Source of the DNA: a virus | IMG/VR virus record: IMGVR_UViG_3300043403_000102 | Coordinates: 18,089-82,088 of that record | Reading direction: 5' to 3' (one strand) | Length of the DNA: 64,000 bases | Part shown: positions 1 through 64,000 of the stretch, piece after piece | How positions within the stretch are numbered: position 1 is the stretch's first letter | Layout: each line of letters starts with the position of its first letter | The notes under the pieces: generated by a model | The model's database searches: none | The model's input: only the letters and a program-made list of their open reading frames with translations | What the model was told of the DNA's origin: nothing | Position numbers and translations under genes: made by a program

Positions 1-662
1 ACCGCAGGCGTCACCGTCAGGGTGCCGCCGTGGATCTCGTCACCAGGGATGTCCGAGGTGAAGCCCGTGACCAGGCCGACGTAACCGCCAGTGATCGAGA
101 TCGCGATGGGGTTCGCAACCGACACCGGGGTGGGGCGACCGTTGAACAGCTTGCGAGTGAAGCCCGCGAGGTTCACGACAGGGACCGAAGTGCCCGCACC
201 TACGCCGCCCGCCTTGACGACCGTGTTACCGGCCACGTAGCAGTTAAACAGCTTGTCGCGAACGACGCGGTTCAAGCTCTGCCCCGAGTGGAGGCCGAGC
301 TGATGCATGTTGCGCAGGTACTGCGACGCAAGCGTCACGTAGCTGGTGGGCATGCTGGTGTCGATGGTGCTGGCCCACTGCTGAGCCGTGGCTTCCCACT
401 GCTCGATGCCGTAGGAGACAGGCACCGGGTCGTTGCCCGGCTGCAGGGGGCGCGTGGTCGGGGTGATGAGCCCGGCACGCGTGAAGGTCTGGTTGGCGCC
501 AAGGTTCACAGGCCACATCTCCGCCACGGCTTCCATGCGGAAAAGCAGCCGTGGGTACAGGGCATCTCGGAAGACGCGCTGAAGGGTGCGATCCTGGATG
601 GACGCCACGACGCTTGCGTTGAAGCTCGTGACCGCGAGTGACGAATCGGGGAAGTTGGCCAT
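1..662 (-). CDS. major capsid protein (partial, 3' end off window)
   Basis: The reading frame starts at ATG 662 with AGGAG about 12 bases upstream and stays open to the left edge, so the C-terminus is missing. The product begins MANFPDSSLAVTSF. It contains the stretches WEATAQQWASTIDT and TSYVTLASQYLRNMHQLG, followed by a conserved SLNRVVRDKLF helix and a beta-rich part. This pattern fits the coat proteins of tailed phages that assemble with a separate scaffold. It lies directly downstream of the scaffold-like gene, as expected in a head operon. Assignment rests on this pattern and on context, not on a search. About 220 residues are visible. Confidence 0.75.
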   Translation of the reverse strand, partial: MANFPDSSLAVTSFNASVVASIQDRTLQRVFRDALYPRLLFRMEAVAEMWPVNLGANQTFTRAGLITPTTRPLQPGNDPVPVSYGIEQWEATAQQWASTIDTSMPTSYVTLASQYLRNMHQLGLHSGQSLNRVVRDKLFNCYVAGNTVVKAGGVGAGTSVPVVNLAGFTRKLFNGRPTPVSVANPIAISITGGYVGLVTGFTSDIPGDEIHGGTLTVTPA

Positions 663-767
663 GTGAAATTCTTGCTCCTATTTTGTTCCAGCGGAAACGA
701 GTTGTTTGTTTATCGCACGAAGAGAGTGGGTAACGCAAACGATCCGCCCGCCGTCGCGCCCCCGAGA

Positions 768-1538
768 TTACATCCCAGGACGGTAACCGTATGTCCCCTG
801 CATGTGTTTATTGAACGCCGTGGGGGACATCTTGTCCACATCAACCGTACCGCCACCCGGGGTGGTAGGTGTAGGAGTAGGCAAAGACTCCCCCGGTAAT
901 GTGGAGGCTTTGGGGGCGGTGCCCGCAGGGACCGCAACCACAACGGGAGCGGCAGGGGTCACGTTGCCAAACAGATAGGGATGCGTGTTCTTCAACGTCC
1001 CGTAGAACGTCTCAGGGGTCAGCGTGTTGTCCGCCATCACGGCACGCGCGAAAAGCTGCACCGCGAGGGTCGCGCGCTCGTCGTCGGCAACCCCGGCTCG
1101 AAAGGCCGCGCTCTTGATGGCTTGCTCCATCTGGGCGTCCTTCAACCGGCGGGTGTCCTTCTTGTATTTGTTCTCGATGTCCTGGGCCCGCTTGTTGGCC
1201 TCGGCCAGTTGGCGCTCGGCCTTGCGCAGGGCAGCCGCGTGGTCGGCCGCTGCGGCGGGGGTTCCTGCCGGTGCGGCGGGCGTGGCCGCTGCAGCACTAG
1301 AGAGCTTTGCTCGCGCCTCCTCCAAGGTCATCCCCAGCGCTTCACGAGCCAGGGCATTGGAGTCCCGGCGAACGCGTTCCTTGAACGCGCTGACGGGGAT
1401 TCGAATTTCCTTGGGCTTGTTTTTCTGACTCCCAGCAGCAGACACGGGCTTTGCGGCGGCAGGCACAGGGGTGCTCACCGGGGCGGGTGGCTCGGTCGGG
1501 GTTACGGGCTGAGTGGGGTCTTGCGTTGGATCGGGCAT
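768..1538 (-). CDS. capsid assembly scaffolding protein
   Basis: About 256 residues starting MPDPTQDPTQPV. I chose ATG 1538 because AGGAG sits five bases upstream; an in-frame GTG at 1559 has no comparable site. The N-terminus is Pro/Thr/Ala-rich and disordered. The middle, about residues 80-140, is a charged coiled coil (AALRKAERQLAEANKRAQ), and the C-terminal part is again low-complexity with a short terminal segment. This architecture, immediately upstream of the coat gene, is typical of phage scaffolds that guide procapsid assembly and then leave. A protease fusion is not evident. Confidence 0.8.
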   Translation of the reverse strand: MPDPTQDPTQPVTPTEPPAPVSTPVPAAAKPVSAAGSQKNKPKEIRIPVSAFKERVRRDSNALAREALGMTLEEARAKLSSAAAATPAAPAGTPAAAADHAAALRKAERQLAEANKRAQDIENKYKKDTRRLKDAQMEQAIKSAAFRAGVADDERATLAVQLFARAVMADNTLTPETFYGTLKNTHPYLFGNVTPAAPVVVAVPAGTAPKASTLPGESLPTPTPTTPGGGTVDVDKMSPTAFNKHMQGTYGYRPGM

Positions 1539-1624
1539 GGGATTCTCCTGGGTACTCACCGATATTTACCGCTCGGCGGGGGCGTCTTGGAGGGTGGGCG
1601 CGAGGCTTAAGTGAGGGGTAGTTT

Positions 1625-2014
1625 TTAGAGGCTGGCTTCGAGGACCGAGGCCTTGTCAGTGGCGACCGAGTAGGTCACGCTGACAGCGGTGGCGGCGTCG
1701 ATAGGCGAGAACAAGATCTTGGTCGCGCCGTCCCAGATGCACTCGCCGGTCGCTGCGACCTGAGCTCCAGAGCCGGTGATGACGCCACGACGAAGCGTCT
1801 TCACGCCCGTCACGGTTCCCGCAGTCACGTTGACCTGGAACAACCCAGAGGGAGTCGCGGCCATCGTGGCGATGTTGGACGCCGGAACCAAGCCCGCCTC
1901 GGTGGCGGTCATCGACTTGATGAGCTTGGTCAGGAGCTCGCCGATGGGAAGCGCATGAAGCGCGTCTTCGAGCTGGTTCAGGTTGTTGGTATTGAGAACT
2001 TGACGAACGGACAT
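1625..2014 (-). CDS. putative capsid decoration or head protein
   Basis: 129 residues, MSVRQVLNTNNLNQ. After an N-terminal helical part it becomes beta-rich with Thr, Val and Ala (ATPSGLFQVNVTAGTVTGVKTL and later ILFSPIDAATAVSVTYS). It sits between the scaffold and another small beta-rich protein, which suggests a capsid-surface or head-associated virion protein. I do not recognise a specific family. A capsid-stabilising cement role is inference from size, composition and position. Confidence 0.55.
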   Translation of the reverse strand: MSVRQVLNTNNLNQLEDALHALPIGELLTKLIKSMTATEAGLVPASNIATMAATPSGLFQVNVTAGTVTGVKTLRRGVITGSGAQVAATGECIWDGATKILFSPIDAATAVSVTYSVATDKASVLEASL

Positions 2015-2066
2015 GATGGCCTCCTAGAAATTTGAAACGTCTACAAGTCTACTGAATAGGTGGGCG

Positions 2067-2462
2067 TTAAGTAACGTCCCCCGCGATCACGTATTCGAGG
2101 TCTGCGGTACCGACGCACTTGATGCTCGTGACCTCAGAGCCCGCAGAGGGTGTCGAGAGCATGAACAACTCAGATACGGGGAAGGCCTGGTCCGTGCCCG
2201 CCGCGCTGGTCAGCTTTACAACCAGTGACCCCCCGCGAACGCGCATGACAATCACGCGTACCTTCGTGATCGTTTCTAAGGCGATCACGAAGGGCGCTAG
2301 GTCCGTGGCCCCGTTGATTGTCGGCCGTGCGCCCTTGCTGGACCCGTAAGTGCCAGTGAACGACGTGTTCAGCAGCTCGGTCAGGCTCGGGGACGAGATC
2401 GAACTTTGCGCGGGAGATCCATTGATGGACCCCGTGTGTTGCATGACCGACGGGCTGGCCAC
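2067..2462 (-). CDS. hypothetical structural protein of head module
   Basis: 131 residues, MASPSVMQHTGSINGS. The first 55 residues are Ser/Thr/Gly-rich, and the rest forms alternating beta segments (VRVIVMRVRGGSLVVKLTSAAG; FMLSTPSAGSEVTSIKCVG). The composition resembles small virion-surface proteins such as the one at 54174-54545, but I see no clear homology between them. It is co-directional with the capsid genes. Function is unknown; a head or decoration protein is the best guess. Confidence 0.5.
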   Translation of the reverse strand: MASPSVMQHTGSINGSPAQSSISSPSLTELLNTSFTGTYGSSKGARPTINGATDLAPFVIALETITKVRVIVMRVRGGSLVVKLTSAAGTDQAFPVSELFMLSTPSAGSEVTSIKCVGTADLEYVIAGDVT

Positions 2463-2473
2463 GGGGGGTTACC

Positions 2474-2647
2474 TCAGCCCCCGACCGATTTGAGGCCCTT
2501 GCCAGCGAGAGGCGTCTCGCGGACCGGGTTCAGGCTCGTGCCCCAGGCGTCCGCTTCGGACTGCTTGGGCGCCGCGGGGGTCTTGGCAGGATCGCCGTGA
2601 GCGCGATCGTATTCGTCAGTCGTCAGCTTGGGTTCGGGTTCGCTCAT
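2474..2647 (-). CDS. small hypothetical protein, 57 aa
   Basis: A short frame starting MSEPEPKLTTDEYDRA and ending KGLKSVGG, with GGAG seven bases before the ATG. The product is hydrophilic and Pro/Ala/Asp-rich, with no membrane segment or cysteine. It fills the gap between two clear genes on the same strand with normal spacing, which supports it as a gene. No function can be proposed. Confidence 0.6.
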   Translation of the reverse strand: MSEPEPKLTTDEYDRAHGDPAKTPAAPKQSEADAWGTSLNPVRETPLAGKGLKSVGG

Positions 2648-2677
2648 GGGAAGGCTCCAGTTGGGAAAGGGTTAGGG

Positions 2678-3043
2678 TCAGTCGTTACCGTCGCCGGACT
2701 CGTCAGCAGCACTCGCCGCGAGTTCTTCCTCGCTGATGAGCTCATCAGACAGGGCGCTGGCCTCCTCGGCGTGGGCCCGGAAGTCCTCGACCGCTTTGCC
2801 CAGCTTGCCGATGTCGACGTCCGTATCCGTGTCGGCCTTCAGCAGAGCATCGATTCGGTCGGCCATCGTGGCCATGTCCGCCGACAGAGTCAGCAGGGCC
2901 TCGCCCGTGACCGTGGGCGCGGGCTCGCCGCCACCCTCGTCACCGTCAGGCTCACCGCCGCCACCGGCACCAAAGTCTTCACCGACGGGGCCTTGAGCGG
3001 CGTTGCGGGCGGCCCAGTTTTTCAAGTCTTCGGGATTCATCAT
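2678..3043 (-). CDS. acidic head-module protein
   Basis: About 120 residues, strongly acidic. It has a Gly/Glu/Asp-rich linker (GAGGGGEPDGDEGGGEP) at residues 25-42, then a predicted amphipathic helix with LSADMATMADRIDALLKA, and an acidic tail ending DESGDGND. Two adjacent ATGs exist (3043 and 3040). It could be an assembly chaperone, a second scaffold-like factor or a head completion factor; nothing visible distinguishes these. Confidence 0.5.
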   Translation of the reverse strand: MMNPEDLKNWAARNAAQGPVGEDFGAGGGGEPDGDEGGGEPAPTVTGEALLTLSADMATMADRIDALLKADTDTDVDIGKLGKAVEDFRAHAEEASALSDELISEEELAASAADESGDGND

Positions 3044-3076
3044 CGGAGAGTCTCGCTTGTGAGAGGGGGAAAAGGG

Positions 3077-3247
3077 TTAGCGCTTCAAACCAGAGGCAGG
3101 CGCGGGGCCTGCCGGGGGATTCGACACGTTGATGTCGTACGTGGGGGCCGCGGGGAGGGTGCTGCCCTTGGCGGCCTGCTCGACGACGGCGTCATCGAAG
3201 TTGGCCTTGTTGTTCTTCTGCAAAGCGATCTCGCGTGGGCTGGGCAT
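3077..3247 (-). CDS. small hypothetical protein, 56 aa
   Basis: Starts MPSPREIALQKNNKAN and ends PAPASGLKR. Its ATG overlaps the stop of the gene at 3247-3453 (TAATG), a coupling seen throughout this genome. The product is hydrophilic with a short N-terminal helix and a Pro/Ala tail. Function unknown. Confidence 0.6.
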   Translation of the reverse strand: MPSPREIALQKNNKANFDDAVVEQAAKGSTLPAAPTYDINVSNPPAGPAPASGLKR

Positions 3248-3453
3248 TACCGACCTCCGGTCAGGTTCTTAAAAGGCGTCGAGTCAACGACAGGGGCGCC
3301 GCTCTCGGTGGGGTCATCCGACAACCCGCCGGACTGGATGCGCTCCATGTCCGAGGCGAACGTGTTCTGCCTCATCGGGACATAGGGGCTCGTTGGATCG
3401 GAGGGGTGCCCGTCCAGGGTTTGCGATTGAGGAGGACCTTTAGATGCAGCCAT
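3247..3453 (-). CDS. small hypothetical protein, 68 aa
   Basis: MAASKGPPQSQTLDGH..., a proline- and serine-rich, probably disordered protein with no cysteines or membrane segment. It is coupled by TAATG to the next small gene downstream. Clusters of such short disordered genes between the MuF gene and the scaffold often encode minor head proteins, but this is inference. Confidence 0.55.
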   Translation of the reverse strand: MAASKGPPQSQTLDGHPSDPTSPYVPMRQNTFASDMERIQSGGLSDDPTESGAPVVDSTPFKNLTGGR

Positions 3454-3459
3454 GATGAT

Positions 3460-3765
3460 TCACTCCTCCGCGATGTTCGCGACCAGATAGAGCAACAACG
3501 CCAGCTTATCAGGGTTTTTGATTGTTCCCAAGCGGCTCACCATATCGCTGCATTGAGCCATGTCCGGCTTCAAAGCAGAGAGCCCCTCGACCAGGGCCTC
3601 CAGCTTCGGGTTCTCCCCCAGCAAACTGACAACGGTATCCATCGACACCAGCGGCTCGGTCTGAGGGATGGCTTTGGACATCGCAAGCAACTGCCCATCA
3701 TGGACCTCGTCCTCAAGACGACGTGATGCCCAATCGGCTAACGGCTCGTCTGTTGAGTTCCACAC
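3460..3765 (-). CDS. hypothetical protein, helical
   Basis: 101 residues if translation starts at GTG 3765; an internal ATG at 3681 would give a shorter form, and neither has a strong ribosome site. The C-terminal 60 residues are helical (LEALVEGLSALKPDMAQCSDMVSRL, then KLALLLYLVANIAEE). It lies between the MuF gene and small head genes. Function unknown. Confidence 0.5.
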   Translation of the reverse strand: MWNSTDEPLADWASRRLEDEVHDGQLLAMSKAIPQTEPLVSMDTVVSLLGENPKLEALVEGLSALKPDMAQCSDMVSRLGTIKNPDKLALLLYLVANIAEE

Positions 3766-3788
3766 GGTGATTGAGGTTGCTCTGAGAT

Positions 3789-4715
3789 TCAGGGCAGTGT
3801 CAAGCCCTGCGGCACTTCGGCAGTCACGTCACCAGGCCCATCATCATCGGGCCTTGTGACCGAGCTGTTCTGCCATGAGGGGGACCAAGGGATCACGACA
3901 GCACGATCATTGGGCCTGCCCGGAGGCATCATAAAAGGCGGATACCCCTTCTTTCCAGGGGGTGGCGTGTACACGAAGGGATCTCCCATGTCCCTCACTT
4001 GCCCATGCAGTCTCTTCGAGTCGTCGCCCGTTCGGTCGTCGAAAGTCTCGATGAGCTTGCGCTGGAGCTTGGGGATCTCTTCTTGAACCTTCCTCATCGT
4101 GGCGTACTGCGTGACCCCGTAACTGTGGCTGAGCTCCGTTCGAACTATGCGTTCGGCACGCCACCGCTGGGCAGCGAACACTCCGTCGGTACCCACCACG
4201 CGGTCGATGGCCTCGTCGACACCCTCGCCCGAGATGATGGACTTAGCCATCTGCATCTTGACCTGCTCGACCACGGGCTTGGTGTAGTAGGCCTCGGACT
4301 TTTTATATCGATTCAGCAGCGCGGGGTGAACGTCTTTATAGACGCCGCGAAGGACTGCAGCCTGCTCGACCTGTAACACGGGTGCGTGTCCGACGAACTG
4401 CTTTTCCAGGGCTTTTACCGAATAAACCGTGTGATGCGCACCCAGAGCACTGGCCTGTGCCCCGGTGGAATCGAGGTGCCCGACGAGCTTATTCCCGAAC
4501 TGCTGGATGCCTGCTTTGAGCTGGAGCATGACAAGGCGGGCGTGATAGGCGCTGAAGGACTCGCCCATGCCCCGCTTGACGAGGGCACGCAGCTTGGCCT
4601 CCATCTCGGCGCGCACCTCCTCGTACATGGGGGCCATCTTTCGGATCCCCCTAAGCTCAATGATGCCCTTGATCTGGGCACGCTGCAGCTTCAGGACCTT
4701 GTCGAGTGCGGTCAC
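3789..4715 (-). CDS. phage head morphogenesis protein, MuF/SPP1 gp7-like
   Basis: 308 residues from GTG 4715, whose GTGA overlaps the stop of the upstream endonuclease. The N-terminal two thirds is helical. Residues about 185-285 carry the MuF signature: AERIVRTELSHSYGVTQ, then FDDRTGDDSKRLHGQV, DPF and RPNDRA. Members of this family bind the portal or enter the capsid with the genome. Position just downstream of portal and upstream of scaffold agrees. The C-terminus is a short Pro/Asp-rich tail. Confidence 0.85.
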   Translation of the reverse strand: MTALDKVLKLQRAQIKGIIELRGIRKMAPMYEEVRAEMEAKLRALVKRGMGESFSAYHARLVMLQLKAGIQQFGNKLVGHLDSTGAQASALGAHHTVYSVKALEKQFVGHAPVLQVEQAAVLRGVYKDVHPALLNRYKKSEAYYTKPVVEQVKMQMAKSIISGEGVDEAIDRVVGTDGVFAAQRWRAERIVRTELSHSYGVTQYATMRKVQEEIPKLQRKLIETFDDRTGDDSKRLHGQVRDMGDPFVYTPPPGKKGYPPFMMPPGRPNDRAVVIPWSPSWQNSSVTRPDDDGPGDVTAEVPQGLTLP

Positions 4716-5566
4716 GGTTTCAGCTCTGGCGGCTTCTTTCCGTCTTCGATGGCGTTCTCACGCTTTATGCGCGCGATGTCGCTATCGCCAATCAACACCA
4801 GGGGGAGGGGAAGTACCCCGCGAGCGAAATGAATCTTCGTGATCTTCTTTTCATCGCCCGGTTTCACCCTTTCAAAACGATGAACTTCTACATACGCCTC
4901 GCCCAACGGGCTGCGCACCCAGAAATCAGGCGTGTACAATCTGCCGTCGCCGAGATCGAATTGCTGCGGCTCGTATTTCCAGGCGCACCCGAGCACATCC
5001 AGTCTTTCGGCAAACGCCACTTCCCACGTCGAGCGCATTTTCACGCCACCGTATTTTACCCAAACGATCGGCCGCACGGCCCCCCGCTTTTTCATCGCCT
5101 CCTTAAACACCGGACCGCGAACGAACTGACGCATGCGGTCTCGGCGCGCCTCATCCGACCAAATTCGGCGCGCCACCGCCGACCTAAGCTTTTGGTACTC
5201 GGGCGTGCGCACGCTCGCCAGGTGCCTGTCGCGGTGCTCCGGGTTCTTCCACGAGCGCTGCGATCTTGTCCTTTGAGCATCTCGCGCCCCTGGTACTGCC
5301 CACTGGCTTTTGGCGCTTTCCGAATACGCCTTCGAGGCACCCGCTTTAGAGCACGCGGGGGAGCAGTATTTTGTGACTCCTAATCGACTGGGAAACACCC
5401 GAAACTCCGCAGCGCATTCAGAGCACGCCGCATAAACAACAGGCTTTAAAGCCCCCCCGCGCTTCCCCGCGTGGCAACAAGACGGAGAGCAATACCGATA
5501 GACGTGCGAGGGCCCTCTCTTCTGCGCGACCTTCCCGCCGCAAGATACGCAAGCCGTGTAGATCAT
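4712..5566 (-). CDS. homing-type endonuclease (zinc fingers + PD-(D/E)XK/Vsr-like domain)
   Basis: 284 residues. Two Cys4 knuckles occur at the N-terminus (CVSCGG with YCSPSC, then CSECAA with YCSPAC). A basic repetitive linker rich in Arg and Trp (residues about 85-165) resembles DNA-binding modules of homing enzymes. The C-terminal domain has RSTWEVAFAERLD, WKYEPQQFDLGDGRLYTPDFW and EAYVEVH, the pattern of phage EDxHD/Vsr-type nucleases. It sits between MuF and an HNH gene with 4-base overlaps at both ends, so it reads as a mobile nuclease integrated into the head operon. A resident packaging role is the alternative. Confidence 0.8.
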   Translation of the reverse strand: MIYTACVSCGGKVAQKRGPSHVYRYCSPSCCHAGKRGGALKPVVYAACSECAAEFRVFPSRLGVTKYCSPACSKAGASKAYSESAKSQWAVPGARDAQRTRSQRSWKNPEHRDRHLASVRTPEYQKLRSAVARRIWSDEARRDRMRQFVRGPVFKEAMKKRGAVRPIVWVKYGGVKMRSTWEVAFAERLDVLGCAWKYEPQQFDLGDGRLYTPDFWVRSPLGEAYVEVHRFERVKPGDEKKITKIHFARGVLPLPLVLIGDSDIARIKRENAIEDGKKPPELKP

Positions 5567-5994
5567 TTGGTCATCGGCGGGGGAGATTTATCGGCATCCA
5601 GGGCGTCTTCTCGCGCATGGCAGAGGTCATGGTGGCGTGCACACAAGACGTGAAGGCTGTCGAGGTCATCGCCTTTGGGCTTCTTGGCCTGGGCCTTGAG
5701 CCACTTGTCGGCCTCGGGATCTTCGGCAATCTCTTTCTTGTGTCCGGCGATGTGGTCGAGGTCGAGGTTTTCCTTCGGGGCCTTGCAGCCGGGGATCTGA
5801 CAGGTCCACTTGTCCCGCTGGAACACGGCGAGGGCCAGCTTAGGGTCGAGACCTCCCTTGCCGTTGTTCTTGAGGGTGGCCCCTGCGGCCTTGGCCTCGG
5901 CTTGAATCTGCCCGACGGTGTCGAGCTTCTCGGCCAGGCGAAAGGCCGTGTTCTTGAGGTGCCTGGCTGCCCAGGGAGGAAGTACGCGCGGCAT
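5563..5994 (-). CDS. HNH endonuclease
   Basis: 143 residues. The HNH core is visible: LAVFQRDKWTCQIPGC (zinc Cys pair), LDLDHIAGH (first His) and LHVLCARHHDLCH (second zinc pair and His). HNH nucleases near portal and terminase genes can assist packaging in HK97-like phages, but the neighbouring Vsr-like gene makes a mobile origin also plausible. The N-terminal 50 residues are basic and probably bind DNA. Confidence 0.85.
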   Translation of the reverse strand: MPRVLPPWAARHLKNTAFRLAEKLDTVGQIQAEAKAAGATLKNNGKGGLDPKLALAVFQRDKWTCQIPGCKAPKENLDLDHIAGHKKEIAEDPEADKWLKAQAKKPKGDDLDSLHVLCARHHDLCHAREDALDADKSPPPMTK

Positions 5995-5997
5995 GGG

Positions 5998-6501
5998 TTA
6001 GCTCCCGGCTAAAGGGGCAATCTTAACCGCCGGACGATGCGCGGCCGACGTGAAGGCCCTTGGAGAAGGCTGGTTCATCGACTGTGAGAACAAAGCATCA
6101 CCGCGAAGCGCCTCGAGCGTCTCGGGGCTGGGTTGCCCATTCATCGAGTCGTAGCCGCTGTCCGCCACCAGCTCGGGGACGTTCGCCAGCATGGCCGCAT
6201 AGGTGTCGACGTTCCCAGGCTTCACCAGTTCGCAGGAAGTGAACTCCTTAGGAGCTGCGGCCACTCGACGCATGGGCTGAGGATACGCGGCGGGTGCGGC
6301 GACCTGAGCCTGTCCTTGCCCCAGGGGAACTAGGACAAACCCATACTGGGGGTTCGGGACGTACCCGTACCCGGGGGGCGGCGGCGGGAGCTCGCCCGGG
6401 GAATTAACTGGTGGGGCCTGAACCGCGGCGCGCGGCTGGGGAGCGGGGGCCTTCGAGGGGCCGCGCCCGGTGTGACGTGAAGCCCAGTCTTTAAAGTCCA
6501 T
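5998..6501 (-). CDS. proline-rich head-module protein
   Basis: 167 residues starting MDFKDWASRHTGRG; ATG 6501 is preceded by GGAGGA. Residues 18-75 are a Pro/Ala/Gly/Tyr-rich disordered region (PPPPPGYGYVPNPQYG). The rest is mixed, including ANVPELVADSGYDSMNG. The N-terminal DFKDWA resembles the NPEDLKNWA start of the acidic protein at 2678-3043, so both may share a short docking peptide. It overlaps the HAD gene by 11 bases. Function unknown; likely a minor virion protein. Confidence 0.55.
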   Translation of the reverse strand: MDFKDWASRHTGRGPSKAPAPQPRAAVQAPPVNSPGELPPPPPGYGYVPNPQYGFVLVPLGQGQAQVAAPAAYPQPMRRVAAAPKEFTSCELVKPGNVDTYAAMLANVPELVADSGYDSMNGQPSPETLEALRGDALFSQSMNQPSPRAFTSAAHRPAVKIAPLAGS

Positions 6502-6889
6502 TGAGGGTTCCTCCGGTGATGGTGGTGACGAGCGCTTGCCAGTCTGGGGGTTCGGCCAGGTTGTCCACGTAGACGTCGGCCACGGGCTTCCCGGGGGCCT
6601 GCCAAACGACATCAAAGAGGCTCCACAACTGCGCGGCTTTCAGGGCCGTGCGCATCTCGTTGAACCAGGCCCACTGGGTTTCGACCCGCGCGGGGACGGC
6701 CCCGTAGGACCAGAACCGCTGTTCCTCGTCGAGGAGCTGGGGCGAGTCGTCGCAGGGGTTGCATCGACATGACCACAGGATCAGCCGACACCCGGCCGTG
6801 TGGAGGGCCTTGATGGCGGCGACCGCGGCGGGCTTGGGCACGCCGTTCGAGGCGATGGTGCCGTCGAAGTCTATGGCGAGCGTGGACAT
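6491..6889 (-). CDS. HAD-superfamily phosphatase-like protein
   Basis: About 132 residues, MSTLAIDFDGTIA. The DFDGT sequence is HAD motif I with the nucleophile and acid/base aspartates. LILWSCR fits motif II, and VDVYVDNLAE near the end fits motif III/IV. The ATG overlaps the portal stop (TGATG). A small HAD with no large cap domain would dephosphorylate a nucleotide, sugar phosphate or protein; the substrate is not readable. Its place between portal and minor head genes is unusual. Confidence 0.75.
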   Translation of the reverse strand: MSTLAIDFDGTIASNGVPKPAAVAAIKALHTAGCRLILWSCRCNPCDDSPQLLDEEQRFWSYGAVPARVETQWAWFNEMRTALKAAQLWSLFDVVWQAPGKPVADVYVDNLAEPPDWQALVTTITGGTLNGL

Positions 6890-8547
6890 CACAGCGGTGC
6901 GTCCATGCCCCCGAAGCCGCCCCCGGTCATGCTGTCCATCTCGGCCTTCTGCTGCTCGGCGATCCTGGCTTCCATCCCGGCGACGTCGCGCACGTCGAAC
7001 ACGGGGGCCGCGCTCTTAACGGCGGTCTCCTGGTCGATGAGGCCCCCGGCCTTGGCCGCGACGATGTTGCCGATTACCTTCTGGTCGTCGTCGACGGTGG
7101 GCTGGAAGTACGGCCCCCATTGAAGCGCCAGATACCCACCGGGCCCGAGGGTCTGCTGGCCCATGGTACCGTCGGGGAGCTTGCGAGGCGGGAGCTTGAA
7201 GGCGTTCTTCAGGACGCGGGGGGCCCCCGTCGCTGCGTCGGGTTCCAGGGGAAACTCTTGGCCTAGGAGATGACGGGCCATCTTCTCGACGATGAGCAGC
7301 AACGGAATCATGCCGAGGTCGCCGTATTGGGCTCGCAGGTCGTCGGACTTCTCGAGCATGGGTGCATAGATGTATTCGATGGCCTTGGCCGACTGGGCGG
7401 CCCCCGAGATGGTTTGGGGGTCGACCATCACGCACCGAACGACGTCGAGGGTGTTCTGCTTCAACCGGTCGAAAAACTCCTGCCCGGCCTTGACGCCAGA
7501 GCCCGTGATCTCGAGAAAGTTGGCGGTGCCACCGGGGCCTACGTTAAGGGCGCCCGCGCTACCGGTGCGCACGCTGCCGCCTTGGGAGGCCATGACCTTG
7601 GGATCCACGCCCAGCACCAGCGTGGGGTCCAGGTTCGCCAGGATGGCCTGGTTGATCTGACTGATGATGCGGTCCATCGTGTCGAAGTTCTGCCAGGACC
7701 CGTGGCAGTCCGGGTGACCGTCTTCGCTCTCGGTGACGGGGAGGTTCTGAATCCAAACCCCGGGAAAGAACCCGAGGTTGTGTTCGACTTGGTCTTCGAC
7801 CTCCCACTCGAACGAGGCATCGTCTGTGAGCTGCACGGGCTTGTAGACGATGTCGTGCTCGGAGGTGATGATGCGGCGGTAGAGGAAGTCCACGATCTCG
7901 GTGCCGTCGACGTTGCCCTGCTTATCGTAGTGGTCGACCTCGACGGGGTACCGATATGACTTCAGCACCGCGGCGGGCGTGAAGGTGCGGCGGTCCTTCC
8001 ACATGATCTGAAGGTGCTTGGGGTTATGGACCTCAAGGCTGAATTTCCCTTCGCGAACGTGGGCCGTGACCAGGACGGAGCCGCAGGACCCGCCGATGGT
8101 GCGGGCCTCGCGCATCTTGGCGGTGAAGCGCATCTGCTCCATAGCGGCAAGCAAGAACTGCTCGGTGTCGGGGTCACCCTCGACCGTGAGCTTGGGCTTG
8201 CGCGTCTCCCCGAACAGGAGGCCCGTGAACCTATCGACGACGGCCTTGCACAGGTGGTACGGGGCGGTGGGACGTTTGCCACGCACGCTCATGGACATGG
8301 CGGGCTGGGTAAACCCGTTGGGTACTAAGATCTCAGGGGACACCGTTTCGAGGTTGTCCGCATTCATCCCCCACCAGTCGAGCTTCAGGTGGTTGTACTG
8401 GGTCGTGTCATAGAACGCCTGGTAGCGTTCGATTTGCTTGAAGCGCCTCGTCTCCCCAAGGACGGCGTTCGACTGCAGCACCTCGACGAGTTGGAAGTTC
8501 CGCTTGATGGGCGTTGTGGGGGCTGCCCCGCCGACGAGAGTGCTCAT
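6889..8547 (-). CDS. portal protein
   Basis: 552 residues. It has a helical N-terminus, the conserved clip/wing region (RIITSEHDIVYK; FFPGVWIQNLPVTE), a long helix-rich stem (SWQNFDTMDRIISQINQAI) and a C-terminal Gly/Met tail. Length and the KAVVDRFTGLLFGE and EMARHLLGQEF-type segments fit SPP1/T7-size portals. It lies upstream of HAD, HNH and MuF genes, as in many head modules. The dodecameric portal is the packaging channel and joins the tail. Confidence 0.85.
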   Translation of the reverse strand: MSTLVGGAAPTTPIKRNFQLVEVLQSNAVLGETRRFKQIERYQAFYDTTQYNHLKLDWWGMNADNLETVSPEILVPNGFTQPAMSMSVRGKRPTAPYHLCKAVVDRFTGLLFGETRKPKLTVEGDPDTEQFLLAAMEQMRFTAKMREARTIGGSCGSVLVTAHVREGKFSLEVHNPKHLQIMWKDRRTFTPAAVLKSYRYPVEVDHYDKQGNVDGTEIVDFLYRRIITSEHDIVYKPVQLTDDASFEWEVEDQVEHNLGFFPGVWIQNLPVTESEDGHPDCHGSWQNFDTMDRIISQINQAILANLDPTLVLGVDPKVMASQGGSVRTGSAGALNVGPGGTANFLEITGSGVKAGQEFFDRLKQNTLDVVRCVMVDPQTISGAAQSAKAIEYIYAPMLEKSDDLRAQYGDLGMIPLLLIVEKMARHLLGQEFPLEPDAATGAPRVLKNAFKLPPRKLPDGTMGQQTLGPGGYLALQWGPYFQPTVDDDQKVIGNIVAAKAGGLIDQETAVKSAAPVFDVRDVAGMEARIAEQQKAEMDSMTGGGFGGMDAPL

Positions 8548-8550
8548 GGC

Positions 8551-8760
8551 CTAAACAGTACCATCCCCGGGCGTGCGGGTGAGAGCCCGCGACATGCGCA
8601 GCAGCAACCAAGCCAGACAACGGTCATACCAAGACAGCCGCACCGCAGGATAGATGGGCCTGTCTGAGGGACCCTTCAAAGCACCGTCGGGGGTCGTCGT
8701 TGGGTAGGCGAAGCTCACCGTGACCGGCGGGCGTGCTTGGCTTTCTGTTTTTGGATCCAT
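8551..8760 (-). CDS. small hypothetical protein, 69 aa
   Basis: I start at ATG 8760 (MDPKTESQARPP) because GGAGGA precedes it; the frame extends further upstream only in shadow sequence. The product is basic, with a short hydrophobic helix (RCLAWLLLRM) near the C-terminus that could be membrane-associated. It overlaps the end of the upstream gene by 46 bases. Function unknown. Confidence 0.5.
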   Translation of the reverse strand: MDPKTESQARPPVTVSFAYPTTTPDGALKGPSDRPIYPAVRLSWYDRCLAWLLLRMSRALTRTPGDGTV

Positions 8761-9092
8761 TTCCAAAGGTCCTCCGGGGTCTCGAACCAGGCCAGCACGT
8801 CTTCGGTCGTGAAGGCCTTGCGCAGGTAGTTGTTCCGCCAAAGGCCACGGGTCTGCTTGCGGCCGTCTTGCAAGGTAGGCAACGCATTCGGGGGCCAGTA
8901 CGTGAAGCCCCCGTTGCCGAGGGCCTGGCGGTAGTCGGCAATCTTACGCCCTCGCACGGCCTCGGCCACGGCGTCCTGGTGCTGCTTGGGGTCGAAGATC
9001 GGCTGCGGGGCCGTGAGGTCTTGGCCCTGCCTTACGCGCTCGATGGTGCGGGCGAACTCGGCGGCGTCGAAAACCTTCGAGGGCTCGGGCAT
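8715..9092 (-). CDS. hypothetical protein, 125 aa
   Basis: MPEPSKVFDAAEFARTIERV..., a hydrophilic, mostly helical protein with a basic C-terminus (WKWIQKQKAKHARRSR) and a Trp-rich middle (TYWPPNALPT; LWRNNYLRKAF). The basic tail suggests nucleic-acid contact. It is co-transcribed between a Tad2-like gene and portal. I do not recognise it. Confidence 0.55.
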   Translation of the reverse strand: MPEPSKVFDAAEFARTIERVRQGQDLTAPQPIFDPKQHQDAVAEAVRGRKIADYRQALGNGGFTYWPPNALPTLQDGRKQTRGLWRNNYLRKAFTTEDVLAWFETPEDLWKWIQKQKAKHARRSR

Positions 9093-9095
9093 GAC

Positions 9096-9386
9096 TTAGG
9101 CCCAACCCCAGTCGTCGGCCAGCATGTCGGTCTGGCTGGCCAACCAAGGGACGAAGGATCCGTCTACCGTTCGCATGATGAGGTACGGGAGGAACTTGCA
9201 GACGGTGCCCTCGGGCATGCTTGTCGCCTTCGCGGTGTTCGCGTTGATGGGGATCCCCCCGGGATAGCCCGCCTGGTAGGCCAGCCACATATTTTTCCCG
9301 TTCCACCCCTTGCGGGAAACCTGACGACCGAGCTTGAGTTGGTTCAGAGCCCAACCGAAGTCGTACACGTATTCGTTGTCGCCCAT
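9096..9386 (-). CDS. tad2: Tad2-like anti-Thoeris protein (DUF2829)
   Basis: 96 residues. It matches the DUF2829 pattern closely: an N-terminal FGWALNQLKLGRQVSRKGWNGK, a central variable loop, FLPYLIMRTVDGSFVPW and the ending LASQTDMLADDW. Tad2 proteins bind and sequester the cyclic ADP-ribose-type signal of Thoeris immunity. Length equals the family norm, and the RKGWNGK and PWLASQTD blocks that build the ligand pocket are intact. Its location inside a head/packaging operon suggests late expression, unusual for an immediate anti-defence protein. Ligand and activity are inferred from the family. Confidence 0.85.
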   Translation of the reverse strand: MGDNEYVYDFGWALNQLKLGRQVSRKGWNGKNMWLAYQAGYPGGIPINANTAKATSMPEGTVCKFLPYLIMRTVDGSFVPWLASQTDMLADDWGWA

Positions 9387-9670
9387 CAGATCTTGCTCCT
9401 GTCGACGGTGGGGCCTTCCATCTCGCGACGGCGGGCCATGATCTCGGGCTCGGTTGAAACGCCAGGGGGAACGGCGAACATCACGCGGTACCCCGTAAGG
9501 GCCCTCACGTCGGCGTGGTACTGGGCGGCCGATGGGTCGGAGGCCTCCACGGTCACGCGCTTGAAGTCCCCGGGCTTGGCGGCCAAGTCATTGACGTCGG
9601 CCTTGATGAGAACGACGTCGAACATCTCACTGTGCTCGGGGAAGTTGGTCGGGGTTTCTTTGGTTGTCAT
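9386..9670 (-). CDS. hypothetical protein, 94 aa
   Basis: Starts MTTKETPTNFPEHSE at ATG 9670, with AAGGA upstream and a 4-base overlap with the methyltransferase stop. It has a central alpha/beta stretch (MFDVVLIKADVNDLA; RALTGYRVMFAVPPG) and a charged C-terminus. No motif is recognised. Coupling to the methyltransferase on one side and Tad2 on the other suggests an accessory or anti-defence role, but this is guilt by association. Confidence 0.55.
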   Translation of the reverse strand: MTTKETPTNFPEHSEMFDVVLIKADVNDLAAKPGDFKRVTVEASDPSAAQYHADVRALTGYRVMFAVPPGVSTEPEIMARRREMEGPTVDRSKI

Positions 9671-10944
9671 GGTGATTCCTTTACAGCGACCTGGCCGGTG
9701 AACGCTTCCCAACGAGCAAGGGCCGCGTCAACATAGGTGGGATTTAACTCCATCGCAAAGCAACGACGATCCAGCTTTTCAGCAGCGATGATCTGCGACC
9801 CAGACCCAGAGAAGGGTTCGTAGCAAATATCACCCAGGCGGGTGTGGTTGACCATCGCCCGCGTGAACACCTCGACGGGCTTTTGCGTTGGGTGCACACG
9901 CTGCCCGTTCGAAACCTCGTGCGTGATATTCCAGACTGTTCCCTGGTTTCGCTCCCCGTAAAACGGCGGGCGCTCCCCCTTGATCCAACCATAAAGGCAG
10001 GGCTCGTGCTGCCAATGGTAGTCCGAGGCTCCAAAGATGATCGAGGGCTTCGCCCAGATAATCTGGTTGTGGATCAACATCCCGACATCCAGACACGCCT
10101 TAATGAACACGGGAGCCTGAGCAGATGAATGCCAAATGTAGATGGCCGCCTTTTGAGCCAGGGCATAGGCCAATGCCGTCGTCAGGAACCCCGCGAGCAT
10201 CCGGTCAAGCTCAACCACGTCACGCCCGTCACCCGCGATCAAATCCCATTTACCTTCCGTCCCTTTAAGATCGGACCGCACGGTGTCTGTGTACGCCACA
10301 CCATAGGGTGGATCGGTGGCCATCAGCAACGCAGTCTTCCCACCCATAAGCCGCGTAACATCAGCATGGTTCGTCGAATCACCACACAGGATTCGATGCT
10401 TGCCCAGAACCCACAGGTCGCCTACCTGAGACCTTGGCGTCACATTATCTGGTACTTCGTCAGCCCCCACAGGGGGTGCGGAAACATCACCAAGCCCCTT
10501 CAACATTGTGGTCAGGTCCTCTGGCATGTAACCCAGCCCTACAAACCCGTCGGCCACAGTCGACAGGTCCTTCAGCATTTCGGAGAGCATCTTGTCGTCC
10601 CAGCCGCCGATCTCGGAGATTCGGTTGTCGGCAATGAGGAACGCCTCGGCCTCTGCATCAGAGGCGAAAGACACGCCCCGAGTTACAGGTACAAGCCATT
10701 CGCCGTCGGGGGCGACAGTTATTCTGTCGGGAGCTGCCTTGCCGTCGGCCTTCATCTTCGCCAGCGTCTCCAGGCGCCCGTGCCCTGCCACAAGACGCCC
10801 GGTGGCCTCATTCAGGGTCAAGGGCTGCACGAAGCCGAATCGCCCAATGCTCTCGTCAAGCTTGTCGATCCTGTGTGTCTTCGGGTTCCTGGGAGCCTTC
10901 AAGATCGCCGTCAGCGGTGTGTACTCAATGCGAATGGATGACAT
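9667..10944 (-). CDS. ParB/Srx-domain DNA N-methyltransferase
   Basis: 425 residues. Residues 1-120 are a ParB-like domain (RLVAGHGRLETLAKM; AFLIADNRISEIGGW). The C-terminal half is a beta-class amino-methyltransferase: catalytic DPPYGVAYTD at about residue 209, then RVHPTQKPVEVF and the SAM-binding LGDICYEPFSGSGSQ near the end. Such ParB-MTase fusions occur in phages and prophages and probably protect phage DNA or modify it before packaging. All core motifs look intact. Target sequence unknown. Confidence 0.9.
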   Translation of the reverse strand: MSSIRIEYTPLTAILKAPRNPKTHRIDKLDESIGRFGFVQPLTLNEATGRLVAGHGRLETLAKMKADGKAAPDRITVAPDGEWLVPVTRGVSFASDAEAEAFLIADNRISEIGGWDDKMLSEMLKDLSTVADGFVGLGYMPEDLTTMLKGLGDVSAPPVGADEVPDNVTPRSQVGDLWVLGKHRILCGDSTNHADVTRLMGGKTALLMATDPPYGVAYTDTVRSDLKGTEGKWDLIAGDGRDVVELDRMLAGFLTTALAYALAQKAAIYIWHSSAQAPVFIKACLDVGMLIHNQIIWAKPSIIFGASDYHWQHEPCLYGWIKGERPPFYGERNQGTVWNITHEVSNGQRVHPTQKPVEVFTRAMVNHTRLGDICYEPFSGSGSQIIAAEKLDRRCFAMELNPTYVDAALARWEAFTGQVAVKESP

Positions 10945-11154
10945 CTAAGACTCCGATCTCTTTTGAAGAGATGCTTGAACGCGCGCCTCAAGTATCGAGG
11001 CCAGCCCGCGATCGATCTCTTGAAGCGTGTGGGCCGTGGGGGTGACTTGACCCGCCTCTATTCTCGTCAGCTCACGGGTGCTGATGCCCGAGCGCAGCGC
11101 AAGCTCATCCCGCGAGACGCGGAAGAACGCACGCATGACCCGAAGTAACCTCAC
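10945..11154 (-). CDS. small XRE-family HTH regulator
   Basis: 69 residues from GTG 11154, or 63 from ATG 11136. It is a single helix-turn-helix: RVSRDELALRSGISTRELTRIEAGQVTPTAHTLQEID. It would bind DNA as a dimer. It sits between the terminase nuclease gene and the methyltransferase gene, where a controller-like regulator of the methyltransferase would be logical; this is inference. No cognate restriction gene is visible. Confidence 0.75.
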   Translation of the reverse strand: MRLLRVMRAFFRVSRDELALRSGISTRELTRIEAGQVTPTAHTLQEIDRGLASILEARVQASLQKRSES

Positions 11155-11186
11155 GTCCCGAAAGTGACATGTCTACCGGGGGCCTG

Positions 11187-11960
11187 TCAACGTACATTGA
11201 TGTTGGCGAAGGACGGTCCCGTGTTGCTCGCCTGAGCAGCCCCGCCCCAACGGGACATCGCCTCGCGGCAGAACCACATTGCCATGACGGTGTCGGCCTG
11301 CCCGCTCATGGGGTAGTTGTTGACCTCGGTGGTCCAGACGCACCAGCCGCACTGACAGGTCGGGGGGTGGCCCTCGAACTCGTCGGCGGGGATGACCCAG
11401 GCCTTGTTGGCGAACTCGACTTCTAGGCTGGGCAGGCCGACGTCGACCTTGTGCTTGTTGGCCCCGGTGGTGAAGCTTTCGATCTTGTACCAGAACGAGG
11501 CATCGACGCCGCCGACGTTCCGAATCCAGTCGATGATGGACTGCTGGTATCCGTTGTTCTCGACCATGATGTGCCGCACGTTCGGGTAGCTGGCGTGCAT
11601 CTGGGCCAGGTTCCGGGCGGTCTCGGGGCTGGTCCAGGCACCCCTTCGGATCTCCAGAGGGTAGCGGCGCTGGGTCGTGGGGTCGATAGACGCGGCAAAG
11701 ATGACGTTACCGGCCCGCGTGGCCCCTGCCAAGTCGACACCCATGAACGTGGGCCAGCCGCTGCGCTGGATATTCCCCAGGGCCACGCCGTGGCTGTAGC
11801 AGTTCTTGAAGCTCGGGAACAGCCGCTCCTCGTCCGTGAAGGCGCGCATCTGGAACCCACGGGCAAAGCTGCGGGGGTTCTCCTGCTGCTCCCTGCGAAG
11901 GCGGTCGGCGGGCCAATGCTCCCAAGGAGCCAGGGCAGGCAGCCGGTGCGTGTGGTTCAT
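11187..11960 (-). CDS. terL: large terminase, nuclease half (split TerL)
   Basis: 257 residues. Residues 11-50 contain the linker typical of the end of the ATPase domain (WPADRLRREQQENPRSFARGF, then FTDEERLFP). The RNase H-like nuclease follows: GVDLAGA (Asp about 76), MVENNG (Glu about 134) and SGQADTVMAMWF (Asp about 223). The three acidic metal ligands are in the right order. There is no ATPase domain; that half is at 25477-26337. The start ATG overlaps the upstream stop (ATGA), so this is a gene with its own start rather than a decayed remnant. Confidence 0.85.
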   Translation of the reverse strand: MNHTHRLPALAPWEHWPADRLRREQQENPRSFARGFQMRAFTDEERLFPSFKNCYSHGVALGNIQRSGWPTFMGVDLAGATRAGNVIFAASIDPTTQRRYPLEIRRGAWTSPETARNLAQMHASYPNVRHIMVENNGYQQSIIDWIRNVGGVDASFWYKIESFTTGANKHKVDVGLPSLEVEFANKAWVIPADEFEGHPPTCQCGWCVWTTEVNNYPMSGQADTVMAMWFCREAMSRWGGAAQASNTGPSFANINVR

Positions 11961-12199
11961 TCCGTCAGTGTAACAACTGTCGTGACCGATGCCCGGAACT
12001 GCAGGAGCAACGCATCGATGAAGGGCTTCCCGTCTTTGGGAGCCACGACACCTCCTGCAGCCATGCTGTAAATCCCGTCATCCATGTCAGCGGAGAACTC
12101 AGGGTCATTGTAGGTCGCTTCGACCGTTCCGTCCTTCAGCAGCTCGAAGGAAGCCAGGCACTCGGGGGACTCGCCAACGGTCATCACGTTGTAGGTCAT
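11957..12199 (-). CDS. small hypothetical protein, 80 aa
   Basis: MTYNVMTVGESPECLASF..., acidic, coupled by ATGA overlaps to the large fusion gene upstream and to the terminase nuclease downstream. The centre (DPEFSADMDDGIYSMAAGG) is acidic and the C-terminus hydrophobic. Function unknown. Confidence 0.55.
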   Translation of the reverse strand: MTYNVMTVGESPECLASFELLKDGTVEATYNDPEFSADMDDGIYSMAAGGVVAPKDGKPFIDALLLQFRASVTTVVTLTE

Positions 12200-14706
12200 T
12201 TAGTTCTTACCGTCCCTTCTTCAGAATCTGACCCGCTCCAGGGAACAAGTTTTGAGTATGGAATGTCTTTAGGGCGCGGGCTCCAGCTTGGCGCCACTTC
12301 TGCCATCACGGCTTGCACCGTGCGCTGCGTGTCCTTGCCCAAGTCCAGCTCGGGGGACTCGTGAGAGAACTTGAAGCTGCCCTCTTCGCCGTGAAACTCG
12401 ACCATGCGGGGGTTGGCCTTAAGGGCCTCCAGACGAACGATGACCCCGTGGATCGCTTCGGGCTCCAGGCCGTGAGCCTTGAGGGTACTGGCAATCTGGT
12501 GGGTGTCCGCATGCTCGATCATCTTGGATACCTCCGGGTGTAGCGGGCCCTCGACGTGGCGGTCCACACGGGGCAACTTCGCCATATGGGAGGGGACGAT
12601 GGAGGTGGGGAACGCCAACCCGTGGTCTATGAGCAGGGGCGTGCGGGTCTTACCCTCGTAACTGGGCATCCAGTTCCGGCTGTGCCGATCGGTGTTGCCG
12701 ATAATGAGATCGAAGGCGCGCATCTTTTGGAACCCGACGGGGTCGTCTTGGATTCCCTCCTGGGCTCTCGCGTGGGCGTTCGCGGTCAAGGTCTTCTCCA
12801 CGTCCGCGGGCTTCACACCGAATTTAGCCGCGTTGGCGTTGTAGCGTTCCTGTAGGGCCGCCGTTAATTCCTTCGGTAATCCCTTCGGCTGGTGGGCCGC
12901 CTGGACCGAGCCAATGCCTTCGGGGAGGTCCTCGCGCACCACGGTCGGGGGCACCATGTGCCCGAGGCCGAGGACTTGGGAAAGGGCGTAGGCAGCGACC
13001 TCCCGCTTGTAGCTGGTACCCGGGGTCACGTCAGGACGCATACGCGGCTCCCCCGTGGCAGGCTTGTAGTAGGCCTGAGAGCCGTCAGGGAAGTGTAACC
13101 GTTGGGTAACGGACACCCCCTTCTCCCCTTCCTTAAGGGGCTCGGCCTTTACGGGGGCCACGAACTCTAGCTTCGCGATTCCTTTGTCGATGACGTGGTC
13201 GGAGTCCTTCACATCCTCCTCACTCACCCAGTAGTGCCACTGATGGGACTTGTCCCCTATCTTGCGCTCGCGCTCGACCAGCACGAGGTTCTCACGCCCT
13301 GCCATGCGTGCGACCCCCGGCATTGTCACGCTAGGCACGTCGCCAGGTGTGGTGGTCTCGACGACAGAGCGCACAGGCTCTGCATGCACGTGAACCGCGG
13401 CCCCTATACGCACGAGGCGTGACTCGACGACAACCCAGTTCATTCCTCGGAACACCGCCGCAAGGTACAGGTCTTTGCGAGTGCCATAGTCCGCGGCGTA
13501 GGCGTGCTCCCAGCAGTCGATGGCCAGCAACACTGGGCACCCCGCCATGACGCCGTCGGCATGCTTCTCGACGAGGTTCACCCGAGGGCGCCGTTCGACA
13601 AGATCCCAAACCACCAGCACCCACCCATCGGTCGAACCGCAGGCCGCCCTTAGGTCCCGCGTGAAGTTCTCCCAAGACCCCCAGGACCTCTCGACCGCTT
13701 GAAGAAATACAGGCAAGGGGTGGCCGGGCACCGACGTGAACTGCTCGAAGTAGAACTCGTGCAGGGTCACGGCATTGTAGGCGCTGGGCTCAGACCGCAG
13801 GAGCTCGCCGTGCTCGGCCCACCCCATGCCTGAAAAAGGTTGCACCGCGCGGGGCATCCCGAGCCGATCGGCCACGGTCCCCCGCAGCGTCGTGTACGGG
13901 TCGGGCCTGCCTTGATAAATGTTCGTGGCGGCCTTGCCCCCGAGGGACTGCATGATGATGTCGACCGCTTCGAGCTTGGCCAGGGCCTCGGGCCACGCCG
14001 CATACTCGGCACGCCAGTCAGGGGCCCCGCTATCGAGCCACCTCCCGAAGGCCTCGGCCCAGGCCTCCTCGGGGTGCTTCTGGGCGTAGTGAGCGGGGGC
14101 ATAGGTCAGGTATTCGACGAAGCCCCGGCTGCTGGTGTTGGGCTCTAGGGTGTCGTCGCGCTGGGGGTATGGGATCGTCGGATCTCCGAACGCCGCCAAC
14201 CACAGCGGGTTCGCGCCCAATTCGTACCCGAAGAACACCGCGTGACCCAGCTCATGACGAAGGCAGCGCAGCACCTGGTCAAAGGCATAGGCGAACTCCT
14301 GGGTCCGCGAGGCCAGGCGCCACAGTTCGGCCGTGGCCAGGAACCAGGGGACGTTGATTCTGACGCTCTTGTCCGAGGTCCAGAAGTCTTCCGTCCCCAG
14401 GTACCAGGTGGGCCAGAACGCAGGGGCAGGGGTCTTGTACGTGAACTCGAGCTGTACCAGGGCCAGGGCGTCTTTCAGCGGCCCCACCGCGGGGGCGATC
14501 GAAAGCTCCAGGTGCCTGACGGGGAACGCCAGCAGGGTGCTGGTTGCGGGCCCCCTGGCGGGTTCGGCCGTCAGGGGGTAGGAAGTCTGAATGGCGTTCA
14601 GACGGTCGACCGCACGTCCGTAAAGGGACAAGTGCTGGTCGAGCATGCGGTCACTGATTCCCGTCAGCGCCCCTCGTAGGTAGGAGAAGTCCCTTGCGAT
14701 TCTCAC
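12196..14706 (-). CDS. zincin / Fe-Mn SOD-like / PI3K-HipA-like kinase fusion
   Basis: 836 residues with three recognisable parts. Residues about 100-225 are a zinc metallopeptidase-like domain with HELGH at 151-155 and EEAWAEAF near 213. Residues about 290-432 match Fe/Mn superoxide dismutase: TLHEFYFEQF (His 316), GWVLVVWD, and IDCWEHAYAADYG (Asp 397, His 401), then RGMNWVVVESR. Residues about 525-780 look like a PI3K/HipA-type kinase: YYKP (Lys near 548), IIGNTDRHSRNW at 669-679 and LLIDHG (Asp 694). The position next to terminase, portal and MuF suggests a virion-carried polyvalent protein injected with DNA. Domain calls are by motif; the first SOD His ligand is uncertain (perhaps 299). 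Confidence 0.75.
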   Translation of the reverse strand: MRIARDFSYLRGALTGISDRMLDQHLSLYGRAVDRLNAIQTSYPLTAEPARGPATSTLLAFPVRHLELSIAPAVGPLKDALALVQLEFTYKTPAPAFWPTWYLGTEDFWTSDKSVRINVPWFLATAELWRLASRTQEFAYAFDQVLRCLRHELGHAVFFGYELGANPLWLAAFGDPTIPYPQRDDTLEPNTSSRGFVEYLTYAPAHYAQKHPEEAWAEAFGRWLDSGAPDWRAEYAAWPEALAKLEAVDIIMQSLGGKAATNIYQGRPDPYTTLRGTVADRLGMPRAVQPFSGMGWAEHGELLRSEPSAYNAVTLHEFYFEQFTSVPGHPLPVFLQAVERSWGSWENFTRDLRAACGSTDGWVLVVWDLVERRPRVNLVEKHADGVMAGCPVLLAIDCWEHAYAADYGTRKDLYLAAVFRGMNWVVVESRLVRIGAAVHVHAEPVRSVVETTTPGDVPSVTMPGVARMAGRENLVLVERERKIGDKSHQWHYWVSEEDVKDSDHVIDKGIAKLEFVAPVKAEPLKEGEKGVSVTQRLHFPDGSQAYYKPATGEPRMRPDVTPGTSYKREVAAYALSQVLGLGHMVPPTVVREDLPEGIGSVQAAHQPKGLPKELTAALQERYNANAAKFGVKPADVEKTLTANAHARAQEGIQDDPVGFQKMRAFDLIIGNTDRHSRNWMPSYEGKTRTPLLIDHGLAFPTSIVPSHMAKLPRVDRHVEGPLHPEVSKMIEHADTHQIASTLKAHGLEPEAIHGVIVRLEALKANPRMVEFHGEEGSFKFSHESPELDLGKDTQRTVQAVMAEVAPSWSPRPKDIPYSKLVPWSGSDSEEGTVRTK

Positions 14707-14719
14707 AGCGAGCAGGCTA

Positions 14720-15424
14720 TCAGACTTTGGAGGGCTTGGGCCACAGGATGCGTCGGGTACGACTACCGCTGGCCTGGCTCATGCGGGCCTCGCCACGGCT
14801 TAGGAACAGGACCTCACCGTCGGGGGCCTCGGCAATCTGATAGCCGCCTTGGGCGATCTCGAAGGGCTCCAGCTCGTGCGTGTCCAGGTACGTCGTGCGG
14901 CCGTCGTGGGGCTTCAAGATGGGGAGGCCGAACCACTTAGGCAGCACGAAGTCACTCACGGGGATGATGCGGGTCTGCCCGAGCAGCTCGACCTCAATGC
15001 CGTATTCGTCTCGCTGAACCGGGTCACCAAGTTCGACGTAGTACGTGCGTCCCTTGGGCCCGTCGACCTTGCGGTCGAGCCTGGGGTTGCCGAACATCTC
15101 AAGGGCCTCATGCGACAGGGTCACGCTCGGGTGCTTCGACTGGCTCATGTCCACGAGACCGAAAACCCGCGACCCGAGCTGCGAATGATAGCCCGCGCTG
15201 TCGGCGTTGCCGTCGTCGTCGACGATGCCCAGGATGGCGGCCTGGTCCGCAGGGATACGCTCGGCGTGGCCATAGAAGGCCATGCCGGGGGTAACGCCCC
15301 AAAGCGGGGCCACATGCTCGCGGAGCTGCTTGGCAACGGCCGCAACCCACCACGCCACCTCATCGTCTTTGGCGACGGTCGAGTGGTTATAAACGGCGAT
15401 GTGCGTGATGGGTTGGTCGGTCAC
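14720..15424 (-). CDS. putative metalloprotease-like protein (SHEALE motif)
   Basis: 234 residues from GTG 15424. The strand-helix part with AFYGHAERIP and GYHSQLGSRVFGLVDM leads to VTLSHEALEMFGNPRLD at 102-117. There HEALE resembles an abbreviated zincin site found in phage proteins with SHE-x-LE-x(3)-P. The C-terminal half is beta-rich (VELGDPVQRDEYGIEV; FVLPKWFG). It lies next to the larger zincin fusion, so two zincin-like genes are adjacent. Proteolytic activity is inferred, not shown. Confidence 0.5.
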   Translation of the reverse strand: MTDQPITHIAVYNHSTVAKDDEVAWWVAAVAKQLREHVAPLWGVTPGMAFYGHAERIPADQAAILGIVDDDGNADSAGYHSQLGSRVFGLVDMSQSKHPSVTLSHEALEMFGNPRLDRKVDGPKGRTYYVELGDPVQRDEYGIEVELLGQTRIIPVSDFVLPKWFGLPILKPHDGRTTYLDTHELEPFEIAQGGYQIAEAPDGEVLFLSRGEARMSQASGSRTRRILWPKPSKV

Positions 15425-15795
15425 TTGAACGTGTAGCCCTTCTCGGACAGGAACATCTTCGCGTGGGAGGCCGCCGCGCTGCTGACGGTGTCGGCCTTGT
15501 TGGCATCGGCAGCCTCGCCGAACTGCTTACCCGAGGACTTAACAACACACGCGATCACGTCCTCGGTGATGCCGACGGCGGGGTTGATGAGGCCGATGAG
15601 GCAGCCAGTCCAGCCGCCCACCCCCACGAGGCAATCATTGATCTTGGGAATGAGGGGGATCCCAAAGTCGCGTACGGCCTGGGTCGAGCAGTCGATGATG
15701 CCGGGGTGTCCGGGGCCAGGCATCGGCTGGGGACAGCCCGCCACCGCACTGAGTCCAAGAAGAACGGCAAGGATCCGACGGATGATGTTGTTCAT
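15421..15795 (-). CDS. small lipoprotein
   Basis: 124 residues. The N-terminus is a lipoprotein signal: NNIIRR, a hydrophobic core LAVLLGLSAVAG and Cys 21, followed by a Pro/Gly-rich linker (PQPMPGPGHPG). The mature part holds three further cysteines and a hydrophobic helix (GGWTGCLIGLINPAVGI). An outer-membrane lipoprotein could be an outer spanin or a superinfection-exclusion factor; the transglycosylase and a second lipoprotein lie close upstream. The gene overlaps its neighbour by GTGA. Confidence 0.65.
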   Translation of the reverse strand: MNNIIRRILAVLLGLSAVAGCPQPMPGPGHPGIIDCSTQAVRDFGIPLIPKINDCLVGVGGWTGCLIGLINPAVGITEDVIACVVKSSGKQFGEAADANKADTVSSAAASHAKMFLSEKGYTFK

Positions 15796-15815
15796 CCCGA
15801 AAGCCTACCACGAAC

Positions 15816-16049
15816 CTAAGACGGCTTGTCGTCCGTGGCGGGGATGCCGATGGTGGCAGCCATCAACACGCGCATCTCGAAGGGGACCTCGCGGGCGTCA
15901 TAGACCACCGAGAAGCCGTGCTCGCTGCAGAACGTGATCGTCATGTGCTTCACGGGCGCCCCCTCGGTGGCCACGTTCAGGTAGTCGGGCAAGGCGCTGA
16001 GAAAGCTGCGGAGCTTCTCGCGGCGCGATCGTTCGGCGTCGTCCTTCAT
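15816..16049 (-). CDS. small hypothetical protein, 77 aa
   Basis: Starts MKDDAERSRREKLRSFL at ATG 16049, overlapping the stop of the DUF3310-like gene (TGATG). The N-terminal half is a charged helix; the C-terminal half is alpha/beta with HMTITFCSEHGFSVVYDA and ends in an acidic tail. Function unknown. Confidence 0.55.
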   Translation of the reverse strand: MKDDAERSRREKLRSFLSALPDYLNVATEGAPVKHMTITFCSEHGFSVVYDAREVPFEMRVLMAATIGIPATDDKPS

Positions 16050-16408
16050 CAAAGTCCCTCTAGGGTAGCAAGTAAGATCTGTTCAATGGATTCGAGGTCG
16101 TCCTGCTCGGCCGCGATAACCACCGCGGTGGTCATGTCGTCGTCGGGGGACTTTAGCTGAAGCTGCTCGATGGCGTTGGTGGCCCGCTCGTCTAGCTCAC
16201 TCGGGGGCAGCTTCCGGTTGCTCATCTCGCGACGCAGGTACCAGAGCGCCTTCTCGATGTCCTGACGGCTGGTGCCCTTGCTGCCGTGGCGCCAGACGTA
16301 CTTGATGACGTTGGCGAGGTTGAACTGAAACCCCTCGACGACATCAATGCACTCGACGCCACTGATGTGGCCCGTGTAATGTCGGGGGTGATGAACGGGG
16401 TCGCTCAT
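16049..16408 (-). CDS. DUF3310-like protein (phage nucleotide-kinase-like family)
   Basis: About 119 residues from ATG 16408 (MSDPVHHPRHYTG), overlapping the lipoprotein stop. The signature DPVHHPRHYT, GVECIDVVEGFQFNLANVIKYVWRHG and DIEKALWYLRRE is characteristic of DUF3310, a small phage family often labelled nucleotide kinase although its reaction is unproven. The C-terminal third (DDMTTAVVIAAEQDDLESIEQI) is an extra helical extension. Length is slightly above the usual core. Confidence 0.75.
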   Translation of the reverse strand: MSDPVHHPRHYTGHISGVECIDVVEGFQFNLANVIKYVWRHGSKGTSRQDIEKALWYLRREMSNRKLPPSELDERATNAIEQLQLKSPDDDMTTAVVIAAEQDDLESIEQILLATLEGL

Positions 16409-17037
16409 CACTTCCATCCCGGCAGGGCGTAGTTTCTGATAACGTTGGGGGAACGGGTCACGGCCTCGGAAACTTCTATCCGGTAGAGCTGCTGCTCTTT
16501 GGGGTTGGGAACCGTGTGCCTGCACATCTGCCAGGCAGAGGTCACGTTGCCCGAGGAGCAAGCCATGACTTGCGCCCCCCACAAGATTCGGATCAACGGC
16601 AACGTCACCGAGCTCTCCGCACGCCAGCGGATGATGACGTCGGTCGGTATGGCGCTCCCCGTTCGCGGAGCCCAAGCCACCTCGGTCTCAACGCCGCTCA
16701 GCATGTAATTCCCCCCGATCAAGAACATCACGGTGGCCACAGGCACCGCCTGGGTCCCGGAATCCGCCGGGGGCTTGGGAGGGGCCGGGGGAGGGGCCGG
16801 GCTCGCGTCTGGGGCCCGCTCGGGGACTTGGGGACCCGGTACCCCAGAATCCTGGGGAACGGGGCTCTGAGGCGTTCCTATTGCGAACGGGGCGGCCTGG
16901 ACCCCCGCGTCTATCAGGGGGGCGGTCTCGAACTCCGCGTTATCCCCAGCGCACCCCGTCAAGAGCCGTAGCCCCAACGTAGCGCCAAGCAGGCCTCGAA
17001 CCCTACGCCAACCCGACGGACCTTTTGAAGCGTTCAT
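16408..17037 (-). CDS. lipoprotein with proline-rich linker
   Basis: 209 residues. The N-terminus has a basic start, a hydrophobic stretch GLLGATLGLRLLTG and lipobox Cys 29. Residues 60-95 are Pro/Ala/Asp-rich (DASPAPPPAPPKPPADSG), a spacer suited to crossing the periplasm. The C-terminal domain is beta-rich with two cysteines (VMACSSGN; AWQMCRH). AGGAGGG precedes ATG 17037, and a copy of the nine-member promoter motif lies 20 bases upstream. An outer-membrane lysis or exclusion role is plausible. Confidence 0.7.
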   Translation of the reverse strand: MNASKGPSGWRRVRGLLGATLGLRLLTGCAGDNAEFETAPLIDAGVQAAPFAIGTPQSPVPQDSGVPGPQVPERAPDASPAPPPAPPKPPADSGTQAVPVATVMFLIGGNYMLSGVETEVAWAPRTGSAIPTDVIIRWRAESSVTLPLIRILWGAQVMACSSGNVTSAWQMCRHTVPNPKEQQLYRIEVSEAVTRSPNVIRNYALPGWK

Positions 17038-17058
17038 GCTGTGTGCCCTCCTGAAGTG

Positions 17059-17084
17059 TATTTAGGGGGCGTTCTCAAGTTTAC
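17059..17084 (-). promoter_or_regulatory. repeated promoter motif, copy 1
   Basis: On the minus strand it reads GTAAAC, 13 bases, CTAAATA(C). It lies 22 bases before the lipoprotein ATG at 17037, leaving room for an AGGAGGG ribosome site. The TAA inside CTAAATA is also the stop codon of the upstream gene. Confidence 0.7.
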
Positions 17085-17289
17085 TCCGCAGGTCAATCAC
17101 CCGGATCCAACAAGCCGCAATCCAGTACCCCGGGATTGCGGGGTACCCCCTCCCCACGGGATGAAGCTCAATTTCCCCTACGGCCCCCGCATCACAGTAC
17201 CGACGATAACGGTGGTTGTTCCCCACGTCGGCGAACCCGCACGGGGGCTTACACCCGGGGACGTGGAACTTGTCGCGTTCGTTGCTCAA
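17062..17289 (-). CDS. small cysteine-containing protein, 75 aa
   Basis: I start at TTG 17289, whose TTGA overlaps the transglycosylase stop, with AAGG upstream. The product runs MSNERDKFHVPGCKPPCGFA and contains CKPPC, YC and AAC, with His residues between, so it could bind zinc. It resembles the microproteins of 20-27 kb in size and Cys/His content but not clearly in motif order. The alternative is a longer frame from ATG 17343. Confidence 0.5.
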   Translation of the reverse strand: MSNERDKFHVPGCKPPCGFADVGNNHRYRRYCDAGAVGEIELHPVGRGYPAIPGYWIAACWIRVIDLRSKLENAP

Positions 17290-17708
17290 GTGTTCGACCT
17301 TCGATGAGCGAGCACCCGCCGCGCATAGGGGCTCGGCCTGCATCGACCCCCGTTGTATTGGGTCAGGGCATGCAACTCGACCCCCTCGCACACGTCGAGT
17401 GCCCTCTTCAAGAGGCGCATCCCGCACCGCACATTGAGGCGCAGGTTGCGCAGACCCCCTCGCTCGGCCCGGCAATACTCGATGGCTCGCCCGCTGGGGG
17501 CCACCTGCATCACGCCAAGCTCCCCGCGCTTGCCGACGACGTCCTGTCGATAGGCGCTTTCATGGGCCGCCACCATGATGGCCAGGTCGGCGGGTACCCC
17601 TATGCGCGTGGCCTCGGTGAGGATGATGGGCGCCAGCACGCGCACCCTTGCTATGGGTGCTCGCGGCGACGCCGTCAGCATCATGGCTATGATTCCTGCG
17701 ATGGTCAT
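17286..17708 (-). CDS. lytic transglycosylase (SLT-like)
   Basis: 140 residues with a hydrophobic N-terminus (TIAGIIAMMLTASP) that could be a signal or anchor. The goose-lysozyme/SLT fold is visible: LAIMVAAHESAYR (catalytic Glu), GKRGELGVMQVAP and HALTQYNGG. Several cysteines may form disulfides. It would cleave peptidoglycan, either as a second lysis enzyme or during entry or assembly. It lies beside two lipoprotein genes, some 35 kb from the amidase. Confidence 0.8.
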   Translation of the reverse strand: MTIAGIIAMMLTASPRAPIARVRVLAPIILTEATRIGVPADLAIMVAAHESAYRQDVVGKRGELGVMQVAPSGRAIEYCRAERGGLRNLRLNVRCGMRLLKRALDVCEGVELHALTQYNGGRCRPSPYARRVLAHRRSNT

Positions 17709-17734
17709 GGTCGCGTCAGTCTACAACGCATAAC

Positions 17735-18451
17735 TCATCGCCGCGAAAAGCTCATGTCCCAAACGTTGTGAACGATGTTCCGCTTCCAGTCCCAGATCGA
17801 AACCTGCTTAAGCCCCTTCGAGGTGAAGTGCGACAGCATGCAGTCTTTGGGGAATGGCTCGTCGCTGAAGCACAAACGTCCATTCAGGAAGTCGACCCCC
17901 GCTTTAGGGAACACGAGGTCGCGTGCCCAGTTGGACCCCGTCGATGAAGGAGTGAGCAAGAGGATCTCGGCCCCCTGCTCGGCCTCCTCCGCGCAACGCT
18001 TGGCCCAAGTAGGGGTGTCGTTGAACTCGCAGTTCAGCCACAGCAGACCCCCTATCTTGTGCCAGGGCCACGCGAAGGCATCGAAGCCCTCGGCCTTGGG
18101 GTCGGAGTTTTGGATCGTGTATTCGATCTTGACCTCGCGCCCTAGGCGGTGGTTCTTGGTGTTGTCCTCGATGGCACGCATGACGAAGGACGACGCATCG
18201 GCATTCGATGCCCCCTTAGTGACGAGGGCCTCGCCTATGGTCACAATCTCGGCGGTCGTGCATTCCCCGGATACCAGCGTCTCGGTGAACTCCTTGGGCG
18301 CGAAATACCGCGACGACTGCGTGTTCCCTGCATGCGCAGCGAGGTCGAAGCTGATGGGGCCGTACCGCGCGGTGACGGCAGCCATGAGGTTGTCAGGGGT
18401 GCGATAGTCCTGCTTGGACTTCACACCACTTGTGATACGTGGGCCGCTCAT
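17735..18451 (-). CDS. phage Dam-like N6-adenine methyltransferase, altered motif
   Basis: 238 residues resembling the phage DNA_N-6-adenine methyltransferase family: QDYRTPDNLMAAV, ISFDLAAHAGN, then LLWLNCEFNDTPTWAKRC, EILLLTPSSTGSNW and NGRLCFSDE. In the family the WLN is followed by PPY; here it is CEF, so the catalytic loop is changed and activity may be lost or altered. The protein otherwise spans the full domain. ATGA overlap couples it to the gene upstream. Confidence 0.75.
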   Translation of the reverse strand: MSGPRITSGVKSKQDYRTPDNLMAAVTARYGPISFDLAAHAGNTQSSRYFAPKEFTETLVSGECTTAEIVTIGEALVTKGASNADASSFVMRAIEDNTKNHRLGREVKIEYTIQNSDPKAEGFDAFAWPWHKIGGLLWLNCEFNDTPTWAKRCAEEAEQGAEILLLTPSSTGSNWARDLVFPKAGVDFLNGRLCFSDEPFPKDCMLSHFTSKGLKQVSIWDWKRNIVHNVWDMSFSRR

Positions 18452-18771
18452 GTTCTCACCTTCCTCACCTTCCTATGCGGTTCCGGTTTTTGCTTGAACG
18501 ACCACCACTCGGCGCCGTCGTACTCACTCCGTTCGAGCCACCAATTACTGCCGACAATCACAAGCGCTGCAGGGACCTCTTGAGAACCATGCCCAGGGTA
18601 ATACGAAGCAAAGTGGGTCTCGGCGTAGGCAACGAAGCCCGCCCAATCACACGTTTTAAGCTCCAGGGCGCCGCCAACGGCCTGGAAAAACTCGATGTCC
18701 TCTGGAGTTTTTCCGTACTCCTTAAGAGCCCTAATCGTTTCGAATAACAAGTTCTCCCTGCGCTCGCTCAC
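18448..18771 (-). CDS. hypothetical protein, about 107 aa
   Basis: I place the start at GTG 18771 (SERRENLLFETIRAL), coupled by GTGA to the small gene upstream. The product has an N-terminal helix and a C-terminal beta part with many Trp/Tyr (AALVIVGSNWWLERSEYDGAEWW) and a basic end. The layout resembles a small nucleic-acid-associated protein, but no family is recognised. Confidence 0.55.
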   Translation of the reverse strand: MSERRENLLFETIRALKEYGKTPEDIEFFQAVGGALELKTCDWAGFVAYAETHFASYYPGHGSQEVPAALVIVGSNWWLERSEYDGAEWWSFKQKPEPHRKVRKVRT

Positions 18772-18935
18772 TTTGGTTCCTCGGGTGGTAGTTCTTGACC
18801 CCCGTTCGGGACGTAGAACATCAGGCGAAAGCACAAGGGACACGCAGGGTAGACCACGGCCTTCGAACTGGGACGTGGGCCCTGCTTGGTCTGTTCGCGG
18901 TGGTCCTCGCAGTAGTACAGGAACGTCGCACTCAT
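18768..18935 (-). CDS. zinc-ribbon-like microprotein, 55 aa
   Basis: A frame of 55 residues, MSATFLYYCEDHREQ..., with YYCEDH and later ACPLCF, giving a CxxH plus CxxC arrangement that suits one zinc. Its start overlaps the stop of the gene at 18932 (ATGA) and its stop overlaps the next GTG, so it is tightly coupled on both sides. It resembles the larger microprotein family at 20-27 kb. Confidence 0.6.
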   Translation of the reverse strand: MSATFLYYCEDHREQTKQGPRPSSKAVVYPACPLCFRLMFYVPNGGQELPPEEPK

Positions 18936-19132
18936 TGAATCGGACCTAGACCGAAGGCGACATGCAGCTTTTCAATAACCGGAAATAGCACGCCCTCCAT
19001 GGTATTTCGGATTGGTGCCTCTCGCAGCGCCTTGTACAGGATCGTTATGCACAGCGCCTCGTCCCTCGTCAGCTCGACTCTCGCCGCTCTTGGTATATTG
19101 TGCGCCGCCAATACAGCATCTCGCATGTTCAT
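18932..19132 (-). CDS. small hypothetical protein, 66 aa
   Basis: Start at ATG 19132 (MNMRDAVLAAHNIPRAARVEL), just after the stop of the upstream gene. The rest is helical (DEALCITILYKALREA; VIEKLHVAFGLG). It has no Cys cluster. Function unknown. Confidence 0.5.
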   Translation of the reverse strand: MNMRDAVLAAHNIPRAARVELTRDEALCITILYKALREAPIRNTMEGVLFPVIEKLHVAFGLGPIQ

Positions 19133-19134
19133 CG

Positions 19135-19605
19135 TCACACCATGCCCTTCTGTTTTGCAAGCCAACCGGCAACTCGCAGCGTGCCCGCGTCGCCGTCGTG
19201 CTGAATGTCTCCGCCCTTGAGCTGGCTCTTAGGCAACCTGTACTCGGTGCCGCAGGACAACTGTACGAGCACGCTGGCTGCGGTCTCGCTCATGCAGATG
19301 ACGTCGTCGAACTCCGCCACCTCATCCTCAGTGGCAGCCTGTGGGTCTGTGAAGTCGGCCTGAATCTTCCGCCCCAGCCAGCGTGTAACCATAAGGGTTC
19401 CGCGTTCGCCCTTGAGGTGGATGCCTCCGGGGACGATCTGGCTCTTGGGGACGGGCCGGGTAACGCCTAGGGGGAAGGCGACGATGAGGGCCTTCTCGGT
19501 CTCGTGCTTCACCTCGCAGTCCTTGAACTCGACTAGGTCCCGGTCGAGATCTGCCAGCGATTGGCCTTCGTATTCAATGTCGTCGAGGACGTCCCACCCG
19601 GCCAT
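19135..19605 (-). CDS. hypothetical protein with internal duplication
   Basis: 156 residues built from two related units of about 45 residues. Unit 1 has ETEKALIVAFPLGVTRPVPKSQ...GTLMVTRWLGRK; unit 2 has ETAASVLVQLSCGTEYRLPKSQ...GTLRVAGWLAKQ. Each unit reads as a small beta barrel with a PKSQ turn. Similar single units occur in phage and plasmid proteins without known function. The duplication is clear by eye. Confidence 0.6.
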   Translation of the reverse strand: MAGWDVLDDIEYEGQSLADLDRDLVEFKDCEVKHETEKALIVAFPLGVTRPVPKSQIVPGGIHLKGERGTLMVTRWLGRKIQADFTDPQAATEDEVAEFDDVICMSETAASVLVQLSCGTEYRLPKSQLKGGDIQHDGDAGTLRVAGWLAKQKGMV

Positions 19606-19880
19606 CAGAACCCCGCCCCCGCGACGACAAAGATCCTATCTTGCCCGCAGACGTTGTTCCCAGACACTTCGCGGATCTCCTTCAGCTCCACTAGCCTGTC
19701 GAGCAAGGCCATGAAATAAAAGCGGTCTCCCGACCCAACGGTGTTAGAGACGACGTGGTACCCGTTAAAGGCCCCCGCAATACGCGAGGCTTTGTACGTG
19801 GCTTTGAGAACTTTAATAACGTCGCGCTGGCCGTTGTCGTCGAGCACTCGAGAACGCTCGGTCTGGTATGAATAAGGCAT
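19605..19880 (-). CDS. hypothetical protein, 91 aa
   Basis: Starts MPYSYQTERSRVLDDNG at ATG 19880, overlapping the stop of the gene upstream (TGATG). The pattern DVIKVLKATYKASRIAG, then FYFMALLDRLVELKEIREV looks like a winged-helix fold: three helices and a beta hairpin. A DNA-binding or modulating role is possible but unproven. Confidence 0.5.
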   Translation of the reverse strand: MPYSYQTERSRVLDDNGQRDVIKVLKATYKASRIAGAFNGYHVVSNTVGSGDRFYFMALLDRLVELKEIREVSGNNVCGQDRIFVVAGAGF

Positions 19881-20203
19881 CACGCGATCTCATCGGCGGG
19901 CGTGGCGGCGGCAATCGCAGCTTGCTCGGCCTTCATGGCGGCCCTGAACTGCTTCATCGCTTCGACGATGGTGACGACGACCTGCGCATGATGGGATTGG
20001 ATCCCCGTCGTAAGCGTGTCGCTCAGGGTGAGCATCGCCGCCACACGTCCCACCGAGGGCTCGACGGTGCTTATAAGATGCATGCACTGGTCGAGGAACC
20101 CAAGGTAATCGCGCACGACCTCCTCGACGGCATCTGGGGGCATATCGGGGATGTTGTGCTGAAGGGCGGACTCGAACAAGGCGACCATGGCTGATTTGCT
20201 CAT
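19880..20203 (-). CDS. hypothetical helical protein, operon leader
   Basis: 107 residues, MSKSAMVALFESALQHN..., almost entirely helical, with Ala/Val-rich heptads toward the C-terminus. It is the first gene after promoter copy 2: the TAAATAC box ends five bases before the ATG and no Shine-Dalgarno sequence fits between. The first three residues MSK are shared with the gene at 21880-22476, which has an identical start context. Confidence 0.55.
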   Translation of the reverse strand: MSKSAMVALFESALQHNIPDMPPDAVEEVVRDYLGFLDQCMHLISTVEPSVGRVAAMLTLSDTLTTGIQSHHAQVVVTIVEAMKQFRAAMKAEQAAIAAATPADEIA

Positions 20204-20209
20204 GCCTGG

Positions 20210-20235
20210 TATTTAGGGCGCCCCCTCGGGTTTAC
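20210..20235 (-). promoter_or_regulatory. repeated promoter motif, copy 2
   Basis: GTAAAC-N13-CTAAATAC on the minus strand, directly abutting the ATG at 20203 with only CAGGC between. If the box works as a -10 element, the transcript would begin at or next to the start codon. Confidence 0.7.
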
Positions 20236-20236
20236 C

Positions 20237-20572
20237 TCAGCGGAACGTCGTCAGGTGCTTTATCACCAGAGGCTCGGCCGCAGCCAGGCAGTCGGGGCAC
20301 GTCACCGTCTCGAATAGGTAGGTCCAAGGGGCGCGCTCGTTGGCCCCGCAGTAGTGGGCCTGGAACATGTGGTTGATGGGGCGCCAGTGAAGCACCTGCG
20401 GAGGCCTGAGCAGCTCGCGTGTCGTGAGGCGCGTGACCACGAGCGGGGGTAGCGGCTTGGCGCTGACGTCCCACCAGAACCGCCACCACAAGCGACGCCA
20501 ACCCCCGAGGGCCTCGAAGCGATGTCGGGCCAGGGCCAGCCTGCCTATGCGCAGCAGCCACGGGGAGGTCAT
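20237..20572 (-). CDS. microprotein-family member with basic N-terminus, 111 aa
   Basis: Start at ATG 20572, overlapping the stop of the next gene (ATGA). The N-terminal 60 residues are unusually rich in Trp/Arg (WRRLWWRFWWD). The C-terminal 50 residues carry the microprotein pattern: HMFQAHYCG, then TVTCPDCLAAAE, that is His, Cys and CxxC. It looks like a family member with an added amphipathic or membrane-active segment. Confidence 0.55.
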   Translation of the reverse strand: MTSPWLLRIGRLALARHRFEALGGWRRLWWRFWWDVSAKPLPPLVVTRLTTRELLRPPQVLHWRPINHMFQAHYCGANERAPWTYLFETVTCPDCLAAAEPLVIKHLTTFR

Positions 20573-20757
20573 AGCTTTATGTGCTCCCTGCACAGGGGGC
20601 AAAGTATCTCGGTGGACAAGGGCTTAGCTATTGCCAGTAGATCGGTGGGTACCTCGCGCACGCACCGCGCTTTGAACGTCGGTCCCGTTACCGGCCAATA
20701 AGCCTGCAAGTGCACGACGCCTTCTAAGATCTCACGCAGCTCATCGGCTTTTGTCAT
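20569..20757 (-). CDS. zinc-ribbon-like microprotein, 62 aa
   Basis: MTKADELREILEGVVHLQAY... ending LCPLCREHIKL. One Cys at about 32 and CPLC near the C-terminus plus VVH give the family arrangement of His, Cys and CxxC. Overlaps both neighbours by four bases. Function unknown. Confidence 0.55.
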   Translation of the reverse strand: MTKADELREILEGVVHLQAYWPVTGPTFKARCVREVPTDLLAIAKPLSTEILCPLCREHIKL

Positions 20758-21200
20758 GTTCGATCACCTATGTGGTTGGGGAAGACCGCGCCCGCGGGCA
20801 GCTCAGGCATGAGGCCATTCACCACCAAGAAATCCCGACAGCTATACCCCGAGAGCTCCCGGTACAGCAGCATAGCCGTGCGCAAGGGTTCGTCGTCGCG
20901 GAGCATCTCGATGACCTTCCTGCGGTGCCCGATGTCGACGTCGAAGTGTCCCGCGACGGCCACAGCCCACCGTGGCCCCCACCAGCGCATTTGATCATGA
21001 GCATTGCTATCCACGGCTATTGCCTCCTTCAACAAGGTTGGGATCGCCTTCGCAAGCAACATGCGCGTAGCCCCTAGCCTAACGTAATCGATGGCCTCCA
21101 TGTCGAGCTTGACCTGGTTGATGCGATGGCCAACCGTCGCCTCATGATCTGAGCGCAGACGGTACCTTACGCCGCAGATTGAACACGTGCCCTTGGCCAT
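20754..21200 (-). CDS. zinc-finger protein, 148 aa
   Basis: Begins MAKGTCSICGVRYRLRSDHEATVGH, a CxxC...H...H finger at the N-terminus. The rest is helical (LGATRMLLAKAIPTLLKEA; RRKVIEMLRDDEPLRTAMLLYRELSG). The N-terminal finger and length differ from the small array members. It could be a nucleic-acid-binding regulator. Function unknown. Confidence 0.55.
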   Translation of the reverse strand: MAKGTCSICGVRYRLRSDHEATVGHRINQVKLDMEAIDYVRLGATRMLLAKAIPTLLKEAIAVDSNAHDQMRWWGPRWAVAVAGHFDVDIGHRRKVIEMLRDDEPLRTAMLLYRELSGYSCRDFLVVNGLMPELPAGAVFPNHIGDRT

Positions 21201-21203
21201 TGG

Positions 21204-21647
21204 TCAGAGCCCCGGAAGATTGGCTTGCCCTGCGTCCTGGTACTTGACGAGGACCTTCGTCGCTTTCTTAACGGCGCGCCAACGCTTCATGAGAAGTCTG
21301 ATTGAGTCGATGAGGTCGCCGTAGTTAGGGCTAGGCAACCTGACGTCGGCCCATGCGTCTGCGTCGCCCGCGTAGGCCGTGAACAACTCGAGGCCCCGTC
21401 GATGCATGCGGTTGCGCGTGTCTTCGTCGGCATAGTAACTCAGCACCTCGAAGGCCTTTGCTCGCCACGTAACGAGGTGACCATCAACGCCCCAGTCGCA
21501 GGCGAAGGCGAGCATGTAAGGCGGAACGTACGTGCCCCGGTGAATCCCGCCTTGGATCTTGATGAAGGTACCAGGGGCCATGTTGTTGCTGGCCGCCCTG
21601 GCACAGCCGTTCGTGACCTTGATGAAGCCCTCGGGAATCTTTGCCAT
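21204..21647 (-). CDS. hypothetical protein, 147 aa
   Basis: Start at ATG 21647 (MAKIPEGFIKVTNG), one base after the upstream stop. It has a small N-terminal beta part, a helix-rich centre (AKAFEVLSYYADEDTRNRMHRRGLEL) and a basic C-terminus (LLMKRWRAVKKATKVLVKY). No known family recognised. Confidence 0.5.
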   Translation of the reverse strand: MAKIPEGFIKVTNGCARAASNNMAPGTFIKIQGGIHRGTYVPPYMLAFACDWGVDGHLVTWRAKAFEVLSYYADEDTRNRMHRRGLELFTAYAGDADAWADVRLPSPNYGDLIDSIRLLMKRWRAVKKATKVLVKYQDAGQANLPGL

Positions 21648-21648
21648 G

Positions 21649-21873
21649 TCAGCCCCTCCTGATGCTGTTAACGAGCACGCCGCATTCCTTGCACAAGGTG
21701 GTCCCCGGCAGGACAATGCGCTCGGCAGGGACGAGCCAGGCATAGGGGACCATGTTGCCACAAAGCGTATGCGTAAGGCCCATCCCCGCGTAGGAATCCC
21801 CCCTGCGCCTTTCGTGAACGACCCCTGCCAGTTGGGCGTCCATGTATCGGGCTATGCGTTCCCTCTCAAGCAT
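21649..21873 (-). CDS. zinc-ribbon-like microprotein (TLCG type), 74 aa
   Basis: MLERERIARYMDAQLAGVVHERR..., then HTLCGNMVPYAWLV and TLCKECGVLV. This is the canonical array pattern: N-terminal helix, VVH, TLCG-x-x-VP-x-x-W, then CxxC. It lies upstream of the main array and is probably a dispersed copy. Confidence 0.65.
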   Translation of the reverse strand: MLERERIARYMDAQLAGVVHERRRGDSYAGMGLTHTLCGNMVPYAWLVPAERIVLPGTTLCKECGVLVNSIRRG

Positions 21874-21879
21874 GTAGGC

Positions 21880-22476
21880 TCAGCAGGAGCAGGAGAAGAA
21901 GTTACCTCGGTCGGGGCCGACGTTCGCGCCCGTATAGATCGCGTAGTGCTCCCAGAAGTCATCACGCACTCGGTGCCCTTCCCAACGACCGCCGTCACTC
22001 AGGTAGTGGTCGTGAGCTAGGTACATGTCAGCCGCGTGCATGAACTCCTTAAGGTCGAGGCCTGCGGCTTCGGCCTCCTCGACCATCACGGCCCCCGCGC
22101 GCAGGAAGCGATCGCGGCTCTCGCTGTCCTCGACTGGGGGTGAGTCAATCTGGGGGTGCGACCACACGTGGCGCAGGGACGTGATCTTGCGGGGTAGGAC
22201 CACGAACCAGAAGTGCTCGCCTGGATCTACGTGGCGCGGAATGAAGGGGTCCACGATACCAAGGGCGTCGGCGGCATCGACGCACGCCACTGCGTCTATC
22301 CCGTTGCTCTGAAGGGTGACGTGCTGACCTCGCTGCAACCGATGAGCCGCACGGGCAGGAAGTACGGCGAGGTGGATGGCATCGCGTTTCTCCTTGTCGG
22401 TGATAATGGTCCCTAGGGTTTCGAGGGCGTCGGTGGAGACACTGCGCTTGTCGGCGCTCTTGGTTGGCTTGCTCAT
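21880..22476 (-). CDS. conserved phage hypothetical protein, 198 aa
   Basis: Acidic protein. Recognisable blocks are KRDAIHLAVLPARAAHRLQRGQHVTL, DALGIVDPFIPRHVDPGEHFW and PRKITSLRHVWSHPQ, followed by a helical part and the ending NFFSCSC. I believe similar proteins occur in other large phages without assigned function. The start is fixed by promoter copy 3, whose box ends five bases before the ATG. Confidence 0.65.
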   Translation of the reverse strand: MSKPTKSADKRSVSTDALETLGTIITDKEKRDAIHLAVLPARAAHRLQRGQHVTLQSNGIDAVACVDAADALGIVDPFIPRHVDPGEHFWFVVLPRKITSLRHVWSHPQIDSPPVEDSESRDRFLRAGAVMVEEAEAAGLDLKEFMHAADMYLAHDHYLSDGGRWEGHRVRDDFWEHYAIYTGANVGPDRGNFFSCSC

Positions 22477-22482
22477 GCCTGG

Positions 22483-22508
22483 TATTTAGGGCAACTATTC
22501 GGGTTTAC
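22483..22508 (-). promoter_or_regulatory. repeated promoter motif, copy 3
   Basis: GTAAAC-N13-CTAAATAC, followed by CAGGC and the ATG at 22476. The context is identical to copy 2 for more than ten bases around the start, and the first codons (MSK) are shared too. The motif overlaps the end of the upstream gene. Confidence 0.7.
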
Positions 22509-22725
22509 CCCGAGCCAGCAGGTTGCTGAACTCCTCGATCACCATGAACTCGGCGGCGGCTAGGGCCTCGTCGAGGCTGCCTGCGAAGTATTGCCCTCGG
22601 GCTTCGCGCAGCGTGGTGATCTGCCAGTTGCGCTCTCCTTCGGGCCCGCCGACCATTGCGCGCTGGGGGAGGATCCAAAGCTCATAGCTGCCGTGGCCTT
22701 GCCGGTACCAGTCGCGGTGTCTCAC
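22495..22725 (-). CDS. hypothetical protein, 76 aa
   Basis: MRHRDWYRQGHGSYELWILPQ..., with a Trp/Tyr-rich N-terminus and a helical C-terminus (SLDEALAAAEFMVIEEFSNLLA). The pattern of a short beta hairpin then a helix with DEALAAAE resembles small DNA-mimic or adaptor folds, but nothing is certain. Coupled by a 4-base overlap to the membrane protein upstream. Confidence 0.55.
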   Translation of the reverse strand: MRHRDWYRQGHGSYELWILPQRAMVGGPEGERNWQITTLREARGQYFAGSLDEALAAAEFMVIEEFSNLLARGKPE

Positions 22726-22856
22726 TCGTTGTTACCGTTCGGTAACGCCATGGCCAGCGATCCTAGGACGATGCCGAACTCCCACAGCTTGAAGCCGAGG
22801 GTGCCGACGTCAAAGAAGACGATGCCTGCGAGGGTTCCGACGATGAGCATCTTCAT
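22722..22856 (-). CDS. small membrane protein, 44 aa
   Basis: Start ATG 22856 (MKMLIVGTLAGIVFF), overlapping the stop of the first array gene. About 35 of 44 residues form one or two hydrophobic segments (TLAGIVFFDVGTLGFKLWEFGIVLGSLAMAL). It ends in a short polar tail. It could be an inner-membrane factor; no function is known. Confidence 0.5.
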   Translation of the reverse strand: MKMLIVGTLAGIVFFDVGTLGFKLWEFGIVLGSLAMALPNGNNE

Positions 22857-23080
22857 GTGTGCAATTTCCGAGTGAGCCTTGCTATGCGAAGGCACTCCTC
22901 GCAGATGTGAATGTCGATCGACGGCTCCACCGCGTAAGCCCACTTCAAAGCGACGAAGTCCCCGCACAGCGTTTTGAAGTGACTGAGTATCGGGTTATGC
23001 CCTAGGGGTTCGCTGCTGAAGTGGTAGTCCTGCGCAAGGTCAGCACGCATCCTGCGGGCAGCCTTCTCCTCCTTGGTCAT
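22853..23080 (-). CDS. zinc-ribbon microprotein, array member 1
   Basis: 75 residues from ATG 23080. It has a charged N-terminal helix (TKEEKAARRMRADLAQDYHF), then FKTLCGDFVALKWAY and HICEECLRIARL. The putative zinc ligands are the His of YHF, the Cys of TLCGD and the CxxC pair. Very similar to the members at 23316 and 23077. Four-base overlaps join it to both neighbours. Confidence 0.7.
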   Translation of the reverse strand: MTKEEKAARRMRADLAQDYHFSSEPLGHNPILSHFKTLCGDFVALKWAYAVEPSIDIHICEECLRIARLTRKLHT

Positions 23081-23319
23081 GGTATCTTGCTCCGGGTTCT
23101 TAGGCGGCCTTCGGATAGGTGCGCACAGTCTGAGCACATCGTGTTACTCCGACCTGCAGGCATCGTGTAAGCTGACCACTGCAGCGGAGCGATGTCCCCG
23201 CATAGCGTGCGAAAATAGCCCGAGTGCAGATTGACGCTCGGGTGTTGATGGTGGGTGTAATGATAAAGCCGCGTGAGCTCTGCGCGCATCGAACACGCAG
23301 ACAGGGCCTCCGCGGTCAT
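23077..23319 (-). CDS. zinc-ribbon microprotein, array member 2
   Basis: 80 residues, MTAEALSACSMRAELTRLYHYTH..., then FRTLCGDIAPLQWSA and TMCSDCAHLS. The family order is kept: helix, YHY, TLCGD, W, CxxC. The region between the two Cys positions differs strongly from its neighbours, so the family keeps a scaffold and varies its surface. Confidence 0.7.
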   Translation of the reverse strand: MTAEALSACSMRAELTRLYHYTHHQHPSVNLHSGYFRTLCGDIAPLQWSAYTMPAGRSNTMCSDCAHLSEGRLRTRSKIP

Positions 23320-23582
23320 ACTGCTTCCTTCCTGTAAACTGTAGGGTCTCTTTCACCACGGGCCAAACGTTCGCAATCCAGGCACAAATCATCAGCCCTC
23401 AACCTTGACGTGGGTGTTGCATATAGAACGGACCACTCAACGGGGACAATGTCCCCACAAAGGGTCTTAAAGTAGCGAGACATACCGCTGTGGTACGTAT
23501 CCCTGCGCTGACTGAAGTGATACACCCTTACAAGGTCCGCGTGCATCCTGCGGGCGGCCTTCTCTTCCTCGGTCAAGGCCAT
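23316..23582 (-). CDS. zinc-ribbon microprotein, array member 3
   Basis: 88 residues, MALTEEEKAARRMHADLVRVYHFSQ..., then FKTLCGDIVPVEWSV and DLCLDCERLARGE. Its N-terminal EEKAARRM-x-ADL is shared with member 1, which indicates recent duplication. It overlaps member 4 by ten bases. Confidence 0.7.
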   Translation of the reverse strand: MALTEEEKAARRMHADLVRVYHFSQRRDTYHSGMSRYFKTLCGDIVPVEWSVLYATPTSRLRADDLCLDCERLARGERDPTVYRKEAV

Positions 23583-23818
23583 GTGATCTGCCCTGGTATC
23601 CGTTCACCGACTACCACGCGCGCGCAGTCAGGGCACATCTGGTCGGAGGCGTTGACCGTGTTTGGGTACGAACAGACCCAGCGCGATGGAATAAGCACCC
23701 CGCACTTCGAGCGAAAGAAGTGCCCTTCCATCGCCGGGATGGCGATGTCGGCGTAGTGGTAGACCTCGGCCATGTTCGCCGTCATTAACGACACTCGAAA
23801 GTCTTGGTTGGTGATCAT
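23573..23818 (-). CDS. zinc-ribbon microprotein, array member 4
   Basis: 81 residues from ATG 23818. It begins MITNQDFRVSLMTANMAEVYHY, then FRSKCGVLIPSRWVC and QMCPDCARVVVGERI. SKCG replaces TLCG; the other positions are kept. Coupled by ATGA to the gene upstream. Confidence 0.65.
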   Translation of the reverse strand: MITNQDFRVSLMTANMAEVYHYADIAIPAMEGHFFRSKCGVLIPSRWVCSYPNTVNASDQMCPDCARVVVGERIPGQITWP

Positions 23819-24090
23819 AAACCTCTGCCCACAAGCCCGCCCATCAGGATGCTGTAACACAGGGGGCAGATTAGGTCGGCCAAGATCCTGTCCTTCGATT
23901 TAATCCAGGGGCCCCTAGGCACGTACGCTTCACACCAGGCCCTATAGAACGCTTGGCCCTCGTCGTTGTACATGGCAGGGTAGCCCATCCAGATGTGGAC
24001 GACCTGAGCCAACTCGGCTTCCATCGTGAACTTGACGGCGTCGAAGTCCGCGATGGCTTGGGTGGAGTACTTAGGTGGTGGCGAGCCCAT
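23815..24090 (-). CDS. zinc-ribbon microprotein, array member 5 (operon leader)
   Basis: 91 residues, MGSPPPKYSTQAIADFDAV..., with VVHIWMG, FYRAWCEAYVPRGPW and LICPLCYSIL. It is a divergent member: WCEAYVP in place of LCGDVVP. It is the first gene behind promoter copy 4, with five bases between the box and its ATG. Confidence 0.6.
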   Translation of the reverse strand: MGSPPPKYSTQAIADFDAVKFTMEAELAQVVHIWMGYPAMYNDEGQAFYRAWCEAYVPRGPWIKSKDRILADLICPLCYSILMGGLVGRGL

Positions 24091-24096
24091 GCCTTG

Positions 24097-24122
24097 TATT
24101 TAGGGCAGCCATTCAGGTTTAC
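24097..24122 (-). promoter_or_regulatory. repeated promoter motif, copy 4
   Basis: GTAAAC-N13-CTAAATAC in the middle of the microprotein array, ending close before ATG 24090. The TAA of GTAAAC is the stop codon of the upstream array gene at 24119-24364. Confidence 0.7.
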
Positions 24123-24364
24123 CCAGGGAACGAGGCACACTCGGGGCACACGGGGCTGTCGATGCCCACTGACGTCCCTTCAATCACGAGGACGCCACAC
24201 AGGCCTTCGAGCAGGCCTTGCCCTATCGGACGTAGGCGCAGGTGCCGCACGCGATCCGTGTTCTCAAGGACTCTGCGCATGCGCTCGACCCGATTGCGCG
24301 CTCGACGCTCCTTAGCAGCACGGCGCTTGCGGCTGACGACTTGGATCTTCTGGCTCTTGGTCAT
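24119..24364 (-). CDS. zinc-ribbon microprotein, array member 6
   Basis: 81 residues from ATG 24364. The N-terminal half is very basic (KRRAAKERRARNRVERMRRVL). The C-terminal half has VRHLRL, GLCGVLV and PVCPECASF. The basic helix sets this copy apart and would suit nucleic-acid binding. Confidence 0.6.
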   Translation of the reverse strand: MTKSQKIQVVSRKRRAAKERRARNRVERMRRVLENTDRVRHLRLRPIGQGLLEGLCGVLVIEGTSVGIDSPVCPECASFPG

Positions 24365-24591
24365 CTCAGCGCCCGCCTTGCCATGCAGTCCTCGCATCGA
24401 ACCAGCGTCTCGTCCCACCTCATACGGTGAGGGCTAAGGGTGATCCATTTGCGAGGCACCACGTCACCGCACAGTGTTTCGACAGGCTCGTCGTCAACAT
24501 CCTCAGTGGGCCTTGACGATAATAAATGCTTGGGAAAATGGGACACCCCCACCAACTCAGCACGCATCAAGGACGCGGGGTTCATCTTCAT
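24361..24591 (-). CDS. zinc-ribbon microprotein, array member 7
   Basis: 76 residues, MKMNPASLMRAELVGVSHF..., then VETLCGDVVPRKWITL and VRCEDCMARR. This copy is close to the family consensus. Overlaps both neighbours by four bases. Confidence 0.7.
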   Translation of the reverse strand: MKMNPASLMRAELVGVSHFPKHLLSSRPTEDVDDEPVETLCGDVVPRKWITLSPHRMRWDETLVRCEDCMARRALR

Positions 24592-24833
24592 AGGCCCCTC
24601 AAGTAGGGCACATGAATGCGATGGTATTCGCGCAAGCAGTCAGGGCACCAGTACGGGGTCTTGTCTGTGACCTCGTGAAAGCGCGTGGTGATCCACTTGA
24701 ACGTCACGACCTCGCCGCACAAGGTTTCGATGGGGTGCTGGTCATACAGTTGCTCTCGGGACAAGACATGCCTGTGGTAGTGAAATACCCCGCGAAGGTC
24801 GGCACGCATAAGGTTTGCCTGGTCCATCACCAT
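24588..24833 (-). CDS. zinc-ribbon microprotein, array member 8
   Basis: 81 residues, MVMDQANLMRADLRGVFHYHRHVL..., then IETLCGEVVTFKWITT and WCPDCLREYH. It resembles member 7 in LMRA-(E/D)-L-x-GV and KWIT, so the two are probably a recent tandem pair. Confidence 0.7.
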   Translation of the reverse strand: MVMDQANLMRADLRGVFHYHRHVLSREQLYDQHPIETLCGEVVTFKWITTRFHEVTDKTPYWCPDCLREYHRIHVPYLRGL

Positions 24834-24843
24834 TTCCCCTGCT

Positions 24844-25053
24844 TCATCCTACGACTGCCGTTCCATCTAGGCAGGCGGGGCACCAGGGGTATTCGAGGGA
24901 CGCGAATCGCTCCTCGGCAGTGACGATGACCCACGAACGGTGAACCACATCGCCGCAAAGCGCTTTCGTAAGTGGTTTCGCCACCTCACCAACGGCAATG
25001 AAGTGCTTCACACCTATGAGGGTATCTCGCATGAGTGCGGCTCGCGCGTTCAT
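24844..25053 (-). CDS. zinc-ribbon microprotein, array member 9
   Basis: 69 residues from ATG 25053. It begins MNARAALMRDTLIGVKHF, then KALCGDVVHRSWVIV and PWCPACLDGT. All four putative ligands are present. Confidence 0.7.
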   Translation of the reverse strand: MNARAALMRDTLIGVKHFIAVGEVAKPLTKALCGDVVHRSWVIVTAEERFASLEYPWCPACLDGTAVVG

Positions 25054-25250
25054 CGGGCCTGCCAAAGCTGGAGGCACTCCGCGCACTTGATGTCCTCGGG
25101 GAAGTGCACGATGTGATTGCTCCCTACCGATAACTTTCGCCCACAGTACGCCCATGAAGTTGCGGCGTGCACAGAGTACGCCCTTACGATATGAGGCCCG
25201 GTCAGCAAGGCCTCTACTCGCGCGGCGGCTTTCAGATCATCAAAGGTCAT
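25050..25250 (-). CDS. zinc-ribbon microprotein, array member 10
   Basis: 66 residues from ATG 25250. It begins MTFDDLKAAARVEALLTGPHIV, then WAYCGRKLSVG and IKCAECLQLW. A more divergent copy: YCGRK in place of LCGDV. Confidence 0.65.
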   Translation of the reverse strand: MTFDDLKAAARVEALLTGPHIVRAYSVHAATSWAYCGRKLSVGSNHIVHFPEDIKCAECLQLWQAR

Positions 25251-25480
25251 CCGCCCACCGGGTCCTGCCTCTTTATCACCCCGTGAAGGGCCAGGCATTC
25301 GAGGCAGGCGGGCGCTGGCATGATCCACGGGTTGAACTCGGAGAACCACTGAGCCGGGACGTAGTCCCTGCATAGCGTCTCTATGAGGGGGGCTGTGCAG
25401 GCTCGGCCCGGGTACCTCCTGAGATGCTTAACCCCGTTAAGGGCCGCCCGCATAATACCCGCCTGCACCTCCTTGGTCAT
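25247..25480 (-). CDS. zinc-ribbon microprotein, array member 11
   Basis: 77 residues, MTKEVQAGIMRAALNGVKHL..., then IETLCRDYVPAQWFSE and PACLECLALHG. TLCRD replaces TLCGD. Its start overlaps the stop of the terminase ATPase gene by four bases, so the array is translationally coupled to a packaging gene. Confidence 0.7.
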   Translation of the reverse strand: MTKEVQAGIMRAALNGVKHLRRYPGRACTAPLIETLCRDYVPAQWFSEFNPWIMPAPACLECLALHGVIKRQDPVGG

Positions 25481-26337
25481 CCGCCCACCAGCTTGAACGG
25501 TGCGGTCTGAGGCCCCCCAACGAGCGGGTACGAGATAGGGTCAGGCGCCCCGATGAGTTCCTGCTCGATGACGTCGCACCCCTGGGATACGCGCTGGATG
25601 AGCGTGCACCAGCCGGGGCGCTGCATAAGGTGATGGGTGGCGTCGTCCAGGTGCCAGGGCGTCCCGATGTACAGCACGCGGGCGTCGGGCTCTAGGCGGC
25701 TCAACCACGTGCTCTCGATGAACTGAAGGACCTTGGACCGCTGGGTGGAGTCGAAGCTGTTCTTCTGGTCGACGACGTCGTCAAAGATCATGATGTCCGC
25801 TCGTCCACCCACGCCCGTCGTGAGGATGCCTCGGGCGTGAATGCTCGGGTCGATGGCCCCGCCCGTACGCTCCAAGTAGATCTCATGGCCCGCCCATTTG
25901 CGACCTCGACGGATGCCAGGGAAAATGCCCTTGAAGGCTGCGGTCTCGATGAGGGCCTTGGCCCTCTCGACTCGTTTGGTGGCGCTGCTGTCGTCGTTGG
26001 TGATGACCTTGATTCGGAGGTTCGGATCTCTACCCAGGGACCACGCGATAAGAGGCACCGCAAGCGTGGAGCTTTTACCGTGACCGAAGGGCGCCATGAT
26101 CATGGCCTTGAGTCCACGGGACCAGCAGTACTTAAGGTGAAGGATCCACTGTATGTGGATGGGGCTTAGGCGCAGTGGATGGCCGTGGTCGTCCTGGACC
26201 ACACGCTCGATGAACAGACCGAGGTCCCCCTTGGCTGCGTCGGAGGCGCGGGCCATCGTTGCATACATCAGCAGGAGCTTGCGCCGCTGGGCCAGGGGCA
26301 ACATGTCCGCGATGGTCGTTGTGGTCGTCTCAGCCAT
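25477..26337 (-). CDS. terL: large terminase, ATPase half (split TerL)
   Basis: 286 residues. Walker A is APFGHGKSS at 82-90, Walker B is IMIFDD at 182-187, and the coupling motif is YIGTPWH at 223-229. An N-terminal helical region with LRLSPIHIQWI resembles the adenine-binding area of terminases. The protein ends at residue 286, where the nuclease domain would begin; the missing nuclease is at 11187-11960. No intein residues are visible at the C-terminus (ends PFKLVGG). TerS lies upstream, as expected. Confidence 0.9.
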   Translation of the reverse strand: MAETTTTTIADMLPLAQRRKLLLMYATMARASDAAKGDLGLFIERVVQDDHGHPLRLSPIHIQWILHLKYCWSRGLKAMIMAPFGHGKSSTLAVPLIAWSLGRDPNLRIKVITNDDSSATKRVERAKALIETAAFKGIFPGIRRGRKWAGHEIYLERTGGAIDPSIHARGILTTGVGGRADIMIFDDVVDQKNSFDSTQRSKVLQFIESTWLSRLEPDARVLYIGTPWHLDDATHHLMQRPGWCTLIQRVSQGCDVIEQELIGAPDPISYPLVGGPQTAPFKLVGG

Positions 26338-26545
26338 GATACTGATCCCCGGACATCAAGGCACGCCAAGCCAGGCAGGCTGGGCATGTCGCAAGAGCCA
26401 GGACTCTAACAAAGTGCCCATTGACGTCGCACTTCGCCCAGTCGCCCCACACGGCGTCGCCCGGGGTATCGAAGGCAGGGAACACACCGCACGGGCCATT
26501 GGCGTAGTGAATGTCGCCCGTCGGCTTGTAGGTAATGCGGGTCAT
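26330..26545 (-). CDS. microprotein array, subtype B member 1
   Basis: 71 residues, MTRITYKPTGDIHYANGPCG..., then WAKCDVNGHF and ATCPACLAWRALM. Subtype B shares an N-terminal HY-x-x-GPC, a central aromatic segment and a C-terminal CPAC-x-x-WR. Four Cys plus His could bind zinc. Overlaps the terminase ATPase gene by eight bases. Confidence 0.65.
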   Translation of the reverse strand: MTRITYKPTGDIHYANGPCGVFPAFDTPGDAVWGDWAKCDVNGHFVRVLALATCPACLAWRALMSGDQYHG

Positions 26546-26551
26546 CCGGGG

Positions 26552-26782
26552 TTACTCGGCCTCCCGCATGCGTGCCCATGTATCGTCGGGGTTGGCGTCA
26601 ACGAGCATGCGCCATGCTTTGCAGGCGGGACAGTTGACGACGCGTGTGTGCAACCTGGGCGTCTTGTCCGAAGCACACTTCGCGTACTTAAACGTCGACC
26701 ACCACGTACCATCGCTCACGCGGCACTTGTCACTAAAGCAAGGACCCTGCAGGTAATGGATAATCAGTACGCTAAACGGCAT
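26552..26782 (-). CDS. microprotein array, subtype B member 2
   Basis: 76 residues, MPFSVLIIHYLQGPCFSD..., then WWSTFKYAKCASD and NCPACKAWRMLV. It follows the subtype B pattern closely. The C-terminal tail is acidic and longer than in member 1. Confidence 0.65.
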   Translation of the reverse strand: MPFSVLIIHYLQGPCFSDKCRVSDGTWWSTFKYAKCASDKTPRLHTRVVNCPACKAWRMLVDANPDDTWARMREAE

Positions 26783-26999
26783 GGCTCAGGGCCTCCCACA
26801 TCGCGCAAGCAGGGCACATCTCGTCGTCACCCATAGTCCCAGCGCGAGCAACCCACGCCTCCCACATCTTCGGGAACATGTGATCGTAGTTCTTTAAATG
26901 GTAGTGGCTGCTGTGCTGGGTAAACGTCGGCGTGCCCTCGGGGCAAACACAAGGGCCGTCCACGTAGTGAGCAAGGCGTACCAAATCGAAGGCGCTCAT
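26772..26999 (-). CDS. microprotein array, subtype B member 3 (operon leader)
   Basis: 75 residues from ATG 26999 (MSAFDLVRLAHYVDGPC); GTG 27002 is an alternative. It has CVCPEG, MWEAWVA and EMCPACAMWEAL. It is the first gene behind promoter copy 5, with six bases between box and ATG and no ribosome site. Confidence 0.65.
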   Translation of the reverse strand: MSAFDLVRLAHYVDGPCVCPEGTPTFTQHSSHYHLKNYDHMFPKMWEAWVARAGTMGDDEMCPACAMWEALSHAV

Positions 27000-27006
27000 C
27001 ACTTTG

Positions 27007-27032
27007 TATTTAGGGCCGGGCGTTCGGGTTAC
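27007..27032 (-). promoter_or_regulatory. repeated promoter motif, copy 5 (variant)
   Basis: GTAACC in place of GTAAAC, then 13 bases and CTAAATAC. It ends a few bases before the start at 26999/27002. This is the weakest upstream half of the nine copies. Confidence 0.6.
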
Positions 27033-27319
27033 CTAGATTGTCCAGTTGGCGGGATCATCGTACTGTCGCACTTCAGCACTTCAGGTGCGGCGAGCTCCCG
27101 CCACATCTCGCACGCGGGGCAGTAGTCGAACCCGGCATCGGCGTGCTCGAACCACGCATGTCGCTTGTAGGCACCTCCATAAAACTGGTGAAGCTCGGGG
27201 TCATAGTCCTTTGGCTTTGTACACGGCCCTCCTTCATGGTGCACGAGCAACCCGCCGCTAAGAACTGACCGGGGGTTGCGGAGTAAGCTCGTGCAGGCCA
27301 AGCGCTGAGGAAGGGTCAT
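27029..27319 (-). CDS. microprotein array, subtype B member 4
   Basis: 96 residues from ATG 27319 (MTLPQRLACTSLL). It has LVHHEGGPCTKP, KRHAWFEHADAG and DYCPACEMWRELA, with a 20-residue C-terminal extension. Overlaps member 5 by four bases. Confidence 0.65.
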   Translation of the reverse strand: MTLPQRLACTSLLRNPRSVLSGGLLVHHEGGPCTKPKDYDPELHQFYGGAYKRHAWFEHADAGFDYCPACEMWRELAAPEVLKCDSTMIPPTGQSR

Positions 27320-27519
27320 CGCTCGGCCGCCATGAAGCGTGCAAACATCTCGCATGCGGGGCAGCGTCGTATGTCGACGCCATCACCAGAAGGCTCGAAC
27401 CAGGTTCGGTAATGGATACGCCCTGCCCTCTCGTGCGTTTCGTGTTCATAGCCTGGCGGCTTCACGCAGGGTCCCTCCTCATAGTGCGCGATGTAGCCGT
27501 ACTTAGTTCTTGGGGTCAT
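27316..27519 (-). CDS. microprotein array, subtype B member 5
   Basis: 67 residues from ATG 27519 (MTPRTKYGYIAHYEEGPCVKP), then HYRTWFEPSGDG and RRCPACEMFARFM. It overlaps the end of the TerS-like gene by 17 bases. Five subtype B copies therefore lie between the TerS-like and TerL-ATPase genes. Confidence 0.65.
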   Translation of the reverse strand: MTPRTKYGYIAHYEEGPCVKPPGYEHETHERAGRIHYRTWFEPSGDGVDIRRCPACEMFARFMAAER

Positions 27520-28348
27520 CGCTGCTCGTGGTGGTGACGGTACCGAAGAGGTCCTCGGCGCTAACACCGGGGGGCATGGCACCTCCGCTGGTGATGATGT
27601 AGTCGAGCTGCTCGGGCGTGAGCTTCTGAAAGGCGGCGAGCGCAGAGGCTGCGGTGCCCATGATCTCGGCCCGCGAGGTAGGGCCCCCACGCCAGAAGGA
27701 CTCGATGCGACCGACGGCCTCGACGGAGTTGACGATGGTGCGCCAGGCATCGGCCATCTCAAGCGCGGAAGCAGGGACATCCTCATCGATGACATGAACG
27801 TCGCCGTGCTTGTCGAGCACCTTGCGTTTGCGGTTCTTGATGAACTCGGCGCGCTGGGTCGCGACGTTGGCCTTCATGATGAGGTTGCCGAGGCCAATCT
27901 TGGTGGCGTGGGAGAGCTTGAGCATGTGGGCCTTGTTGGCCTCCCACTCCTCGGACTCCTTCTTTTTCTTGTCCTCGATGGTGCTGGTCTTGGCCGTGGC
28001 TGCGGCTGCCTCCCATACGCGCAGTCGTTCGATGAATGATGGGAACCCACGCTCGGGATAGCCGTCCTCGACGAGGCGCGAGATGGTCTGAAAGGACAGG
28101 GAGAACATGGCGGAAAGCCTGGACTTATTGCGGGTGCCGTCTCGCCAGGATTCCCATATGGCTTCGTAGAGCTCGGCGTCGATGCGCTTGCCGTGGTGCT
28201 TGTGCTTGGGGTCGCCCTTGATGACCTTGCGCTTACCCTTGATGTAGCTCCCGCCGTTCTTGGCTGTGGTGTGCGGGGGTGGTATGACCGTCGTGGGGTC
28301 GGGGACGTTTGGCGGTGGTGGTGCTGGCGGGTCGTTCGGGTTGGACAT
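27503..28348 (-). CDS. putative small terminase subunit (TerS-like)
   Basis: 281 residues. A Pro/Lys-rich N-terminus is followed by a helix-turn-helix region at about 60-105 (ELYEAIWESWRDGTRNKSRLSAMFSLSFQTISRLVEDG). A long coiled, charged middle (EDKKKKESEEWEANKAHMLKL) and an acidic C-terminus follow. This is the layout of small terminases: DNA-binding HTH, oligomerisation helices, tail. It is the nearest large gene upstream of the TerL ATPase half. Length is above the usual 150-200 residues. Confidence 0.7.
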   Translation of the reverse strand: MSNPNDPPAPPPPNVPDPTTVIPPPHTTAKNGGSYIKGKRKVIKGDPKHKHHGKRIDAELYEAIWESWRDGTRNKSRLSAMFSLSFQTISRLVEDGYPERGFPSFIERLRVWEAAAATAKTSTIEDKKKKESEEWEANKAHMLKLSHATKIGLGNLIMKANVATQRAEFIKNRKRKVLDKHGDVHVIDEDVPASALEMADAWRTIVNSVEAVGRIESFWRGGPTSRAEIMGTAASALAAFQKLTPEQLDYIITSGGAMPPGVSAEDLFGTVTTTSSDDPKN

Positions 28349-28523
28349 GTCTGGTCTCCTCCTTGGGGTATCCCGCCTGCCGGTGCGCTGTCCGTGAGCG
28401 TACTGGGGAGTCGAAGAGCGGGGTGCTGATGGTTAAGATACGCCGCGTGATGGGCTTTGGGCAAGGAGGCTTGGATTAGGCGGGGTTCGGGTACGGGCTG
28501 GAAGATGGCTATGCTGCAGAGTT

Positions 28524-28859
28524 TCAGGGCGTGGTCTCGTCATCCTGCTCGGCGTAACGAGCCAGCCGGTAAGCCATGTCGGCGGCGACGTGCTCGACGT
28601 AGAACTGCGCAGCGAGGTCTTTGAGGTCTTGGATTACCTGGTCTTCGGGGGCTCTGTTTGTTATCCGGCGTCGAACGCGATGCGGGGGATCTGGGTAGTT
28701 GCGCAGCTCGACGGTGACGCGCCCTATGCGGCTGATGATACAAAAGGAGCCGCTCGTACCAATCCAATCAAGCCTGCCGTTGGAAGCGGGCTTGCCGCAT
28801 ATGGAGTTGCTGTAGAGCGAGCCATAGGGCTTCCACAGCAGGGTGGGGTGACTGCTCAT
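28524..28859 (-). CDS. hypothetical protein, tandem family 2 member 1
   Basis: 111 residues from ATG 28859 (MSSHPTLLWKPYGSLYSN). A beta-rich N-terminal half with a short peptide strand (RIGRVTVELRNYP) is followed by a helical C-terminal half (VIQDLKDLAAQFYVEHVAADMAYRLARY). Two related genes lie immediately upstream with the same layout of a Trp-rich beta start and a helical end. Function unknown. Confidence 0.55.
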   Translation of the reverse strand: MSSHPTLLWKPYGSLYSNSICGKPASNGRLDWIGTSGSFCIISRIGRVTVELRNYPDPPHRVRRRITNRAPEDQVIQDLKDLAAQFYVEHVAADMAYRLARYAEQDDETTP

Positions 28860-29140
28860 AGATCCCATCTCGGCTTCACACCATGCTCCAGCAGCTTGGC
28901 GAAATGCTCGGCCACAAGTTCCTCCCAGCGGGCCTGCGCCATGGCCTTGGCCGTATCCATCGTGACGTCAAGGGCCTTCGTCAGAAGGAAGTTTTCGCAC
29001 ATGATGGGGCTCGGGATGCTGCGGACTTGAACGCGATACTGGTTGGGCTCAATCCAGACGGTGGCCACGTGCCTGTCATCTGCCGTGAACCCGTTACAAG
29101 CCAGGGCTTCGAAGCCGTTGTACGTCCAGCGAAGGCTCAT
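28856..29140 (-). CDS. hypothetical protein, tandem family 2 member 2
   Basis: 94 residues, MSLRWTYNGFEALACNGF..., with ATVWIEPNQYRVQV, CENFLLTKALDV and AKAMAQARWEELVAEHFAKLL. The blocks WIEP-x-x-Y-R and AK-x-x-AQ-x-x-(F/W)E-x-x-VA recur in the gene at 29137, so the two are paralogues. Function unknown. Confidence 0.6.
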   Translation of the reverse strand: MSLRWTYNGFEALACNGFTADDRHVATVWIEPNQYRVQVRSIPSPIMCENFLLTKALDVTMDTAKAMAQARWEELVAEHFAKLLEHGVKPRWDL

Positions 29141-29412
29141 GGCTTGCTAAGACGCTTGGCCATGCTTCCGGCCACCGCGCGCTCAAAGGCCCCTTGGGCG
29201 TTGCGTTTGGCGTCGTTCAAGGTGACCCCCTGGGTGGAGAACATGAACTGCTCGGTGGTGATCCATGAGGCGAAGATCTGAATTCGATACCGTTGCATCT
29301 GGGGCTCCAGCCATATGATGGACGCCAGGCAGTGAGTGTCAGGCGTGAACCCGTCGACGCGATTGTCAACGACGCCCCCCCATTGAATCAATCTGCCCTT
29401 GACGATGTCCAT
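29137..29412 (-). CDS. hypothetical protein, tandem family 2 member 3
   Basis: 91 residues from ATG 29412 (MDIVKGRLIQWGG); AAGGACCAAC precedes the ATG, a form of the shared leader of this genome. It has HCLASIIWLEPQMQRYRIQI, EQFMFSTQG and AKRNAQGAFERAVAGSMAKRL. Clear paralogue of 28856-29140. Confidence 0.6.
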   Translation of the reverse strand: MDIVKGRLIQWGGVVDNRVDGFTPDTHCLASIIWLEPQMQRYRIQIFASWITTEQFMFSTQGVTLNDAKRNAQGAFERAVAGSMAKRLSKP

Positions 29413-29427
29413 GTTGGTCCTTATGCT

Positions 29428-29451
29428 AAGTGTCCCCCGTGGGGGACACTT
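29428..29451 (-). promoter_or_regulatory. perfect hairpin upstream of family 2 gene
   Basis: An 11-base inverted repeat (arm AAGTGTCCCCC) with a two-base centre lies between the stop of 29451-29735 and the leader of 29137-29412. No T-run follows on the minus strand, so it may be a protein-binding palindrome, an RNA stability hairpin or a weak terminator. Confidence 0.55.
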
Positions 29452-29735
29452 CAGGTAATGCCTACGCACGCAAGAAGCCCTGCCATGTACCGCGCGACGT
29501 GCCTCTCAGAGGACCAGATCTTTTCGGCGTGCGCCTTTGCTATCTCTACAGTGCGGGGCCTGTACGTTTTGGAAAGCCAGGGTTTGTTGTGCACCGTCAA
29601 AACAAGCGGCCCTCGCGTGTAAATCTTTGAGGAGTTGTACACGAACACGCGAGCACCGACGTCGGTGCTATCGCCTAGGTAACCTGTGTGATACGTCACG
29701 CTCTGGTTATTCCAGCAAACCCATCGCAGCTTCAC
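29451..29735 (-). CDS. hypothetical protein, tandem family 2 member 4
   Basis: 94 residues, MKLRWVCWNNQSVTYHTG..., with VFVYNSSKIYTRGPLVLTV and EIAKAHAEKIWSSERHVARYMAGLL. It is a weaker relative of the three genes downstream: same length, Trp-rich N-terminus, and AKAHAEK-x-W in the C-terminal helix. Coupled by a 4-base overlap to the upstream gene. Confidence 0.55.
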   Translation of the reverse strand: MKLRWVCWNNQSVTYHTGYLGDSTDVGARVFVYNSSKIYTRGPLVLTVHNKPWLSKTYRPRTVEIAKAHAEKIWSSERHVARYMAGLLACVGIT

Positions 29736-30043
29736 GGCTTCACCAGTGCGTCTTCCATCTTCAGGGCCCGGAAGGCATTCATTCGCTCCGTGATGGATCG
29801 GGTGGTGTCGAGTGCGTTGGCCAGCTCCAAGGCGAGGTTGTTGAGGTACCCAACTTCGGGATAGGCCCAGCCAAGGAGTTGGCCGCCCGAGATGTAATCG
29901 CCGGGACCGTCACCAAACCCGGGCTGTCCCAGCACATTGCCTAGGGAACGCATCTGGCGAGCCCAATCATCCCAAAGGATCCTGAGCTTGTGAGCCTCGG
30001 CCAAGAGCTCGGCCCTGGCGAGCACCGCGGGGCTGAACGACAT
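29732..30043 (-). CDS. hypothetical helical protein, 103 aa
   Basis: Starts MSFSPAVLARAELLAEAHK at ATG 30043, overlapping the SbcC-like stop (TGATG). It is helical at both ends with a Gly-rich centre (GQPGFGDGPGDYISGG). Function unknown. Confidence 0.5.
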   Translation of the reverse strand: MSFSPAVLARAELLAEAHKLRILWDDWARQMRSLGNVLGQPGFGDGPGDYISGGQLLGWAYPEVGYLNNLALELANALDTTRSITERMNAFRALKMEDALVKP

Positions 30044-31728
30044 CACACGGCCTCCAGCCGGGAGCCGTCGACGTCATCCTTGACGGCGCGCATGACCGTG
30101 GACCTTGGGAACAGCGTCTGGACCTCGGGGTTGTGGGTGATGACCAGGACCTGCCGCCCTTGCCCCAGGGCTTCGAGGTACGAGGCCACCCGTGCGATGC
30201 CATCCCGGTCGAGGGCATCGAACACCTCGTCGAAGGCCACGAACCCCTCGGCGTCGGGCCCCAGGAGTTGGGCCAAGGCCAGCAGCAGCGCAACGTCTAC
30301 GCGGCTGCGCTCGCCCGAGCTGGCCCCCCCGTACTCGCCCCCGCCCGCCCCGATGACTTGGAACGAGATGGCATCGATGGCCTTGCCGCTCTTAAGCTGC
30401 GCCGTGGCGCTGATGCCGACCTTAAGGTCGAGCCCTAGCTGGCCGAGCACCTGGTTGGTGGCGTGCTCGATTTGCTTAAGGGCACGTCCTAGGAGCATAT
30501 GCCTAGCGCCCCTAAGGCCGTAGACCTCGGCCGTGGCCCCGAGGACAGCGACACGGGTTCGGATCTTGGCCAGCTCCGCGGCGACGACGGCCTGCTCGGC
30601 TTCGAGGTCGGTCGTGTCCTTGTCGCGGGCCGCGCGCATCTGGGCGACGAGCTCGGCCTCCCTCAGCTCCAGCGTGAGGCGTTCGACGTCCGTGCGGGCG
30701 GTAACGGCCTCCTGATTGAGGGCCTCCCCCCGTGCGTCAAGGACGGTCTTCTCGCCCTCGACCTCGGAGAGCTCCTCCTCGAAGCCCTTGATGGCGCCTA
30801 GGAGCTCGGCCAGGGCCTCGGACTGCTTTAGGCGATCTTCCCCTAGGACGGTGACGATGCGGGCCTTGGCGGCCTCCTCAATCGCTTGGAGGCAGGTCGG
30901 GCACTGGTCCCGGACTTGGAGCGCCAGCACCCGGGAGTCGAGCTTGGTCAGGGCGGCCTTCATGTCGTAGGTGCGCGCCTGGGCCCCGGTCAGGTTCTTC
31001 AGGGCCTTGTCCCGGGCCAGGCTCGTCGCGGCAAGCAGCTCCTTGAGTTTGATCTTCTTGTCCTGGGTTCGAAGGAGCGCCTCGGTAGCGGCCTGCTTCT
31101 CGGCCGTGATGGCGTCGAGGGGGCGCGTGGCCTTGAGAGCGGGCTGGGCCTCGATTGCGGCGATGCGCTTGGTCAGGGCGAAGGCTTGGCCGTCGAGCTG
31201 CATCTGGCGGTCGCTGGCCTCTCGCAGGCGCACCTTGAGCACGTCGGCGGCTTCGCCGAACCGCTCGAGCCCGAGGAAACTTTCAAGCAGCTCCTTGCGT
31301 TCCTTGTCGGTGCTGGCCCCAAACTTGGCGAGGAACTCCTTAGCGAACAGGCGCGTGGCCGTGAACCGGGCCCAGGGACCTAGGAGGTTTTCGATCTTGG
31401 TTTGGGTCTCGGTGGCGGTCTGCCCTGCGAGGTCCTCGCCGTCTCGGGTGAGCAGGATGGTGGCGGTCTGTTTGTTGCGCGTACGCCCCACCGCCCAGTC
31501 ATGGCCCTTATGGGTGAAGTTGACTTGGGCGCTGGCGCTCTTGGCCCCCGGGGGCACGGGGCTCTTACCCCGAAGGGTCTCGCCATAGAGAGCCCAGCAC
31601 ATGGCCTCCATCATCGTGCTCTTGCCTGCACCGTTGTCGCCCGTGAGCAGCGTGACCCCGTCGACGGGGGACCAGGCCCCCGCGTGATAGGTCATGAAGT
31701 TCTCGAGCTTGATTGATTGGATCTTCAT
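30043..31728 (-). CDS. SbcC/gp46-like recombination ATPase subunit
   Basis: 561 residues from ATG 31728 (MKIQSIKLENFMTYHAG). Walker A is GDNGAGKS at about 30-37. Coiled-coil arms flank a zinc hook CPTC at 276-279. The ABC signature SSGERSRVDVALLL and Walker B FVAFDEVFDALD are near the C-terminus. The short arms are typical of phage gp46 proteins. With the SbcD-like gene it forms a nuclease that processes DNA ends for recombination-dependent replication. The start overlaps the SbcD stop region by four bases. Confidence 0.9.
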   Translation of the reverse strand: MKIQSIKLENFMTYHAGAWSPVDGVTLLTGDNGAGKSTMMEAMCWALYGETLRGKSPVPPGAKSASAQVNFTHKGHDWAVGRTRNKQTATILLTRDGEDLAGQTATETQTKIENLLGPWARFTATRLFAKEFLAKFGASTDKERKELLESFLGLERFGEAADVLKVRLREASDRQMQLDGQAFALTKRIAAIEAQPALKATRPLDAITAEKQAATEALLRTQDKKIKLKELLAATSLARDKALKNLTGAQARTYDMKAALTKLDSRVLALQVRDQCPTCLQAIEEAAKARIVTVLGEDRLKQSEALAELLGAIKGFEEELSEVEGEKTVLDARGEALNQEAVTARTDVERLTLELREAELVAQMRAARDKDTTDLEAEQAVVAAELAKIRTRVAVLGATAEVYGLRGARHMLLGRALKQIEHATNQVLGQLGLDLKVGISATAQLKSGKAIDAISFQVIGAGGGEYGGASSGERSRVDVALLLALAQLLGPDAEGFVAFDEVFDALDRDGIARVASYLEALGQGRQVLVITHNPEVQTLFPRSTVMRAVKDDVDGSRLEAV

Positions 31729-32870
31729 TGGTCTCTCCCAGCGCTGAGCGCGTTCCAAACCCCCAAGGCCTCGGCGTGGACGTCATCCCTCGATACCCCG
31801 GGCGGTAACGTCATCTGCTCGATGAACTCGGCAATGGCCGCCTTGGCATCGGACACCTGAGGCAGCGGCCCCAGGTCAATCGTGGCGTCGACGGGGGCCG
31901 CGTCTTCCACGACAATCGCACCGGTTGCCAGGACGGCACGCACCTTCTCGCCTGCCTTCGGTCCGAGGCGCGCATAGACGGGGTGGGACTTGGCGACCAG
32001 CATAGGCATCGCCATCGCGGCGTCGTTCGCCTCGTCCACGCGAAAGAACCGAGGCCCGGGGACTTCGACCCCTGTGATTGAATCAGGGACATACAGGGAC
32101 AGGCCGCCCACTGCTGGGTAGGTGCCGTCATCACCGAAGCCATGCGGAATTAGCGTGCCTACCTGAAGGATGCTCATCGCCCCGGTGACGCCCTCGCACT
32201 CCCAGAACTCACGGTGGTGGAAGTTCCCGACGAAGCAGTCGAGGACCCCGAGCCTCGTCATCACATCGAACAGGGCATCGTAATGGATGGCATCGTTGGC
32301 TCGGGCCTTCCATTCTCCCGCGCCCTTGTCGTCCCCGTAGACACCAACGTGTGTGATTAAGATCTTACGAGTATTGATCAACTCGCAAGGCGGGGGCTCG
32401 AAGGTCCGCAGGTACTCGGACATGGGCATCTGAGACTGGAACGGCACGCAGAGGGCCGTGATGCCCAACTCCTCCATGTCAATCCAAGTCGGCTCGGTGA
32501 CGATGGTGGCCTCGTTGAACAGCGGGGCCAGCGCCGTGTTGCCGTCCTTGGCGGTGGCGTCGGGCATGTCGTGGTTCCCCGGGATGAGCACGACCCCCAT
32601 GGTCTGGGCGTCCTCGCTGCTCAGCACGTGCTTCACGGCCGCGATGAGTGAGGGCTCGGGGCGGCACTTGTTAAAGAGGTCACCGGCCACGAACAGCACC
32701 TTCACCCCTGCGGCCTTGGCCTTGGAGATGGACGCGCTAAAGGCGTCGAGAGTTTCCTTTGCTCTACGGTTCAGGCCCGCGATGATGGGCCCTCCATACT
32801 TGGGGTGGTTGTCGATGTGAAGGTCGGCCACGATGCCGATGCAGTTGGATTCCTTTTTCTTGGCAGCCAT
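31725..32870 (-). CDS. SbcD/gp47-like metallophosphoesterase subunit
   Basis: 381 residues from ATG 32870, overlapping the RecA stop (TGATG). The calcineurin-like motifs are intact: GIVADLHIDNHP, KVLFVAGDLF, LIPGNHDMPD, then ILITHVGVYG and FHHREFWE. It supplies the Mn-dependent nuclease of the SbcCD/gp46-47 complex. A C-terminal extension of about 100 residues is partly helical. Confidence 0.9.
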   Translation of the reverse strand: MAAKKKESNCIGIVADLHIDNHPKYGGPIIAGLNRRAKETLDAFSASISKAKAAGVKVLFVAGDLFNKCRPEPSLIAAVKHVLSSEDAQTMGVVLIPGNHDMPDATAKDGNTALAPLFNEATIVTEPTWIDMEELGITALCVPFQSQMPMSEYLRTFEPPPCELINTRKILITHVGVYGDDKGAGEWKARANDAIHYDALFDVMTRLGVLDCFVGNFHHREFWECEGVTGAMSILQVGTLIPHGFGDDGTYPAVGGLSLYVPDSITGVEVPGPRFFRVDEANDAAMAMPMLVAKSHPVYARLGPKAGEKVRAVLATGAIVVEDAAPVDATIDLGPLPQVSDAKAAIAEFIEQMTLPPGVSRDDVHAEALGVWNALSAGRDQ

Positions 32871-33865
32871 CACTTCTCCTCTTCGGGTATTGCGGCAAGG
32901 TCGGCCTCAAACTGCTCGATGCTGACAACGTCAGTCCAGCCCAAGTTGGCGAGCGCAGTCTTGATGGACTGGCACTTATCGGGCACGCAGCCGACATCCT
33001 TGGCGTGATGAAGGATGGCGTGCTTGTCGCTGAACCCCGTGGCGTAGTCGAGCTTGAGCTCGGCCTTGCGAAAGGGCGGGCACAGCTTGTTCTTCATGGC
33101 TTGGATCCCCATGTAGCGTGCGCCCGGGCCGTCGCCCTTGCCGTGCCTGACATTGAGGCGCACCGATGCGTAGAACTTGATGGCGTTGCCGCCGGGAGTG
33201 GTCTCGGGGTTCCCGTACAGGACCCCGATCTTCATGCGCACTTGGTTGATAAGCAGGAGCGTGGCCCCGTGGCGGTGCTTGCCCAGCAGCGCCGAGAGCT
33301 GCCTCAAGGAGCGCGACCAGATGCGCGCCTGCTCGCCTATGGCGGCGTCCCCGGTGAGGCCCTCGTCGAACTCCTTCTTGGTCTTGCAGGCGGCCACGCT
33401 ATCGACCGCAATCAACATCGGGCGCTTGGTCTTAGCGAGAAGCCGCTCAATCTGCGGGAACATCCCGGCCTCCCCGTCCATGTAGTCGGGCTGCAACAGC
33501 AGGAGCTCGTCGGTGTTCACACCCAGCATGCGGGCCCACTCGGGGTCGTAGGCGTGTTCGACTTCGACGAGGACGGCTTGACCGCCTATGCGCTGGCACC
33601 CGGCAAGCATCATGTTCATGACGCTGGACTTGCCCGCGCCTTCGCCCCCGTACATCTCAATCACGCGGCCCCAAGGAAGACCGCCTACTCCTAGGATGTA
33701 ACGATCGAGCGGTGTAATCCCGGTGGGGAACACGCCCCTCACGCCGACGTTGGCGCTGGCCAACGTCATGGCGATGTCGTCGCGCTTGAACACCGTACAA
33801 AGATCATCGGCCAATGCCTGGGCGGACTCGGTACCCGTCGGGGGTTTCTTCTTGATCGCGGCCAT
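32870..33865 (-). CDS. recA: RecA/UvsX recombinase
   Basis: 331 residues. The core is complete: GITPLDRYILGVGGLPWGRVIEM, Walker A GGEGAGKSS at 73-81, Walker B MLIAVDSVAA, and loop/base INQVRMKIGVLYGNPETTPGGNAIKFYAS. The N-terminal domain is short and a C-terminal zone (DVGCVPDKCQ...) is specific to the phage. It forms the recombinase filament for strand exchange. The gene lies directly downstream of a terminator-ended structured RNA. Confidence 0.92.
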   Translation of the reverse strand: MAAIKKKPPTGTESAQALADDLCTVFKRDDIAMTLASANVGVRGVFPTGITPLDRYILGVGGLPWGRVIEMYGGEGAGKSSVMNMMLAGCQRIGGQAVLVEVEHAYDPEWARMLGVNTDELLLLQPDYMDGEAGMFPQIERLLAKTKRPMLIAVDSVAACKTKKEFDEGLTGDAAIGEQARIWSRSLRQLSALLGKHRHGATLLLINQVRMKIGVLYGNPETTPGGNAIKFYASVRLNVRHGKGDGPGARYMGIQAMKNKLCPPFRKAELKLDYATGFSDKHAILHHAKDVGCVPDKCQSIKTALANLGWTDVVSIEQFEADLAAIPEEEK

Positions 33866-33884
33866 CGGTTCACCTCACACAAAT

Positions 33885-34010
33885 AAAAAAAGCGGCGGTG
33901 CTTTTTATCCGATAGTCAGCAGCAAAGAATCCATGACGGTGCTGCGCTCGAAAGGACCAACTCACGCACGCAGCACCCGGATCTCGCTGGTCGGAATTTG
34001 CACCGCCGCA
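33885..34010 (-). ncRNA. candidate structured sRNA or leader with anti-leader loop
   Basis: A ten-base stem (GCGGCGGTGC at 34000-34009 and its complement at 33892-33901) encloses about 100 bases. Seven T residues follow at 33891-33885 on the minus strand, giving a strong intrinsic terminator. Inside is a nine-base stem (33938-33946 with 33969-33977) whose 22-base loop holds TTGGTCCTTTCGA, the exact complement of the leader before genes at 46-50 kb. It lies between SSB and RecA genes. It may be an sRNA, a 3'-end-derived RNA or an attenuator of recA. Transcription has not been shown. Confidence 0.6.
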
Positions 34011-34034
34011 AAAACAAGTCTACTTCACGACGGT

Positions 34035-34814
34035 CTAAAAGTCGTCGTCATCAATACCCCCGCCGCTCTTAACGGGCGTGGCATCGACGTCGATAACACC
34101 AGGCGGCGGGGCATCAGGATCTTCCCCCGCGAGGATGGCCGCGATCTCATCGGGCGTGCGGCGGGGGTAGACCGTGCTCAGGTCGTTCAAAGCGCCGAGC
34201 CAAGAACGATCGGCAATCGGGCTGGGTGCCTTAGAGAACCGCACCTTGTATCGGGTGTCCGTCTTGCCTGTGCCTTCGCGGTCGATGACCATGTTGTACC
34301 CGCGATCGGGATGACTGATGTCCCCCAGGGCCGTGTCATCGTCAGGGCCACTCCCGAGCATCAACGTGAGAATGTCCCCGTAAATGCCGGGGGCGTACTC
34401 CGCAACGAGCACCCCCAATGCGGGGTTCTGAAGGTCAATGACATTGGCCAAGATGCGGTGGCCTGCCGTGAAGTCGCCCGCCGTCTTGCTGGCCTGGCCC
34501 TGGCTGCGATAAAGCTCGGAGGCTTTGTCACAGGAGGCACACAGCTTCGACGCTCGTGTCTTGCGCGGGCACACGGTGGCCGTCTTCTTGGCGGGGTCAT
34601 TGGGGTTGGGAAGGTAGTGAACATATGTCTCGTAAAACGGGGACCTGATGTGGGGTCCCCACGGGGGCAGAATGCGCACGAGGTTGCGCCCCACGACCAG
34701 CTTCATCTTGGCCTTCTGACGGGCGGCCTTCTGGTCGAGGATGTTCTGGCGGGCTTCTTGAAGGAAGGAGAGGTCGGCTTTGCCGTGGACTGTCAGTGCT
34801 TTGTCGTCGCTCAT
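34035..34814 (-). CDS. single-stranded DNA-binding protein, T4 gp32-like
   Basis: 259 residues. It has a basic N-terminal helix (QKAARQKAKMKLVVGRNLVRILPP), a zinc-binding zone (TVCPRKTRASKLCASCDKASELY), an OB-like core, and a very acidic C-terminal tail ending GGGIDDDDF. This follows gp32: N-domain, zinc OB core, acidic tail for partner contact. It is located beside RecA, SbcCD and polymerase genes. AAAGGAAACC precedes the ATG. Confidence 0.85.
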   Translation of the reverse strand: MSDDKALTVHGKADLSFLQEARQNILDQKAARQKAKMKLVVGRNLVRILPPWGPHIRSPFYETYVHYLPNPNDPAKKTATVCPRKTRASKLCASCDKASELYRSQGQASKTAGDFTAGHRILANVIDLQNPALGVLVAEYAPGIYGDILTLMLGSGPDDDTALGDISHPDRGYNMVIDREGTGKTDTRYKVRFSKAPSPIADRSWLGALNDLSTVYPRRTPDEIAAILAGEDPDAPPPGVIDVDATPVKSGGGIDDDDF

Positions 34815-34862
34815 GTGTGCTGGTTTCCTTTGGTTGCTGTTCTATGGGTTGCGTGTTGTGAT

Positions 34863-35354
34863 TTAGAGGTCGGAGTCGAGTAAGCGTTGGCGGGCCTTCG
34901 AGGTCGCAGTCTCGCCGTTGATGGAGGGGCTCGGCCTCATCTCGGCACGGTAGTTGGCCCCTAGGCTGATGAGCATCTCGCGCTTGGTCTGAAGGGCATC
35001 GCACACGTTGCCGACCTTCTCCACGTGCAGGGTTACGGAGTCCATCGCCTGTGCGGCACGCGTGAAACGCGGGTCGAGTATCGTGCTGGCCTTGACGAAC
35101 TCATCGGTGGCGGGCTTGCCGTTGGACATCGTGGCCCCCTTGTATTCGATGTAAAGCTGCGACTCGACCACCTCAAGCTCGCGCTTGACCTGGCGCTGAC
35201 GAGCCTTCGCTTCGGCGTAGCAGCCGCCGTAATACGCGACGTGACCGGGGATTGAGGTCATGTCGTTGTTGATCTCGGTCTCGTTCCCGATGCTCACGAC
35301 CTCGCGGACTTGGTCCGGGTCGAGCATCGACGTGTCTTGCTTGGGGTTTGTCAT
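34863..35354 (-). CDS. replication-module hypothetical protein
   Basis: 163 residues, helical (EAKARQRQVKRELEVVESQLYIEYKG). It leads the SSB operon behind promoter copy 6. Its place next to SSB and the recombinase suggests a mediator or assembly factor, but no signature of a known mediator is visible. The EYKG-x-TMSNGKPATDEFVK block looks conserved and may form a surface helix-turn. Function unknown. Confidence 0.6.
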   Translation of the reverse strand: MTNPKQDTSMLDPDQVREVVSIGNETEINNDMTSIPGHVAYYGGCYAEAKARQRQVKRELEVVESQLYIEYKGATMSNGKPATDEFVKASTILDPRFTRAAQAMDSVTLHVEKVGNVCDALQTKREMLISLGANYRAEMRPSPSINGETATSKARQRLLDSDL

Positions 35355-35360
35355 GTTAGA

Positions 35361-35386
35361 TATTTAGGGGCGCCAGTTTGGTTTAC
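35361..35386 (-). promoter_or_regulatory. repeated promoter motif, copy 6
   Basis: GTAAAC-N13-CTAAATA, then six bases (TCTAAC) and ATG 35354. It drives the SSB end of the recombination cluster if functional. Confidence 0.7.
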
Positions 35387-35391
35387 CCGAA

Positions 35392-37965
35392 TCAAACGGG
35401 CAGACTTTTTAGGTGACCCCAGTCATCCCCGACCTCCACGTCCACGGCCATCGGCACCCCGCCGCTAGGCCACCGCAGCATCAGGCGTTTGGCCTCGGCG
35501 GCCACCCGCAACACGTCGGCGTCGGGTACCTCCAGCACGATGGAGTCGTGCACCGTCATGACGACCTTGGTCTTGGGCTCCTCGTCCAGGGTCCATCGCA
35601 CGATCTCGACGAGGCTGGCCAGGCAGAAGCAATTCGCGATTCCTTGGATGGGGGTGTTCTGTGAGACGTTGACCCAGTGCCTTCGGATCTTCTCGTCCTC
35701 CTTGGTGCTGCCCTCTTGGCCCAGGCCATAGGCCGAACGACGGAACGTCCAATCAAGGCCGCTGCCCGGAGGGTTCCAAGACCACCGCAGCACGCCAGAT
35801 ACAGTGCCTTGAGCTTCTTGGTCGCGGCGCCACTTCGCCAGGCCCGCGTACTTGCCTAAGATCTTGTCGATGATGTTCTGCGCGGCATCGGTCGACATCC
35901 CCAAGGACTTACCCAGGGCATAGGAGCCCTGGCCAAAGATGAGGCCGAAGTTCACGGCCTTGGCGGCGGACCGCTGGGTCTTGGTAACCTGAGCAATCGG
36001 CGTGTTGAAAGCCAGAGCGGCCGTGGCCTTGTGGAAGTCCTCGCCGCTTTCAAAAGCCTTAGCCATCGCAACGTCCCCGCTCAGCATCGCGGCAACCCGC
36101 AACTCCTGCTGACTGTAGTCGAGCGAGACCAACTTCTTACCGTGAGGCGCGATGAAGCACCCACGCGCCCAAGACCCCTCGTCCCCCTCGACGTCGGGGC
36201 GGGTGATGTTCTGCATGTTGGGCCCCGACGAACTCAAGCGCCCCGTGCGCACGATCTTAAACGTCGTATGCACTCGCCCGTCGAGCACCGACATGTGCTT
36301 AAGCATCCCGAGCCCGTAGGTGCTGCGCTGCTTCTTGATGCCTGCGAAGTCCAGCAACAGGGCCACCGCGGGGTGTGAGGTCTTGAGCGCTTCAAGGGTG
36401 GCCGCGTCCGTGCTCGGCTTGCCCGTCGCGGTCTTGCTCATGACGGGCAGATTTAACTTTTCATACAGCAATTGAGCGATCTCATTGGGCGTGATCTTGA
36501 TCTCATGCGGGGCCTTCTTGGTCGAACCAGGCCGCGGAAGCAACCACTCACGGGGGACCTCGGGGATGGCCGCCAGGGATTGAATACACTGGTTGAGCTT
36601 GTTCTCTAAGAACATGTCATAGGCGCGCACGTTATCAGGGCTCAAGGCCATGCCGTTGCGCTCGACGTGGCCGAGCATCTCGAAGGCGGGGCCTATGAGC
36701 TTGGACCACGTAAGCTTCAACGCCTCAGGCATGGCCTTGGTCATCCAAGCATCAAGACGCGTAGTCGCGGCGATGTCGCGCCCGTTGTACGCGTGCAGCT
36801 TATCGACGGGCATCTTGGCGAACCGTGCGCCCCCCTTGGCGTCCTCGTCGTCCTCGCCGCTCTTAGCGGCTTCCTTGTACCCGCCGAACCCCACGAGCCA
36901 GGACAGCGGGCCTAGCCCCGATAGGGCCTCGGGTTCTCGCAGGCGCGCCCACAGCATCAGGTCACGTTCGACCCCCTTAATGTCCACGCCGAACTGCCGG
37001 TAGATGGCGTGGCGATCGTGCTTGACGTTGACGTTGACCTTAGGGACTCGGTGGTCTTCCATGAGCGCCTTGAAGGCACGCTGAACCACGGGGGTCCCCA
37101 GGGCCTCGCGGCTGAGCACCAGGGGGGCGCATCCACCATGGCCAATGCCTACGCATAGCAGCGCGAAGTCGCGCCCCCATAGGCTGCCTGCATGCTCAAC
37201 GTCAACCACCAGATTCCCGGGCGTCGTTGGCCCTTTGTATTTGTAGTCCCAGTGGATGTCGCACAACCTCTGGGCCGCCTCTATCGGGTCGGGTACCAAA
37301 GTCACCCCTGCGGGTTGCACGGGTAGCTCGGACGTCAGAGCCCAGGCCAGGTCTCTCTCGAACGTGATGCGTATAAAGCGATTGCGAATGCTGACGGTGT
37401 GGTCGCCCAAAATGAATGCGGGGATCCCCCGCACCATCCCCCAGGCGTGCCGCAGGTAGGTCGCATCTACATACCGCCCGAACGCGGACTGTATCGCGTG
37501 GTTACCGATGAGAATGATCCGGCTCGGCTTCGACTGCTCGATGTCGTTCAGCAAGTAGGGGCGGCACTTCTCGATCGTGTCGGTCTCGGGGGACTTCCCG
37601 ACGGAACACCCGATGGCATAGGTCAGGTTGACGCCGTCGGGGCATATGCGCTCAGCCAACCTGCGCACGTAAACGGACGAATGACTTGAGAAGGACCTGC
37701 CGCTGTGTGCCTCGTCGCGCGTGGGCGAGGGCAGCACGACGAGCGGCAAGCCAGGCGTAATAACAGGTGCCCCCATGCAGACGGTGGGGCTCTTGGTGTA
37801 AGCCTCGCAAGCCGTACATCCCGGAGTTCGCGCACGGGCTGCGTTCGCTCCCAACGTATCGAGCCCAGGGTTCCAAGGCTCCCACAGAGGCAGCGAGCGC
37901 GTGGGCTGCTCGGCCGTGGGTTCCAGAGGGTAAACCCGGTTATTCCAGTCGTCCCAGGGCTTCAC
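35392..37965 (-). CDS. polA: family A DNA polymerase with UDG-like N-terminal domain
   Basis: 857 residues from GTG 37965; GGAG lies 12 bases upstream. Residues 45-215 look like a family 4 uracil-DNA glycosylase with Cys at 50, 53, 120 and 134, but the catalytic GEAPG loop is replaced (LPSPTRDEAHSG). The 3'-5' exonuclease starts at LVVDVEHAG (Asp/Glu about 255/257) and ends with YNGRDIAATTRLD. Polymerase motifs are DYSQQELR (A), RSAAKAVNFGLIFGQG (B) and VHDSIVLEV (C). Motif B has Phe where E. coli has Tyr766 and motif C has HDS in place of HDE. The layout is that of SPO1-like polymerases. Confidence 0.92.
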   Translation of the reverse strand: MKPWDDWNNRVYPLEPTAEQPTRSLPLWEPWNPGLDTLGANAARARTPGCTACEAYTKSPTVCMGAPVITPGLPLVVLPSPTRDEAHSGRSFSSHSSVYVRRLAERICPDGVNLTYAIGCSVGKSPETDTIEKCRPYLLNDIEQSKPSRIILIGNHAIQSAFGRYVDATYLRHAWGMVRGIPAFILGDHTVSIRNRFIRITFERDLAWALTSELPVQPAGVTLVPDPIEAAQRLCDIHWDYKYKGPTTPGNLVVDVEHAGSLWGRDFALLCVGIGHGGCAPLVLSREALGTPVVQRAFKALMEDHRVPKVNVNVKHDRHAIYRQFGVDIKGVERDLMLWARLREPEALSGLGPLSWLVGFGGYKEAAKSGEDDEDAKGGARFAKMPVDKLHAYNGRDIAATTRLDAWMTKAMPEALKLTWSKLIGPAFEMLGHVERNGMALSPDNVRAYDMFLENKLNQCIQSLAAIPEVPREWLLPRPGSTKKAPHEIKITPNEIAQLLYEKLNLPVMSKTATGKPSTDAATLEALKTSHPAVALLLDFAGIKKQRSTYGLGMLKHMSVLDGRVHTTFKIVRTGRLSSSGPNMQNITRPDVEGDEGSWARGCFIAPHGKKLVSLDYSQQELRVAAMLSGDVAMAKAFESGEDFHKATAALAFNTPIAQVTKTQRSAAKAVNFGLIFGQGSYALGKSLGMSTDAAQNIIDKILGKYAGLAKWRRDQEAQGTVSGVLRWSWNPPGSGLDWTFRRSAYGLGQEGSTKEDEKIRRHWVNVSQNTPIQGIANCFCLASLVEIVRWTLDEEPKTKVVMTVHDSIVLEVPDADVLRVAAEAKRLMLRWPSGGVPMAVDVEVGDDWGHLKSLPV

Positions 37966-37967
37966 CG

Positions 37968-38588
37968 CTACAGCGCTCCTTCGATCCCCTTGTTGGTGCA
38001 CTGACGGCGAACGCGCTCTTCGAGCTTGCCGTCCTTGTGAATCTTGTCGATGGCGGGGCTGATGTTCGCATCACGCAGGTGCTCGACGAACTTCCACACG
38101 TCGGCGTAGGTCTTGGCGCCGCTGTCTCGGATGGCGTCGACGATCTCACCGAGCAGGGTCATGCGTGCGTAGGCAGACACGTCCGTCGAAATGACTGTGC
38201 CCTTGGCTTTAACGGGTGCCTGCGCCGCCGGTGGCTCCTCGTCCATCTCGCGCTTGATATCCGCCGAGGTCATGGTCGACAGCGTCGGCGGTACCACGGG
38301 GGCTGCGCCACCGAGCGTAAGCTTGGGCTTAATCCCAATTGTAAGCGGGGGCGCGGCGGCCGAGCCCGGACCCCCGCGAAGCAGTGCGGGAGCTTCGGTG
38401 AATATCTCCTTGAGCTGAACTGTCGCTTCGGCCGTCGAAGGCGGGGCCGCTTCGGGCGCAATCCCGAGAAGCTGCTGCACCTCCTTCCATGAAGTTACCC
38501 CCTCAATGGTCAAGGCGTGGCCAGTCCAGTTGATGCCGTACGCATTGCCGTTAATTTTTATCGCGGCCGAGATCGCTCTTATTTCCAT
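37968..38588 (-). CDS. replication-module hypothetical protein, 206 aa
   Basis: Start at ATG 38588 (MEIRAISAAIKINGNAYG), with AAGGACC upstream. It has a small beta N-terminus (INWTGHALTIEG), a long Pro/Ala-rich linker, and a helical C-terminal domain (VSAYARMTLLGEIVDAIRDSG; DVWKFVEHLRDANI). It leads the polymerase operon. It might be a polymerase or helicase accessory; no family recognised. Confidence 0.55.
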   Translation of the reverse strand: MEIRAISAAIKINGNAYGINWTGHALTIEGVTSWKEVQQLLGIAPEAAPPSTAEATVQLKEIFTEAPALLRGGPGSAAAPPLTIGIKPKLTLGGAAPVVPPTLSTMTSADIKREMDEEPPAAQAPVKAKGTVISTDVSAYARMTLLGEIVDAIRDSGAKTYADVWKFVEHLRDANISPAIDKIHKDGKLEERVRRQCTNKGIEGAL

Positions 38589-38626
38589 GGTCGTTTGGTC
38601 CTTTTCTTCTTGCTTGTGCTGAATTG

Positions 38627-38653
38627 TATTTAGGGAAGGGGTCCGGGGTTTAC
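38627..38653 (-). promoter_or_regulatory. repeated promoter motif, copy 7 (14-base spacer)
   Basis: GTAAAC-N14-CTAAATAC, the only copy with a 14-base spacer. It lies 39 bases before ATG 38588, leaving room for a ribosome site (AAGGACC). The TAA of GTAAAC is the primase stop. Confidence 0.65.
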
Positions 38654-39501
38654 CCCACGATGTACCGATCGACCTCTCGCTTGAGCACGCCCGGGTCGGT
38701 GCCGGGGGGCAGGTGACACCAGCGCACGTCGTCGGCTCCTCGCAGGCGTAGACGCATCGCCAGGGCCGCGCACTCCTCCCAAGCGTCACCGTCGAGGCAA
38801 AAGATGATGCGTGATCCTGTTACCTCGACGGCTTCCAACCAGGCAAGCTGCTCCTCGGTGACGTTCTTGCCGAACGTGGCCACACCACACGGATACAGTG
38901 CAAGCGCATCGAGAACGCCCTCGACCACGTAGACGCTGGCCTTCCATCCGAGATCCTGCCCCCAAAGGGTCCCTCGACGGTTCATGCCTTTTGGGTATAG
39001 ATACTTAGGCTCGACCTTCGGGTGAATTGTGCGCGCGCTGAAGCCCGCATACTGCCCGGAGACAATGTGCGGAACGATGATGCGCCCGGCATAGTACCCC
39101 CGCGCAGCCACAAGCACCCCGGCTTGAAGTGCCTCCTCAAGCAGGTTGCGCTTGCGCAGGTAGGCGATGAATGCACGATGGTCAGAAGATCTTGGGTCAA
39201 GGGGATCGGCGTCCTCGGGCATCGGTTCGAGGGTGACCTCGACCTTGACCTTCTCGGCCAGCACCTCAACGTCTAAGATCTCAGAAACGTCGGCCTTGCC
39301 ACCCGAGCCGCAGCGATAGCAGTTGTACAGGCCGTTCTCGGCGTTGAGCTGCATCTTGTACTTGCGGTCGGCTTCGCCGGTCTTTAGCTCGCAGAACGGG
39401 CAGCACGTCGCATACTCCCCTCGGGCGTTGGGGCCCTTGGTGCCGTGCTCGGCCACCGCACGCGCGATGACCTTCGAGACCTTGGTGAGGGGCTTCTTCA
39501 T
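38650..39501 (-). CDS. dnaG: DnaG-type DNA primase
   Basis: 283 residues. A zinc-ribbon N-terminus is present (CCPFC, then NCYRCGSGG), followed by the TOPRIM-containing catalytic region: VYVVEGVLDALAL, VATFGKNVT and IIFCLDGDA. It is shorter than bacterial DnaG and lacks a DnaB-binding C-terminal domain. It is coupled by four bases to the helicase gene. It would prime the lagging strand. Confidence 0.88.
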   Translation of the reverse strand: MKKPLTKVSKVIARAVAEHGTKGPNARGEYATCCPFCELKTGEADRKYKMQLNAENGLYNCYRCGSGGKADVSEILDVEVLAEKVKVEVTLEPMPEDADPLDPRSSDHRAFIAYLRKRNLLEEALQAGVLVAARGYYAGRIIVPHIVSGQYAGFSARTIHPKVEPKYLYPKGMNRRGTLWGQDLGWKASVYVVEGVLDALALYPCGVATFGKNVTEEQLAWLEAVEVTGSRIIFCLDGDAWEECAALAMRLRLRGADDVRWCHLPPGTDPGVLKREVDRYIVG

Positions 39502-40835
39502 AGGGCACCTTCCTCGTCAGCCGTGAGCGCCTGACCCCCGCGAATGAACTGCCCATAGGCGAAGCCATTGTGGTACGGGCCGACGACCGCCCCGCTTTGA
39601 GCATACCGGCACCACCCGACGTTCAACCTTACGAGGCCGTTCTGTCGCTCCTCCTCGGTGCCGCAGATGGCGATACCAACGTCCGAGATCGCAGCCTTCA
39701 TGAAGCTGTCCGCGATGTCCGCCATCGACACGACCTCCTTCGATAAGCTGTCTCGCTTAGCCCACGACGCCGTCCAAAAGCGCGTGCGGTACTTCACGGC
39801 AAGGCCTCGAAGCTCGGAGTACACCCCGCCGAGCGCCCCGTACTTGTTGTCAAAGGACCCTAGGCTTTGCATAAGGTCGCCCGAGTCCACGATGACCACG
39901 GTGGGTTCAAGCCCACGTTCGGCACGCAACATCTGGAGATGCTCGTCGATGTCCTTGGCCGTGGTGCTGTAGCTAGGGAACTGCTTGATGACGAGACAGC
40001 CCCCCATCGTGTTGACGAAGTCCATGACCTTCGAGTTAACGAAGTCGGCGCGCTTGTTCAGCTCGTCGATGAGCACGTCGGCGATGGACGCGTCGATGCG
40101 ATCGATAAGGTCCGACTCGCTCATCTCAAGGCTGTAGTACACGACGGTGCCCCCGCACTCCATCGTGTACTTTGCGATATGTCCCAGCAGTTGGCTCTTG
40201 CCGAACTTGGGGGCCCCGAGGATGGTGCCGAGTTCACCGGCAGCCAGGCCCCCACGGATCATGTCGTCAAGGTCCGAAATACCGGTACCCAGACGAGGGG
40301 GGCGCTTGTTGAGGCGCCGTGCCTCGGTACGGGTTTCGAGGTCGCCTAGGTAGTCCGCGCCCATGCTGATGTCGACGAGACCGATGCTGGCGGCCTTGTC
40401 GATCTTGGCGCGGATGGCCTCGTAATCCCCGCGCGGAAGGATGGCGAGGGATTCGTTCATGGCGTTCCACATCGCCACCTTGCGGGCCTCGCCTAGGAAG
40501 GCCTCTTGGACAAATAGGCCGTCCGCTCGTGGGATCTCCTCGGCGTACTCGAAAGCCTGGGACGCGCCGATGAGTTGGTCGTTGGTGACCTTGCCCGAGT
40601 TTACCCGTGCGCGGATGTCCTGAAGGACGACGATGCTAGTCGGGGGTTTGTTGTGGCGCTTGTACAGGGCAACGGCGGACTCGACGATGAGTTGAAGCTC
40701 AGGCTTCCCCATACGAGCTGGTGCCAAGAACGGAGCCACACGCTGGAACAAGAGGGGGTCTGCGAAGAACTGATAGATGGACGCATACTGGAAGTCGACT
40801 TCAAAGGGATAGGGCTCGGTTGAGGGTGCGGGCAC
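39498..40835 (-). CDS. dnaB: replicative DNA helicase, DnaB-like
   Basis: 445 residues from GTG 40835, which overlaps the upstream gene by 35 bases. Residues 1-140 are a helical N-domain; the RecA-like motor has Walker A GAPKFGKSQ, VVYYSLEMSESDLIDR, and Walker B TVVIVDSGDLMQS. The C-terminal region ends AQSGAVVGPYHNG..., a shortened linker. It works with the primase downstream. The GTG start and 35-base overlap are unusual but no better start is visible. Confidence 0.9.
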   Translation of the reverse strand: MPAPSTEPYPFEVDFQYASIYQFFADPLLFQRVAPFLAPARMGKPELQLIVESAVALYKRHNKPPTSIVVLQDIRARVNSGKVTNDQLIGASQAFEYAEEIPRADGLFVQEAFLGEARKVAMWNAMNESLAILPRGDYEAIRAKIDKAASIGLVDISMGADYLGDLETRTEARRLNKRPPRLGTGISDLDDMIRGGLAAGELGTILGAPKFGKSQLLGHIAKYTMECGGTVVYYSLEMSESDLIDRIDASIADVLIDELNKRADFVNSKVMDFVNTMGGCLVIKQFPSYSTTAKDIDEHLQMLRAERGLEPTVVIVDSGDLMQSLGSFDNKYGALGGVYSELRGLAVKYRTRFWTASWAKRDSLSKEVVSMADIADSFMKAAISDVGIAICGTEEERQNGLVRLNVGWCRYAQSGAVVGPYHNGFAYGQFIRGGQALTADEEGAL

Positions 40836-41331
40836 TTTCGATCCATTCTCGCCACTGGCGGCGTCGGTCGGCCTTAGACTGGTACGTTAACGGAGCAAGC
40901 ACTTCACCGGAACGTTGCCGATAATAAGGCAACCAACAAATCACCGCCTTCAAACTGATAACCTCGCTGCGATAAGGGGTGCGCCCCTTCAACTGACGCA
41001 TGCGGCGCATGACAAAGGTGACGTAAGCGTCGAAGCTGACACGAGCCCGTATAATGAGCACCGCTGCCGTCGAATAGGCAGCGCGTTGGTTTTCCGTGAT
41101 GATCGAACGGGTGTTAGGCTTGGTAAGCAGGTTGCGCTCGTAGGCGACGAGCAACCTATCGACGGCCGAGTCAAGGTTGATGAACCCGTTCGGTAGGTTG
41201 TCAGGCCGCTTGATCTCATCACGAGACACGGCATCCATGGGGGGTGGTGCAACCCATTCACCGGGGCACAGAGCACCCAGCGATCTACCTATGCGCTTGT
41301 CGTTCGTCCATATGGGGGGTCGTCGCTGCAT
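40801..41331 (-). CDS. replication-module hypothetical protein, 176 aa
   Basis: MQRRPPIWTNDKRIGRS..., basic and helical (FINLDSAVDRLLVAYERNLLTK; FDAYVTFVMRRMRQLKGRTPYRSEVIS). It overlaps the helicase gene, so the two are probably co-expressed; a helicase loader or regulator is possible but there is no ATPase motif. Promoter copy 8 and a GAGAGGACCA leader lie upstream. Confidence 0.55.
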   Translation of the reverse strand: MQRRPPIWTNDKRIGRSLGALCPGEWVAPPPMDAVSRDEIKRPDNLPNGFINLDSAVDRLLVAYERNLLTKPNTRSIITENQRAAYSTAAVLIIRARVSFDAYVTFVMRRMRQLKGRTPYRSEVISLKAVICWLPYYRQRSGEVLAPLTYQSKADRRRQWREWIESARTLNRALSL

Positions 41332-41347
41332 TGGTCCTCTCGATGTC

Positions 41348-41373
41348 TATTTAGATTGAGGTGGTTGGTTTAC
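41348..41373 (-). promoter_or_regulatory. repeated promoter motif, copy 8
   Basis: GTAAAC-N13-CTAAATA, followed by the leader GAGAGGACCA and ATG 41331. This is the only site where the promoter motif and a variant of the GAAAGGACCA leader occur together. CTAAATA includes the stop of the gene at 41351-41713. Confidence 0.7.
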
Positions 41374-41713
41374 CTGTAAGAACCTCACGCACCGCAAGTG
41401 CTGCGGTTTGCCAAGCACCTACCTGCTGCGCAGCCGGAAGCCTGTCAAGGCTCAAGGCCAAACGGGCTGCCAGCGTACACAACAAACCAACCCCTGGGGC
41501 TAGAAGATGATCGGCGGTTAGACGATCGCGGAGGTGTGCAAGAACGCACACCTCTAAACTCGTTGGGGTATCAGCACGCCACACACCACGCTGCTTAAGT
41601 AGGTTGACGACTTCGATCACACCATCAACGGCATCATTCGATGTCGCAAGGTGCCTATGCATGTGTCGTTGCGCCTTCGTAGGCAGGCCTGTATTTACCC
41701 ATCTCTTCTTCAT
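41351..41713 (-). CDS. hypothetical protein, 120 aa
   Basis: Starts MKKRWVNTGLPTKAQRHMH at ATG 41713; GAGAGGGG precedes. It has a basic N-terminus and long helices (DGVIEVVNLLKQRGVW; DRLPAAQQVGAWQTAALAVREVL). It is the last gene before the 0.9 kb gene-free stretch. Function unknown. Confidence 0.55.
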   Translation of the reverse strand: MKKRWVNTGLPTKAQRHMHRHLATSNDAVDGVIEVVNLLKQRGVWRADTPTSLEVCVLAHLRDRLTADHLLAPGVGLLCTLAARLALSLDRLPAAQQVGAWQTAALAVREVLTGKPTTSI

Positions 41714-41759
41714 CAATTACCCCTCTCTTTCCTGCTTTGAATACACCCCGGCCTTTCCA

Positions 41760-42553
41760 CCCCTTTGACATTCCCTTGTGCTGTAACCCAGCAGGGGAGA
41801 CGTCACGTCTGGTGTAGATGCCTTGCGTCTGAAAGAGTGAATGATCTACTGCTGCTAACTCAGGTCGTACTAGCTGCGAGGCTTAGCAAGGAGATCTCCT
41901 ATATCGACCCTGATGGTTGAACACGTCGGGGGCACTTCCGTTCCCCGTGCTTGCCATATCTTCAATCCATCGAAGGTCTTCGATGAGGGTCCCCCCTCAT
42001 CAGGCGATCTCAACGCGGCCGACGCTATGCTGTACAGCGTGGGTGGTTGAGGCAATTTTTGTCAATTGGACGCTTAAGTCTCTGACAGTAGATCAAAGCG
42101 ACTCGCTTTGTGCTGTTCGATCTCGCTATATGGCCAAGGACCGCGAGCTTGAGGTCGTGTCCCTCTGGAAGCCGCTTGCCCATCTACATCCTCCCGTCGC
42201 CCGGACTGCTCCGCCGTAACATCATTCTCTGTCGATCTTGAATCCGTACCTAGGTCGCAGTCGGTTGACGCTGCGACAAACTGCTTACGGTGATGCACTC
42301 GACATGAAGTTTGATGCCACCTCGTGGCGGTAGAAACGGTGCCCCTTTGAAAGCCAAGGCATGTAGTTGCACTTCACTAGCGTTGAGATCGGTTTTGTTT
42401 GTCAACCAGCATCAGTTGTCGTATTCTGCGAAAGCTCGGTTAACAACCGAGGGCAGCATCTGAGATTGGTTTCTTTGTGGTGATTGTTTCCCTCTCTTGG
42501 CTGCTGTTGAGCCCCCACCGAGTTCGAGCTCGGCTGGGGGCTTTTCCTTTTTC
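41760..42553 (+). ncRNA. candidate large structured RNA
   Basis: No gene on either strand explains this 0.9 kb gap. It contains many inverted repeats: CATCGAA/TTCGATG, GATGAGGG/CCCTCATC (sharing GATG with the former, so they may compete), AAAGCG/CGCTTT, GTCGCAG/CTGCGAC, CTCGGTT/AACCGAG and a palindrome GAGATCTC. The stretch ends with a plus-strand intrinsic terminator. All genes nearby run the other way, so a plus-strand RNA is implied. Size is in the range of the large phage RNAs GOLLD and ROOL, but I cannot match a family. The 5' end is not defined. A replication origin is the alternative. Confidence 0.5.
42511..42553 (+). terminator. intrinsic terminator on plus strand
   Basis: GCCCCCACCGAG pairs with CTCGG-c-TGGGGGC across a TTCGAG loop: 12 base pairs with one bulge. 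TTTTCCTTTTT follows on the plus strand only; the minus strand lacks a T-run. It would terminate a plus-strand transcript from the gene-free stretch. Confidence 0.85.
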
Positions 42554-42635
42554 AAGGAAGCTCCGGGGTTAATGATGCGCGGCAATTATTACCTCTGGTC
42601 CAGGCCCGAGGGGTAGGAAATTTTTCAGCCTGTTT

Positions 42636-42959
42636 CTAATTGCCTGAATCCTTTGGGGTTTTTTCTTCCGACCGGACCACGTGCTTGGCGATGAACTCGT
42701 CGTACTTCAGGCCCGTGAGGCCCTTGCACATGGCGTCCATCAGGGTCCGTTGCCGGTCAAGGGCCCCGCTGAGAAGGCCGATCATCCGGTCGGCCCTTCG
42801 GTTGACCTCGCGCAGCCTGACGTGGTGGGCGGCCAATGAGATTGCCAAGATCCCCAGAATCGGCCCCGTGAACCACGTTGGGGAGTGACGCACCAGCAGG
42901 TACCCCAACCCCGCCGAGAACCCCACCACGAGGGCTGCCTGCACCTTGTTGGAGGTCAT
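42636..42959 (-). CDS. small membrane protein, 107 aa
   Basis: It has two hydrophobic segments near the N-terminus (AALVVGFSAGLGYLLV and FTGPILGILAISLAAHH), then a charged helical cytoplasmic-type tail (RLREVNRRADRMIGLLSGALDRQ). A holin-like topology is possible but the position is far from the endolysin. Other options are a membrane anchor for replication or an immunity protein. Overlaps the next gene by ATGA. Confidence 0.55.
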   Translation of the reverse strand: MTSNKVQAALVVGFSAGLGYLLVRHSPTWFTGPILGILAISLAAHHVRLREVNRRADRMIGLLSGALDRQRTLMDAMCKGLTGLKYDEFIAKHVVRSEEKTPKDSGN

Positions 42960-43168
42960 GATGTGATGTCACCTACGTCGTCGTCTTCGTACTCCCCGTC
43001 GAACCCGCACCGGCAGCAGGGCTTCTCATCCCACCAGCAAGCGCAGTGCTTCTTGTCTTCGCTGTCCTTGCAGTACCCGTGCTCGGGCCTATTGGTTCTC
43101 TCCATCTCGGCGATGGCCGCGTTTACGTAGGCGATGGCGGCATCGAGTGCTTTGGTGTTGTTGCTCAT
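42956..43168 (-). CDS. small cysteine-rich protein, 70 aa
   Basis: An N-terminal helix is followed by GYCKDSEDKKHCACWWDEKPCCRCGFDGEYEDDD: six Cys in about 20 residues, then an acidic tail. It can bind zinc. It does not follow the TLCG pattern of the 20-27 kb array. Function unknown. Confidence 0.6.
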   Translation of the reverse strand: MSNNTKALDAAIAYVNAAIAEMERTNRPEHGYCKDSEDKKHCACWWDEKPCCRCGFDGEYEDDDVGDITS

Positions 43169-44562
43169 AGGCGCCCCCTCATCAACTGGGTCTCTTCGTT
43201 CGATACCAGGCGCACGTCATGTCCCGTCTGAGCGTACAGGGTCCTGCGGGTGCGCGCGTGGTCCTCAAGCCAGGGGTTGCCTATGTCGGCGAGATCCCAC
43301 ACCTCGCACGTCGTCTTCCCCTCGGCGATGCGCTTCACACGCCCTATGCGCTGGATGATCTTGATGGTGGACTTGCCAGCCCCCGCCACAACCACAGAGG
43401 CCAGCTCAGGGATGTCCACCCCCTCGTCGAATACAGGGGTAGCAATCGCAACGTCGAGTTCGCCCCTGCGCATGCGATTGATGGTGTCGAGTCGGCTCAA
43501 GGCCCCATCAGCCCCGTGCACGAGTCGAACAGTGACCCCTAGGCGCTTCTCAAGCAACGGCTTTAGGGCCTTGCCATGTTCAAGGTGACTGACGAACACC
43601 AAGCACGGCTTCGCCGCGCCCTTGACGATCGCTGCGATGGTCAGGTTGCGGGTCTCGCTCGTCGCGACCAGCGCATGGTACGCGTCCTGCCACGTCTCCG
43701 CGGTCAGCCTTTGAATGCACGGCACGAGTCGCACGACGGGGGCCGACAGCTTCCCCAGGTCCACCAGGCCCTGCTCCCTGGCCGAATAGATCGGCTCCCC
43801 CAACGCCCCCACCACCAGAACGTTCCGGCTGTCCCCGCGCTCAAGCGGCGTGGCCGAGAACCCGAACCGCCAATAGGCGTTGTGTGTCGCGTTAAGAACG
43901 GGCAGGAAACCCGTGGCTGAAGCGGTGTGGCATTCGTCTACGATAAGGCCCCTGGCTTCGCCCAGGAGGCGCTGGACGTGGGCCGTGCCCAAACCCCTAG
44001 CCAGGGTCTGGAACGTCGCCACGGTCGCGCGCTGGGGGTCCCAGGTACCGTCCCCGACGGTGCCGCAGGTCTCCCCGGTCCTGGAGGTAATCCGGGCGGC
44101 CAACTGGCCCAGGAGGGACGTCGTATGGACCAGGACGACCCAGGGCCCCGGGATGGCTGCAACCAGGGCGGCTATGACCTCGCCCTTGCCTGCCCCGGTG
44201 GGGGCCTTGACCAGCCCTCGACCGGCCTTCAGGCAGGCCGCCAGCATCTGGGGCTGCTCTCGTTCGGTGTCGAGCCAGGACGTGTCGGCCTTCGAATCGG
44301 GTTCGATGCGGGTCCGCCGGTCCAAGATATCAACCCGGTGCCCTGCTCGCTCGGCCCCTCGGCGCACGGGCCCCAGGAACCCCGTGGGGAATGTATTCGC
44401 CACCGCGTTGAACATCCGCTGACGTGTGTCCCCTCGGGGCACCCTTGCTCCTGGGATGCGGGCCTGTGGGGGTTGGAAGCTCAGGTACCCGTCGAGCCAG
44501 GCGTGCTCGGCAGCCGTGCCGTTGACGACGCGGGTGTCTACGTTCCCGATGTGTAGGTGCAT
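43165..44562 (-). CDS. UvsW-like SF2 DNA helicase
   Basis: 465 residues. Motif I is APTGAGKG, then ATVATFQTL, LIVDECHTA (motif II), FGFSATPL (motif III), and motifs V/VI in IATPVFDEGVDIPE and QRIGRVKR. The N-terminal domain of about 120 residues is a recognition domain. UvsW-type helicases resolve branched intermediates in recombination-dependent replication, matching the SbcCD/RecA/SSB set. Coupled by ATGA to the Cys-rich gene. Confidence 0.88.
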   Translation of the reverse strand: MHLHIGNVDTRVVNGTAAEHAWLDGYLSFQPPQARIPGARVPRGDTRQRMFNAVANTFPTGFLGPVRRGAERAGHRVDILDRRTRIEPDSKADTSWLDTEREQPQMLAACLKAGRGLVKAPTGAGKGEVIAALVAAIPGPWVVLVHTTSLLGQLAARITSRTGETCGTVGDGTWDPQRATVATFQTLARGLGTAHVQRLLGEARGLIVDECHTASATGFLPVLNATHNAYWRFGFSATPLERGDSRNVLVVGALGEPIYSAREQGLVDLGKLSAPVVRLVPCIQRLTAETWQDAYHALVATSETRNLTIAAIVKGAAKPCLVFVSHLEHGKALKPLLEKRLGVTVRLVHGADGALSRLDTINRMRRGELDVAIATPVFDEGVDIPELASVVVAGAGKSTIKIIQRIGRVKRIAEGKTTCEVWDLADIGNPWLEDHARTRRTLYAQTGHDVRLVSNEETQLMRGRL

Positions 44563-44566
44563 CGGG

Positions 44567-44821
44567 TCACGCGCGCTTGCCGTAGGCGGGTCCGCACAAG
44601 GTCTTGAGGTCGCCCGCGTGGACGAACACCCGCTTCAAGCCCGCGCGCTGCGTGCGCAGAACCTGCTTGGCGATCCATCCGTACACCGTTGATAGGGGCG
44701 TTCCACTCACGCGTGCGGCCTCCGATGGAGTGATCCAGCCATCTTTAGCGAGCGCGGCCGCAAGTCGCGGTTGCTTAGGTCCTGGAGGACAGCCGCGCGG
44801 TTTCATTGGTGTTGGGGCCAT
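44567..44821 (-). CDS. small MerR/excisionase-type HTH protein
   Basis: 84 residues from ATG 44821. A Pro/Lys-rich N-terminus precedes the HTH: WITPSEAARVSGTPLSTVYGWIAKQVLRTQRAG, then a wing-like RVFVHAGDL. It would bind DNA as an excisionase-like or regulatory protein. Without an integrase it is more likely a regulator. It lies just downstream of the ParB-like gene. Confidence 0.7.
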   Translation of the reverse strand: MAPTPMKPRGCPPGPKQPRLAAALAKDGWITPSEAARVSGTPLSTVYGWIAKQVLRTQRAGLKRVFVHAGDLKTLCGPAYGKRA

Positions 44822-44831
44822 GAGGGTTTGC

Positions 44832-45488
44832 TCAACTTTCTTGTGGTTGGGGGAAACGACGGCACAACTCAAGCAGCCCGCTTTCGAGGGTGGTACCATA
44901 CCGCAGGGCGGTGGCTTTGATCTCGTCGCGGTCTTCGGCCGCGTCCAGCACGAGCCGCAGGGCGTATCGTTTCTGGTTGGTCATCGAGGCCTCCTCGGTT
45001 TGGAGGCCCCCGCCCTCGCCGTAGGCCCCGGGCCCCAGGTCGTCGAAGGTGTTGGTCTGGGCCAGGTCCTTGAGCATCAGCTCGATGTCCCCGCCCGAGA
45101 ACCCCGTCAGCGTGAGGTCGGGGAACTTGAGGTCGCTCAGATCTTTGAGCACCAGCGCGGCCTTGGCTAGGTCGGTGGTCCCACGCAGACGATTCAGCGA
45201 CAGCATCGCCGCCGCGGCCTGGGGGTCTTCGAGGTGGTCCGCAATCAACACGGGGATCTCTTTGAGCCCTGCGGCCTGGGCAGCACGGAATCGATGGTGC
45301 CCGTCGACCAGCACGAACCCATCATTGCCCGTGCGCACGGTCACCGGTTGGATAAATCCGAGCTTGGCGATGGCGTTCGTCAACATCTCGAACTCCGACG
45401 GGTCCATCGCGTTGGGGTTGATGCCTGGGTTCTCCTGTATCGCGGTGACCTTGAGATACTTCAGTTGGGGCTTCGGGGCTGCGGTCAT
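44832..45488 (-). CDS. ParB-like nuclease/CTPase-type protein
   Basis: 218 residues from ATG 45488, overlapping the sigma-like stop (ATGA). It has the ParB/Srx core: GFIQPVTVRTGNDGFVLVDGHHRFRAAQAAGLKEIPVLIADH, then AMLSLNRLRGTTD. The C-terminal half is helical with GFSGGDIELMLKDLAQ and an HTH-like segment. No methyltransferase is fused here. It could bind DNA near the origin or regulate genes. Confidence 0.75.
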   Translation of the reverse strand: MTAAPKPQLKYLKVTAIQENPGINPNAMDPSEFEMLTNAIAKLGFIQPVTVRTGNDGFVLVDGHHRFRAAQAAGLKEIPVLIADHLEDPQAAAAMLSLNRLRGTTDLAKAALVLKDLSDLKFPDLTLTGFSGGDIELMLKDLAQTNTFDDLGPGAYGEGGGLQTEEASMTNQKRYALRLVLDAAEDRDEIKATALRYGTTLESGLLELCRRFPQPQES

Positions 45489-46099
45489 GGTCTCAGATCC
45501 TCCAGGGTGCCTAGTTCGTTCAGTTCTTCGTACAGATTCCAAAGCTCCACGTCCGAGCGCAAGGCCTCCTTCACTTGGCTGCACATCCGGTAGAACTGCC
45601 TCGTGGTGACACCGAGTTGCTCGGCCCGCTCTTGAGACGCCCCGTTGTAGACGTCGGCGAGCGTGTGCTCTCGAACGACCGCACGCGCCTGCTCGGGTAC
45701 CTGCTCTAGGGCATTGTCGAGTAGGCGGTGGAACTTGCGACGCGCGTCCCTAAGGGCCTGCGTGCGTTCGACGTTCAACGCGGCGACCTCGGGCGTGGAC
45801 CCCTCGTCATCGAGCCAGCCCTCGGCCGCGTCTAGGTCGACCGCGTGCTTGATGCCCCTCGCGGCTTCCCAGTTGTCATGTATCGAATACGGACAGATCG
45901 TCCGCGCGACAAAGTTCCCCAGCTCCCTGCTCACGGCCACGTACGTGTATCCGGGGGCCTTGATGCCCTTGTCCCAAGTCGACAGAGCAATCCGCCATGC
46001 CTCCTGCTGCAGGTCCTCGGCATCGACGTTGTAGTATTTACGCTGAGCGTTCTTGATGACGTCGCGCATGACTTTGGCCTGCTCGCTTGTAATTTCCAT
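45485..46099 (-). CDS. phage-encoded RNA polymerase sigma factor
   Basis: 204 residues. Region 2 is visible at about 25-65 (VDAEDLQQEAWRIALSTWD and GYTYVAVSRELGNFVAR). Region 4 is at about 150-185 (LEQVPEQARAVVREHTLADVYNGASQERAEQLGVTTRQFYRMCSQV), a helix-turn-helix for the -35 element. Such a two-domain factor redirects host polymerase. The GTAAAC-N13-CTAAATA motif of this genome is the natural candidate target. A GAAGGGACCA leader precedes the gene, and a strong hairpin insulates it from the MoxR gene. Confidence 0.8.
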   Translation of the reverse strand: MEITSEQAKVMRDVIKNAQRKYYNVDAEDLQQEAWRIALSTWDKGIKAPGYTYVAVSRELGNFVARTICPYSIHDNWEAARGIKHAVDLDAAEGWLDDEGSTPEVAALNVERTQALRDARRKFHRLLDNALEQVPEQARAVVREHTLADVYNGASQERAEQLGVTTRQFYRMCSQVKEALRSDVELWNLYEELNELGTLEDLRP

Positions 46100-46135
46100 C
46101 GCCGTTGGTCCCTTCGAAAGTGAGAGTGAGAAACT

Positions 46136-46177
46136 ATATAGAGCCGGGGGAGAAAGTAAATACCCCCGGCTCTATAT
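46136..46177 (-). terminator. hairpin between MoxR and sigma genes
   Basis: Perfect 15-base arms, ATATAGAGCCGGGGG at 46136-46150 and its complement at 46163-46177, around a 12-base loop. It lies between the MoxR stop (46189) and the sigma start (46099). A weak T-rich tail follows on the minus strand. Confidence 0.75.
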
Positions 46178-46188
46178 TCGACTGATGC

Positions 46189-47334
46189 TTAGGGCATGAT
46201 GCCTGCGGTCCTAAAGATCGGCTCGAGCTGATACAGGACCTTCGTCGCCGCCGAACCCTTGGACAGCTTCGCCCGGCATAGGAGCTTGGCCGCAGGGAAC
46301 ACCAGGTCCGCCGAAGTCTCGACGGATTTGATCATCAGCTCCCAGAGCTTGTCGGCCCGAGCGTCGCGCTTGGCTGCGTTCGTCGGGATGACCAGGGCTG
46401 CGCACCCTTGGTACACGGCCAGCGTGCGATCGAGGCGCTTGTCGGGCTTCCAAGTCGTTTTGCCGTCGAGAAGCTCCTCGAAGTCGGGTAGGTCGGCAGC
46501 CTCGCAGTAAACCAGAAACTCGGAGGCTGCTCCCTCTCCCACGCAGCCGCTTAGCAGTTGCTGCGCCTCGATGGTACCTAGGCCGTGGATTGCGCCGCCC
46601 GCGATGGCCCGGGTGGCGACCTCCCAAGTGCGCAGCGAGGCCCACGCCTTCGACGCGTTCGGGTCTTCGGGCTTCGGGGTCTTGCGCAGCAGCTCGGGCC
46701 GCCGCGAGATGAACCCCGTGGTCAGGCCCGTGGCATTCGCGTAGGCAACCGGCCACTTAGCCATGACCATCTCCTCCAACGCTTCGGGGTCAGCGTTGCC
46801 CCCGATGGCCGCGCTCCCCGCGCCGCCGATCATGTAATCAATCCAATCGGTGTGACTCGGGGCATCCCAGCGCCAGTGAATGAACCGGTTTGCCATCGGC
46901 ATCGGAAGGTCGGTGCCGTCGGCCGACATCTCGACGGGGTTCTGAGAGGCCAGGATGCGCACCCTGCGATTGAGCTTGGTCTCACCGATCACCCGCTCGA
47001 ACACCACCCGAAGCAAGGCCTTCTGAACCATGGCAGGGGCCGTGTTGAACTCGTCGAAGTGGATCACGCCACCCCCTGCCGTGTTCAGCCGCGTGGCATA
47101 GGCCGGGGGCAGATACGAAAGCGCCCCCTTCTCGACCCAGGGCATCCCGAGGAAGTCCGATGGTTCGCGCAGGGACGCGATGACGGTCTCGCACAGGAGA
47201 CCGAGCTCGCCGCAGGTGCGTTCGACTACCGAGCTCTTGGCGGTACCGGGCTCGCCGGTGAACAAGGTCGGGAGTCCCCAGCCGTGAGGGCCTGGCGTGA
47301 AGAGAACGGTCTTGAGCATTGCTGATAGGTTCAT
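46189..47334 (-). CDS. MoxR-type AAA+ ATPase
   Basis: 381 residues. Walker A is TGEPGTAKSS, Walker B is GGVIHFDEFNTAP, then sensor I RILASQNPVE and PMPMANRFIHW. The C-terminal part is helical and acidic. MoxR ATPases act as chaperones with VWA-domain partners; the next gene upstream (47369-48628) is a VWA protein, so the pair is standard. A GAAAGGACCA leader precedes it. Confidence 0.88.
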   Translation of the reverse strand: MNLSAMLKTVLFTPGPHGWGLPTLFTGEPGTAKSSVVERTCGELGLLCETVIASLREPSDFLGMPWVEKGALSYLPPAYATRLNTAGGGVIHFDEFNTAPAMVQKALLRVVFERVIGETKLNRRVRILASQNPVEMSADGTDLPMPMANRFIHWRWDAPSHTDWIDYMIGGAGSAAIGGNADPEALEEMVMAKWPVAYANATGLTTGFISRRPELLRKTPKPEDPNASKAWASLRTWEVATRAIAGGAIHGLGTIEAQQLLSGCVGEGAASEFLVYCEAADLPDFEELLDGKTTWKPDKRLDRTLAVYQGCAALVIPTNAAKRDARADKLWELMIKSVETSADLVFPAAKLLCRAKLSKGSAATKVLYQLEPIFRTAGIMP

Positions 47335-47342
47335 GGTGTGAT

Positions 47343-47353
47343 GGTCCTTTCGA
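47343..47353 (-). promoter_or_regulatory. conserved TCGAAAGGACC leader, MoxR gene
   Basis: Reads TCGAAAGGACC on the minus strand, eight bases before ATG 47334. It includes a Shine-Dalgarno core (AAAGGA) plus conserved flanks. It is complementary to the loop of the structured RNA at 33885-34010. Confidence 0.65.
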
Positions 47354-47368
47354 TTCAGGTCTGTGACG

Positions 47369-48628
47369 TCAGTCGTTGTCGATGTGGATGATTTGACCCC
47401 AGCTAAGGGGTCCAGCAGTCGTATGCGGCAATGGCGCGTTCTTTCCGCAGAGCACCCAGATCACCCGGATGCCGGGTGGGGGTGTTGCGGGGGCCTCGCC
47501 CGCGCCGTCGGTCAAGAACACGAACAGCGGTGGCTTGGGCTTCATACGTTCGACGGCATCGAACGCGGGGACGAAGCTGGTGCCCCCACCGCCCTTGAAG
47601 GCCTTGAGGAAGTCGAGGGCCGACTTGATCTTGCCGTTGTGGTGAACCTCCGAGTCGCAGGCAATGAACTGCACCGCCGCCCGCACGCTCTTGAGGATGC
47701 CGTCAATCTCGGAGGCGGCGAGCTTGAGGGCCTCGCCGAGCATGCTGCCCGAGGTATCGAGACCCACGCACACCTGAGGCAAGGGCGCGCGTATCGCCGG
47801 GATGATGATCTGCCCGTCTCGACCGCTGAACATCGCCTGCCGTCGGCTGCGATGTTGATAGGTGTAGTCCTTCATGCCGATTTGAGCCGCTACGCCCGAT
47901 CGGATGGCTCGGCGCAGTTGGTCCTCCCAGCGAATCTTGGGGGGCGCGAGATGCTCCTCCGCCCATATGCGCAGGCCAAGGGGCACCGACCCTTCGCCCT
48001 TGGTCCGGGTTTCCGCCTCGATGGCCGATGCCACTTGATTGCGTATGCGCTGCAGATCCGCTTCGCTGCGCCCCTCGCTGGCGGTTCCGTCGGCATCCTC
48101 GGGGGATTCCCCGGGGAGGGGCGCGCCCCCGCTGCCCGATCCATCCATGCCCCCGGCTGCCGTCGGCTTTGACGGGGCCCCCTTGAGGTTCCCGTCTTCG
48201 TCGAGTTTCTTCATCAACTCGTGGTAGTAGGTCTCGGCCAGCAGCCCGTTCTTGAGGCCGAATGTTTTGGGCCAGCAGCCATTCGTGGGCAGGGGCACGT
48301 TGGCCTCGGAGAGGTCATCGTTGATCTCGCAGTCGGCCGCTACGTTCCAGATCTTGGGCTCTGCCGCCATCGTCTTGGCCCGTGATGCGTGCGACCGGAT
48401 GCTGTGGTTCGCCTCGTGCAGCAGCACCCCCGAGACCTGCTCAAGGGGCAACGTCGATATCCATTCAGGATCCCACATAAGCACGCCGCTTCGGGTGACT
48501 CCCATCGTACCCAGGCCGGGCGTCTCTCGGGGAATGAGCCCCATCACGGCGGCCTGCATATAAGGCATGTATTTGCGGGTCATCATGCGCGCGATTGCCA
48601 TCATCTGCTCGGGCGAGAACGTCGTCAT
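47369..48628 (-). CDS. VWA-domain protein with metallopeptidase-like N-terminus
   Basis: 419 residues from ATG 48628, overlapping the upstream stop. Residues 1-150 resemble a DUF2201-type zincin-like domain with VLLHEANHSIRSH (HExxH). A Gly/Ser-rich linker at 150-190 follows, then a VWA domain with MIDAS motif VGLDTSGSM and TDGAGE. It is the partner of the MoxR ATPase. The pair could act in remodelling a host or phage protein complex; the substrate is unknown. Confidence 0.85.
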   Translation of the reverse strand: MTTFSPEQMMAIARMMTRKYMPYMQAAVMGLIPRETPGLGTMGVTRSGVLMWDPEWISTLPLEQVSGVLLHEANHSIRSHASRAKTMAAEPKIWNVAADCEINDDLSEANVPLPTNGCWPKTFGLKNGLLAETYYHELMKKLDEDGNLKGAPSKPTAAGGMDGSGSGGAPLPGESPEDADGTASEGRSEADLQRIRNQVASAIEAETRTKGEGSVPLGLRIWAEEHLAPPKIRWEDQLRRAIRSGVAAQIGMKDYTYQHRSRRQAMFSGRDGQIIIPAIRAPLPQVCVGLDTSGSMLGEALKLAASEIDGILKSVRAAVQFIACDSEVHHNGKIKSALDFLKAFKGGGGTSFVPAFDAVERMKPKPPLFVFLTDGAGEAPATPPPGIRVIWVLCGKNAPLPHTTAGPLSWGQIIHIDND

Positions 48629-48861
48629 CAAAGCACCTCAAGCCCGGCGTTCCGAACCCACTCGATGTAGCTCGCCAGGTTGATGAGGGTGGTGTTGACG
48701 TCGGTGCCGATCGTCTTGTACGCGATGACTTCACTACCTCCCTCGGCCATCAGCTCACCCACGCACGGGGTTCCCGGGTAGACGACGAACTTACGTTCGC
48801 TCTCTAACAAGATCGCCTGCGCCTCTTCCAACTTCATGTGCCGTCGTGTTGCCATGTTCAC
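48628..48861 (-). CDS. small hypothetical protein, 75-77 aa
   Basis: Start at GTG 48861 (overlapping the previous stop, GTGA) or ATG 48855 (MATRRHMKLEEAQAIL). The rest is alpha/beta with FVVYPGTPCVGELMAEG and a helical C-terminus. It lies inside the MoxR/VWA operon. Function unknown. Confidence 0.55.
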   Translation of the reverse strand: MNMATRRHMKLEEAQAILLESERKFVVYPGTPCVGELMAEGGSEVIAYKTIGTDVNTTLINLASYIEWVRNAGLEVL

Positions 48862-49721
48862 ACCCTCCGTGCCTTCTTGTCTTGCGCCTCTTGTTCAGCG
48901 CGTGCCTCGGCATCCAAGATAGACGCCATCAGCCGCGCCTTCATCGCCTGCATTGCGTCCTGCAGGCCCTGCATCGATTGCCCTAGCATCGTCTCGTAGA
49001 CCGAGACCTTGTTGATGGCCTCGTCGGTCTTGAGCTGCCTTGTCCTCAGAGCGCGTACCCCGAGGTCGTCGTTGGTGTTGATCTCGGTTTCGAGGTCCAC
49101 CAGGTACTGATGGGCTTCGGCCTCCATCGAGCGCAGCACGAGGTCCTTCACCTCCTCGGTTTTGATTGCTGGTATCTCGACGAACGTCTGCCCCTTGAGC
49201 GTCGGGCACTTTGTCAAGGCCCGCGTCGGTAGGAAATACAAGCCCCCCGCCTGCTTCAAGGCGATGCCTTGAAGCAGGAACGCGGTGTCGATGAGCCAAC
49301 CCGAAAGGTCCTGCGTGGACAGGGTGCCGTCCATGATGCGGTCGAACTCCTCGATAATCGCGGGGCCTAGGTGGTGCGCAGGCGGCTCTATGAAGGGGCG
49401 CCCAAAAAGCCGTGCCTGCACCACCACCCGGTAGTCCAGGGGTTCGGCGGGGTCGTCCGATTTGCGCTCTTCGACGAGCGCCCACCGACCAGATTCAATC
49501 CGTCGAAGCAGCATGTGTGGCCCTGCGGCCAGGCTCATGGCCCTGCGCAATGCCACCGCGGGGCTGCACTGTTTGGGGTGCAGGTGATCGGAGATCTGCG
49601 CTGTCGTAAGATCTGCGCAAAGATTGGCGTGGCTCGTGTTGCCACTCAGGCTCCACGTCACGATCGCTCCGGCAAGGTGCGATTGGTCGAACCCGGGTAG
49701 GGCTATCAGGTCAAGGGGCAT
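48858..49721 (-). CDS. hypothetical protein of the MoxR/VWA operon, 287 aa
   Basis: MPLDLIALPGFDQSHLAG..., with a beta-rich N-terminal half (RIESGRWALVEERK; YRVVVQARLFGRP), a centre with GLYFLPTRAL, and a long coiled C-terminus (INKVSVYETMLGQSMQGLQDAMQAMKARL). It is the largest partner gene of the MoxR/VWA pair and is likely part of the same complex. A perfect TCGAAAGGACCA leader precedes its ATG. Confidence 0.6.
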   Translation of the reverse strand: MPLDLIALPGFDQSHLAGAIVTWSLSGNTSHANLCADLTTAQISDHLHPKQCSPAVALRRAMSLAAGPHMLLRRIESGRWALVEERKSDDPAEPLDYRVVVQARLFGRPFIEPPAHHLGPAIIEEFDRIMDGTLSTQDLSGWLIDTAFLLQGIALKQAGGLYFLPTRALTKCPTLKGQTFVEIPAIKTEEVKDLVLRSMEAEAHQYLVDLETEINTNDDLGVRALRTRQLKTDEAINKVSVYETMLGQSMQGLQDAMQAMKARLMASILDAEARAEQEAQDKKARRV

Positions 49722-49724
49722 GTT

Positions 49725-49735
49725 GGTCCTTTCGA
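49725..49735 (-). promoter_or_regulatory. conserved TCGAAAGGACC leader, gene 49721
   Basis: Reads TCGAAAGGACC followed by AAC and the ATG at 49721. Together with AAC it matches 14 consecutive bases of the complement of the loop in the structured RNA at 33885-34010, the longest match found. Confidence 0.65.
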
Positions 49736-49736
49736 T

Positions 49737-49856
49737 TTACGGGGCGACAGTTACCGAGGCGAACACCCAGACCACCCCCACCAGGAGCGCGAGAAAGATC
49801 ACGCAATCAAGGATCGCGGCGGCGGGGCTTTGTTTGCATTCGTTTTCGTCAATCAT
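49737..49856 (-). CDS. small membrane protein, 39 aa
   Basis: MIDENECKQSPAAAIL..., then one hydrophobic segment (DCVIFLALLVGVVWVFASV). The start overlaps the next stop by ATGA, which supports it as real. A small single-span membrane protein of unknown role. Confidence 0.55.
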   Translation of the reverse strand: MIDENECKQSPAAAILDCVIFLALLVGVVWVFASVTVAP

Positions 49857-50179
49857 CCGAGTGCCTCTTGCATCGTGGTGTCCGAGCCCGACAACATCTC
49901 GTTGACCATCGCGGGCACCCGCCCGAAATACAGGATGCGTTTGTTGTGGTCCTCGCGACGTTCGATGACGGGGATCCCCGCCATACGCAGGCGACTGATG
50001 AGGGCCGCTGACGAGGCCCTATATTTCCCCGAATAGGTCGCGGCCGACCCCTTCAGGGTCGAGCCGCTGATGGACTCGTTCCCGAGAACGATACCGCGCT
50101 GATAGCTTCCCTTGCAAAGCGCCAGCGCCCGGTCTTGTTCCTCTTGTGTACCGTGGTCCCAGTTTGCCCACTTGCCCAT
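49853..50179 (-). CDS. hypothetical protein, about 108 aa
   Basis: Start at ATG 50179 (MGKWANWDHGTQEEQDR), six bases after a TCGAAAGGACC leader. It is basic, with an HTH-like centre (RASSAALISRLRMAGIPVIERREDHNKRILYFG), reminiscent of a winged helix with a wing of basic residues. It could bind DNA. Overlaps the small membrane gene by four bases. Confidence 0.6.
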   Translation of the reverse strand: MGKWANWDHGTQEEQDRALALCKGSYQRGIVLGNESISGSTLKGSAATYSGKYRASSAALISRLRMAGIPVIERREDHNKRILYFGRVPAMVNEMLSGSDTTMQEALG

Positions 50180-50182
50180 GAT

Positions 50183-50193
50183 GGTCCTTTCGA
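50183..50193 (-). promoter_or_regulatory. conserved TCGAAAGGACC leader, gene 50179
   Basis: TCGAAAGGACC with ATC before ATG 50179. Fourth exact copy of the core. Confidence 0.65.
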
Positions 50194-50208
50194 TGATGCG
50201 GGTACTCC

Positions 50209-50269
50209 GCTCAGGACTCCGCATGCGTGATGCGAGGCCCTGAGCGAAGGGGCAGTCGCCTGCCCCTCA
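50209..50269 (-). terminator. stem-loops between two small genes
   Basis: AGGGGCAG at 50249-50256 pairs with CTGCCCCT just after it, and CGCTCAGG near 50209 pairs with CCTGAGCG near 50240. Together they form adjacent hairpins between the stop of 50278 and the leader of 50179. No T-run is evident. They may terminate or protect mRNA ends. Confidence 0.55.
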
Positions 50270-50277
50270 ACACCTCC

Positions 50278-50784
50278 CTAGCGAGGGTTTGCAGACAGGT
50301 GGGCCAGCGGTACGAACCCGAGCATCTTCCGGACGTTGCCGTCCGTCATCTCGGCACCGATGCGCACGAGGGCGCGCTTGCCGATGAGCTTCTCGACATA
50401 GAGCGAGTTCAGGTCGCTCTCGCTGTACGCCCCCAGGTATTCGGCGTGGTGCTTGGCGCGAAGCCAAACCTGCGTGCCGAGGGACACGATCAGCTTGCCT
50501 GCGCCGACACCTACCGGAGGGGCAAATCCTTCGGCCTTCTGGGCGGCGATGGTTTCGATGAGCGTCTTGCAGGCGCTGATGGCTTCATCAGAGGCGGCCG
50601 TGATATCGACGTTGCGCCACTTTGCGACCATGCGGCCAATGCGCGCGGCCGATTTATGGGCAGCCACCGCGCTCCCGAAGACCGAGTCGATCTTGCTCTT
50701 CTTGGCCCTTGGGGCTTTGGTCGAGGCCTTGGTGACAGGAGGGGGGACGAGCGCGGGGCGAGCGGCCTTTTGAATAGTTGCCAT
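50278..50784 (-). CDS. hypothetical protein, 168 aa
   Basis: Start at ATG 50784 behind a TCGAAAGGACC leader. The N-terminus is Pro/Lys-rich and disordered (KAARPALVPPPVTKASTKAPRAKKSK). The rest is helical with ARIGRMVAKWRNV and VWLRAKHHAEYLGAY, ending with RKMLGFVPLAHL. The basic N-terminus suggests nucleic-acid contact. Isolated between hairpins, so probably an independent transcript. Function unknown. Confidence 0.6.
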   Translation of the reverse strand: MATIQKAARPALVPPPVTKASTKAPRAKKSKIDSVFGSAVAAHKSAARIGRMVAKWRNVDITAASDEAISACKTLIETIAAQKAEGFAPPVGVGAGKLIVSLGTQVWLRAKHHAEYLGAYSESDLNSLYVEKLIGKRALVRIGAEMTDGNVRKMLGFVPLAHLSANPR

Positions 50785-50791
50785 GATGTTT

Positions 50792-50802
50792 GGTCCTTTC
50801 GA
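50792..50802 (-). promoter_or_regulatory. conserved TCGAAAGGACC leader, gene 50784
   Basis: TCGAAAGGACC preceded by CGAA. The same extended core CGAATCGAAAGGAC also precedes the gene at 51674, so these are close copies of a leader cassette. Confidence 0.65.
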
Positions 50803-50817
50803 TTCGGGGGTAAGTCC

Positions 50818-50853
50818 CCGAAGCAGCCCGCAGTTGAGGGTGGGCTGCTTCGG
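50818..50853 (-). terminator. perfect 12-base hairpin
   Basis: CCGAAGCAGCCC at 50818-50829 pairs with GGGCTGCTTCGG at 50842-50853. It lies between the stop of 50858-51136 and the leader of 50784. No T-run is visible, but position and stability suggest a termination or processing site. Confidence 0.65.
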
Positions 50854-50857
50854 ACTC

Positions 50858-51136
50858 TCACTCATACGTCGCGGTGGCAAGGGCCCGAACGTAATCCGTC
50901 CAGCCGTCGATTATGTGCGCGTCGTCTGGGTCGACTCCGTTGAGGCACGTATCCAGGAGCGTTGCGGTGGTCCAAGCCCCGCTTCGCAGGTTGTCGAGGT
51001 CGCCTTGAACGTCTGCGAGGTCGCTACCGCAAAACTCAAGCGTCGTCATGGTGTTGCGGTTGAACAAGACGGGAGGGGTCGAGGGGACCAAAAACTTGTC
51101 ATCAGGCAAGGGCTTCGATTGAAGTGCGCAGGCCAT
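50858..51136 (-). CDS. hypothetical protein, 92 aa
   Basis: MACALQSKPLPDDKFLV..., with an in-frame ATG at 51049 (MTTLEFCGSDLADVQGDL) giving a shorter 63-residue form. Acidic, helical, with AWTTATLLDTCLNG and TDYVRALATATYE. Function unknown. Confidence 0.55.
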   Translation of the reverse strand: MACALQSKPLPDDKFLVPSTPPVLFNRNTMTTLEFCGSDLADVQGDLDNLRSGAWTTATLLDTCLNGVDPDDAHIIDGWTDYVRALATATYE

Positions 51137-51138
51137 GT

Positions 51139-51327
51139 TCAGTTGCCCCCTTTCTCTTTGCCCCCGAACTTCGCCTCGTCGAACGCGAGCTGCTTCAGGT
51201 CACGGGCGCTCAATCCGCTAATCGCCGCCGAGTTCCCCGCAACTACGGTATGAAAATCCCTTGCATGATGTTTGCGGAAAGCCTCGGCGTGAGCGGTGTC
51301 GGGGAAGGTGAAAATTTTGGTGGCCAT
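51139..51327 (-). CDS. small hypothetical protein, 62 aa
   Basis: MATKIFTFPDTAHAEAFRKHHARDF..., alpha/beta with a His-rich helix and a basic end (FGGKEKGGN). It resembles a tiny ferredoxin-like or DNA-binding fold, but no family is recognised. It lies between other small genes. Confidence 0.5.
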   Translation of the reverse strand: MATKIFTFPDTAHAEAFRKHHARDFHTVVAGNSAAISGLSARDLKQLAFDEAKFGGKEKGGN

Positions 51328-51330
51328 GTT

Positions 51331-51429
51331 TCAGTTGTCTTTCTTCTTAGGGTACACCAGCTCGCTCATCGTTACCGCTGGGATGCGGACCGTCTTGGAT
51401 TCTGGCGGCCTCTTTACCGGGGCGCTCAT
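51331..51429 (-). CDS. tiny protein, 32 aa
   Basis: MSAPVKRPPESKTVRIPAV... ending LVYPKKKDN, with GGAGG just before the ATG. The start overlaps the stop of the gene at 51426 (ATGA), supporting it as a translated frame. Basic and disordered. Function unknown. Confidence 0.5.
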   Translation of the reverse strand: MSAPVKRPPESKTVRIPAVTMSELVYPKKKDN

Positions 51430-51674
51430 CGGAGGAACTCCTTGATGTCCCGGGCCAGGCAGCGCAGCTCCTCTTTGTCCAGGTCGGGGTCGCTGACCTC
51501 GATTGAGGCGCTGAGAATAGCGATGCAGGTTTGTAGGAGCTGCTTTTTGGCCCTCGCCTCCGTATCGCTCAACTCATCATCCCCACCATGGGGCTTCAGG
51601 TCTTCGAGGGCGAATTTGCAGTCATCCAGGTCGCGGAGAGTATTTTCAAATCGGCAATAGCTCATGTTGGCCAT
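51426..51674 (-). CDS. conserved small phage protein (MANMSYCRFENT family)
   Basis: 82 residues starting MANMSYCRFENTLRDLDDCKFALE, a start I recall as common to a widespread phage and conjugative-element family of unknown function. The rest is helical and acidic (DTEARAKKQLLQTCIAILSASIEV). The ATG follows a close copy of the shared leader (TCGAAAGGACT). Length equals the family norm. Confidence 0.65.
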   Translation of the reverse strand: MANMSYCRFENTLRDLDDCKFALEDLKPHGGDDELSDTEARAKKQLLQTCIAILSASIEVSDPDLDKEELRCLARDIKEFLR

Positions 51675-51681
51675 GTTGTTT

Positions 51682-51692
51682 AGTCCTTTCGA
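51682..51692 (-). promoter_or_regulatory. TCGAAAGGACT leader, gene 51674
   Basis: One base from the consensus (T for C at the end), upstream of ATG 51674. It shares the CGAA flank with the copy at 50792. Confidence 0.6.
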
Positions 51693-51703
51693 TTCGGGAA
51701 CAA

Positions 51704-51772
51704 GCCCGGTCGAACCGCCCACCCTTTCGGGGTGAGAAGCTCGACCGGGCCGCGCTTGTTTGCTGCGCGGCC
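51704..51772 (-). terminator. double hairpin
   Basis: GCCCGGTCGA (51704-51713) pairs with TCGACCGGGC (51741-51750), with a small inner stem. GGCCGCGC (51748-51755) pairs with GCGCGGCC (51765-51772). Both lie upstream of the MANMSYCRFENT gene. They would separate its transcript from the gene-free stretch to the right. Confidence 0.65.
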
Positions 51773-52188
51773 CTTACAGAATTTATTTCAGCGGGGGTGC
51801 TCGGTGTCCGGGGGAATACTGACGGACCGTGCCGCCATCATCTCAGGAGCCGGTGCAGCGCGCTTTGGTTGCGCTCCCCTGCCTATCTGTCCATGTTCGT
51901 CTGCCGTCTCGCGTCCGCTCCCCTGTGGGGCCTGGGGACCTTTGGGGTCCTTGGGTTTGGGCCTGGCTCCTAGCGGGGTCTGTTACGTCCGCCCTGGGGC
52001 TGCCTACCGGTTTCGCGCTGGCCTGGTTTTCAGAGAGCGTCGGGGAGGAAGTTCTTTCGAGCCACCCGTCCTGACAAGAACAATACTAGGGGATAAATAG
52101 AGAATAGGCAATAAATAATAACGGGAAAAGAACATAGCTCCGCTAACTACGCGTAATCACGAGGCAATTAGGCGCAACTTTTTTCGAC
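51773..52188. other. gene-free stretch with AT-rich tract
   Basis: About 415 bases with no convincing gene on either strand. The right half (52080-52160) is AT-rich for this genome and contains repeated TAAATA-like tracts (GATAAATAG, CAATAAATAATAA). It could hold promoters for the transcription unit to the left or a regulatory region; I see no copy of the GTAAAC-N13-CTAAATA motif. Plus-strand frames here are low-complexity and lack ribosome sites. Confidence 0.4.
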
Positions 52189-52227
52189 GGGAACTGCGGC
52201 CCGCGACAATGGGGGGCCGCAGTTCCC
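52189..52227 (-). terminator. 14-base perfect hairpin after amidase gene
   Basis: GGGAACTGCGGCCC (52189-52202) pairs perfectly with GGGCCGCAGTTCCC (52214-52227). It follows the amidase stop at 52243 on the minus strand. The next bases on that strand are GTCGAAAAAA, not T-rich, so termination would be atypical; it may instead protect the 3' end. Confidence 0.65.
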
Positions 52228-52242
52228 CGCAGCGCGCGGCCC

Positions 52243-52902
52243 CTATACCCGGGACCAGTCGAACCAGGGCGCGGCCCTCAGGGCCCCCGGATCCCAACCC
52301 CCGCCGCCACCCCACCGGGATAGGGGGGACAGATCCTCGTGCCCGAACACAGGCAGGCCAGAAATTAACCAGCGCCTCTGAATATCGGCCACGAGCGCCG
52401 CCACCGTCCGATATTGCGCCTCGGTATAGAGGGAGCCCGTCGAATCGATTCCCTGCAGCGGAACCAACTCGACCCCTACCCCTACTTGGTTGGGGCTCCC
52501 CGTGCGCAGAAGGCCCGCAGGGTTGTTGGCGGGGCCGTGGGCCCTGTCCCACGCCGCGAGGCCCGCAGGGCTCAGGCCCTTGCGCCAGGAGCCGTCTCGG
52601 TAGGACGCAGCTTCTTGGGGCGATACGCGGCAGTGCCAGGCCATCTCGGTCTCGTTGGCCACCTGCCACAGCACCCCATCGAGGTCGATCACGTAGTGCG
52701 CGAAGTTCGACTCAGGGTCCTGGTACTCTCCGAGCACGGCCTCGATGACGGGCTTGTTGAGCTTCTTGGCGAGGTCGTAGACCCCGCGTCCCGTGGTGTG
52801 CACGACGAGCGCCTCGGGTTCGGGGCGCGGGCGATCTTTCACGTCGCGCATGTGCCCGACTACGCGGGCGAGGGATGACAGGCCTCTAGGGTCGTTGCTC
52901 AC
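52243..52902 (-). CDS. N-acetylmuramoyl-L-alanine amidase (endolysin)
   Basis: 219 residues from GTG 52902, whose GTGA overlaps the resolvase stop. The amidase_2 zinc site is visible: LVVHTTGRG (first His), EMAWHCRV and VFGHEDLSPLSRW (later His). NFAHYVIDLDGVLWQV and VGVGVELVP are typical strands. It has no signal peptide, so it needs the holin candidate at 53428-53679. It cleaves the amide link between glycan and peptide. Confidence 0.87.
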   Translation of the reverse strand: MSNDPRGLSSLARVVGHMRDVKDRPRPEPEALVVHTTGRGVYDLAKKLNKPVIEAVLGEYQDPESNFAHYVIDLDGVLWQVANETEMAWHCRVSPQEAASYRDGSWRKGLSPAGLAAWDRAHGPANNPAGLLRTGSPNQVGVGVELVPLQGIDSTGSLYTEAQYRTVAALVADIQRRWLISGLPVFGHEDLSPLSRWGGGGGWDPGALRAAPWFDWSRV

Positions 52903-53399
52903 GCACTGATTCTGCGCCCGTACTCCGCGATGAGCAAGGCGTCGGCCCAGCCGTCCTTCAGCCCGCCCTTGGGGCCTCGGAGGTTGACCCCGGGGAACAA
53001 CTGCCCCGCAATGTGCGCGGCTTGCTCTTTGCGCGCCTTTGTACCGTCTGCCTTGGGCATGCCCTTCATGAGCAACGCACGCCACGTCTGCGGGGCCACC
53101 TGAACGTAAGGGATGCGCAGCACCGAGAGCATGCCTATCCAAAGACCCCCGCCATACCCGATGCTGTGGGCGCTGACGACTCCCTCGCCGGGCCGAACAC
53201 CCGTGCGCTCGATGACGACGACGGCCTCCCCTAAGCGATGGATCGTTTCCAGCATTGTGACCATGCCGCGCAGATCATATTCCCGCTTCGTCGTCGTGGT
53301 TCCCAGCGTGGGGGTTGACGATATGAGCGGCACACCACTTGGTGACAGAGACACCACCGCGCCGCTCTTGCCTGGGTCGATACCGACATAAGTCTTCAT
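52899..53399 (-). CDS. RuvC-like Holliday junction resolvase
   Basis: 166 residues. The RNase H-like start is YVGIDPGKSGAVV (catalytic Asp), then VVIERTGV (Glu), and DGWADALLIAEYGRR (C-terminal acidic pair). It resembles phage RuvC-like nucleases that cut branched DNA before packaging. It is the first gene after promoter copy 9 and is joined to the amidase by GTGA overlap. Confidence 0.85.
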   Translation of the reverse strand: MKTYVGIDPGKSGAVVSLSPSGVPLISSTPTLGTTTTKREYDLRGMVTMLETIHRLGEAVVVIERTGVRPGEGVVSAHSIGYGGGLWIGMLSVLRIPYVQVAPQTWRALLMKGMPKADGTKARKEQAAHIAGQLFPGVNLRGPKGGLKDGWADALLIAEYGRRISA

Positions 53400-53405
53400 C
53401 CCCCG

Positions 53406-53431
53406 TATTTAGGGGGAAGGTAGTGGTTTAC
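53406..53431 (-). promoter_or_regulatory. repeated promoter motif, copy 9
   Basis: GTAAAC-N13-CTAAATAC, then GGGGG and ATG 53399. It would drive the resolvase and amidase. The TAA of GTAAAC is the stop of the holin-like gene. Confidence 0.7.
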
Positions 53432-53679
53432 TTTTCAGGGGGGAACATCGGTGGCTGCGAGGGGGTCTTGTCCGCGCGCAGACGGTCCAGCGCCGCGTCC
53501 TGATACTGCGGGGTCAACGCCGACCGCAAGCTCGTCAGCAGTGCCACCGCAATGGCTGCCCACTTGGCGGCCTTGTCGCTGATGAGCCCCTGGGACGCAA
53601 TGTCCCCGATAACCCCGATGCTCAGGGAGAGAATCAAAAAGAAGATGCTGATGCCGCGTTTCTCAAGTTGCTGAAGCAT
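53428..53679 (-). CDS. putative holin
   Basis: 83 residues. It has a basic N-terminus (MLQQLEKRG), a first hydrophobic segment (ISIFFLILSLSIGVIGDIA), a second (AAKWAAIAVALLTSLR), and a charged Pro-rich tail (RLRADKTPSQPPMFPPEK). Two segments and a polar tail fit class II holins, and the endolysin lies two genes downstream. No experimental match. Confidence 0.6.
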   Translation of the reverse strand: MLQQLEKRGISIFFLILSLSIGVIGDIASQGLISDKAAKWAAIAVALLTSLRSALTPQYQDAALDRLRADKTPSQPPMFPPEK

Positions 53680-53682
53680 GGT

Positions 53683-54081
53683 TCATTCCCCTTCCGGTAG
53701 GTCCACACGACAAGCGAGGCCTTCGCCCTGCTTCATGCAGGTGATGACCATCGCCTTCAAAAGTTTTCGTGTCTTGGCATACGAGGCCGCGATCTCTTGC
53801 CGATACGCCACCCCGCCGCCTGCGACCACTTGCTCGGCGTTCAGGTGAATAGACTTGTCGCTCTGATGGACTTGGCCCTGGAAACCCACCATCGCCAAGC
53901 TGGCCACGCCTGACAGCAGCACAAGGAGCAAGGCGCCTACCATGGGGGCCGACAGCACCACGCGAGAAATGTTCACTGTGCTGTCCGGTTGGCTATAGCT
54001 AGACGGTACCGGACCCGATGCTTGAGGCCTCGAATAGCCAACGGGTATTTCAACTGGCGTGGGCGTGTTGTCGTTGGACAT
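53683..54081 (-). CDS. membrane protein, spanin- or holin-associated candidate
   Basis: 132 residues. It has a Pro/Ser-rich 40-residue N-terminus, one membrane segment (VVLSAPMVGALLLVLLSGVASLAMVG), and a helical exported or cytoplasmic domain with two Cys. Single-span proteins next to the holin are often inner spanins; no outer spanin gene is overlapping here. The lipoproteins at 15.4-17.0 kb might be the partners. Confidence 0.5.
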   Translation of the reverse strand: MSNDNTPTPVEIPVGYSRPQASGPVPSSYSQPDSTVNISRVVLSAPMVGALLLVLLSGVASLAMVGFQGQVHQSDKSIHLNAEQVVAGGGVAYRQEIAASYAKTRKLLKAMVITCMKQGEGLACRVDLPEGE

Positions 54082-54109
54082 TCGAGGGTACTCCTGCCGT
54101 GAGGGTTAA

Positions 54110-54152
54110 AAGATCCGAGAGCCCCCTGTTTGTAAGGAGGCTCCCGGATCTT
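54110..54152 (-). terminator. terminator between tail-fibre and lysis modules
   Basis: AAGATCCGAGAGCC (54110-54123) pairs with GGCTCCCGGATCTT (54139-54152) with one mismatch. On the minus strand a CTTTTAA follows. It separates the virion gene at 54174 from the membrane protein gene at 53683. Confidence 0.75.
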
Positions 54153-54173
54153 AAGCGGCGAGATTAACCTAAA

Positions 54174-54545
54174 TCAGCCTGCGACGCCTATTTCGCCTTC
54201 CATCTGGATCACCAGAGCGAGGGTCGTACCCGCACCACCGACGAGGAAGTCCGCGGCATCGAAGCGCATGATGCCGTTCCAGTCCACGAACGAGTTGGCC
54301 GGGACCGACGTGGCGATGCCCACAACTTCGGTGCCCGCTGCGTTGGCACCCGTGGCGCCCTTGTAGAGCGAGAACGTGGCCGCGGTGCCCGTCTTGTTGA
54401 TGATGCGGATGTGTCGCAGCACGATGTACTGAGAGCTGGAACCCGCATTCACGCCGCCCGTTGCCGTCGGAGGGTTGAGGATGTTGGTGGTGAGCGTCGT
54501 GGACAACGCCACCGGGCCGGAGTTGAAAACCTTGTTCTGCGCCAT
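54174..54545 (-). CDS. small virion protein, tail-fibre or decoration type
   Basis: 123 residues, beta-rich with Ala/Gly/Thr repeats (VALSTTLTTNILNPP; FSLYKGATGANAAGTEVVG). A GAACGAAAGGGATC leader precedes the ATG. It lies at the end of the tail-fibre cluster and may be a fibre cap or decoration protein. No family is certain. Confidence 0.55.
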   Translation of the reverse strand: MAQNKVFNSGPVALSTTLTTNILNPPTATGGVNAGSSSQYIVLRHIRIINKTGTAATFSLYKGATGANAAGTEVVGIATSVPANSFVDWNGIMRFDAADFLVGGAGTTLALVIQMEGEIGVAG

Positions 54546-54573
54546 CTGATGATCCCTTTCGTTCGTTTCTTTT

Positions 54574-55632
54574 TTACTTGTCGAAAATGTCTATGCGCTT
54601 GCCGTTGCTGCCCGCTGTACCCGCAGCCCCGGTACCCGTGCCCGTGCCGCCCGTGCCACCTGAAAGCACGACGGTTCCGTTTTCGGTGAGGGTTTGGGTG
54701 ATGAAGCTGAGCAGCCCGCCGCCTCCGCCTCCCCCGCCGCCTGAGTTACCGCTGACGGCATTGCCGCCGTTCCCTCCGGCCACGCTGATGATGGATCCCG
54801 GGGCCATGAAGATCTTGGGCGAGCACAGCACCATGTGGCCACCTCCGGCGCCCCCGCCGCCTCCAAGGTTCGTTCCGCCGTTTCCCCCACCAGCACCACC
54901 ACCCGCCCCGCCTTGAAAGAAGGCCGCGCCTCCTGAGGCCGAACGATCGTCGTCTACGCCAGCCAGCAAGGACTCGGTTCGACGTGGGCGCACGCGCTGA
55001 TTTGATGGCCCTCGTGTATTCCCGCCAGCACCAGCAGCTGTGGCCCCAGCGCCGCCAGCCCCGCCATCACCACCGATGCCCGGGGTGTTGTTGTTGTTCC
55101 AGCCACTGCCTGCTGCCCCTGCCGCGTTCGTACCCGTTGCCCCTGCGGCACCTTGCCCGAGGGGGCCATTGGTGGCGTTCGTTCCCGCCGTGGCCCCGCT
55201 GGCGTTGCCGCCGACACAGGACAGTGTGCCAAAGATCTTGATCGCCTTGCGGGCGATGACCCTGAACCCGTCGGTCTTGACGGTGACTCCGGCATCGACG
55301 ATAAACTTGTCCGGGTAGACGTCCTGCGTGAGCGTTTGAACTGCCCCGCCACCGATGCTGAACTGAAGGTCGCCGTCTTTGCCGTCCCCGTACAGCGTCT
55401 GGTTACCAGGACCTGCTGCCGTGGCTGCGGCGTCAGCAGCCGCATTGTCCACGGCGGCGATCTCAGCGGCGCTCATCATCGACAGCGTGTCGCCGGTCAG
55501 CTTCCAATACTTACTCGGCCCAGTTAGACCAGTGACAACGGGGTTGATTAGGTACGGAGGATCTGTGAAGTCTGGCGTGTTGACGCTGACTTGGTAATCC
55601 GCTGTGTTCGTTCGATTTATTACGCTGCCCAT
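54574..55632 (-). CDS. glycine-rich tail-tip adhesin
   Basis: 352 residues. The N-terminal 60 residues resemble an attachment segment. From about 170 to 330 it is dominated by glycine, with repeats such as GGAGGGAGGGNGG and GNSGGGGGGGGG separated by short hydrophobic or variable segments. Poly-glycine helices of this type occur in gp38-like tip adhesins that determine receptor choice. The segment between the glycine blocks (HMVLCSPKIFMAPG) would be the packed core. Function by analogy. Confidence 0.65.
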   Translation of the reverse strand: MGSVINRTNTADYQVSVNTPDFTDPPYLINPVVTGLTGPSKYWKLTGDTLSMMSAAEIAAVDNAAADAAATAAGPGNQTLYGDGKDGDLQFSIGGGAVQTLTQDVYPDKFIVDAGVTVKTDGFRVIARKAIKIFGTLSCVGGNASGATAGTNATNGPLGQGAAGATGTNAAGAAGSGWNNNNTPGIGGDGGAGGAGATAAGAGGNTRGPSNQRVRPRRTESLLAGVDDDRSASGGAAFFQGGAGGGAGGGNGGTNLGGGGGAGGGHMVLCSPKIFMAPGSIISVAGGNGGNAVSGNSGGGGGGGGGLLSFITQTLTENGTVVLSGGTGGTGTGTGAAGTAGSNGKRIDIFDK

Positions 55633-55639
55633 TTTTCAC

Positions 55640-56374
55640 CTATCCAGCAAGCTGCCCTGGGATACCAGTACACCTTGGAGCTGCGATGCGCATCGCACCG
55701 TACGCTGGCGATCCAACGAAGTTTGAGATCGTGCTCGACCCGAAATTGCTTGTATCCCTCACAGCGGTCGCAACCACACCAGGTGCGGCTTCGTTGAGGG
55801 CATACGAGTAATTCAACCCTCCGATAATGTTGTCGCCACCCGTAGCGATACACAGAAGCTCGGCAGCGGTGAGCGCACGGTCATAAATGCGTACGTCCTC
55901 GACTTCCCCAGTCCACGGATCGAACGATATGGCGGGCTCGGTCGCGTTGTTGTTCCCACCGATGTAAAGCGGATACGTGCAAGTCTCCAAGGACAGCGTG
56001 CTGGCGGTGCTCCCCACGTTCACCCCGTCCACGTAGCAAATTAGGTTCGCCCCGTCGTAGGTAAGGGCGACGTGATACCAAGTCGAGTAGTTCAACACGG
56101 TCGACCCTGTGACCTCGACGTTCGAGCCAGAGCTGACAGAAATGATCACCTGGCCATTGTATGTGCTGCCGCCGAGGTCATTCCCGCCAACCCAGAGCCA
56201 GTCCCGTGCGGGGTTCACACTAGATGCACGCGAGAACGCGGGGACCTTTTGCGCCGTAAATGCCGTGGCATACAGACGGCAGCAACACGTCATGTTGGTC
56301 GTGAAACTGAGATGATTGGGGTTCGACAGATAGCAGTACGCCAGCGGCGAGTTCCCGGTGAAAATCAGGCTCAT
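55640..56374 (-). CDS. LamG/concanavalin-like lectin-domain tail protein
   Basis: 244 residues from ATG 56374, overlapping the collagen-like gene stop (ATGA). Residues about 60-200 follow the LamG sandwich: [27 protein letters not shown], then YPLYIGGNN and [18 protein letters not shown]. Such domains bind carbohydrate or other ligands on the surface of virions. It lies between two fibre genes. Confidence 0.75.
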
Positions 56375-57291
56375 GAGTAGAAGACCTCCAGCAGCCACAC
56401 GGTGCGATCTCCGACGAGCTTGGTCCCAGCCCCAGGAGCAACCGTCGTGATCTCGACCTTGTAATTCGTGTCGGCCGCCCACGCGGGCGAGAACGACGAC
56501 AGCGCATAAGTCTGAGAGAATATCTGCCAGTTGGTGTTCAGGTTCGCCATCGAGATGTCCGTCAGCGTTCGGCTGCTGGCGGCCGGGGGTGCTGCGTTGT
56601 TCGTGATCGCCTGCCAGTACAACTTGAACGCAAACGTCCTCGTGGCGGGAGGGGCCGTCTGCGCACGCAAGGTCCAGCGGAACGTGACGGTCGAGACCGC
56701 AGGAGGGATCACCAACGTCAGTCCACGACCTTCTTCCGTGGTGTCGTCGTAACGAACCACAGGGAAGTTTGTGTTCAGCGTGTCCATCGACGACGGTGCC
56801 AGCGCGTTCACCGGCCAGCCTGCGTTGATGGGCTCCTCGGTGTACGCCATCACGAACGACTGCTTATACGCATAGATCGCCGCAGGACCCGGAGGACCCG
56901 GAGGTCCTATGTCGCCGTCCTGACCGTCAATTCCTGCGGTCCCCGGGGCACCTGTGAGCCCCGTCAGTCCGGTGAACCCCGGGGGTCCGGGAGGTCCGGG
57001 GTCACCCATGTCTCCGTCGTATCCGGGAATTCCGGTAACACCCTGCGGTCCCGTTGCGCCTGTGGCTCCCGTTGCGCCTACTGGGCCAGCAGGCCCCGGG
57101 GGGCCGTCATCGCCCGTCTGGCCTTCGATACCGACAGGTCCAGAAGGGCCCGTTGGACCCGTGCCCACGAATGTCACCACACCGAGGTCGTCGATGTAAT
57201 AAATACCGTTCGCCTTGGCGTAAAACGTGACTCGATTCAGCGCCGGGGCGGGCGGGTCTACGCCCTGCTCAACCAGTGTGATTTTGCTCAT
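56371..57291 (-). CDS. collagen-like tail fibre
   Basis: 306 residues. The N-terminus is followed by a Gly-X-Y repeat of about 100 residues ([16 protein letters not shown]...; GPPGPPG). A C-terminal beta-rich head follows, including [24 protein letters not shown]. Collagen-like stalks in phage fibres form trimeric rods with a binding head. The length of the repeat probably varies by recombination. Confidence 0.8.
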
Positions 57292-57569
57292 AAGGTCAGC
57301 ATCTCCCCGGTGTCCTCAACTGTAATTTCTACTCCGTCAGCCACCACCACATCGTGGGTCATCCACGTGATGTCGGCGGGCACGGCAAGGGCGAAGGGTA
57401 GGGTATTGCGTACGAACGAATCCCGGTAATTGAACTGGCCGTAGGAGTCCTTGCTCTGATACCCGCCTTGCGAGTAGTTCAGGACTCCGACGGTAGTTGG
57501 GACAGCGGTCGCCGTCGCGTCGAGGGGAAGTTCCTCGACGTCTCGTTGGAATTTATCGACGGCGGCCAT
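57288..57569 (-). CDS. tail-fibre-associated protein, 93 aa
   Basis: [19 protein letters not shown]..., a short N-terminus like that of the gene at 57579 (MAAIDELQRQL), then a beta part ([33 protein letters not shown]). Coupled by four bases to the collagen fibre. It could be a stalk or linker protein. Confidence 0.55.
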
Positions 57570-57578
57570 TCAGTTCAC

Positions 57579-58268
57579 TTAGCCGATGGCAAGTTGGAAG
57601 CCGCGGATTGTGGCTTTGTTTCCGCCAGCACTTGCCACAGCAGTGATTTGAACGAGCTGCTGGCCACCCGGGTTCGTGAAGGCCGCTCCCAGGTTGGTCT
57701 GCTTCTCAAACGTCGTAGACGTTGTGGTGCAGGTCGCGCGGAGGGTACCGCCTGTCGTAGCGCCAGGAGCGGTCGCTCCTGTGTAGAGCTTGAAGGTTCC
57801 CGTGGCCGCGCTGATCTTAACGATGGCAGAGAGACGCGCCTGGATGTTTCCGACTGCCCCAGCGTCGTCAAAGTTGATGTTGTATTCGGCCACGATGAAC
57901 TCGGTGGTCCCTACGACCGAGGTCTGTTGGTCGCTGCCGAGGGTGATCTTGTTGACCGACCCACCGGACGCCGCAACCGTGATGGCGTTGCCCGCTTGGG
58001 AAAGCGTGATGCCCGAGCCAGAGACGAGCTGAACGTCTCCGTAGAGGTTCGCCGCTGCGTCCGCATGCAGCGAGTGAACCGCTTGGTGGACGTGGTCCGC
58101 AGGAGACGCCACAAGACTGGCTCCCGCCGAGGCCGCCGCCGCCGGGTTCGACGGTGCCGTGGTGTTGTCGGTGTACGTGGCATCGAGGGCGGTTGTCGGG
58201 GTGCCGAGGTTCGAGATCCGAAAGGACTCGGCACTTAGTTGTCGTTGCAGTTCGTCAATGGCGGCCAT
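57579..58268 (-). CDS. tail-fibre protein with AEYNINF segment, 229 aa
   Basis: MAAIDELQRQLSAESFRIS..., Ala/Thr-rich, with a repeat-like centre (GVTLS-type turns; SGSGITLSQAGNAITVAASGGSV) and a C-terminal domain (AVGNIQARLSAIVKIS; FEKQTNLGAAFTNPGGQQLVQI). The C-terminal domain resembles that of the gene at 58305. Likely a virion fibre component. Confidence 0.6.
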   Translation of the reverse strand: MAAIDELQRQLSAESFRISNLGTPTTALDATYTDNTTAPSNPAAAASAGASLVASPADHVHQAVHSLHADAAANLYGDVQLVSGSGITLSQAGNAITVAASGGSVNKITLGSDQQTSVVGTTEFIVAEYNINFDDAGAVGNIQARLSAIVKISAATGTFKLYTGATAPGATTGGTLRATCTTTSTTFEKQTNLGAAFTNPGGQQLVQITAVASAGGNKATIRGFQLAIG

Positions 58269-58304
58269 GTCTGGCTCCTAAATCTTGTAAGGGGGTGGGG
58301 ACGG

Positions 58305-58745
58305 TCAGGTGAAGAGTATCTCATAAGCGCGTAGCCGTGCGCGCTCGCCCGTGGTCGCGGTGATCGTGAGCTTGACGAGACGCGGGGCGGCAGGGTTCGC
58401 GAAGGCAGACCCAATCACCTGGTCTGGTATCGAGGGGAACGCCGCGTTGGTTGTCGACAGCAAGGCGACCACCGCGCCGTCGGCTACCCCCGAGGTTCCC
58501 CCGACCCTCACCCGATAGTCCCCAGAGCCCGCCGTTTGCATCGTGAGGGCCGTTAGGCGCGGTGTGAGGGTAAGTGCCGTCAGGACCGAGAAGTCCACGC
58601 TGGCCTCCATACAGAGCATCTCCGAGGCCCCGAGGCTGGACTTCTGCGTCTCGGCTTCCACCAGGAGGATGGACGCCGCCGAGGGTGGCGTGGGCGGAAC
58701 AGGGGTCGCGCCCGACTCCACGCGCGTGTAGTGGACGCGTGGCAA
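58305..58745 (-). CDS. tail-fibre-associated protein, 146 aa
   Basis: MPRVHYTRVESGATPVPP..., then ETQKSSLGASEMLCMEA and PRLTALTMQTAGSGDYRVRVGG. Its C-terminal part has IGSAFANPAAPRLVKLTITATTG, comparable with AAFTNPGGQQLVQITAVA in the neighbouring gene, so a duplicated fibre domain is likely. Confidence 0.6.
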   Translation of the reverse strand: MPRVHYTRVESGATPVPPTPPSAASILLVEAETQKSSLGASEMLCMEASVDFSVLTALTLTPRLTALTMQTAGSGDYRVRVGGTSGVADGAVVALLSTTNAAFPSIPDQVIGSAFANPAAPRLVKLTITATTGERARLRAYEILFT

Positions 58746-59144
58746 TCAGATCTCCATCATCCGTATGGTCACGCTGACCGCAGCGCCGATGGTGTAAATC
58801 GCCTGAATCTGCACGTAACAGGTCGCGGGCTTGATGTTCCGCGTCTCGTAGGCGTCAAGGTGCGCGGCCTTCAGCACAGGCAGTGCGTTGGTCCATATCA
58901 AGCTTTGCTCGTCGAGGAACCAGGTCTGCCAGTCTGCGGCAGCCCCGTAGACCCCCGAACCGCCCGCGTCCCTGAAGTCAAGAAACACGGTGTTCCCCTG
59001 GGTGGCCCCCGCCAGGCCGCCGTAAGGCGGGCGATCCTTCAGAACGAAGCGATCTTCTGCCGAGGGGGATACCAGGTTTGGATCGGGGTCGGGCGTGAAC
59101 CCCCCGAGCAGCTTGATGCGAGAGTGCTGGAATTGAACGCCCAC
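58746..59144 (-). CDS. tail-fibre-associated protein, 132 aa
   Basis: MGVQFQHSRIKLLGGFTPDPD..., with TVFLDFRDAGGSGVYG, WFLDEQSLIWTN and CYVQIQAIYTIGAAVSVTIRMMEI. Beta-rich, probably a fibre base or decoration protein. Function unknown. Confidence 0.5.
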   Translation of the reverse strand: MGVQFQHSRIKLLGGFTPDPDPNLVSPSAEDRFVLKDRPPYGGLAGATQGNTVFLDFRDAGGSGVYGAAADWQTWFLDEQSLIWTNALPVLKAAHLDAYETRNIKPATCYVQIQAIYTIGAAVSVTIRMMEI

Positions 59145-59159
59145 GATGACCTCACTCTA

Positions 59160-60317
59160 TCAGGTTCGGGTCTGTTCCAAAAACAGCCCGTGCGCGATGG
59201 CCATGTCAGGAGCCAGGTCGACGTCGGCGAATCGGATCATCCCGTCCTTGTGAATGCCGCGCCGAAGGATTGCCCCTTTGGACAGCCCTATCGGTAGGAG
59301 ATCTCCAGACAGGGGCTCACGTCGAAGCTCGCCTCTTGTCTTGAAGCCCCCGATGCCGTCCAGCTCCTGTCCCTCGAACAGAGTCTGCTTTGCTACCGTG
59401 ATGGTCCGGCCTGCCGGTGGCCCAAATAGGGGGCCGGGGATCTGAGCGGGCAGATAGATCGCCTCGGCCACGGACACGGGGACCTCGAAGTGACAGCCAT
59501 GAAAGGTGCGGTGAACGTATCGCATGGGTCCGGGAGGTCCTCCGCCGAGCTTGTAATGCGTGGCCAAAGCGCCCTCCGAGTCGTCCCGATCTCGAATCAG
59601 CATCCCCACGCCACCCCCAAAGTCTCCCCCCAAGGTGTACGCCAGGAAGCTCGTGTCGCCGCGCACGGCATAAGACAAGTCCCTCGCCGCGGTCGCCAGC
59701 GTGCTCGGTACACCCTGCATCCCTGGGATCGTAGGCAGGTACCCGGTGCAGTTCGCCACCACGTTCTGCTCAAGTTGCATCTTGGTTCCGTCGGCAAACG
59801 AGCACAGCATCTGAGGCCGCGTCCCCGCTGCCTTTGAAACCCACTCCTCCATGTCGCGCGGGGTCTTCGCGTGGTCCAGGAACCCCTTACAGGTGATGAG
59901 CCCCACAACGTCCCAGCCATAAAGCTGCGCCTCGGCGTACATGCGCAGCATGCACCCGGGCTGGTCTCCGTCGGTCACCCCGTAAACCGTACCCGCCTGC
60001 CGCGCCCGATTGGCCAGGGCAGGCCCGACGGTCGCGTCTGTCTCGGCCGAGAAAGACAGGAAGGGGATCCCCTTGGCGATGGCTGCGAGGGCCGCAGTTG
60101 TGCCCCGTGCGACGTCCCCCGAGGCATCTACCACGACGTCCACCCCCTCGGTCACGACACTTGGCCGTGCGTGCCGCGACACCAGGCGGCTGACCGTCAT
60201 GCCTCGCGTGTTGTCGAGGCGCTTGGCGATTGCCGTGCCCATGACCCCCGTTCCCAAGATCCCCACCTTGATCGGGCTTACCCGGTCAGCCAAGACGCGC
60301 ATCAGGTACCCGCTCAT
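59160..60317 (-). CDS. NAD(P)-dependent oxidoreductase with SAF-like C-terminus
   Basis: 385 residues. The Rossmann start is IKVGILGTGVMGTAIAKRLD, then VDVVVDASGDVARGTTAALAAIAKGIPFLSF. A central catalytic-type region is followed by a C-terminal SAF-like part (LPAQIPGPLFGPPAGRTITVAKQ; GKT-type turn). It resembles homoserine-dehydrogenase-like/SAF oxidoreductases that act in amino-acid or surface-sugar synthesis. A gene of this kind in a tail-fibre cluster is unusual; with the divergent glycosyltransferase next to it, it may supply a modification of virion or host glycans. Confidence 0.7.
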   Translation of the reverse strand: MSGYLMRVLADRVSPIKVGILGTGVMGTAIAKRLDNTRGMTVSRLVSRHARPSVVTEGVDVVVDASGDVARGTTAALAAIAKGIPFLSFSAETDATVGPALANRARQAGTVYGVTDGDQPGCMLRMYAEAQLYGWDVVGLITCKGFLDHAKTPRDMEEWVSKAAGTRPQMLCSFADGTKMQLEQNVVANCTGYLPTIPGMQGVPSTLATAARDLSYAVRGDTSFLAYTLGGDFGGGVGMLIRDRDDSEGALATHYKLGGGPPGPMRYVHRTFHGCHFEVPVSVAEAIYLPAQIPGPLFGPPAGRTITVAKQTLFEGQELDGIGGFKTRGELRREPLSGDLLPIGLSKGAILRRGIHKDGMIRFADVDLAPDMAIAHGLFLEQTRT

Positions 60318-60320
60318 GGG

Positions 60321-60331
60321 CTAGAGTCTAG
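60321..60331. promoter_or_regulatory. palindrome between divergent genes
   Basis: CTAGAGTCTAG is an 11-base perfect palindrome in the 17 bases between the start codons of the oxidoreductase (60317, minus) and glycosyltransferase (60335, plus). Neither gene has an obvious ribosome site. It could be a shared operator or a mirror of very short leaders. Confidence 0.45.
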
Positions 60332-60334
60332 ACC

Positions 60335-61039
60335 ATGCGCGACGTGGTTTCTGTCTTGACGTGCCCCTTTTGGCACACGCCGAACCCAGTTGAGGTCCCC
60401 GCTCAACTTATGGCAACCCTCACGCAGCTCGACCTCGCAGGGGCTGACAAGGCGCACGTCAAGATAGTCTTCTGTGACGGGCCGTTTCCCTTCGACGAGA
60501 TCCGAACGTCTACGAGCTCACGAACTTGGCGTGTTGTCGCACGAGACACTGGGCCATCAGGAAGCGTGTCGGCGTTCTGGTGGGTCTTCGAGCACGCCCT
60601 CAAGTTGGAGTGCGATCGCCTGCTTTTTTTCGAGGATGACGTGTTCGTCTGCAAGGGAACCGTCAAACGAATGCAAGCCATTGGCGTGCCCGATGGCGCG
60701 GCAATGATCCGGTATTACGATTCGGTCGAGTGGCCACGGGGAACACCGCCAGGTCTTTATCGCAGCCCTGGTATCGGTCGACATCCCCTAGGGCTAATCG
60801 GAATGCAGGGCGTGGTCATTCCGAGAGACACCCTTGCGCTGCTGTATTTTACAAGCGCTGCGAGTCCAGAAAGTATCAGGCCCGCCGACATCGTGTTGAG
60901 CGAGGTTCTTCACGCCCACGGAAGGCATGTGCTGACACACCTGCCTTCCCTCGTTCAGCACGAGGGAGTCATAAGCAGATCAGGGGCGGGTCCTCACCAG
61001 GCCCCCAACTTCGCAGGGTACAACTACGACGCTGGCTAA
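60335..61039 (+). CDS. glycosyltransferase, GT-A type
   Basis: 234 residues on the plus strand, the only clear gene in this orientation. The pattern fits a small GT-A enzyme: VVSVLTCPFWHTPN, LLFFEDDVFV (a DxD-like acidic motif) and SLVQHEGVI near the end. The lack of a membrane segment suggests a cytosolic enzyme acting on proteins or nucleotide-linked sugars. The DNA sequence is less GC-rich than its neighbours, with AT-rich codons (TTTTTTTCGAGGA...), which suggests recent acquisition. It ends by overlapping the convergent fibre gene by four bases. Confidence 0.75.
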   Translation: MRDVVSVLTCPFWHTPNPVEVPAQLMATLTQLDLAGADKAHVKIVFCDGPFPFDEIRTSTSSRTWRVVARDTGPSGSVSAFWWVFEHALKLECDRLLFFEDDVFVCKGTVKRMQAIGVPDGAAMIRYYDSVEWPRGTPPGLYRSPGIGRHPLGLIGMQGVVIPRDTLALLYFTSAASPESIRPADIVLSEVLHAHGRHVLTHLPSLVQHEGVISRSGAGPHQAPNFAGYNYDAG

Positions 61040-62085
61040 GCGAGAATCGGACAGACCGGCGCGGGGCTGTTCGCCGTCGTGGGGGCGGCGTCACCGGCGG
61101 ACAGCAGGGAGATGTCGATCCAAGTGATCGACCCCGCGCAGAATGGGACCACCGGAAGGTTCCCGTCTTCGGTGTAGACACTGTTAAACACGGCGGCCGT
61201 GTCGTACATGGACACGTAATAGACCCCCACCTTGGTCAATGTGGAGGGGGACGAGAACGTCGCGGTGTTCACCCCCGCAGCCGCCGTGACGTTGACGGAG
61301 TTGACCAACGACCCGCCCGAGTCCCAGATCGCCGCTTTGATGGTGTTGCCGACACTGAAGCTGCCGGGAACAAACTTGACCCCCGTGCAAGAGACGTCGT
61401 CGGCCCCTACCTGGAACTTTGCTCCCGTGGTCGCATCGGCGAATCCGAAGGCCGCCCCCAACACGGAAGCTCGGATCGCGGGGCTCACAAAGATTTGAGG
61501 GCCCCCGCCTCCCCCGCCGCCCGCCGCCACGATCTCAAGGGTTTCATTCGCCCCCGGATTGAGCGTGTTCAACGTGATGTTGCTACCCGCTACGATCTTG
61601 GACGTCAAGAACCCTGGCGTGGTGTCGTTGGTCGTGACCTTGACCGTGAACGCGTCGCTGCCCCCACCGCCAGACCCAGGAGGTCCCGGGGGCCCGATAT
61701 CCCCCGGTGGTCCCTGTTCCCCGTCTGCTCCCGGGGGCCCTTGAGGGCCAGCCAGTGCGGTGACCGATATGCCAACAAGTGTGCTGCCAACCCGCTTGAG
61801 TACCTGCCCGTCAGCCACAGCACCGATGGTGAGCTTCGTGGGCCCGCTCGTCTCGTGGACCGCAGCGACTTCGGGGTTTGGATAAGTGGCTGCGAGGTCG
61901 CCGCTAGCCGCCCCCGAAGGGGCACCGCCTCCGGTGCTAGGCGGCGTGGTCCAGTCCGTAACCAGGGCACCAGTCTTTTGATATAGCGCCCCGTTGTAGC
62001 GGACGACCGTTCCGAGGACAGCAGTGTATCCGGTCGTGGTTGGGTCTGAGGGAACTTCGACGTATGCGCCCTGAATCGTTGACAT
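61036..62085 (-). CDS. collagen-like tail fibre with beta-rich head
   Basis: 349 residues. An N-terminal part with VRYNGALYQKTGALVTDW leads to a short Gly-X-Y segment ([25 protein letters not shown]) and a Gly-rich linker. The C-terminal head of about 170 residues has ASVLGAAFGFADATTG and GVKFVPGSFSVGNTIKAAIW. It ends convergent with the glycosyltransferase gene. The modular layout matches the fibre at 56371. Confidence 0.75.
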   Translation of the reverse strand: MSTIQGAYVEVPSDPTTTGYTAVLGTVVRYNGALYQKTGALVTDWTTPPSTGGGAPSGAASGDLAATYPNPEVAAVHETSGPTKLTIGAVADGQVLKRVGSTLVGISVTALAGPQGPPGADGEQGPPGDIGPPGPPGSGGGGSDAFTVKVTTNDTTPGFLTSKIVAGSNITLNTLNPGANETLEIVAAGGGGGGGPQIFVSPAIRASVLGAAFGFADATTGAKFQVGADDVSCTGVKFVPGSFSVGNTIKAAIWDSGGSLVNSVNVTAAAGVNTATFSSPSTLTKVGVYYVSMYDTAAVFNSVYTEDGNLPVVPFCAGSITWIDISLLSAGDAAPTTANSPAPVCPILA

Positions 62086-62097
62086 GATCTAAAGTCC

Positions 62098-63462
62098 TTA
62101 TGGCGTCAGGGGATTGAGAAGGCCGGTGACTTTGGCGGTGCAGGCCCAGTTCATTCCGACGGCTCCCGCACCCTTCACCTGTATCGCGATCTGAGTGTTG
62201 CTGAGGAAGGTCAACCTCACATCTGCGTTCACGTTACCCTGATAGGTGAGGTCGTTCGTGGTGGCCAGAAGCTGCCCGGAGTTTCCCGGGGCTGTGAACG
62301 CCACGCCCCACGTTCGCTTGAAGAACGAAGCGAGGTTGGCATTGGGATCGTTCCCGAAGGGGATCGTGGTGTCAAACAGCGGAGCCGCCACGAACGTCGC
62401 TTCAATGATGCCGGTCCACCTGAAAGGTAGGTCATCGACGGGGAACACACCGACCCCACGGAAGTCCAGAAGCAGGATCGTGGTGTACGTGTTGGAGTTG
62501 TAGAGGGTGACGTTGTCCCCGTTGAACTCCTCGGTGTACGGCACGTCGAAGTTGGGCCGCAGCAGAATCTTTACGAGACCGCCGCCGTAGTGAACCCAAT
62601 TCACGTTGTCGATACGCTCGCCAATGACCATCATGCGGCGACCGATCGGGGGACGGAAGACCCCGCGCGTCCCGTCGAAACTTAGGTAGACCTTGTGACC
62701 TGGGCCGTCGAGGAGCGCGTCAGCCTGCGACCCGTACCCGATAACGAACACTGTGGCCAGTCCCCCGATGGTGACGAGCCCTGAGGACCCCGGAGCAATA
62801 GACGCCTGAGTGACCCCGATGCCACGTTCCGCCGACAACGTCGGGAGCCCAACGAGAAAGCCCCCGTTGCCAGAGGCATTGACGGTGTTGAAATGAACAA
62901 TCCGATTTGCAGGGACCGTGACCAATGAGTCATTCCGCAGCGTGATTTCTAGGTGGTCCGCAGGCCCAGGGGGAGGCGGTGTACCACCTGCCGCCACGAG
63001 CCGGAACCAACGGTTGATCATCTTGGCGTATCCCTGCTGAACGAGGGGGTCCGCGGTGTCTTGGTTGACCTCGTACCCGGCAAGGATCCGAAGCGGCAGA
63101 CCGTCAGGGGTGACCGCGATGTTCAGCCGCACCAACATCGCTGAGATCCGGGTCTCAGTCGGCGTGTTCTCGTTCAGCGTGCATTGAACGAGATACGACC
63201 CATCAAGGTAGACGGGCGGGGCGTCGGTATCCACCACGAAGCTCCCAGTGGCTCCCGTCCCCAGAGAGCACGGCTCGGGCCCGGAGCCTCCGGCCAACGA
63301 TCCCTCGGGGCGTCCAATGATCTCCCAACGGAACGTGCTCACGCCCGCGGACGACGTGAGCGAGCACAGGATCGTGTCCCCTTGGACAAGATCCTCGCGA
63401 TACCCATCGATTGGGGTCCCGCCGTTGCGGAGGCTGTGAATCTGGACGCCTTCAAAAGCCAT
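62098..63462 (-). CDS. large tail protein, fibre or baseplate type
   Basis: 454 residues, beta-rich throughout. Recognisable stretches include TFRWEIIGRPEGSL, YLVQCTLNENTPTETRISAML, a Pro-rich linker at about 160 (GGTPPPPGP), and the C-terminal half FRWTGIIEATFVAAP and LTYQGNVNADVRLTFLS. The Pro linker separates two domains. It lies at the start of the fibre cluster, so it may join the fibres to the tail. Family not recognised. Confidence 0.65.
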   Translation of the reverse strand: MAFEGVQIHSLRNGGTPIDGYREDLVQGDTILCSLTSSAGVSTFRWEIIGRPEGSLAGGSGPEPCSLGTGATGSFVVDTDAPPVYLDGSYLVQCTLNENTPTETRISAMLVRLNIAVTPDGLPLRILAGYEVNQDTADPLVQQGYAKMINRWFRLVAAGGTPPPPGPADHLEITLRNDSLVTVPANRIVHFNTVNASGNGGFLVGLPTLSAERGIGVTQASIAPGSSGLVTIGGLATVFVIGYGSQADALLDGPGHKVYLSFDGTRGVFRPPIGRRMMVIGERIDNVNWVHYGGGLVKILLRPNFDVPYTEEFNGDNVTLYNSNTYTTILLLDFRGVGVFPVDDLPFRWTGIIEATFVAAPLFDTTIPFGNDPNANLASFFKRTWGVAFTAPGNSGQLLATTNDLTYQGNVNADVRLTFLSNTQIAIQVKGAGAVGMNWACTAKVTGLLNPLTP

Positions 63463-63474
63463 GCGTGGTCCCTC

Positions 63475-64000
63475 TTAGTAAGAGCCGTAACGGCGAACGT
63501 TCATGTTGAACGCGCTTGCTCGAATGTCGCCCAAGGCCACGGCGTTGTTCACGACCGCATTGATCGAAAGCTGCGGAGTGGTCTTCTCGACGAACGTCAC
63601 CAGGGCCTGAGTCATGTGGCGAAAGTTCGCGACCTGCATGCCGTGAACGATTGAGTAACTCACGAAGGGCGCGAGTGCCCCGCCGAAGACTGAGTTCAGG
63701 TAAGAGCGCAAGCGCAGCACCTCGGGAACCGTGGCAGTGATGCCCATGAAGTTCACCAGTGCTTGATTCGCGGTGACCGGGCATGAGGTCAGCGTGATGT
63801 CCATGTCGGCCAACGTGATCGGAGCCAACGTTGGCTCCATGAACGAGCCGTCACCGGCTGTCGCCCAATCTCCCGAGTAGACGCACGCTTTGATGGACGA
63901 GGACCCTGCCGAAGTCCAACCCACTCCGATGTAGAGGGCTCCTGCAATCGTGGGCCCTCGGGGGGTTTGAATGTTGGCCGTTGGGCGCCCTTGAGCGTCT
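63475..64000 (-). CDS. structural protein (partial, 5' end off window)
   Basis: The frame runs open through the right edge; the visible part is about 174 residues and reads ...DAQGRPTANIQTPRGPTIAGALYIGVGW. It contains KACVYSGDWATAGDGSF, DITLTSCPVTANQ, VNFMGITATVPEVLRLR and a C-terminal NAVALGDIRASAFNMNVRRYGSY. Beta-rich with few charges, it looks like a tail or baseplate structural protein. The true start lies outside the window. Confidence 0.6.
   Translation of the reverse strand, partial: DAQGRPTANIQTPRGPTIAGALYIGVGWTSAGSSSIKACVYSGDWATAGDGSFMEPTLAPITLADMDITLTSCPVTANQALVNFMGITATVPEVLRLRSYLNSVFGGALAPFVSYSIVHGMQVANFRHMTQALVTFVEKTTPQLSINAVVNNAVALGDIRASAFNMNVRRYGSY

What the first reader, a model, noticed from the sequence alone, without database searches (positions are those of the whole stretch)
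11187..26337. Large terminase split into two genes 13.5 kb apart
The ATPase domain (25477-26337: Walker A APFGHGKSS, Walker B IMIFDD) and the RNase H-like nuclease domain (11187-11960: Asp 76, Glu 134, Asp 223) are separate genes. Each has its own start and couplings, and the cut lies in the linker between the two domains. The ATPase protein ends with PFKLVGG and the nuclease begins with the linker WPADRLRREQQ...SFARGF, so together they rebuild a normal TerL with little missing. No intein residues are visible at the cut. Some phage terminases are interrupted by introns or homing genes, but a clean separation with about 30 genes between is unusual. It implies that a two-chain motor assembles in trans.
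Basis: partly seen in the sequence, partly recalled or inferred. Interest (0 to 1): 0.85.

Follow-up and report, generated by a model that had tools for sequence, protein, structure and literature searches.

The report
Phage DNA-packaging enzyme in two genes
In a group of environmental phages the enzyme that pumps DNA into the virus head and cuts it, normally one protein, is made as two proteins (motor and cutter) from genes up to 18 kb apart; both halves are conserved, so the machine very probably assembles from separate parts.

Summary
In an 82-kb virus record, the TerL ATPase (25477-26337, minus strand) and the TerL nuclease (11187-11960, minus strand) are separate, intact genes 13,516 nt apart. 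They match adjacent parts of one TerL profile, and none of three TerL profiles finds another TerL in the record.

It is not a one-off. I found about 27 split records and 37 fused ones in the same TerL family. The window sits in a fully split clade (SH-aLRT 95-98) in which the halves usually lie 5-18 kb apart. A few members are adjacent (stop/start overlap), and one has the order reversed. The cut always lies in the interdomain linker, 5-12 residues long in the closest fused relatives. No intein ends and no Rfam-detectable intron were found at the cut in the window. Motor and nuclease residues are invariant, both halves are under purifying selection, and their trees agree (Mantel r 0.84). The ATPase stays with a putative TerS; the nuclease stays with the portal.

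Best reading: an ancient gene fission, giving a large terminase that works as two chains. Assembly in trans is inferred, not shown. I found no description of this arrangement in the papers searched, and no named phage carries the family.

The parts
25477..26337 (-). TerL ATPase half (286 aa): Walker A APFGHGKSS, Walker B IMIFDD, motif III IGTPW
   Evidence: phrog_38 266-471 E 3.8e-37; NCBIfam termin_lrg_T7 E 7e-22, under its cut-off; profile hits PDB 4bij/8dgc TerL E 6e-17; K88, D186, D187 invariant
11187..11960 (-). TerL RNase H-like nuclease half (257 aa): D76, E134, D223; H198/C202/C204/C207 motif
   Evidence: phrog_38 489-628 E 1.3e-11; profile matches the C-terminal half of fused TerLs, E to 1e-70; triad invariant in 52 relatives
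27503..28348 (-). putative small terminase (TerS), upstream of the ATPase
   Evidence: weak PHROG small-terminase matches E 0.054; homologue just upstream of the ATPase in G002, G003, G004, G012, G049
11961..25476 (-). 13.5-kb intervening stretch of mostly small accessory genes; content and length vary between relatives
   Evidence: synteny table
12196..14706 (-). protein with metallopeptidase-like, SOD C-terminal and kinase-like matches, near the nuclease gene in most members of the clade
   Evidence: Pfam; synteny
11957..12199 (-). small gene whose stop overlaps the nuclease start (ATGA)
9667..10944 (-). ParB-like/DNA methyltransferase, between nuclease and portal
   Evidence: synteny
6889..8547 (-). 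portal protein (SPP1 gp6-like), downstream of the nuclease in the clade
   Evidence: Pfam PF05133 E 2e-10; synteny

Best explanation
An ancestral terL gene was cut at the linker between its ATPase and nuclease domains, and both halves kept their function. In the window's clade the two genes then drifted apart: TerS and ATPase on one side, nuclease and portal on the other, with an accessory-gene stretch between. The phage very probably packages with a two-chain large terminase: ATPase chains form the translocating ring on the portal, and separate nuclease chains bind it non-covalently and make the initiation and termination cuts. Shown: two genes, the cut in the linker, conserved catalytic residues, purifying selection, matched phylogenies, no other TerL found. 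Inferred: binding of the two chains, pentameric ring, use in packaging.
For: Complementary matches to one TerL profile and no other TerL match. The same two profiles match the N- and C-terminal halves of single 510-570-aa fused proteins. The split falls at the linker in every case, 5-12 residues long in the closest fused relatives, so no conserved protein sequence is missing. Split clade of 16 (SH-aLRT 97.9), enlarged (95-98 for the core). Separations in the clade: window 13.5 kb, and 5.5, 8, 10.5, 13, 13.9, 15.1, 15.3, 15.7, 15.8, 16.9 and 17.9 kb in relatives; overlapping in two; order reversed in one. pN/pS about 0.24-0.62, mostly near 0.3-0.5. ATPase and nuclease distances correlate, r 0.84, 0 of 5000 permutations, like the fused control, r 0.80. 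Catalytic residues invariant.
Against: No biochemistry and no modelled complex (structure prediction closed). Congruent trees also follow from shared vertical descent, and I ran no control with an unrelated gene. The records are metagenomic and linear, so a TerL outside an assembled end cannot be fully excluded for any one record. Three TerL profiles do not cover every TerL family.
Confidence: 0.72

Rival explanations
1. The ATPase works alone as the translocase, in the manner of phi29 gp16, and the nuclease is an independent cutting enzyme recruited only at initiation and termination or by the portal, never a stable part of the motor.
For: The nuclease gene stays with the portal and not with the ATPase; the ATPase stays with TerS.
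Against: The ATPase belongs to the TerL family whose members are otherwise two-domain; adjacent overlapping gene pairs exist in the same clade.
Confidence: 0.23
2. The two halves are joined after expression: split intein, or trans-splicing of a split group I/II intron.
For: TerL is a frequent intein and intron host (PMC5050341, PMC10448857, PMC12363816); a relative (G003) has an intein, but inside the Walker A motif.
Against: The ATPase tail ends about at the linker and the nuclease has about 14 residues before its conserved start, leaving no room for intein halves. No Rfam intron in the window. Adjacent relatives have overlapping stop/start codons, each half with its own start.
Confidence: 0.03
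3. Assembly artefact or pseudogene pair: the contig is chimeric or terL is decaying.
For: Metagenome-derived record.
Against: The same arrangement in 13 further records with shared synteny; an identical second contig around the nuclease; purifying selection and intact catalytic residues.
Confidence: 0.01

Closest known systems
Fused TerL of tailed phages (phrog_38; T7-like, NF033889)
   Same: Both domains, all catalytic motifs, same order of domains; direct fused homologues exist in 37 related records
   Different: Here on two polypeptides from two genes
terL interrupted by group I introns (ICP1, PMC10448857; Jug phages, PMC12363816) or by intein plus intron (Campylobacter phage IBB_35, PMC3322345)
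   Same: terL read as two pieces of gene
   Different: There the pieces lie close together and the full protein is restored by splicing (RNA evidence in ICP1 and Jug); here the genes are kilobases apart, each with its own start, and no splicing element was found
Genes-in-pieces ribonucleotide reductase (Friedrich et al. 2007, cited in PMC10448857 and PMC3322345)
   Same: An essential phage enzyme working as two peptides after gene fission
   Different: There a homing endonuclease gene sits at the split; none was recognised at the split here, and the halves are dispersed
phi29 gp16 (from memory, not tested)
   Same: A packaging ATPase that needs no covalent active nuclease
   Different: No partner nuclease gene; different family

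Membership tests
Large terminase (TerL, phrog_38) | P-loop ATPase with Walker A, Walker B and motif III | tested here: met
Large terminase (TerL, phrog_38) | RNase H-like nuclease with acidic triad | tested here: met
   D76, E134, D223 invariant in 52 sequences; homologous to the C-terminal half of fused TerLs. Fold itself not tested
Large terminase (TerL, phrog_38) | Both domains on one chain | tested here: not met
Large terminase (TerL, phrog_38) | Gene next to a TerS gene and near the portal | tested here: inconclusive
   ATPase near a weakly assigned TerS, nuclease near the portal
Large terminase (TerL, phrog_38) | Oligomer on the portal that packages and cuts DNA | not testable with these tools
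   needs biochemistry
Split-intein fractured gene | N- and C-intein halves at the cut | tested here: not met
Intron-split terL | Self-splicing intron between the pieces | tested here: not met
   no Rfam match in the window; 13.5 kb of genes between
Genes-in-pieces enzyme | Fission with both peptides conserved and functional | tested here: inconclusive
   conservation met, function not testable

The most novel reading that the evidence does not exclude
A three-protein terminase (TerS, ATPase chain, separate nuclease chain) in which ATPase and nuclease stoichiometry and timing are uncoupled, the nuclease being recruited to the ring only for cutting, in a clade of uncultured phages.
Probability: 0.35. 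Interest if true: 0.85.

Novelty: new variant of a known kind. Interest (0 to 1): 0.72.

Why it matters
How the ATPase and nuclease domains of the packaging motor communicate, and whether the covalent link matters, is an open question in motor mechanics. These phages are natural experiments: the tether was cut, probably more than once in the family, and both parts were kept. Purified halves could be mixed in known ratios to ask how many nucleases a ring needs. It also warns that TerL-based phage taxonomy and TerL counting miss or double-count such phages.

Tried and rejected
Second TerL in the record: none with phrog_38, phrog_2 or phrog_9. Split intein and trans-spliced intron: rejected. Chimera or decay: rejected. 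Named phages with the family: none for the nuclease; only distant TerL matches, and those whose gene records I opened were full-length genes. Plasmids: none. PDB: only the ATPase half matches. Ten literature searches found no two-gene TerL; subscription journals are mostly not held. From memory, unverified: phage annotators sometimes use separate labels for TerL ATPase and nuclease domains. PHROGs holds two half-length TerL profiles (phrog_4758 with 243 and phrog_5573 with 250 positions). So isolated split TerLs may already sit unremarked in databases. One split clade for the whole family is weakly rejected (AU p 0.036); direction of change (fission or re-fusion) is unresolved.

Full report
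What is there. The window is bases 18089-82088 of an 82,088-base linear virus record. On its minus strand lie a 286-aa gene (25477-26337) and, 13,516 nt downstream, a 257-aa gene (11187-11960). The first matches positions 266-471 and the second 489-628 of the same 760-position TerL profile, phrog_38 (E 3.8e-37 and 1.3e-11). In the whole record phrog_38 matches nowhere else at E up to 10, and the TerL families phrog_2 and phrog_9 match nothing. Both genes are tightly packed with their neighbours: the ATPase stop and the nuclease start each overlap a neighbouring gene by a few bases.

Relatives. Searches with the nuclease and with alignments of both halves brought in 18, 42 and 73 IMG/VR loci and one GTDB contig. 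Scanning the full records with both halves showed fused proteins in 37 of the records used for the tree and split genes in 27. Profiles made from the split halves match the N-terminal and C-terminal parts of the fused proteins (E to about 1e-75 and 1e-70), so the halves are TerL halves, although Pfam alone sees almost nothing.

Where the cut lies. In the closest fused relatives 5-12 residues separate the two matched domains (for example ECES-pfkgkf-IPLWE); in the split forms the ATPase ends just past the first block and the nuclease begins a few residues before the second. Three related records show the same point in both states: G080 is fused with a 50-residue linker, while G054 and G077 are split there. 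No conserved part of the protein is missing, and there is no room for intein halves. No Rfam intron occurs in the window.

Phylogeny. A 40-row tree puts 16 rows, all split wherever both halves are seen and including the window, in one clade (SH-aLRT 97.9). A 68-row tree agrees, with support 95-98 for the core, and needs five changes of state in all. Forcing all split members into one clade is weakly rejected (AU p 0.036). So the split is old and stable in the window's clade and probably arose, or was reversed, more than once in the family. Replicates (G035/G040, G030/G036, G054/G077) make sequencing frameshifts unlikely for those close pairs; G033 and G015 are single records.

Gene order. In the window's clade the usual order is TerS - ATPase - accessory genes - peptidase/SOD-like gene - nuclease - ParB/methyltransferase - portal - MuF. 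The distance ranges from 1.7 to 17.9 kb in most. In G004 and G005 the halves are adjacent with overlapping frames. In G012 TerS and ATPase lie together downstream of the nuclease. The ATPase thus tends to travel with TerS and the nuclease stays on the portal side. TerS is a weak assignment by profile (E 0.054), backed by position.

Function kept. The Walker lysine, the Walker B aspartates and the nuclease triad are invariant in 48 and 52 sequences. In pairwise comparisons pN/pS is 0.24-0.62 for the nuclease (the highest in G025/G027) and 0.27-0.42 for the ATPase; synonymous rates are depressed by high G+C, so these are rough. ATPase and nuclease distance matrices correlate at r 0.84 in 20 split records, against 0.80 in 31 fused ones. 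This fits continued joint use but does not prove it, because vertical descent gives the same signal.

How it most likely works. Established knowledge: TerL is an N-terminal ATPase joined by a flexible linker to a C-terminal endonuclease, working as a ring on the portal (PMC7617512; pentamer in T4, PMC8589836). The simplest model is that ATPase chains form that ring and the nuclease chains dock on it non-covalently. A looser version, with the nuclease recruited only for cutting, is not excluded.

Known precedents. ICP1 and the Jug phages have terL interrupted by introns, with splicing shown by RNA data (PMC10448857, PMC12363816). Inteins are common in the TerL ATPase domain, including the P-loop (PMC5050341), and a relative here, G003, has one there. 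Campylobacter phage IBB_35 has an intein and an intron in terL (PMC3322345). A phage ribonucleotide reductase split by a homing endonuclease works as two peptides (cited in PMC10448857 and PMC3322345). None of the papers found describes a dispersed two-gene TerL.

Verdict. A real, conserved, clade-wide fission of an essential motor protein; a new variant of a known kind. The trans-acting two-chain motor is likely but unproven.

Noticed in passing
L014 4082-4870, L015 9995-10780, L016 3003-3790, L073 8540-7750 (minus): In four records of two lineages (137 of 790 nt differ) the nuclease gene has a conserved frameshift: TAG after codon 37, then coding goes on in the -1 frame (pN/pS 0.26 before, 0.14 after, 2.1-2.7 in wrong frames). 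The site is an identical hairpin CTAACCCCCGCTC-ATTC-GAGCGGGGTTAG (-18.8 kcal/mol), found in no other IMG/VR contig. Possible programmed frameshift.
   Followed up: partly
L071 7571-9622 (minus); L245: Large in-frame insert in the Walker A motif of the ATPase half: a LAGLIDADG intein in G003; in G060 the ATPase match is interrupted at the same motif inside one 666-aa frame, not examined further.
   Followed up: partly
L107 1097-2545 (minus): A TnpB-like protein (Cas12f1-like TNB domain, OrfB_IS605) lies between ATPase and nuclease genes in G036.
   Followed up: partly
window 23077-27355, minus strand: Array of about a dozen small genes (70-110 aa) with a recurring C-x-x-C motif near the C-terminus, surrounding the ATPase gene; looks like tandem duplication of one small family, function unknown.
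   Followed up: no
window 12196-14706: 836-aa protein with metallopeptidase-like, superoxide dismutase C-terminal and PI3/4-kinase-like matches, near the nuclease gene in most members of the clade.
   Followed up: no
L119 1436-4096: In a Sumerlaeota MAG contig the nuclease domain itself is interrupted by about 1 kb after its first 55 residues; nature of the insert not determined.
   Followed up: no
L078 2000-2360: Small gene between the halves in G013 whose sequence looks like the Acb2 cyclic-nucleotide sponge family (recognised by eye, not tested).
   Followed up: no

What the first reader, a model, noticed from the sequence alone, without database searches (positions are those of the whole stretch)
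17059..53431. Nine-copy GTAAAC-N13-CTAAATA motif, candidate regulon of a phage sigma factor
Nine copies on the minus strand (17059, 20210, 22483, 24097, 27007, 35361, 38627, 41348, 53406) keep GTAAAC and CTAAATA with a fixed 13-base gap in eight of nine. Each lies just before a gene that starts a run of co-directional genes. The spacing is too short for a standard -35/-10 pair, and the sequence is not the host consensus. The phage encodes a sigma-like protein (45485-46099), which is the obvious reader. The sites are absent from 1-17 kb and 54-64 kb (structural genes), which suggests an early or middle class.
Basis: partly seen in the sequence, partly recalled or inferred. Interest (0 to 1): 0.8.

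Follow-up and report, generated by a model that had tools for sequence, protein, structure and literature searches.

The report
Phage sigma-factor promoters, mostly leaderless
A bacterial virus known only from metagenomes carries nine near-identical two-part start signals in front of its gene blocks and its own sigma-type factor that probably reads them; a distant cousin virus has the same layout with a changed first half, and most signals sit so close to the start codon that the messages should begin with it.

Summary
The nine minus-strand sites are the only CTAAATA in the whole 82-kb viral record. Each has GTAAAC (GTAACC once) 13 bases upstream (14 once) and lies 6-38 nt before a start codon; no intermediate-scoring site exists. 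The best reading is a promoter: GTAAAC-N12-CCTAAA(TA). In six sites the start codon comes 6-7 nt after the -10 box with no Shine-Dalgarno sequence, so these mRNAs should be leaderless. The three sites set further back have Shine-Dalgarno leaders.

Independent support: in a collinear cousin phage (IMG/VR 3300049923_000074) an unbiased search finds AAAAT-N12-CCTAAA with the same spacing and the same 8 nt to ATG, partly before the same genes. That phage has a syntenic sigma homologue (26% identity). A third fragment keeps the site downstream of DNA polymerase.

The 45485-46099 protein is a divergent sigma-70 family factor; all five homologues used match TIGR02937, below its cut-off. No phage RNA polymerase was found. 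A phage sigma with bipartite promoters is a known kind (Salmonella phage 7-11 gp47, GTAAtg-N16-aCTA). The spacing, the leaderless design and the -35 divergence are new here. Transcription starts and sigma-motif recognition remain unproven; the host is unknown.

The parts
17059..17084 (-). promoter-like site GTAAAC-N13-CTAAATA; ATG 21 nt on (gene 16408-17037), with AGGAGG; opens the structural block
20210..20235 (-). site, leaderless class, ATG 6 nt on (gene 19880-20203)
22483..22508 (-). site, leaderless class, ATG 6 nt on (gene 21880-22476)
24097..24122 (-). site, leaderless class, ATG 6 nt on (gene 23815-24090)
27007..27032 (-). site with GTAACC, leaderless class, ATG 7 nt on (gene 26772-26999)
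   Evidence: G003 site 22032 lies between the same neighbouring genes
35361..35386 (-). site, leaderless class, ATG 6 nt on (gene 34863-35354; SSB, UvsX-like, SbcD- and SbcC-like genes follow)
   Evidence: orthologous sites in G003 (30029) and L013 (1071)
38627..38653 (-). site with GTAAAC-N14-CTAAATA; ATG 38 nt on (gene 37968-38588, then DNA polymerase), with Shine-Dalgarno-like AAGG
   Evidence: orthologous G003 site 33024
41348..41373 (-). site; ATG 16 nt on (gene 40801-41331, then DnaB-like helicase and primase), with GAGAGG
   Evidence: G003 site 37327 lies between the same neighbouring genes
53406..53431 (-). site, leaderless class, ATG 6 nt on (gene 52899-53399, RuvC-like resolvase)
45485..46099 (-). 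sigma-70 family protein (P0001, 204 aa, regions 2 and 4), the candidate reader of the sites
   Evidence: TIGR02937 E=4e-6, below cut-off; 5 of 5 homologues match; fold hits are sigma factors
46136..46177 (-). 15-bp hairpin just upstream of the sigma gene, possible attenuator or insulator
   Evidence: z -4.7 for 46100-46185; hairpin at the same place in G003, z -3.8
44832..45488 (-). ParB-domain gene directly downstream of the sigma gene, a syntenic neighbour in G003, G006 and G009
   Evidence: PF02195; synteny

Best explanation
The nine sites are promoters of a phage regulon. Host core RNA polymerase carrying the phage-encoded sigma (45485-46099) recognises GTAAAC as the -35 element (sigma region 4) and CCTAAATA as the -10 element (region 2), separated so that GTAAAC-N12-CCTAAA. 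Transcription would start about 7 nt after the -10 element: at six sites that is the start codon itself, giving leaderless mRNAs; at three sites it leaves a 5' leader of about 10-30 nt with a Shine-Dalgarno sequence. The regulon covers replication, recombination and other middle-type genes and, through 17059, probably the structural block by read-through. The sigma gene has no site of its own and sits behind a hairpin, so it is probably first made from a host-sigma transcript. Shown here: motif, placement, related sites in two other phages, sigma-family identity and synteny. Inferred: transcription starts, leaderlessness, which sigma reads the sites, timing.
For: Nine sites all before starts, no intermediate scores. 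Unbiased rediscovery here and, separately, in the collinear cousin G003 with the same CCTAA box, same 12-base spacing and same distance to ATG. Two strict orthologous positions plus two between the same neighbours, and L013 at the 35361 position. Shine-Dalgarno absent in the 6-7 nt class and present in the longer class. Sigma-family protein, syntenic in G003. No T7-like polymerase, with a positive control. Works as in phage 7-11 (PMC8948821).
Against: No transcript ends are known. The sigma match is below the family cut-off and the structure model is modest (pTM 0.41, best fold E 0.025). G006 has a sigma homologue but no motif that I could find. The sigma-motif pairing rests on co-occurrence in two phages. 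The host and its sigma factors are unknown.
Confidence: 0.78

Rival explanations
1. The sites are promoters, but for a host alternative sigma factor (for example of the SigB/SigF, sigma-28 or sigma-32 type, which use short spacers) that the phage exploits; the phage sigma-like protein does something else.
For: Host unknown, so it cannot be excluded. The short spacer resembles group 3 sigma promoters (general knowledge). The G006 phage has the sigma homologue but no detected motif.
Against: The sigma gene is kept in synteny.
Confidence: 0.14
2. The sites are operators or activator sites next to ordinary promoters, bound by a phage regulator other than a sigma factor.
For: Two conserved blocks with a fixed gap could bind a protein dimer.
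Against: The blocks are not a palindrome or direct repeat. The fixed 6-7 nt to ATG with no Shine-Dalgarno leaves no room for another promoter downstream of the site, and no other enriched pair was found upstream of these or other genes.
Confidence: 0.05
3. The sites are translation or mRNA-processing signals rather than promoters.
For: Six of nine stand at a constant distance from ATG.
Against: Three sites stand 16-38 nt away and have Shine-Dalgarno sequences; the upstream block lies 26-32 nt before ATG; the same two-block layout with both placements recurs in G003.
Confidence: 0.02
4. Chance or a dispersed repeat.
For: None found.
Against: Shuffles never reach it; spacer bases are not conserved, so the copies are not a duplicated repeat; placement at gene starts, and related sites in other phages.
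Confidence: 0.01

Closest known systems
Salmonella phage 7-11 sigma gp47 and its eight late promoters (PMC8948821)
   Same: Phage-encoded small sigma with region 4, bipartite promoters with a GTAA -35 core and a CTA in the -10 box, spread before phage gene blocks, starts 6-9 bp after the element; a hairpin in front of the sigma gene.
   Different: Spacing about 4 bases longer there (GTAAtg-N16-aCTA); late class; the word 'leaderless' does not occur in the paper; no detectable sequence kinship beyond 31 columns of the helix-turn-helix region.
phiEco32 sigma gp36 and its middle/late promoters (described in PMC8948821)
   Same: Phage sigma reprogramming host core polymerase at several dispersed sites.
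   Different: A single element tAATGTAtA without a -35 box.
T4 gp55 late promoters (TATAAATA; general knowledge)
   Same: TAAATA core just upstream of the start.
   Different: T4 late promoters lack a -35 element and need a sliding clamp; here a second conserved block exists.
Group 3 sigma factors: sigma-28/FliA, sigma-32, SigB/SigF (general knowledge)
   Same: Short spacers; two homologues each match the SigBFG and FliA/WhiG models weakly; sigma32 and sigma28 are the first fold hits.
   Different: Element sequences differ, and the phage protein has no recognised region 3.

Membership tests
Phage-encoded sigma regulon (the kind exemplified by 7-11 gp47) | Phage genome encodes a sigma-70 family protein | tested here: met
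   TIGR02937 E=4e-6, 5 of 5 homologues match; below the curated cut-off; fold hits
Phage-encoded sigma regulon (the kind exemplified by 7-11 gp47) | Several copies of a non-host-like promoter motif before phage gene blocks | tested here: met
   Nine copies, all before starts; unlike the sigma-70 consensus, host consensus unknown
Phage-encoded sigma regulon (the kind exemplified by 7-11 gp47) | Holoenzyme with the phage sigma initiates at the motif | not testable with these tools
   Needs in vitro transcription
gp47 / gp36 sigma protein family | Sequence homology to gp47 | tested here: not met
   hhalign aligns 31 columns at probability 1%
gp47 / gp36 sigma protein family | GTAAtg-N16-aCTA spacing | tested here: not met
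   Here GTAAAC-N12-CCTAAA
TIGR02937 sigma70-ECF superfamily | Score above the curated cut-off (42.9 bits) | tested here: not met
   26.5 bits; no homologue above the cut-off either
sigma-70 family, two-domain | Regions 2 and 4 aligned in order over most of the length | tested here: met
   Residues 10-182 on model positions 10-163 of 165
T4 gp55-type late promoter | Single -10 element without a -35 element | tested here: not met
   A conserved GTAAAC block is present in all nine sites, GTAACC once
Phage single-subunit RNA polymerase promoter | Phage encodes a T7-like RNA polymerase | tested here: not met
   PF00940 not found in the record; T7 positive control 1e-109. The record may be incomplete

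The most novel reading that the evidence does not exclude
A phage sigma factor whose regulon is built mainly of leaderless genes: the promoter is fused to the start codon at a fixed distance, so switching the sigma also switches the mode of translation initiation. In related phages the sigma and the -35 element have diverged together while the -10 box, spacing and start-codon distance stayed fixed.
Probability: 0.5. Interest if true: 0.65.

Novelty: new variant of a known kind. Interest (0 to 1): 0.55.

Why it matters
It gives a sigma/promoter pair with a sharp consensus, and a natural comparison in which the -35 box changed while -10 and spacing did not. That makes the sigma region 4/-35 recognition code testable in a family with no close relative in the libraries searched. 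Leaderless phage-sigma transcripts would link transcription takeover to translation takeover. It also shows that a phage regulon can be read from metagenome contigs alone by comparing cousins.

Tried and rejected
Weaker extra sites in 82 kb: none (next weight-matrix score 13.8). Other motifs for structural genes: none above shuffles. The motif in other viral contigs: with ATG fixed, only two single hits of chance type plus the same phage; with 15 fixed bases, 59 single hits and no contig with two. A motif in G006 and G010: none convincing. Close relatives of P0001 in phage records or PDB sequences: none. The host through genome contigs: no usable hit. L006 and L109 are 100% identical copies of this phage and give no independent evidence. 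Tunturiibacter phages share a UvsX-like gene but the annotated regions show no shared gene order. T7-like polymerase: none. Rfam: none.

Full report
Observation. All nine sites were found at the stated places on the minus strand. Aligned on CTAAATA they read (R)GGTAAACC-N10/11-CCCTAAATA-C. CTAAATA occurs nine times in the 82,088-base viral record and every copy is one of these sites; the 18,088 bases outside the window have none. The 38627 copy has GTAAAC 14 bases upstream and 27007 has GTAACC, so 'fixed 13-base gap in eight of nine' is right. A weight matrix built from the nine scores them 24.6-36.2 and nothing else above 13.8. The dyad is never seen in 200 dinucleotide shuffles. A search for spaced word pairs in the 80 bases before all called genes, which was not given the motif, returned the same motif first (score -18.7; best of 100 shuffles -7.8).

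Placement. Every site precedes a start codon. At six sites CTAAATA is followed by 6 or 7 bases and then ATG, and none of these six has a Shine-Dalgarno sequence by my simple caller. At 17059, 41348 and 38627 the ATG is 21, 16 and 38 bases away and AGGAGG, GAGAGG or AAGG is present. Overall 55 of 98 confident minus-strand genes have such a sequence. A promoter with its start about 7 bases after the -10 box explains both classes; a translation signal would not be expected to move away from ATG. The six transcripts would therefore be leaderless. This is inference from position, not a mapped end. Site 17059 opens the block that runs from 17037 down to the low end of the record and holds terminase nuclease, portal and tail genes; no other site lies in it, so the structural block may be read from 17059. 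Because 120 of 126 called genes lie on the minus strand, co-direction is not informative.

Comparison with relatives. A profile scan with the DNA polymerase gave IMG/VR contig 3300049923_000074 (G003, 42,149 bases, 53% GC; polymerase 46% identical), which is collinear with window 8.7-48.6 kb with proteins 25-70% identical. The same unbiased pair search in G003 returned AAAA-N13-CCTAA first (score -11.4; best of 100 shuffles -7.7). Written out, the sites are AAAAT-N12-CCTAAAG(T/C)A or AAAAT-N12-CCTAAATA: 33024, 25993, 22032, 16072, and with one change 30029, 9606 and 37327, all on the coding strand. The spacing of 12 to CCTAAA equals that in the window (GTAAAC-N12-CCTAAA), and the distance from CCTAAA to ATG is 8, 9, 8 and 8 at 25993, 22032, 16072 and 9606, as in the window's leaderless class. 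G003 33024 stands before the orthologue of the gene behind 38627. G003 30029 stands before the orthologue of the gene behind 35361, where the 4.7-kb contig L013 (polymerase 54% identical) also has ATAAAA-N12-CCTAATA. G003 22032 and 37327 lie between the same neighbours as 27007 and 41348; 16072 is one gene off; 25993 and 9606 have no counterpart. The more distant contigs I looked at, with polymerases 26-40% identical, show no such site after polymerase.

The sigma protein. P0001 (45485-46099) gives TIGR02937 sigma70-ECF E=4e-6 over residues 10-182, under that model's cut-off, and nothing in Pfam or PHROGs at 0.001. Homologues lie in G003, G006, G009 and G010; the G010 protein is the most doubtful, since a six-frame search of that record with TIGR02937 gave nothing. 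In G003 the order AAA ATPase - sigma - ParB is the same as here, and in G006 and G009 the homologue directly precedes the ParB gene. All five proteins match TIGR02937, best 2.3e-8, with weaker SigBFG and FliA matches. An AlphaFold2 model with five sequences (pLDDT 71, pTM 0.41) gives sigma factors or sigma-containing complexes as its first 21 PDB matches, led by sigma32 and sigma28, but with E no better than 0.025. No other sigma candidate was found in the record with this model; no T7-like polymerase, with T7 itself as positive control; no Rpb1-type domain either.

Sigma gene control. No site precedes the sigma gene. A 15-bp hairpin (46136-46177; -34 kcal/mol for the 86-base stretch, z -4.7) lies just upstream, and G003 has a long hairpin followed by CUUUUCUUUU at the same place (z -3.8). 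The stretches tested in G006 and G009 do not show one. Phage 7-11 also has a hairpin before its sigma gene, and its authors propose a role for it in sigma production (PMC8948821). I read it tentatively as an attenuator or insulator.

Known systems. In Salmonella phage 7-11 the sigma gp47 uses GTAAtg-(16)-aCTA with starts 6-9 bp away, and in phiEco32 gp36 uses a single tAATGTAtA (PMC8948821). The present system works like these. It is not a member of the gp47 family on the evidence: profile comparison aligns 31 columns at 1% probability, and the spacing is about 4 shorter. T4 late promoters share TAAATA but have no -35 box (general knowledge).

Limits. No transcription start is known, the host is unknown, G006 has a sigma homologue but no motif that I could find, and the pairing of sigma and motif rests on co-occurrence in two phages plus the absence of another candidate reader. 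Gene starts come from my own simple caller. The G003 pattern with its one-mismatch sites was extended after the unbiased search, so the weaker sites (30029, 9606, 37327) carry less weight.

Noticed in passing
window 25477-26337 and 11187-11960: The terminase large subunit appears split: the ATPase-like part (phrog_38 positions 266-471) and the nuclease-like part (489-628) lie in two genes about 13.5 kb apart; both are likewise separate in G003.
   Followed up: partly
window 41720-42635: About 0.9 kb without a called gene just upstream of the promoter of the DnaB/primase block; a possible replication origin or regulatory region, with no clear iterons.
   Followed up: partly
window 12196-14706: An 836-aa protein in the packaging/structural region carries a match to the iron/manganese superoxide dismutase C-terminal domain (PF02777, 4e-16).
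   Followed up: no
window 35392-38001: The DNA polymerase A has an N-terminal uracil-DNA glycosylase superfamily match (PF03167, 1.4e-8).
   Followed up: no
window 46189-48631: A MoxR-like AAA ATPase next to a DUF2201 putative metallopeptidase/VWA protein, directly upstream of the sigma gene and kept in G003.
   Followed up: no
window 17-54 kb, upstream regions of genes without a site: An extended ribosome-binding box ATCGAAAGGACCA is enriched (5 genes, score -8.2 against -4.5 in a shuffle).
   Followed up: no
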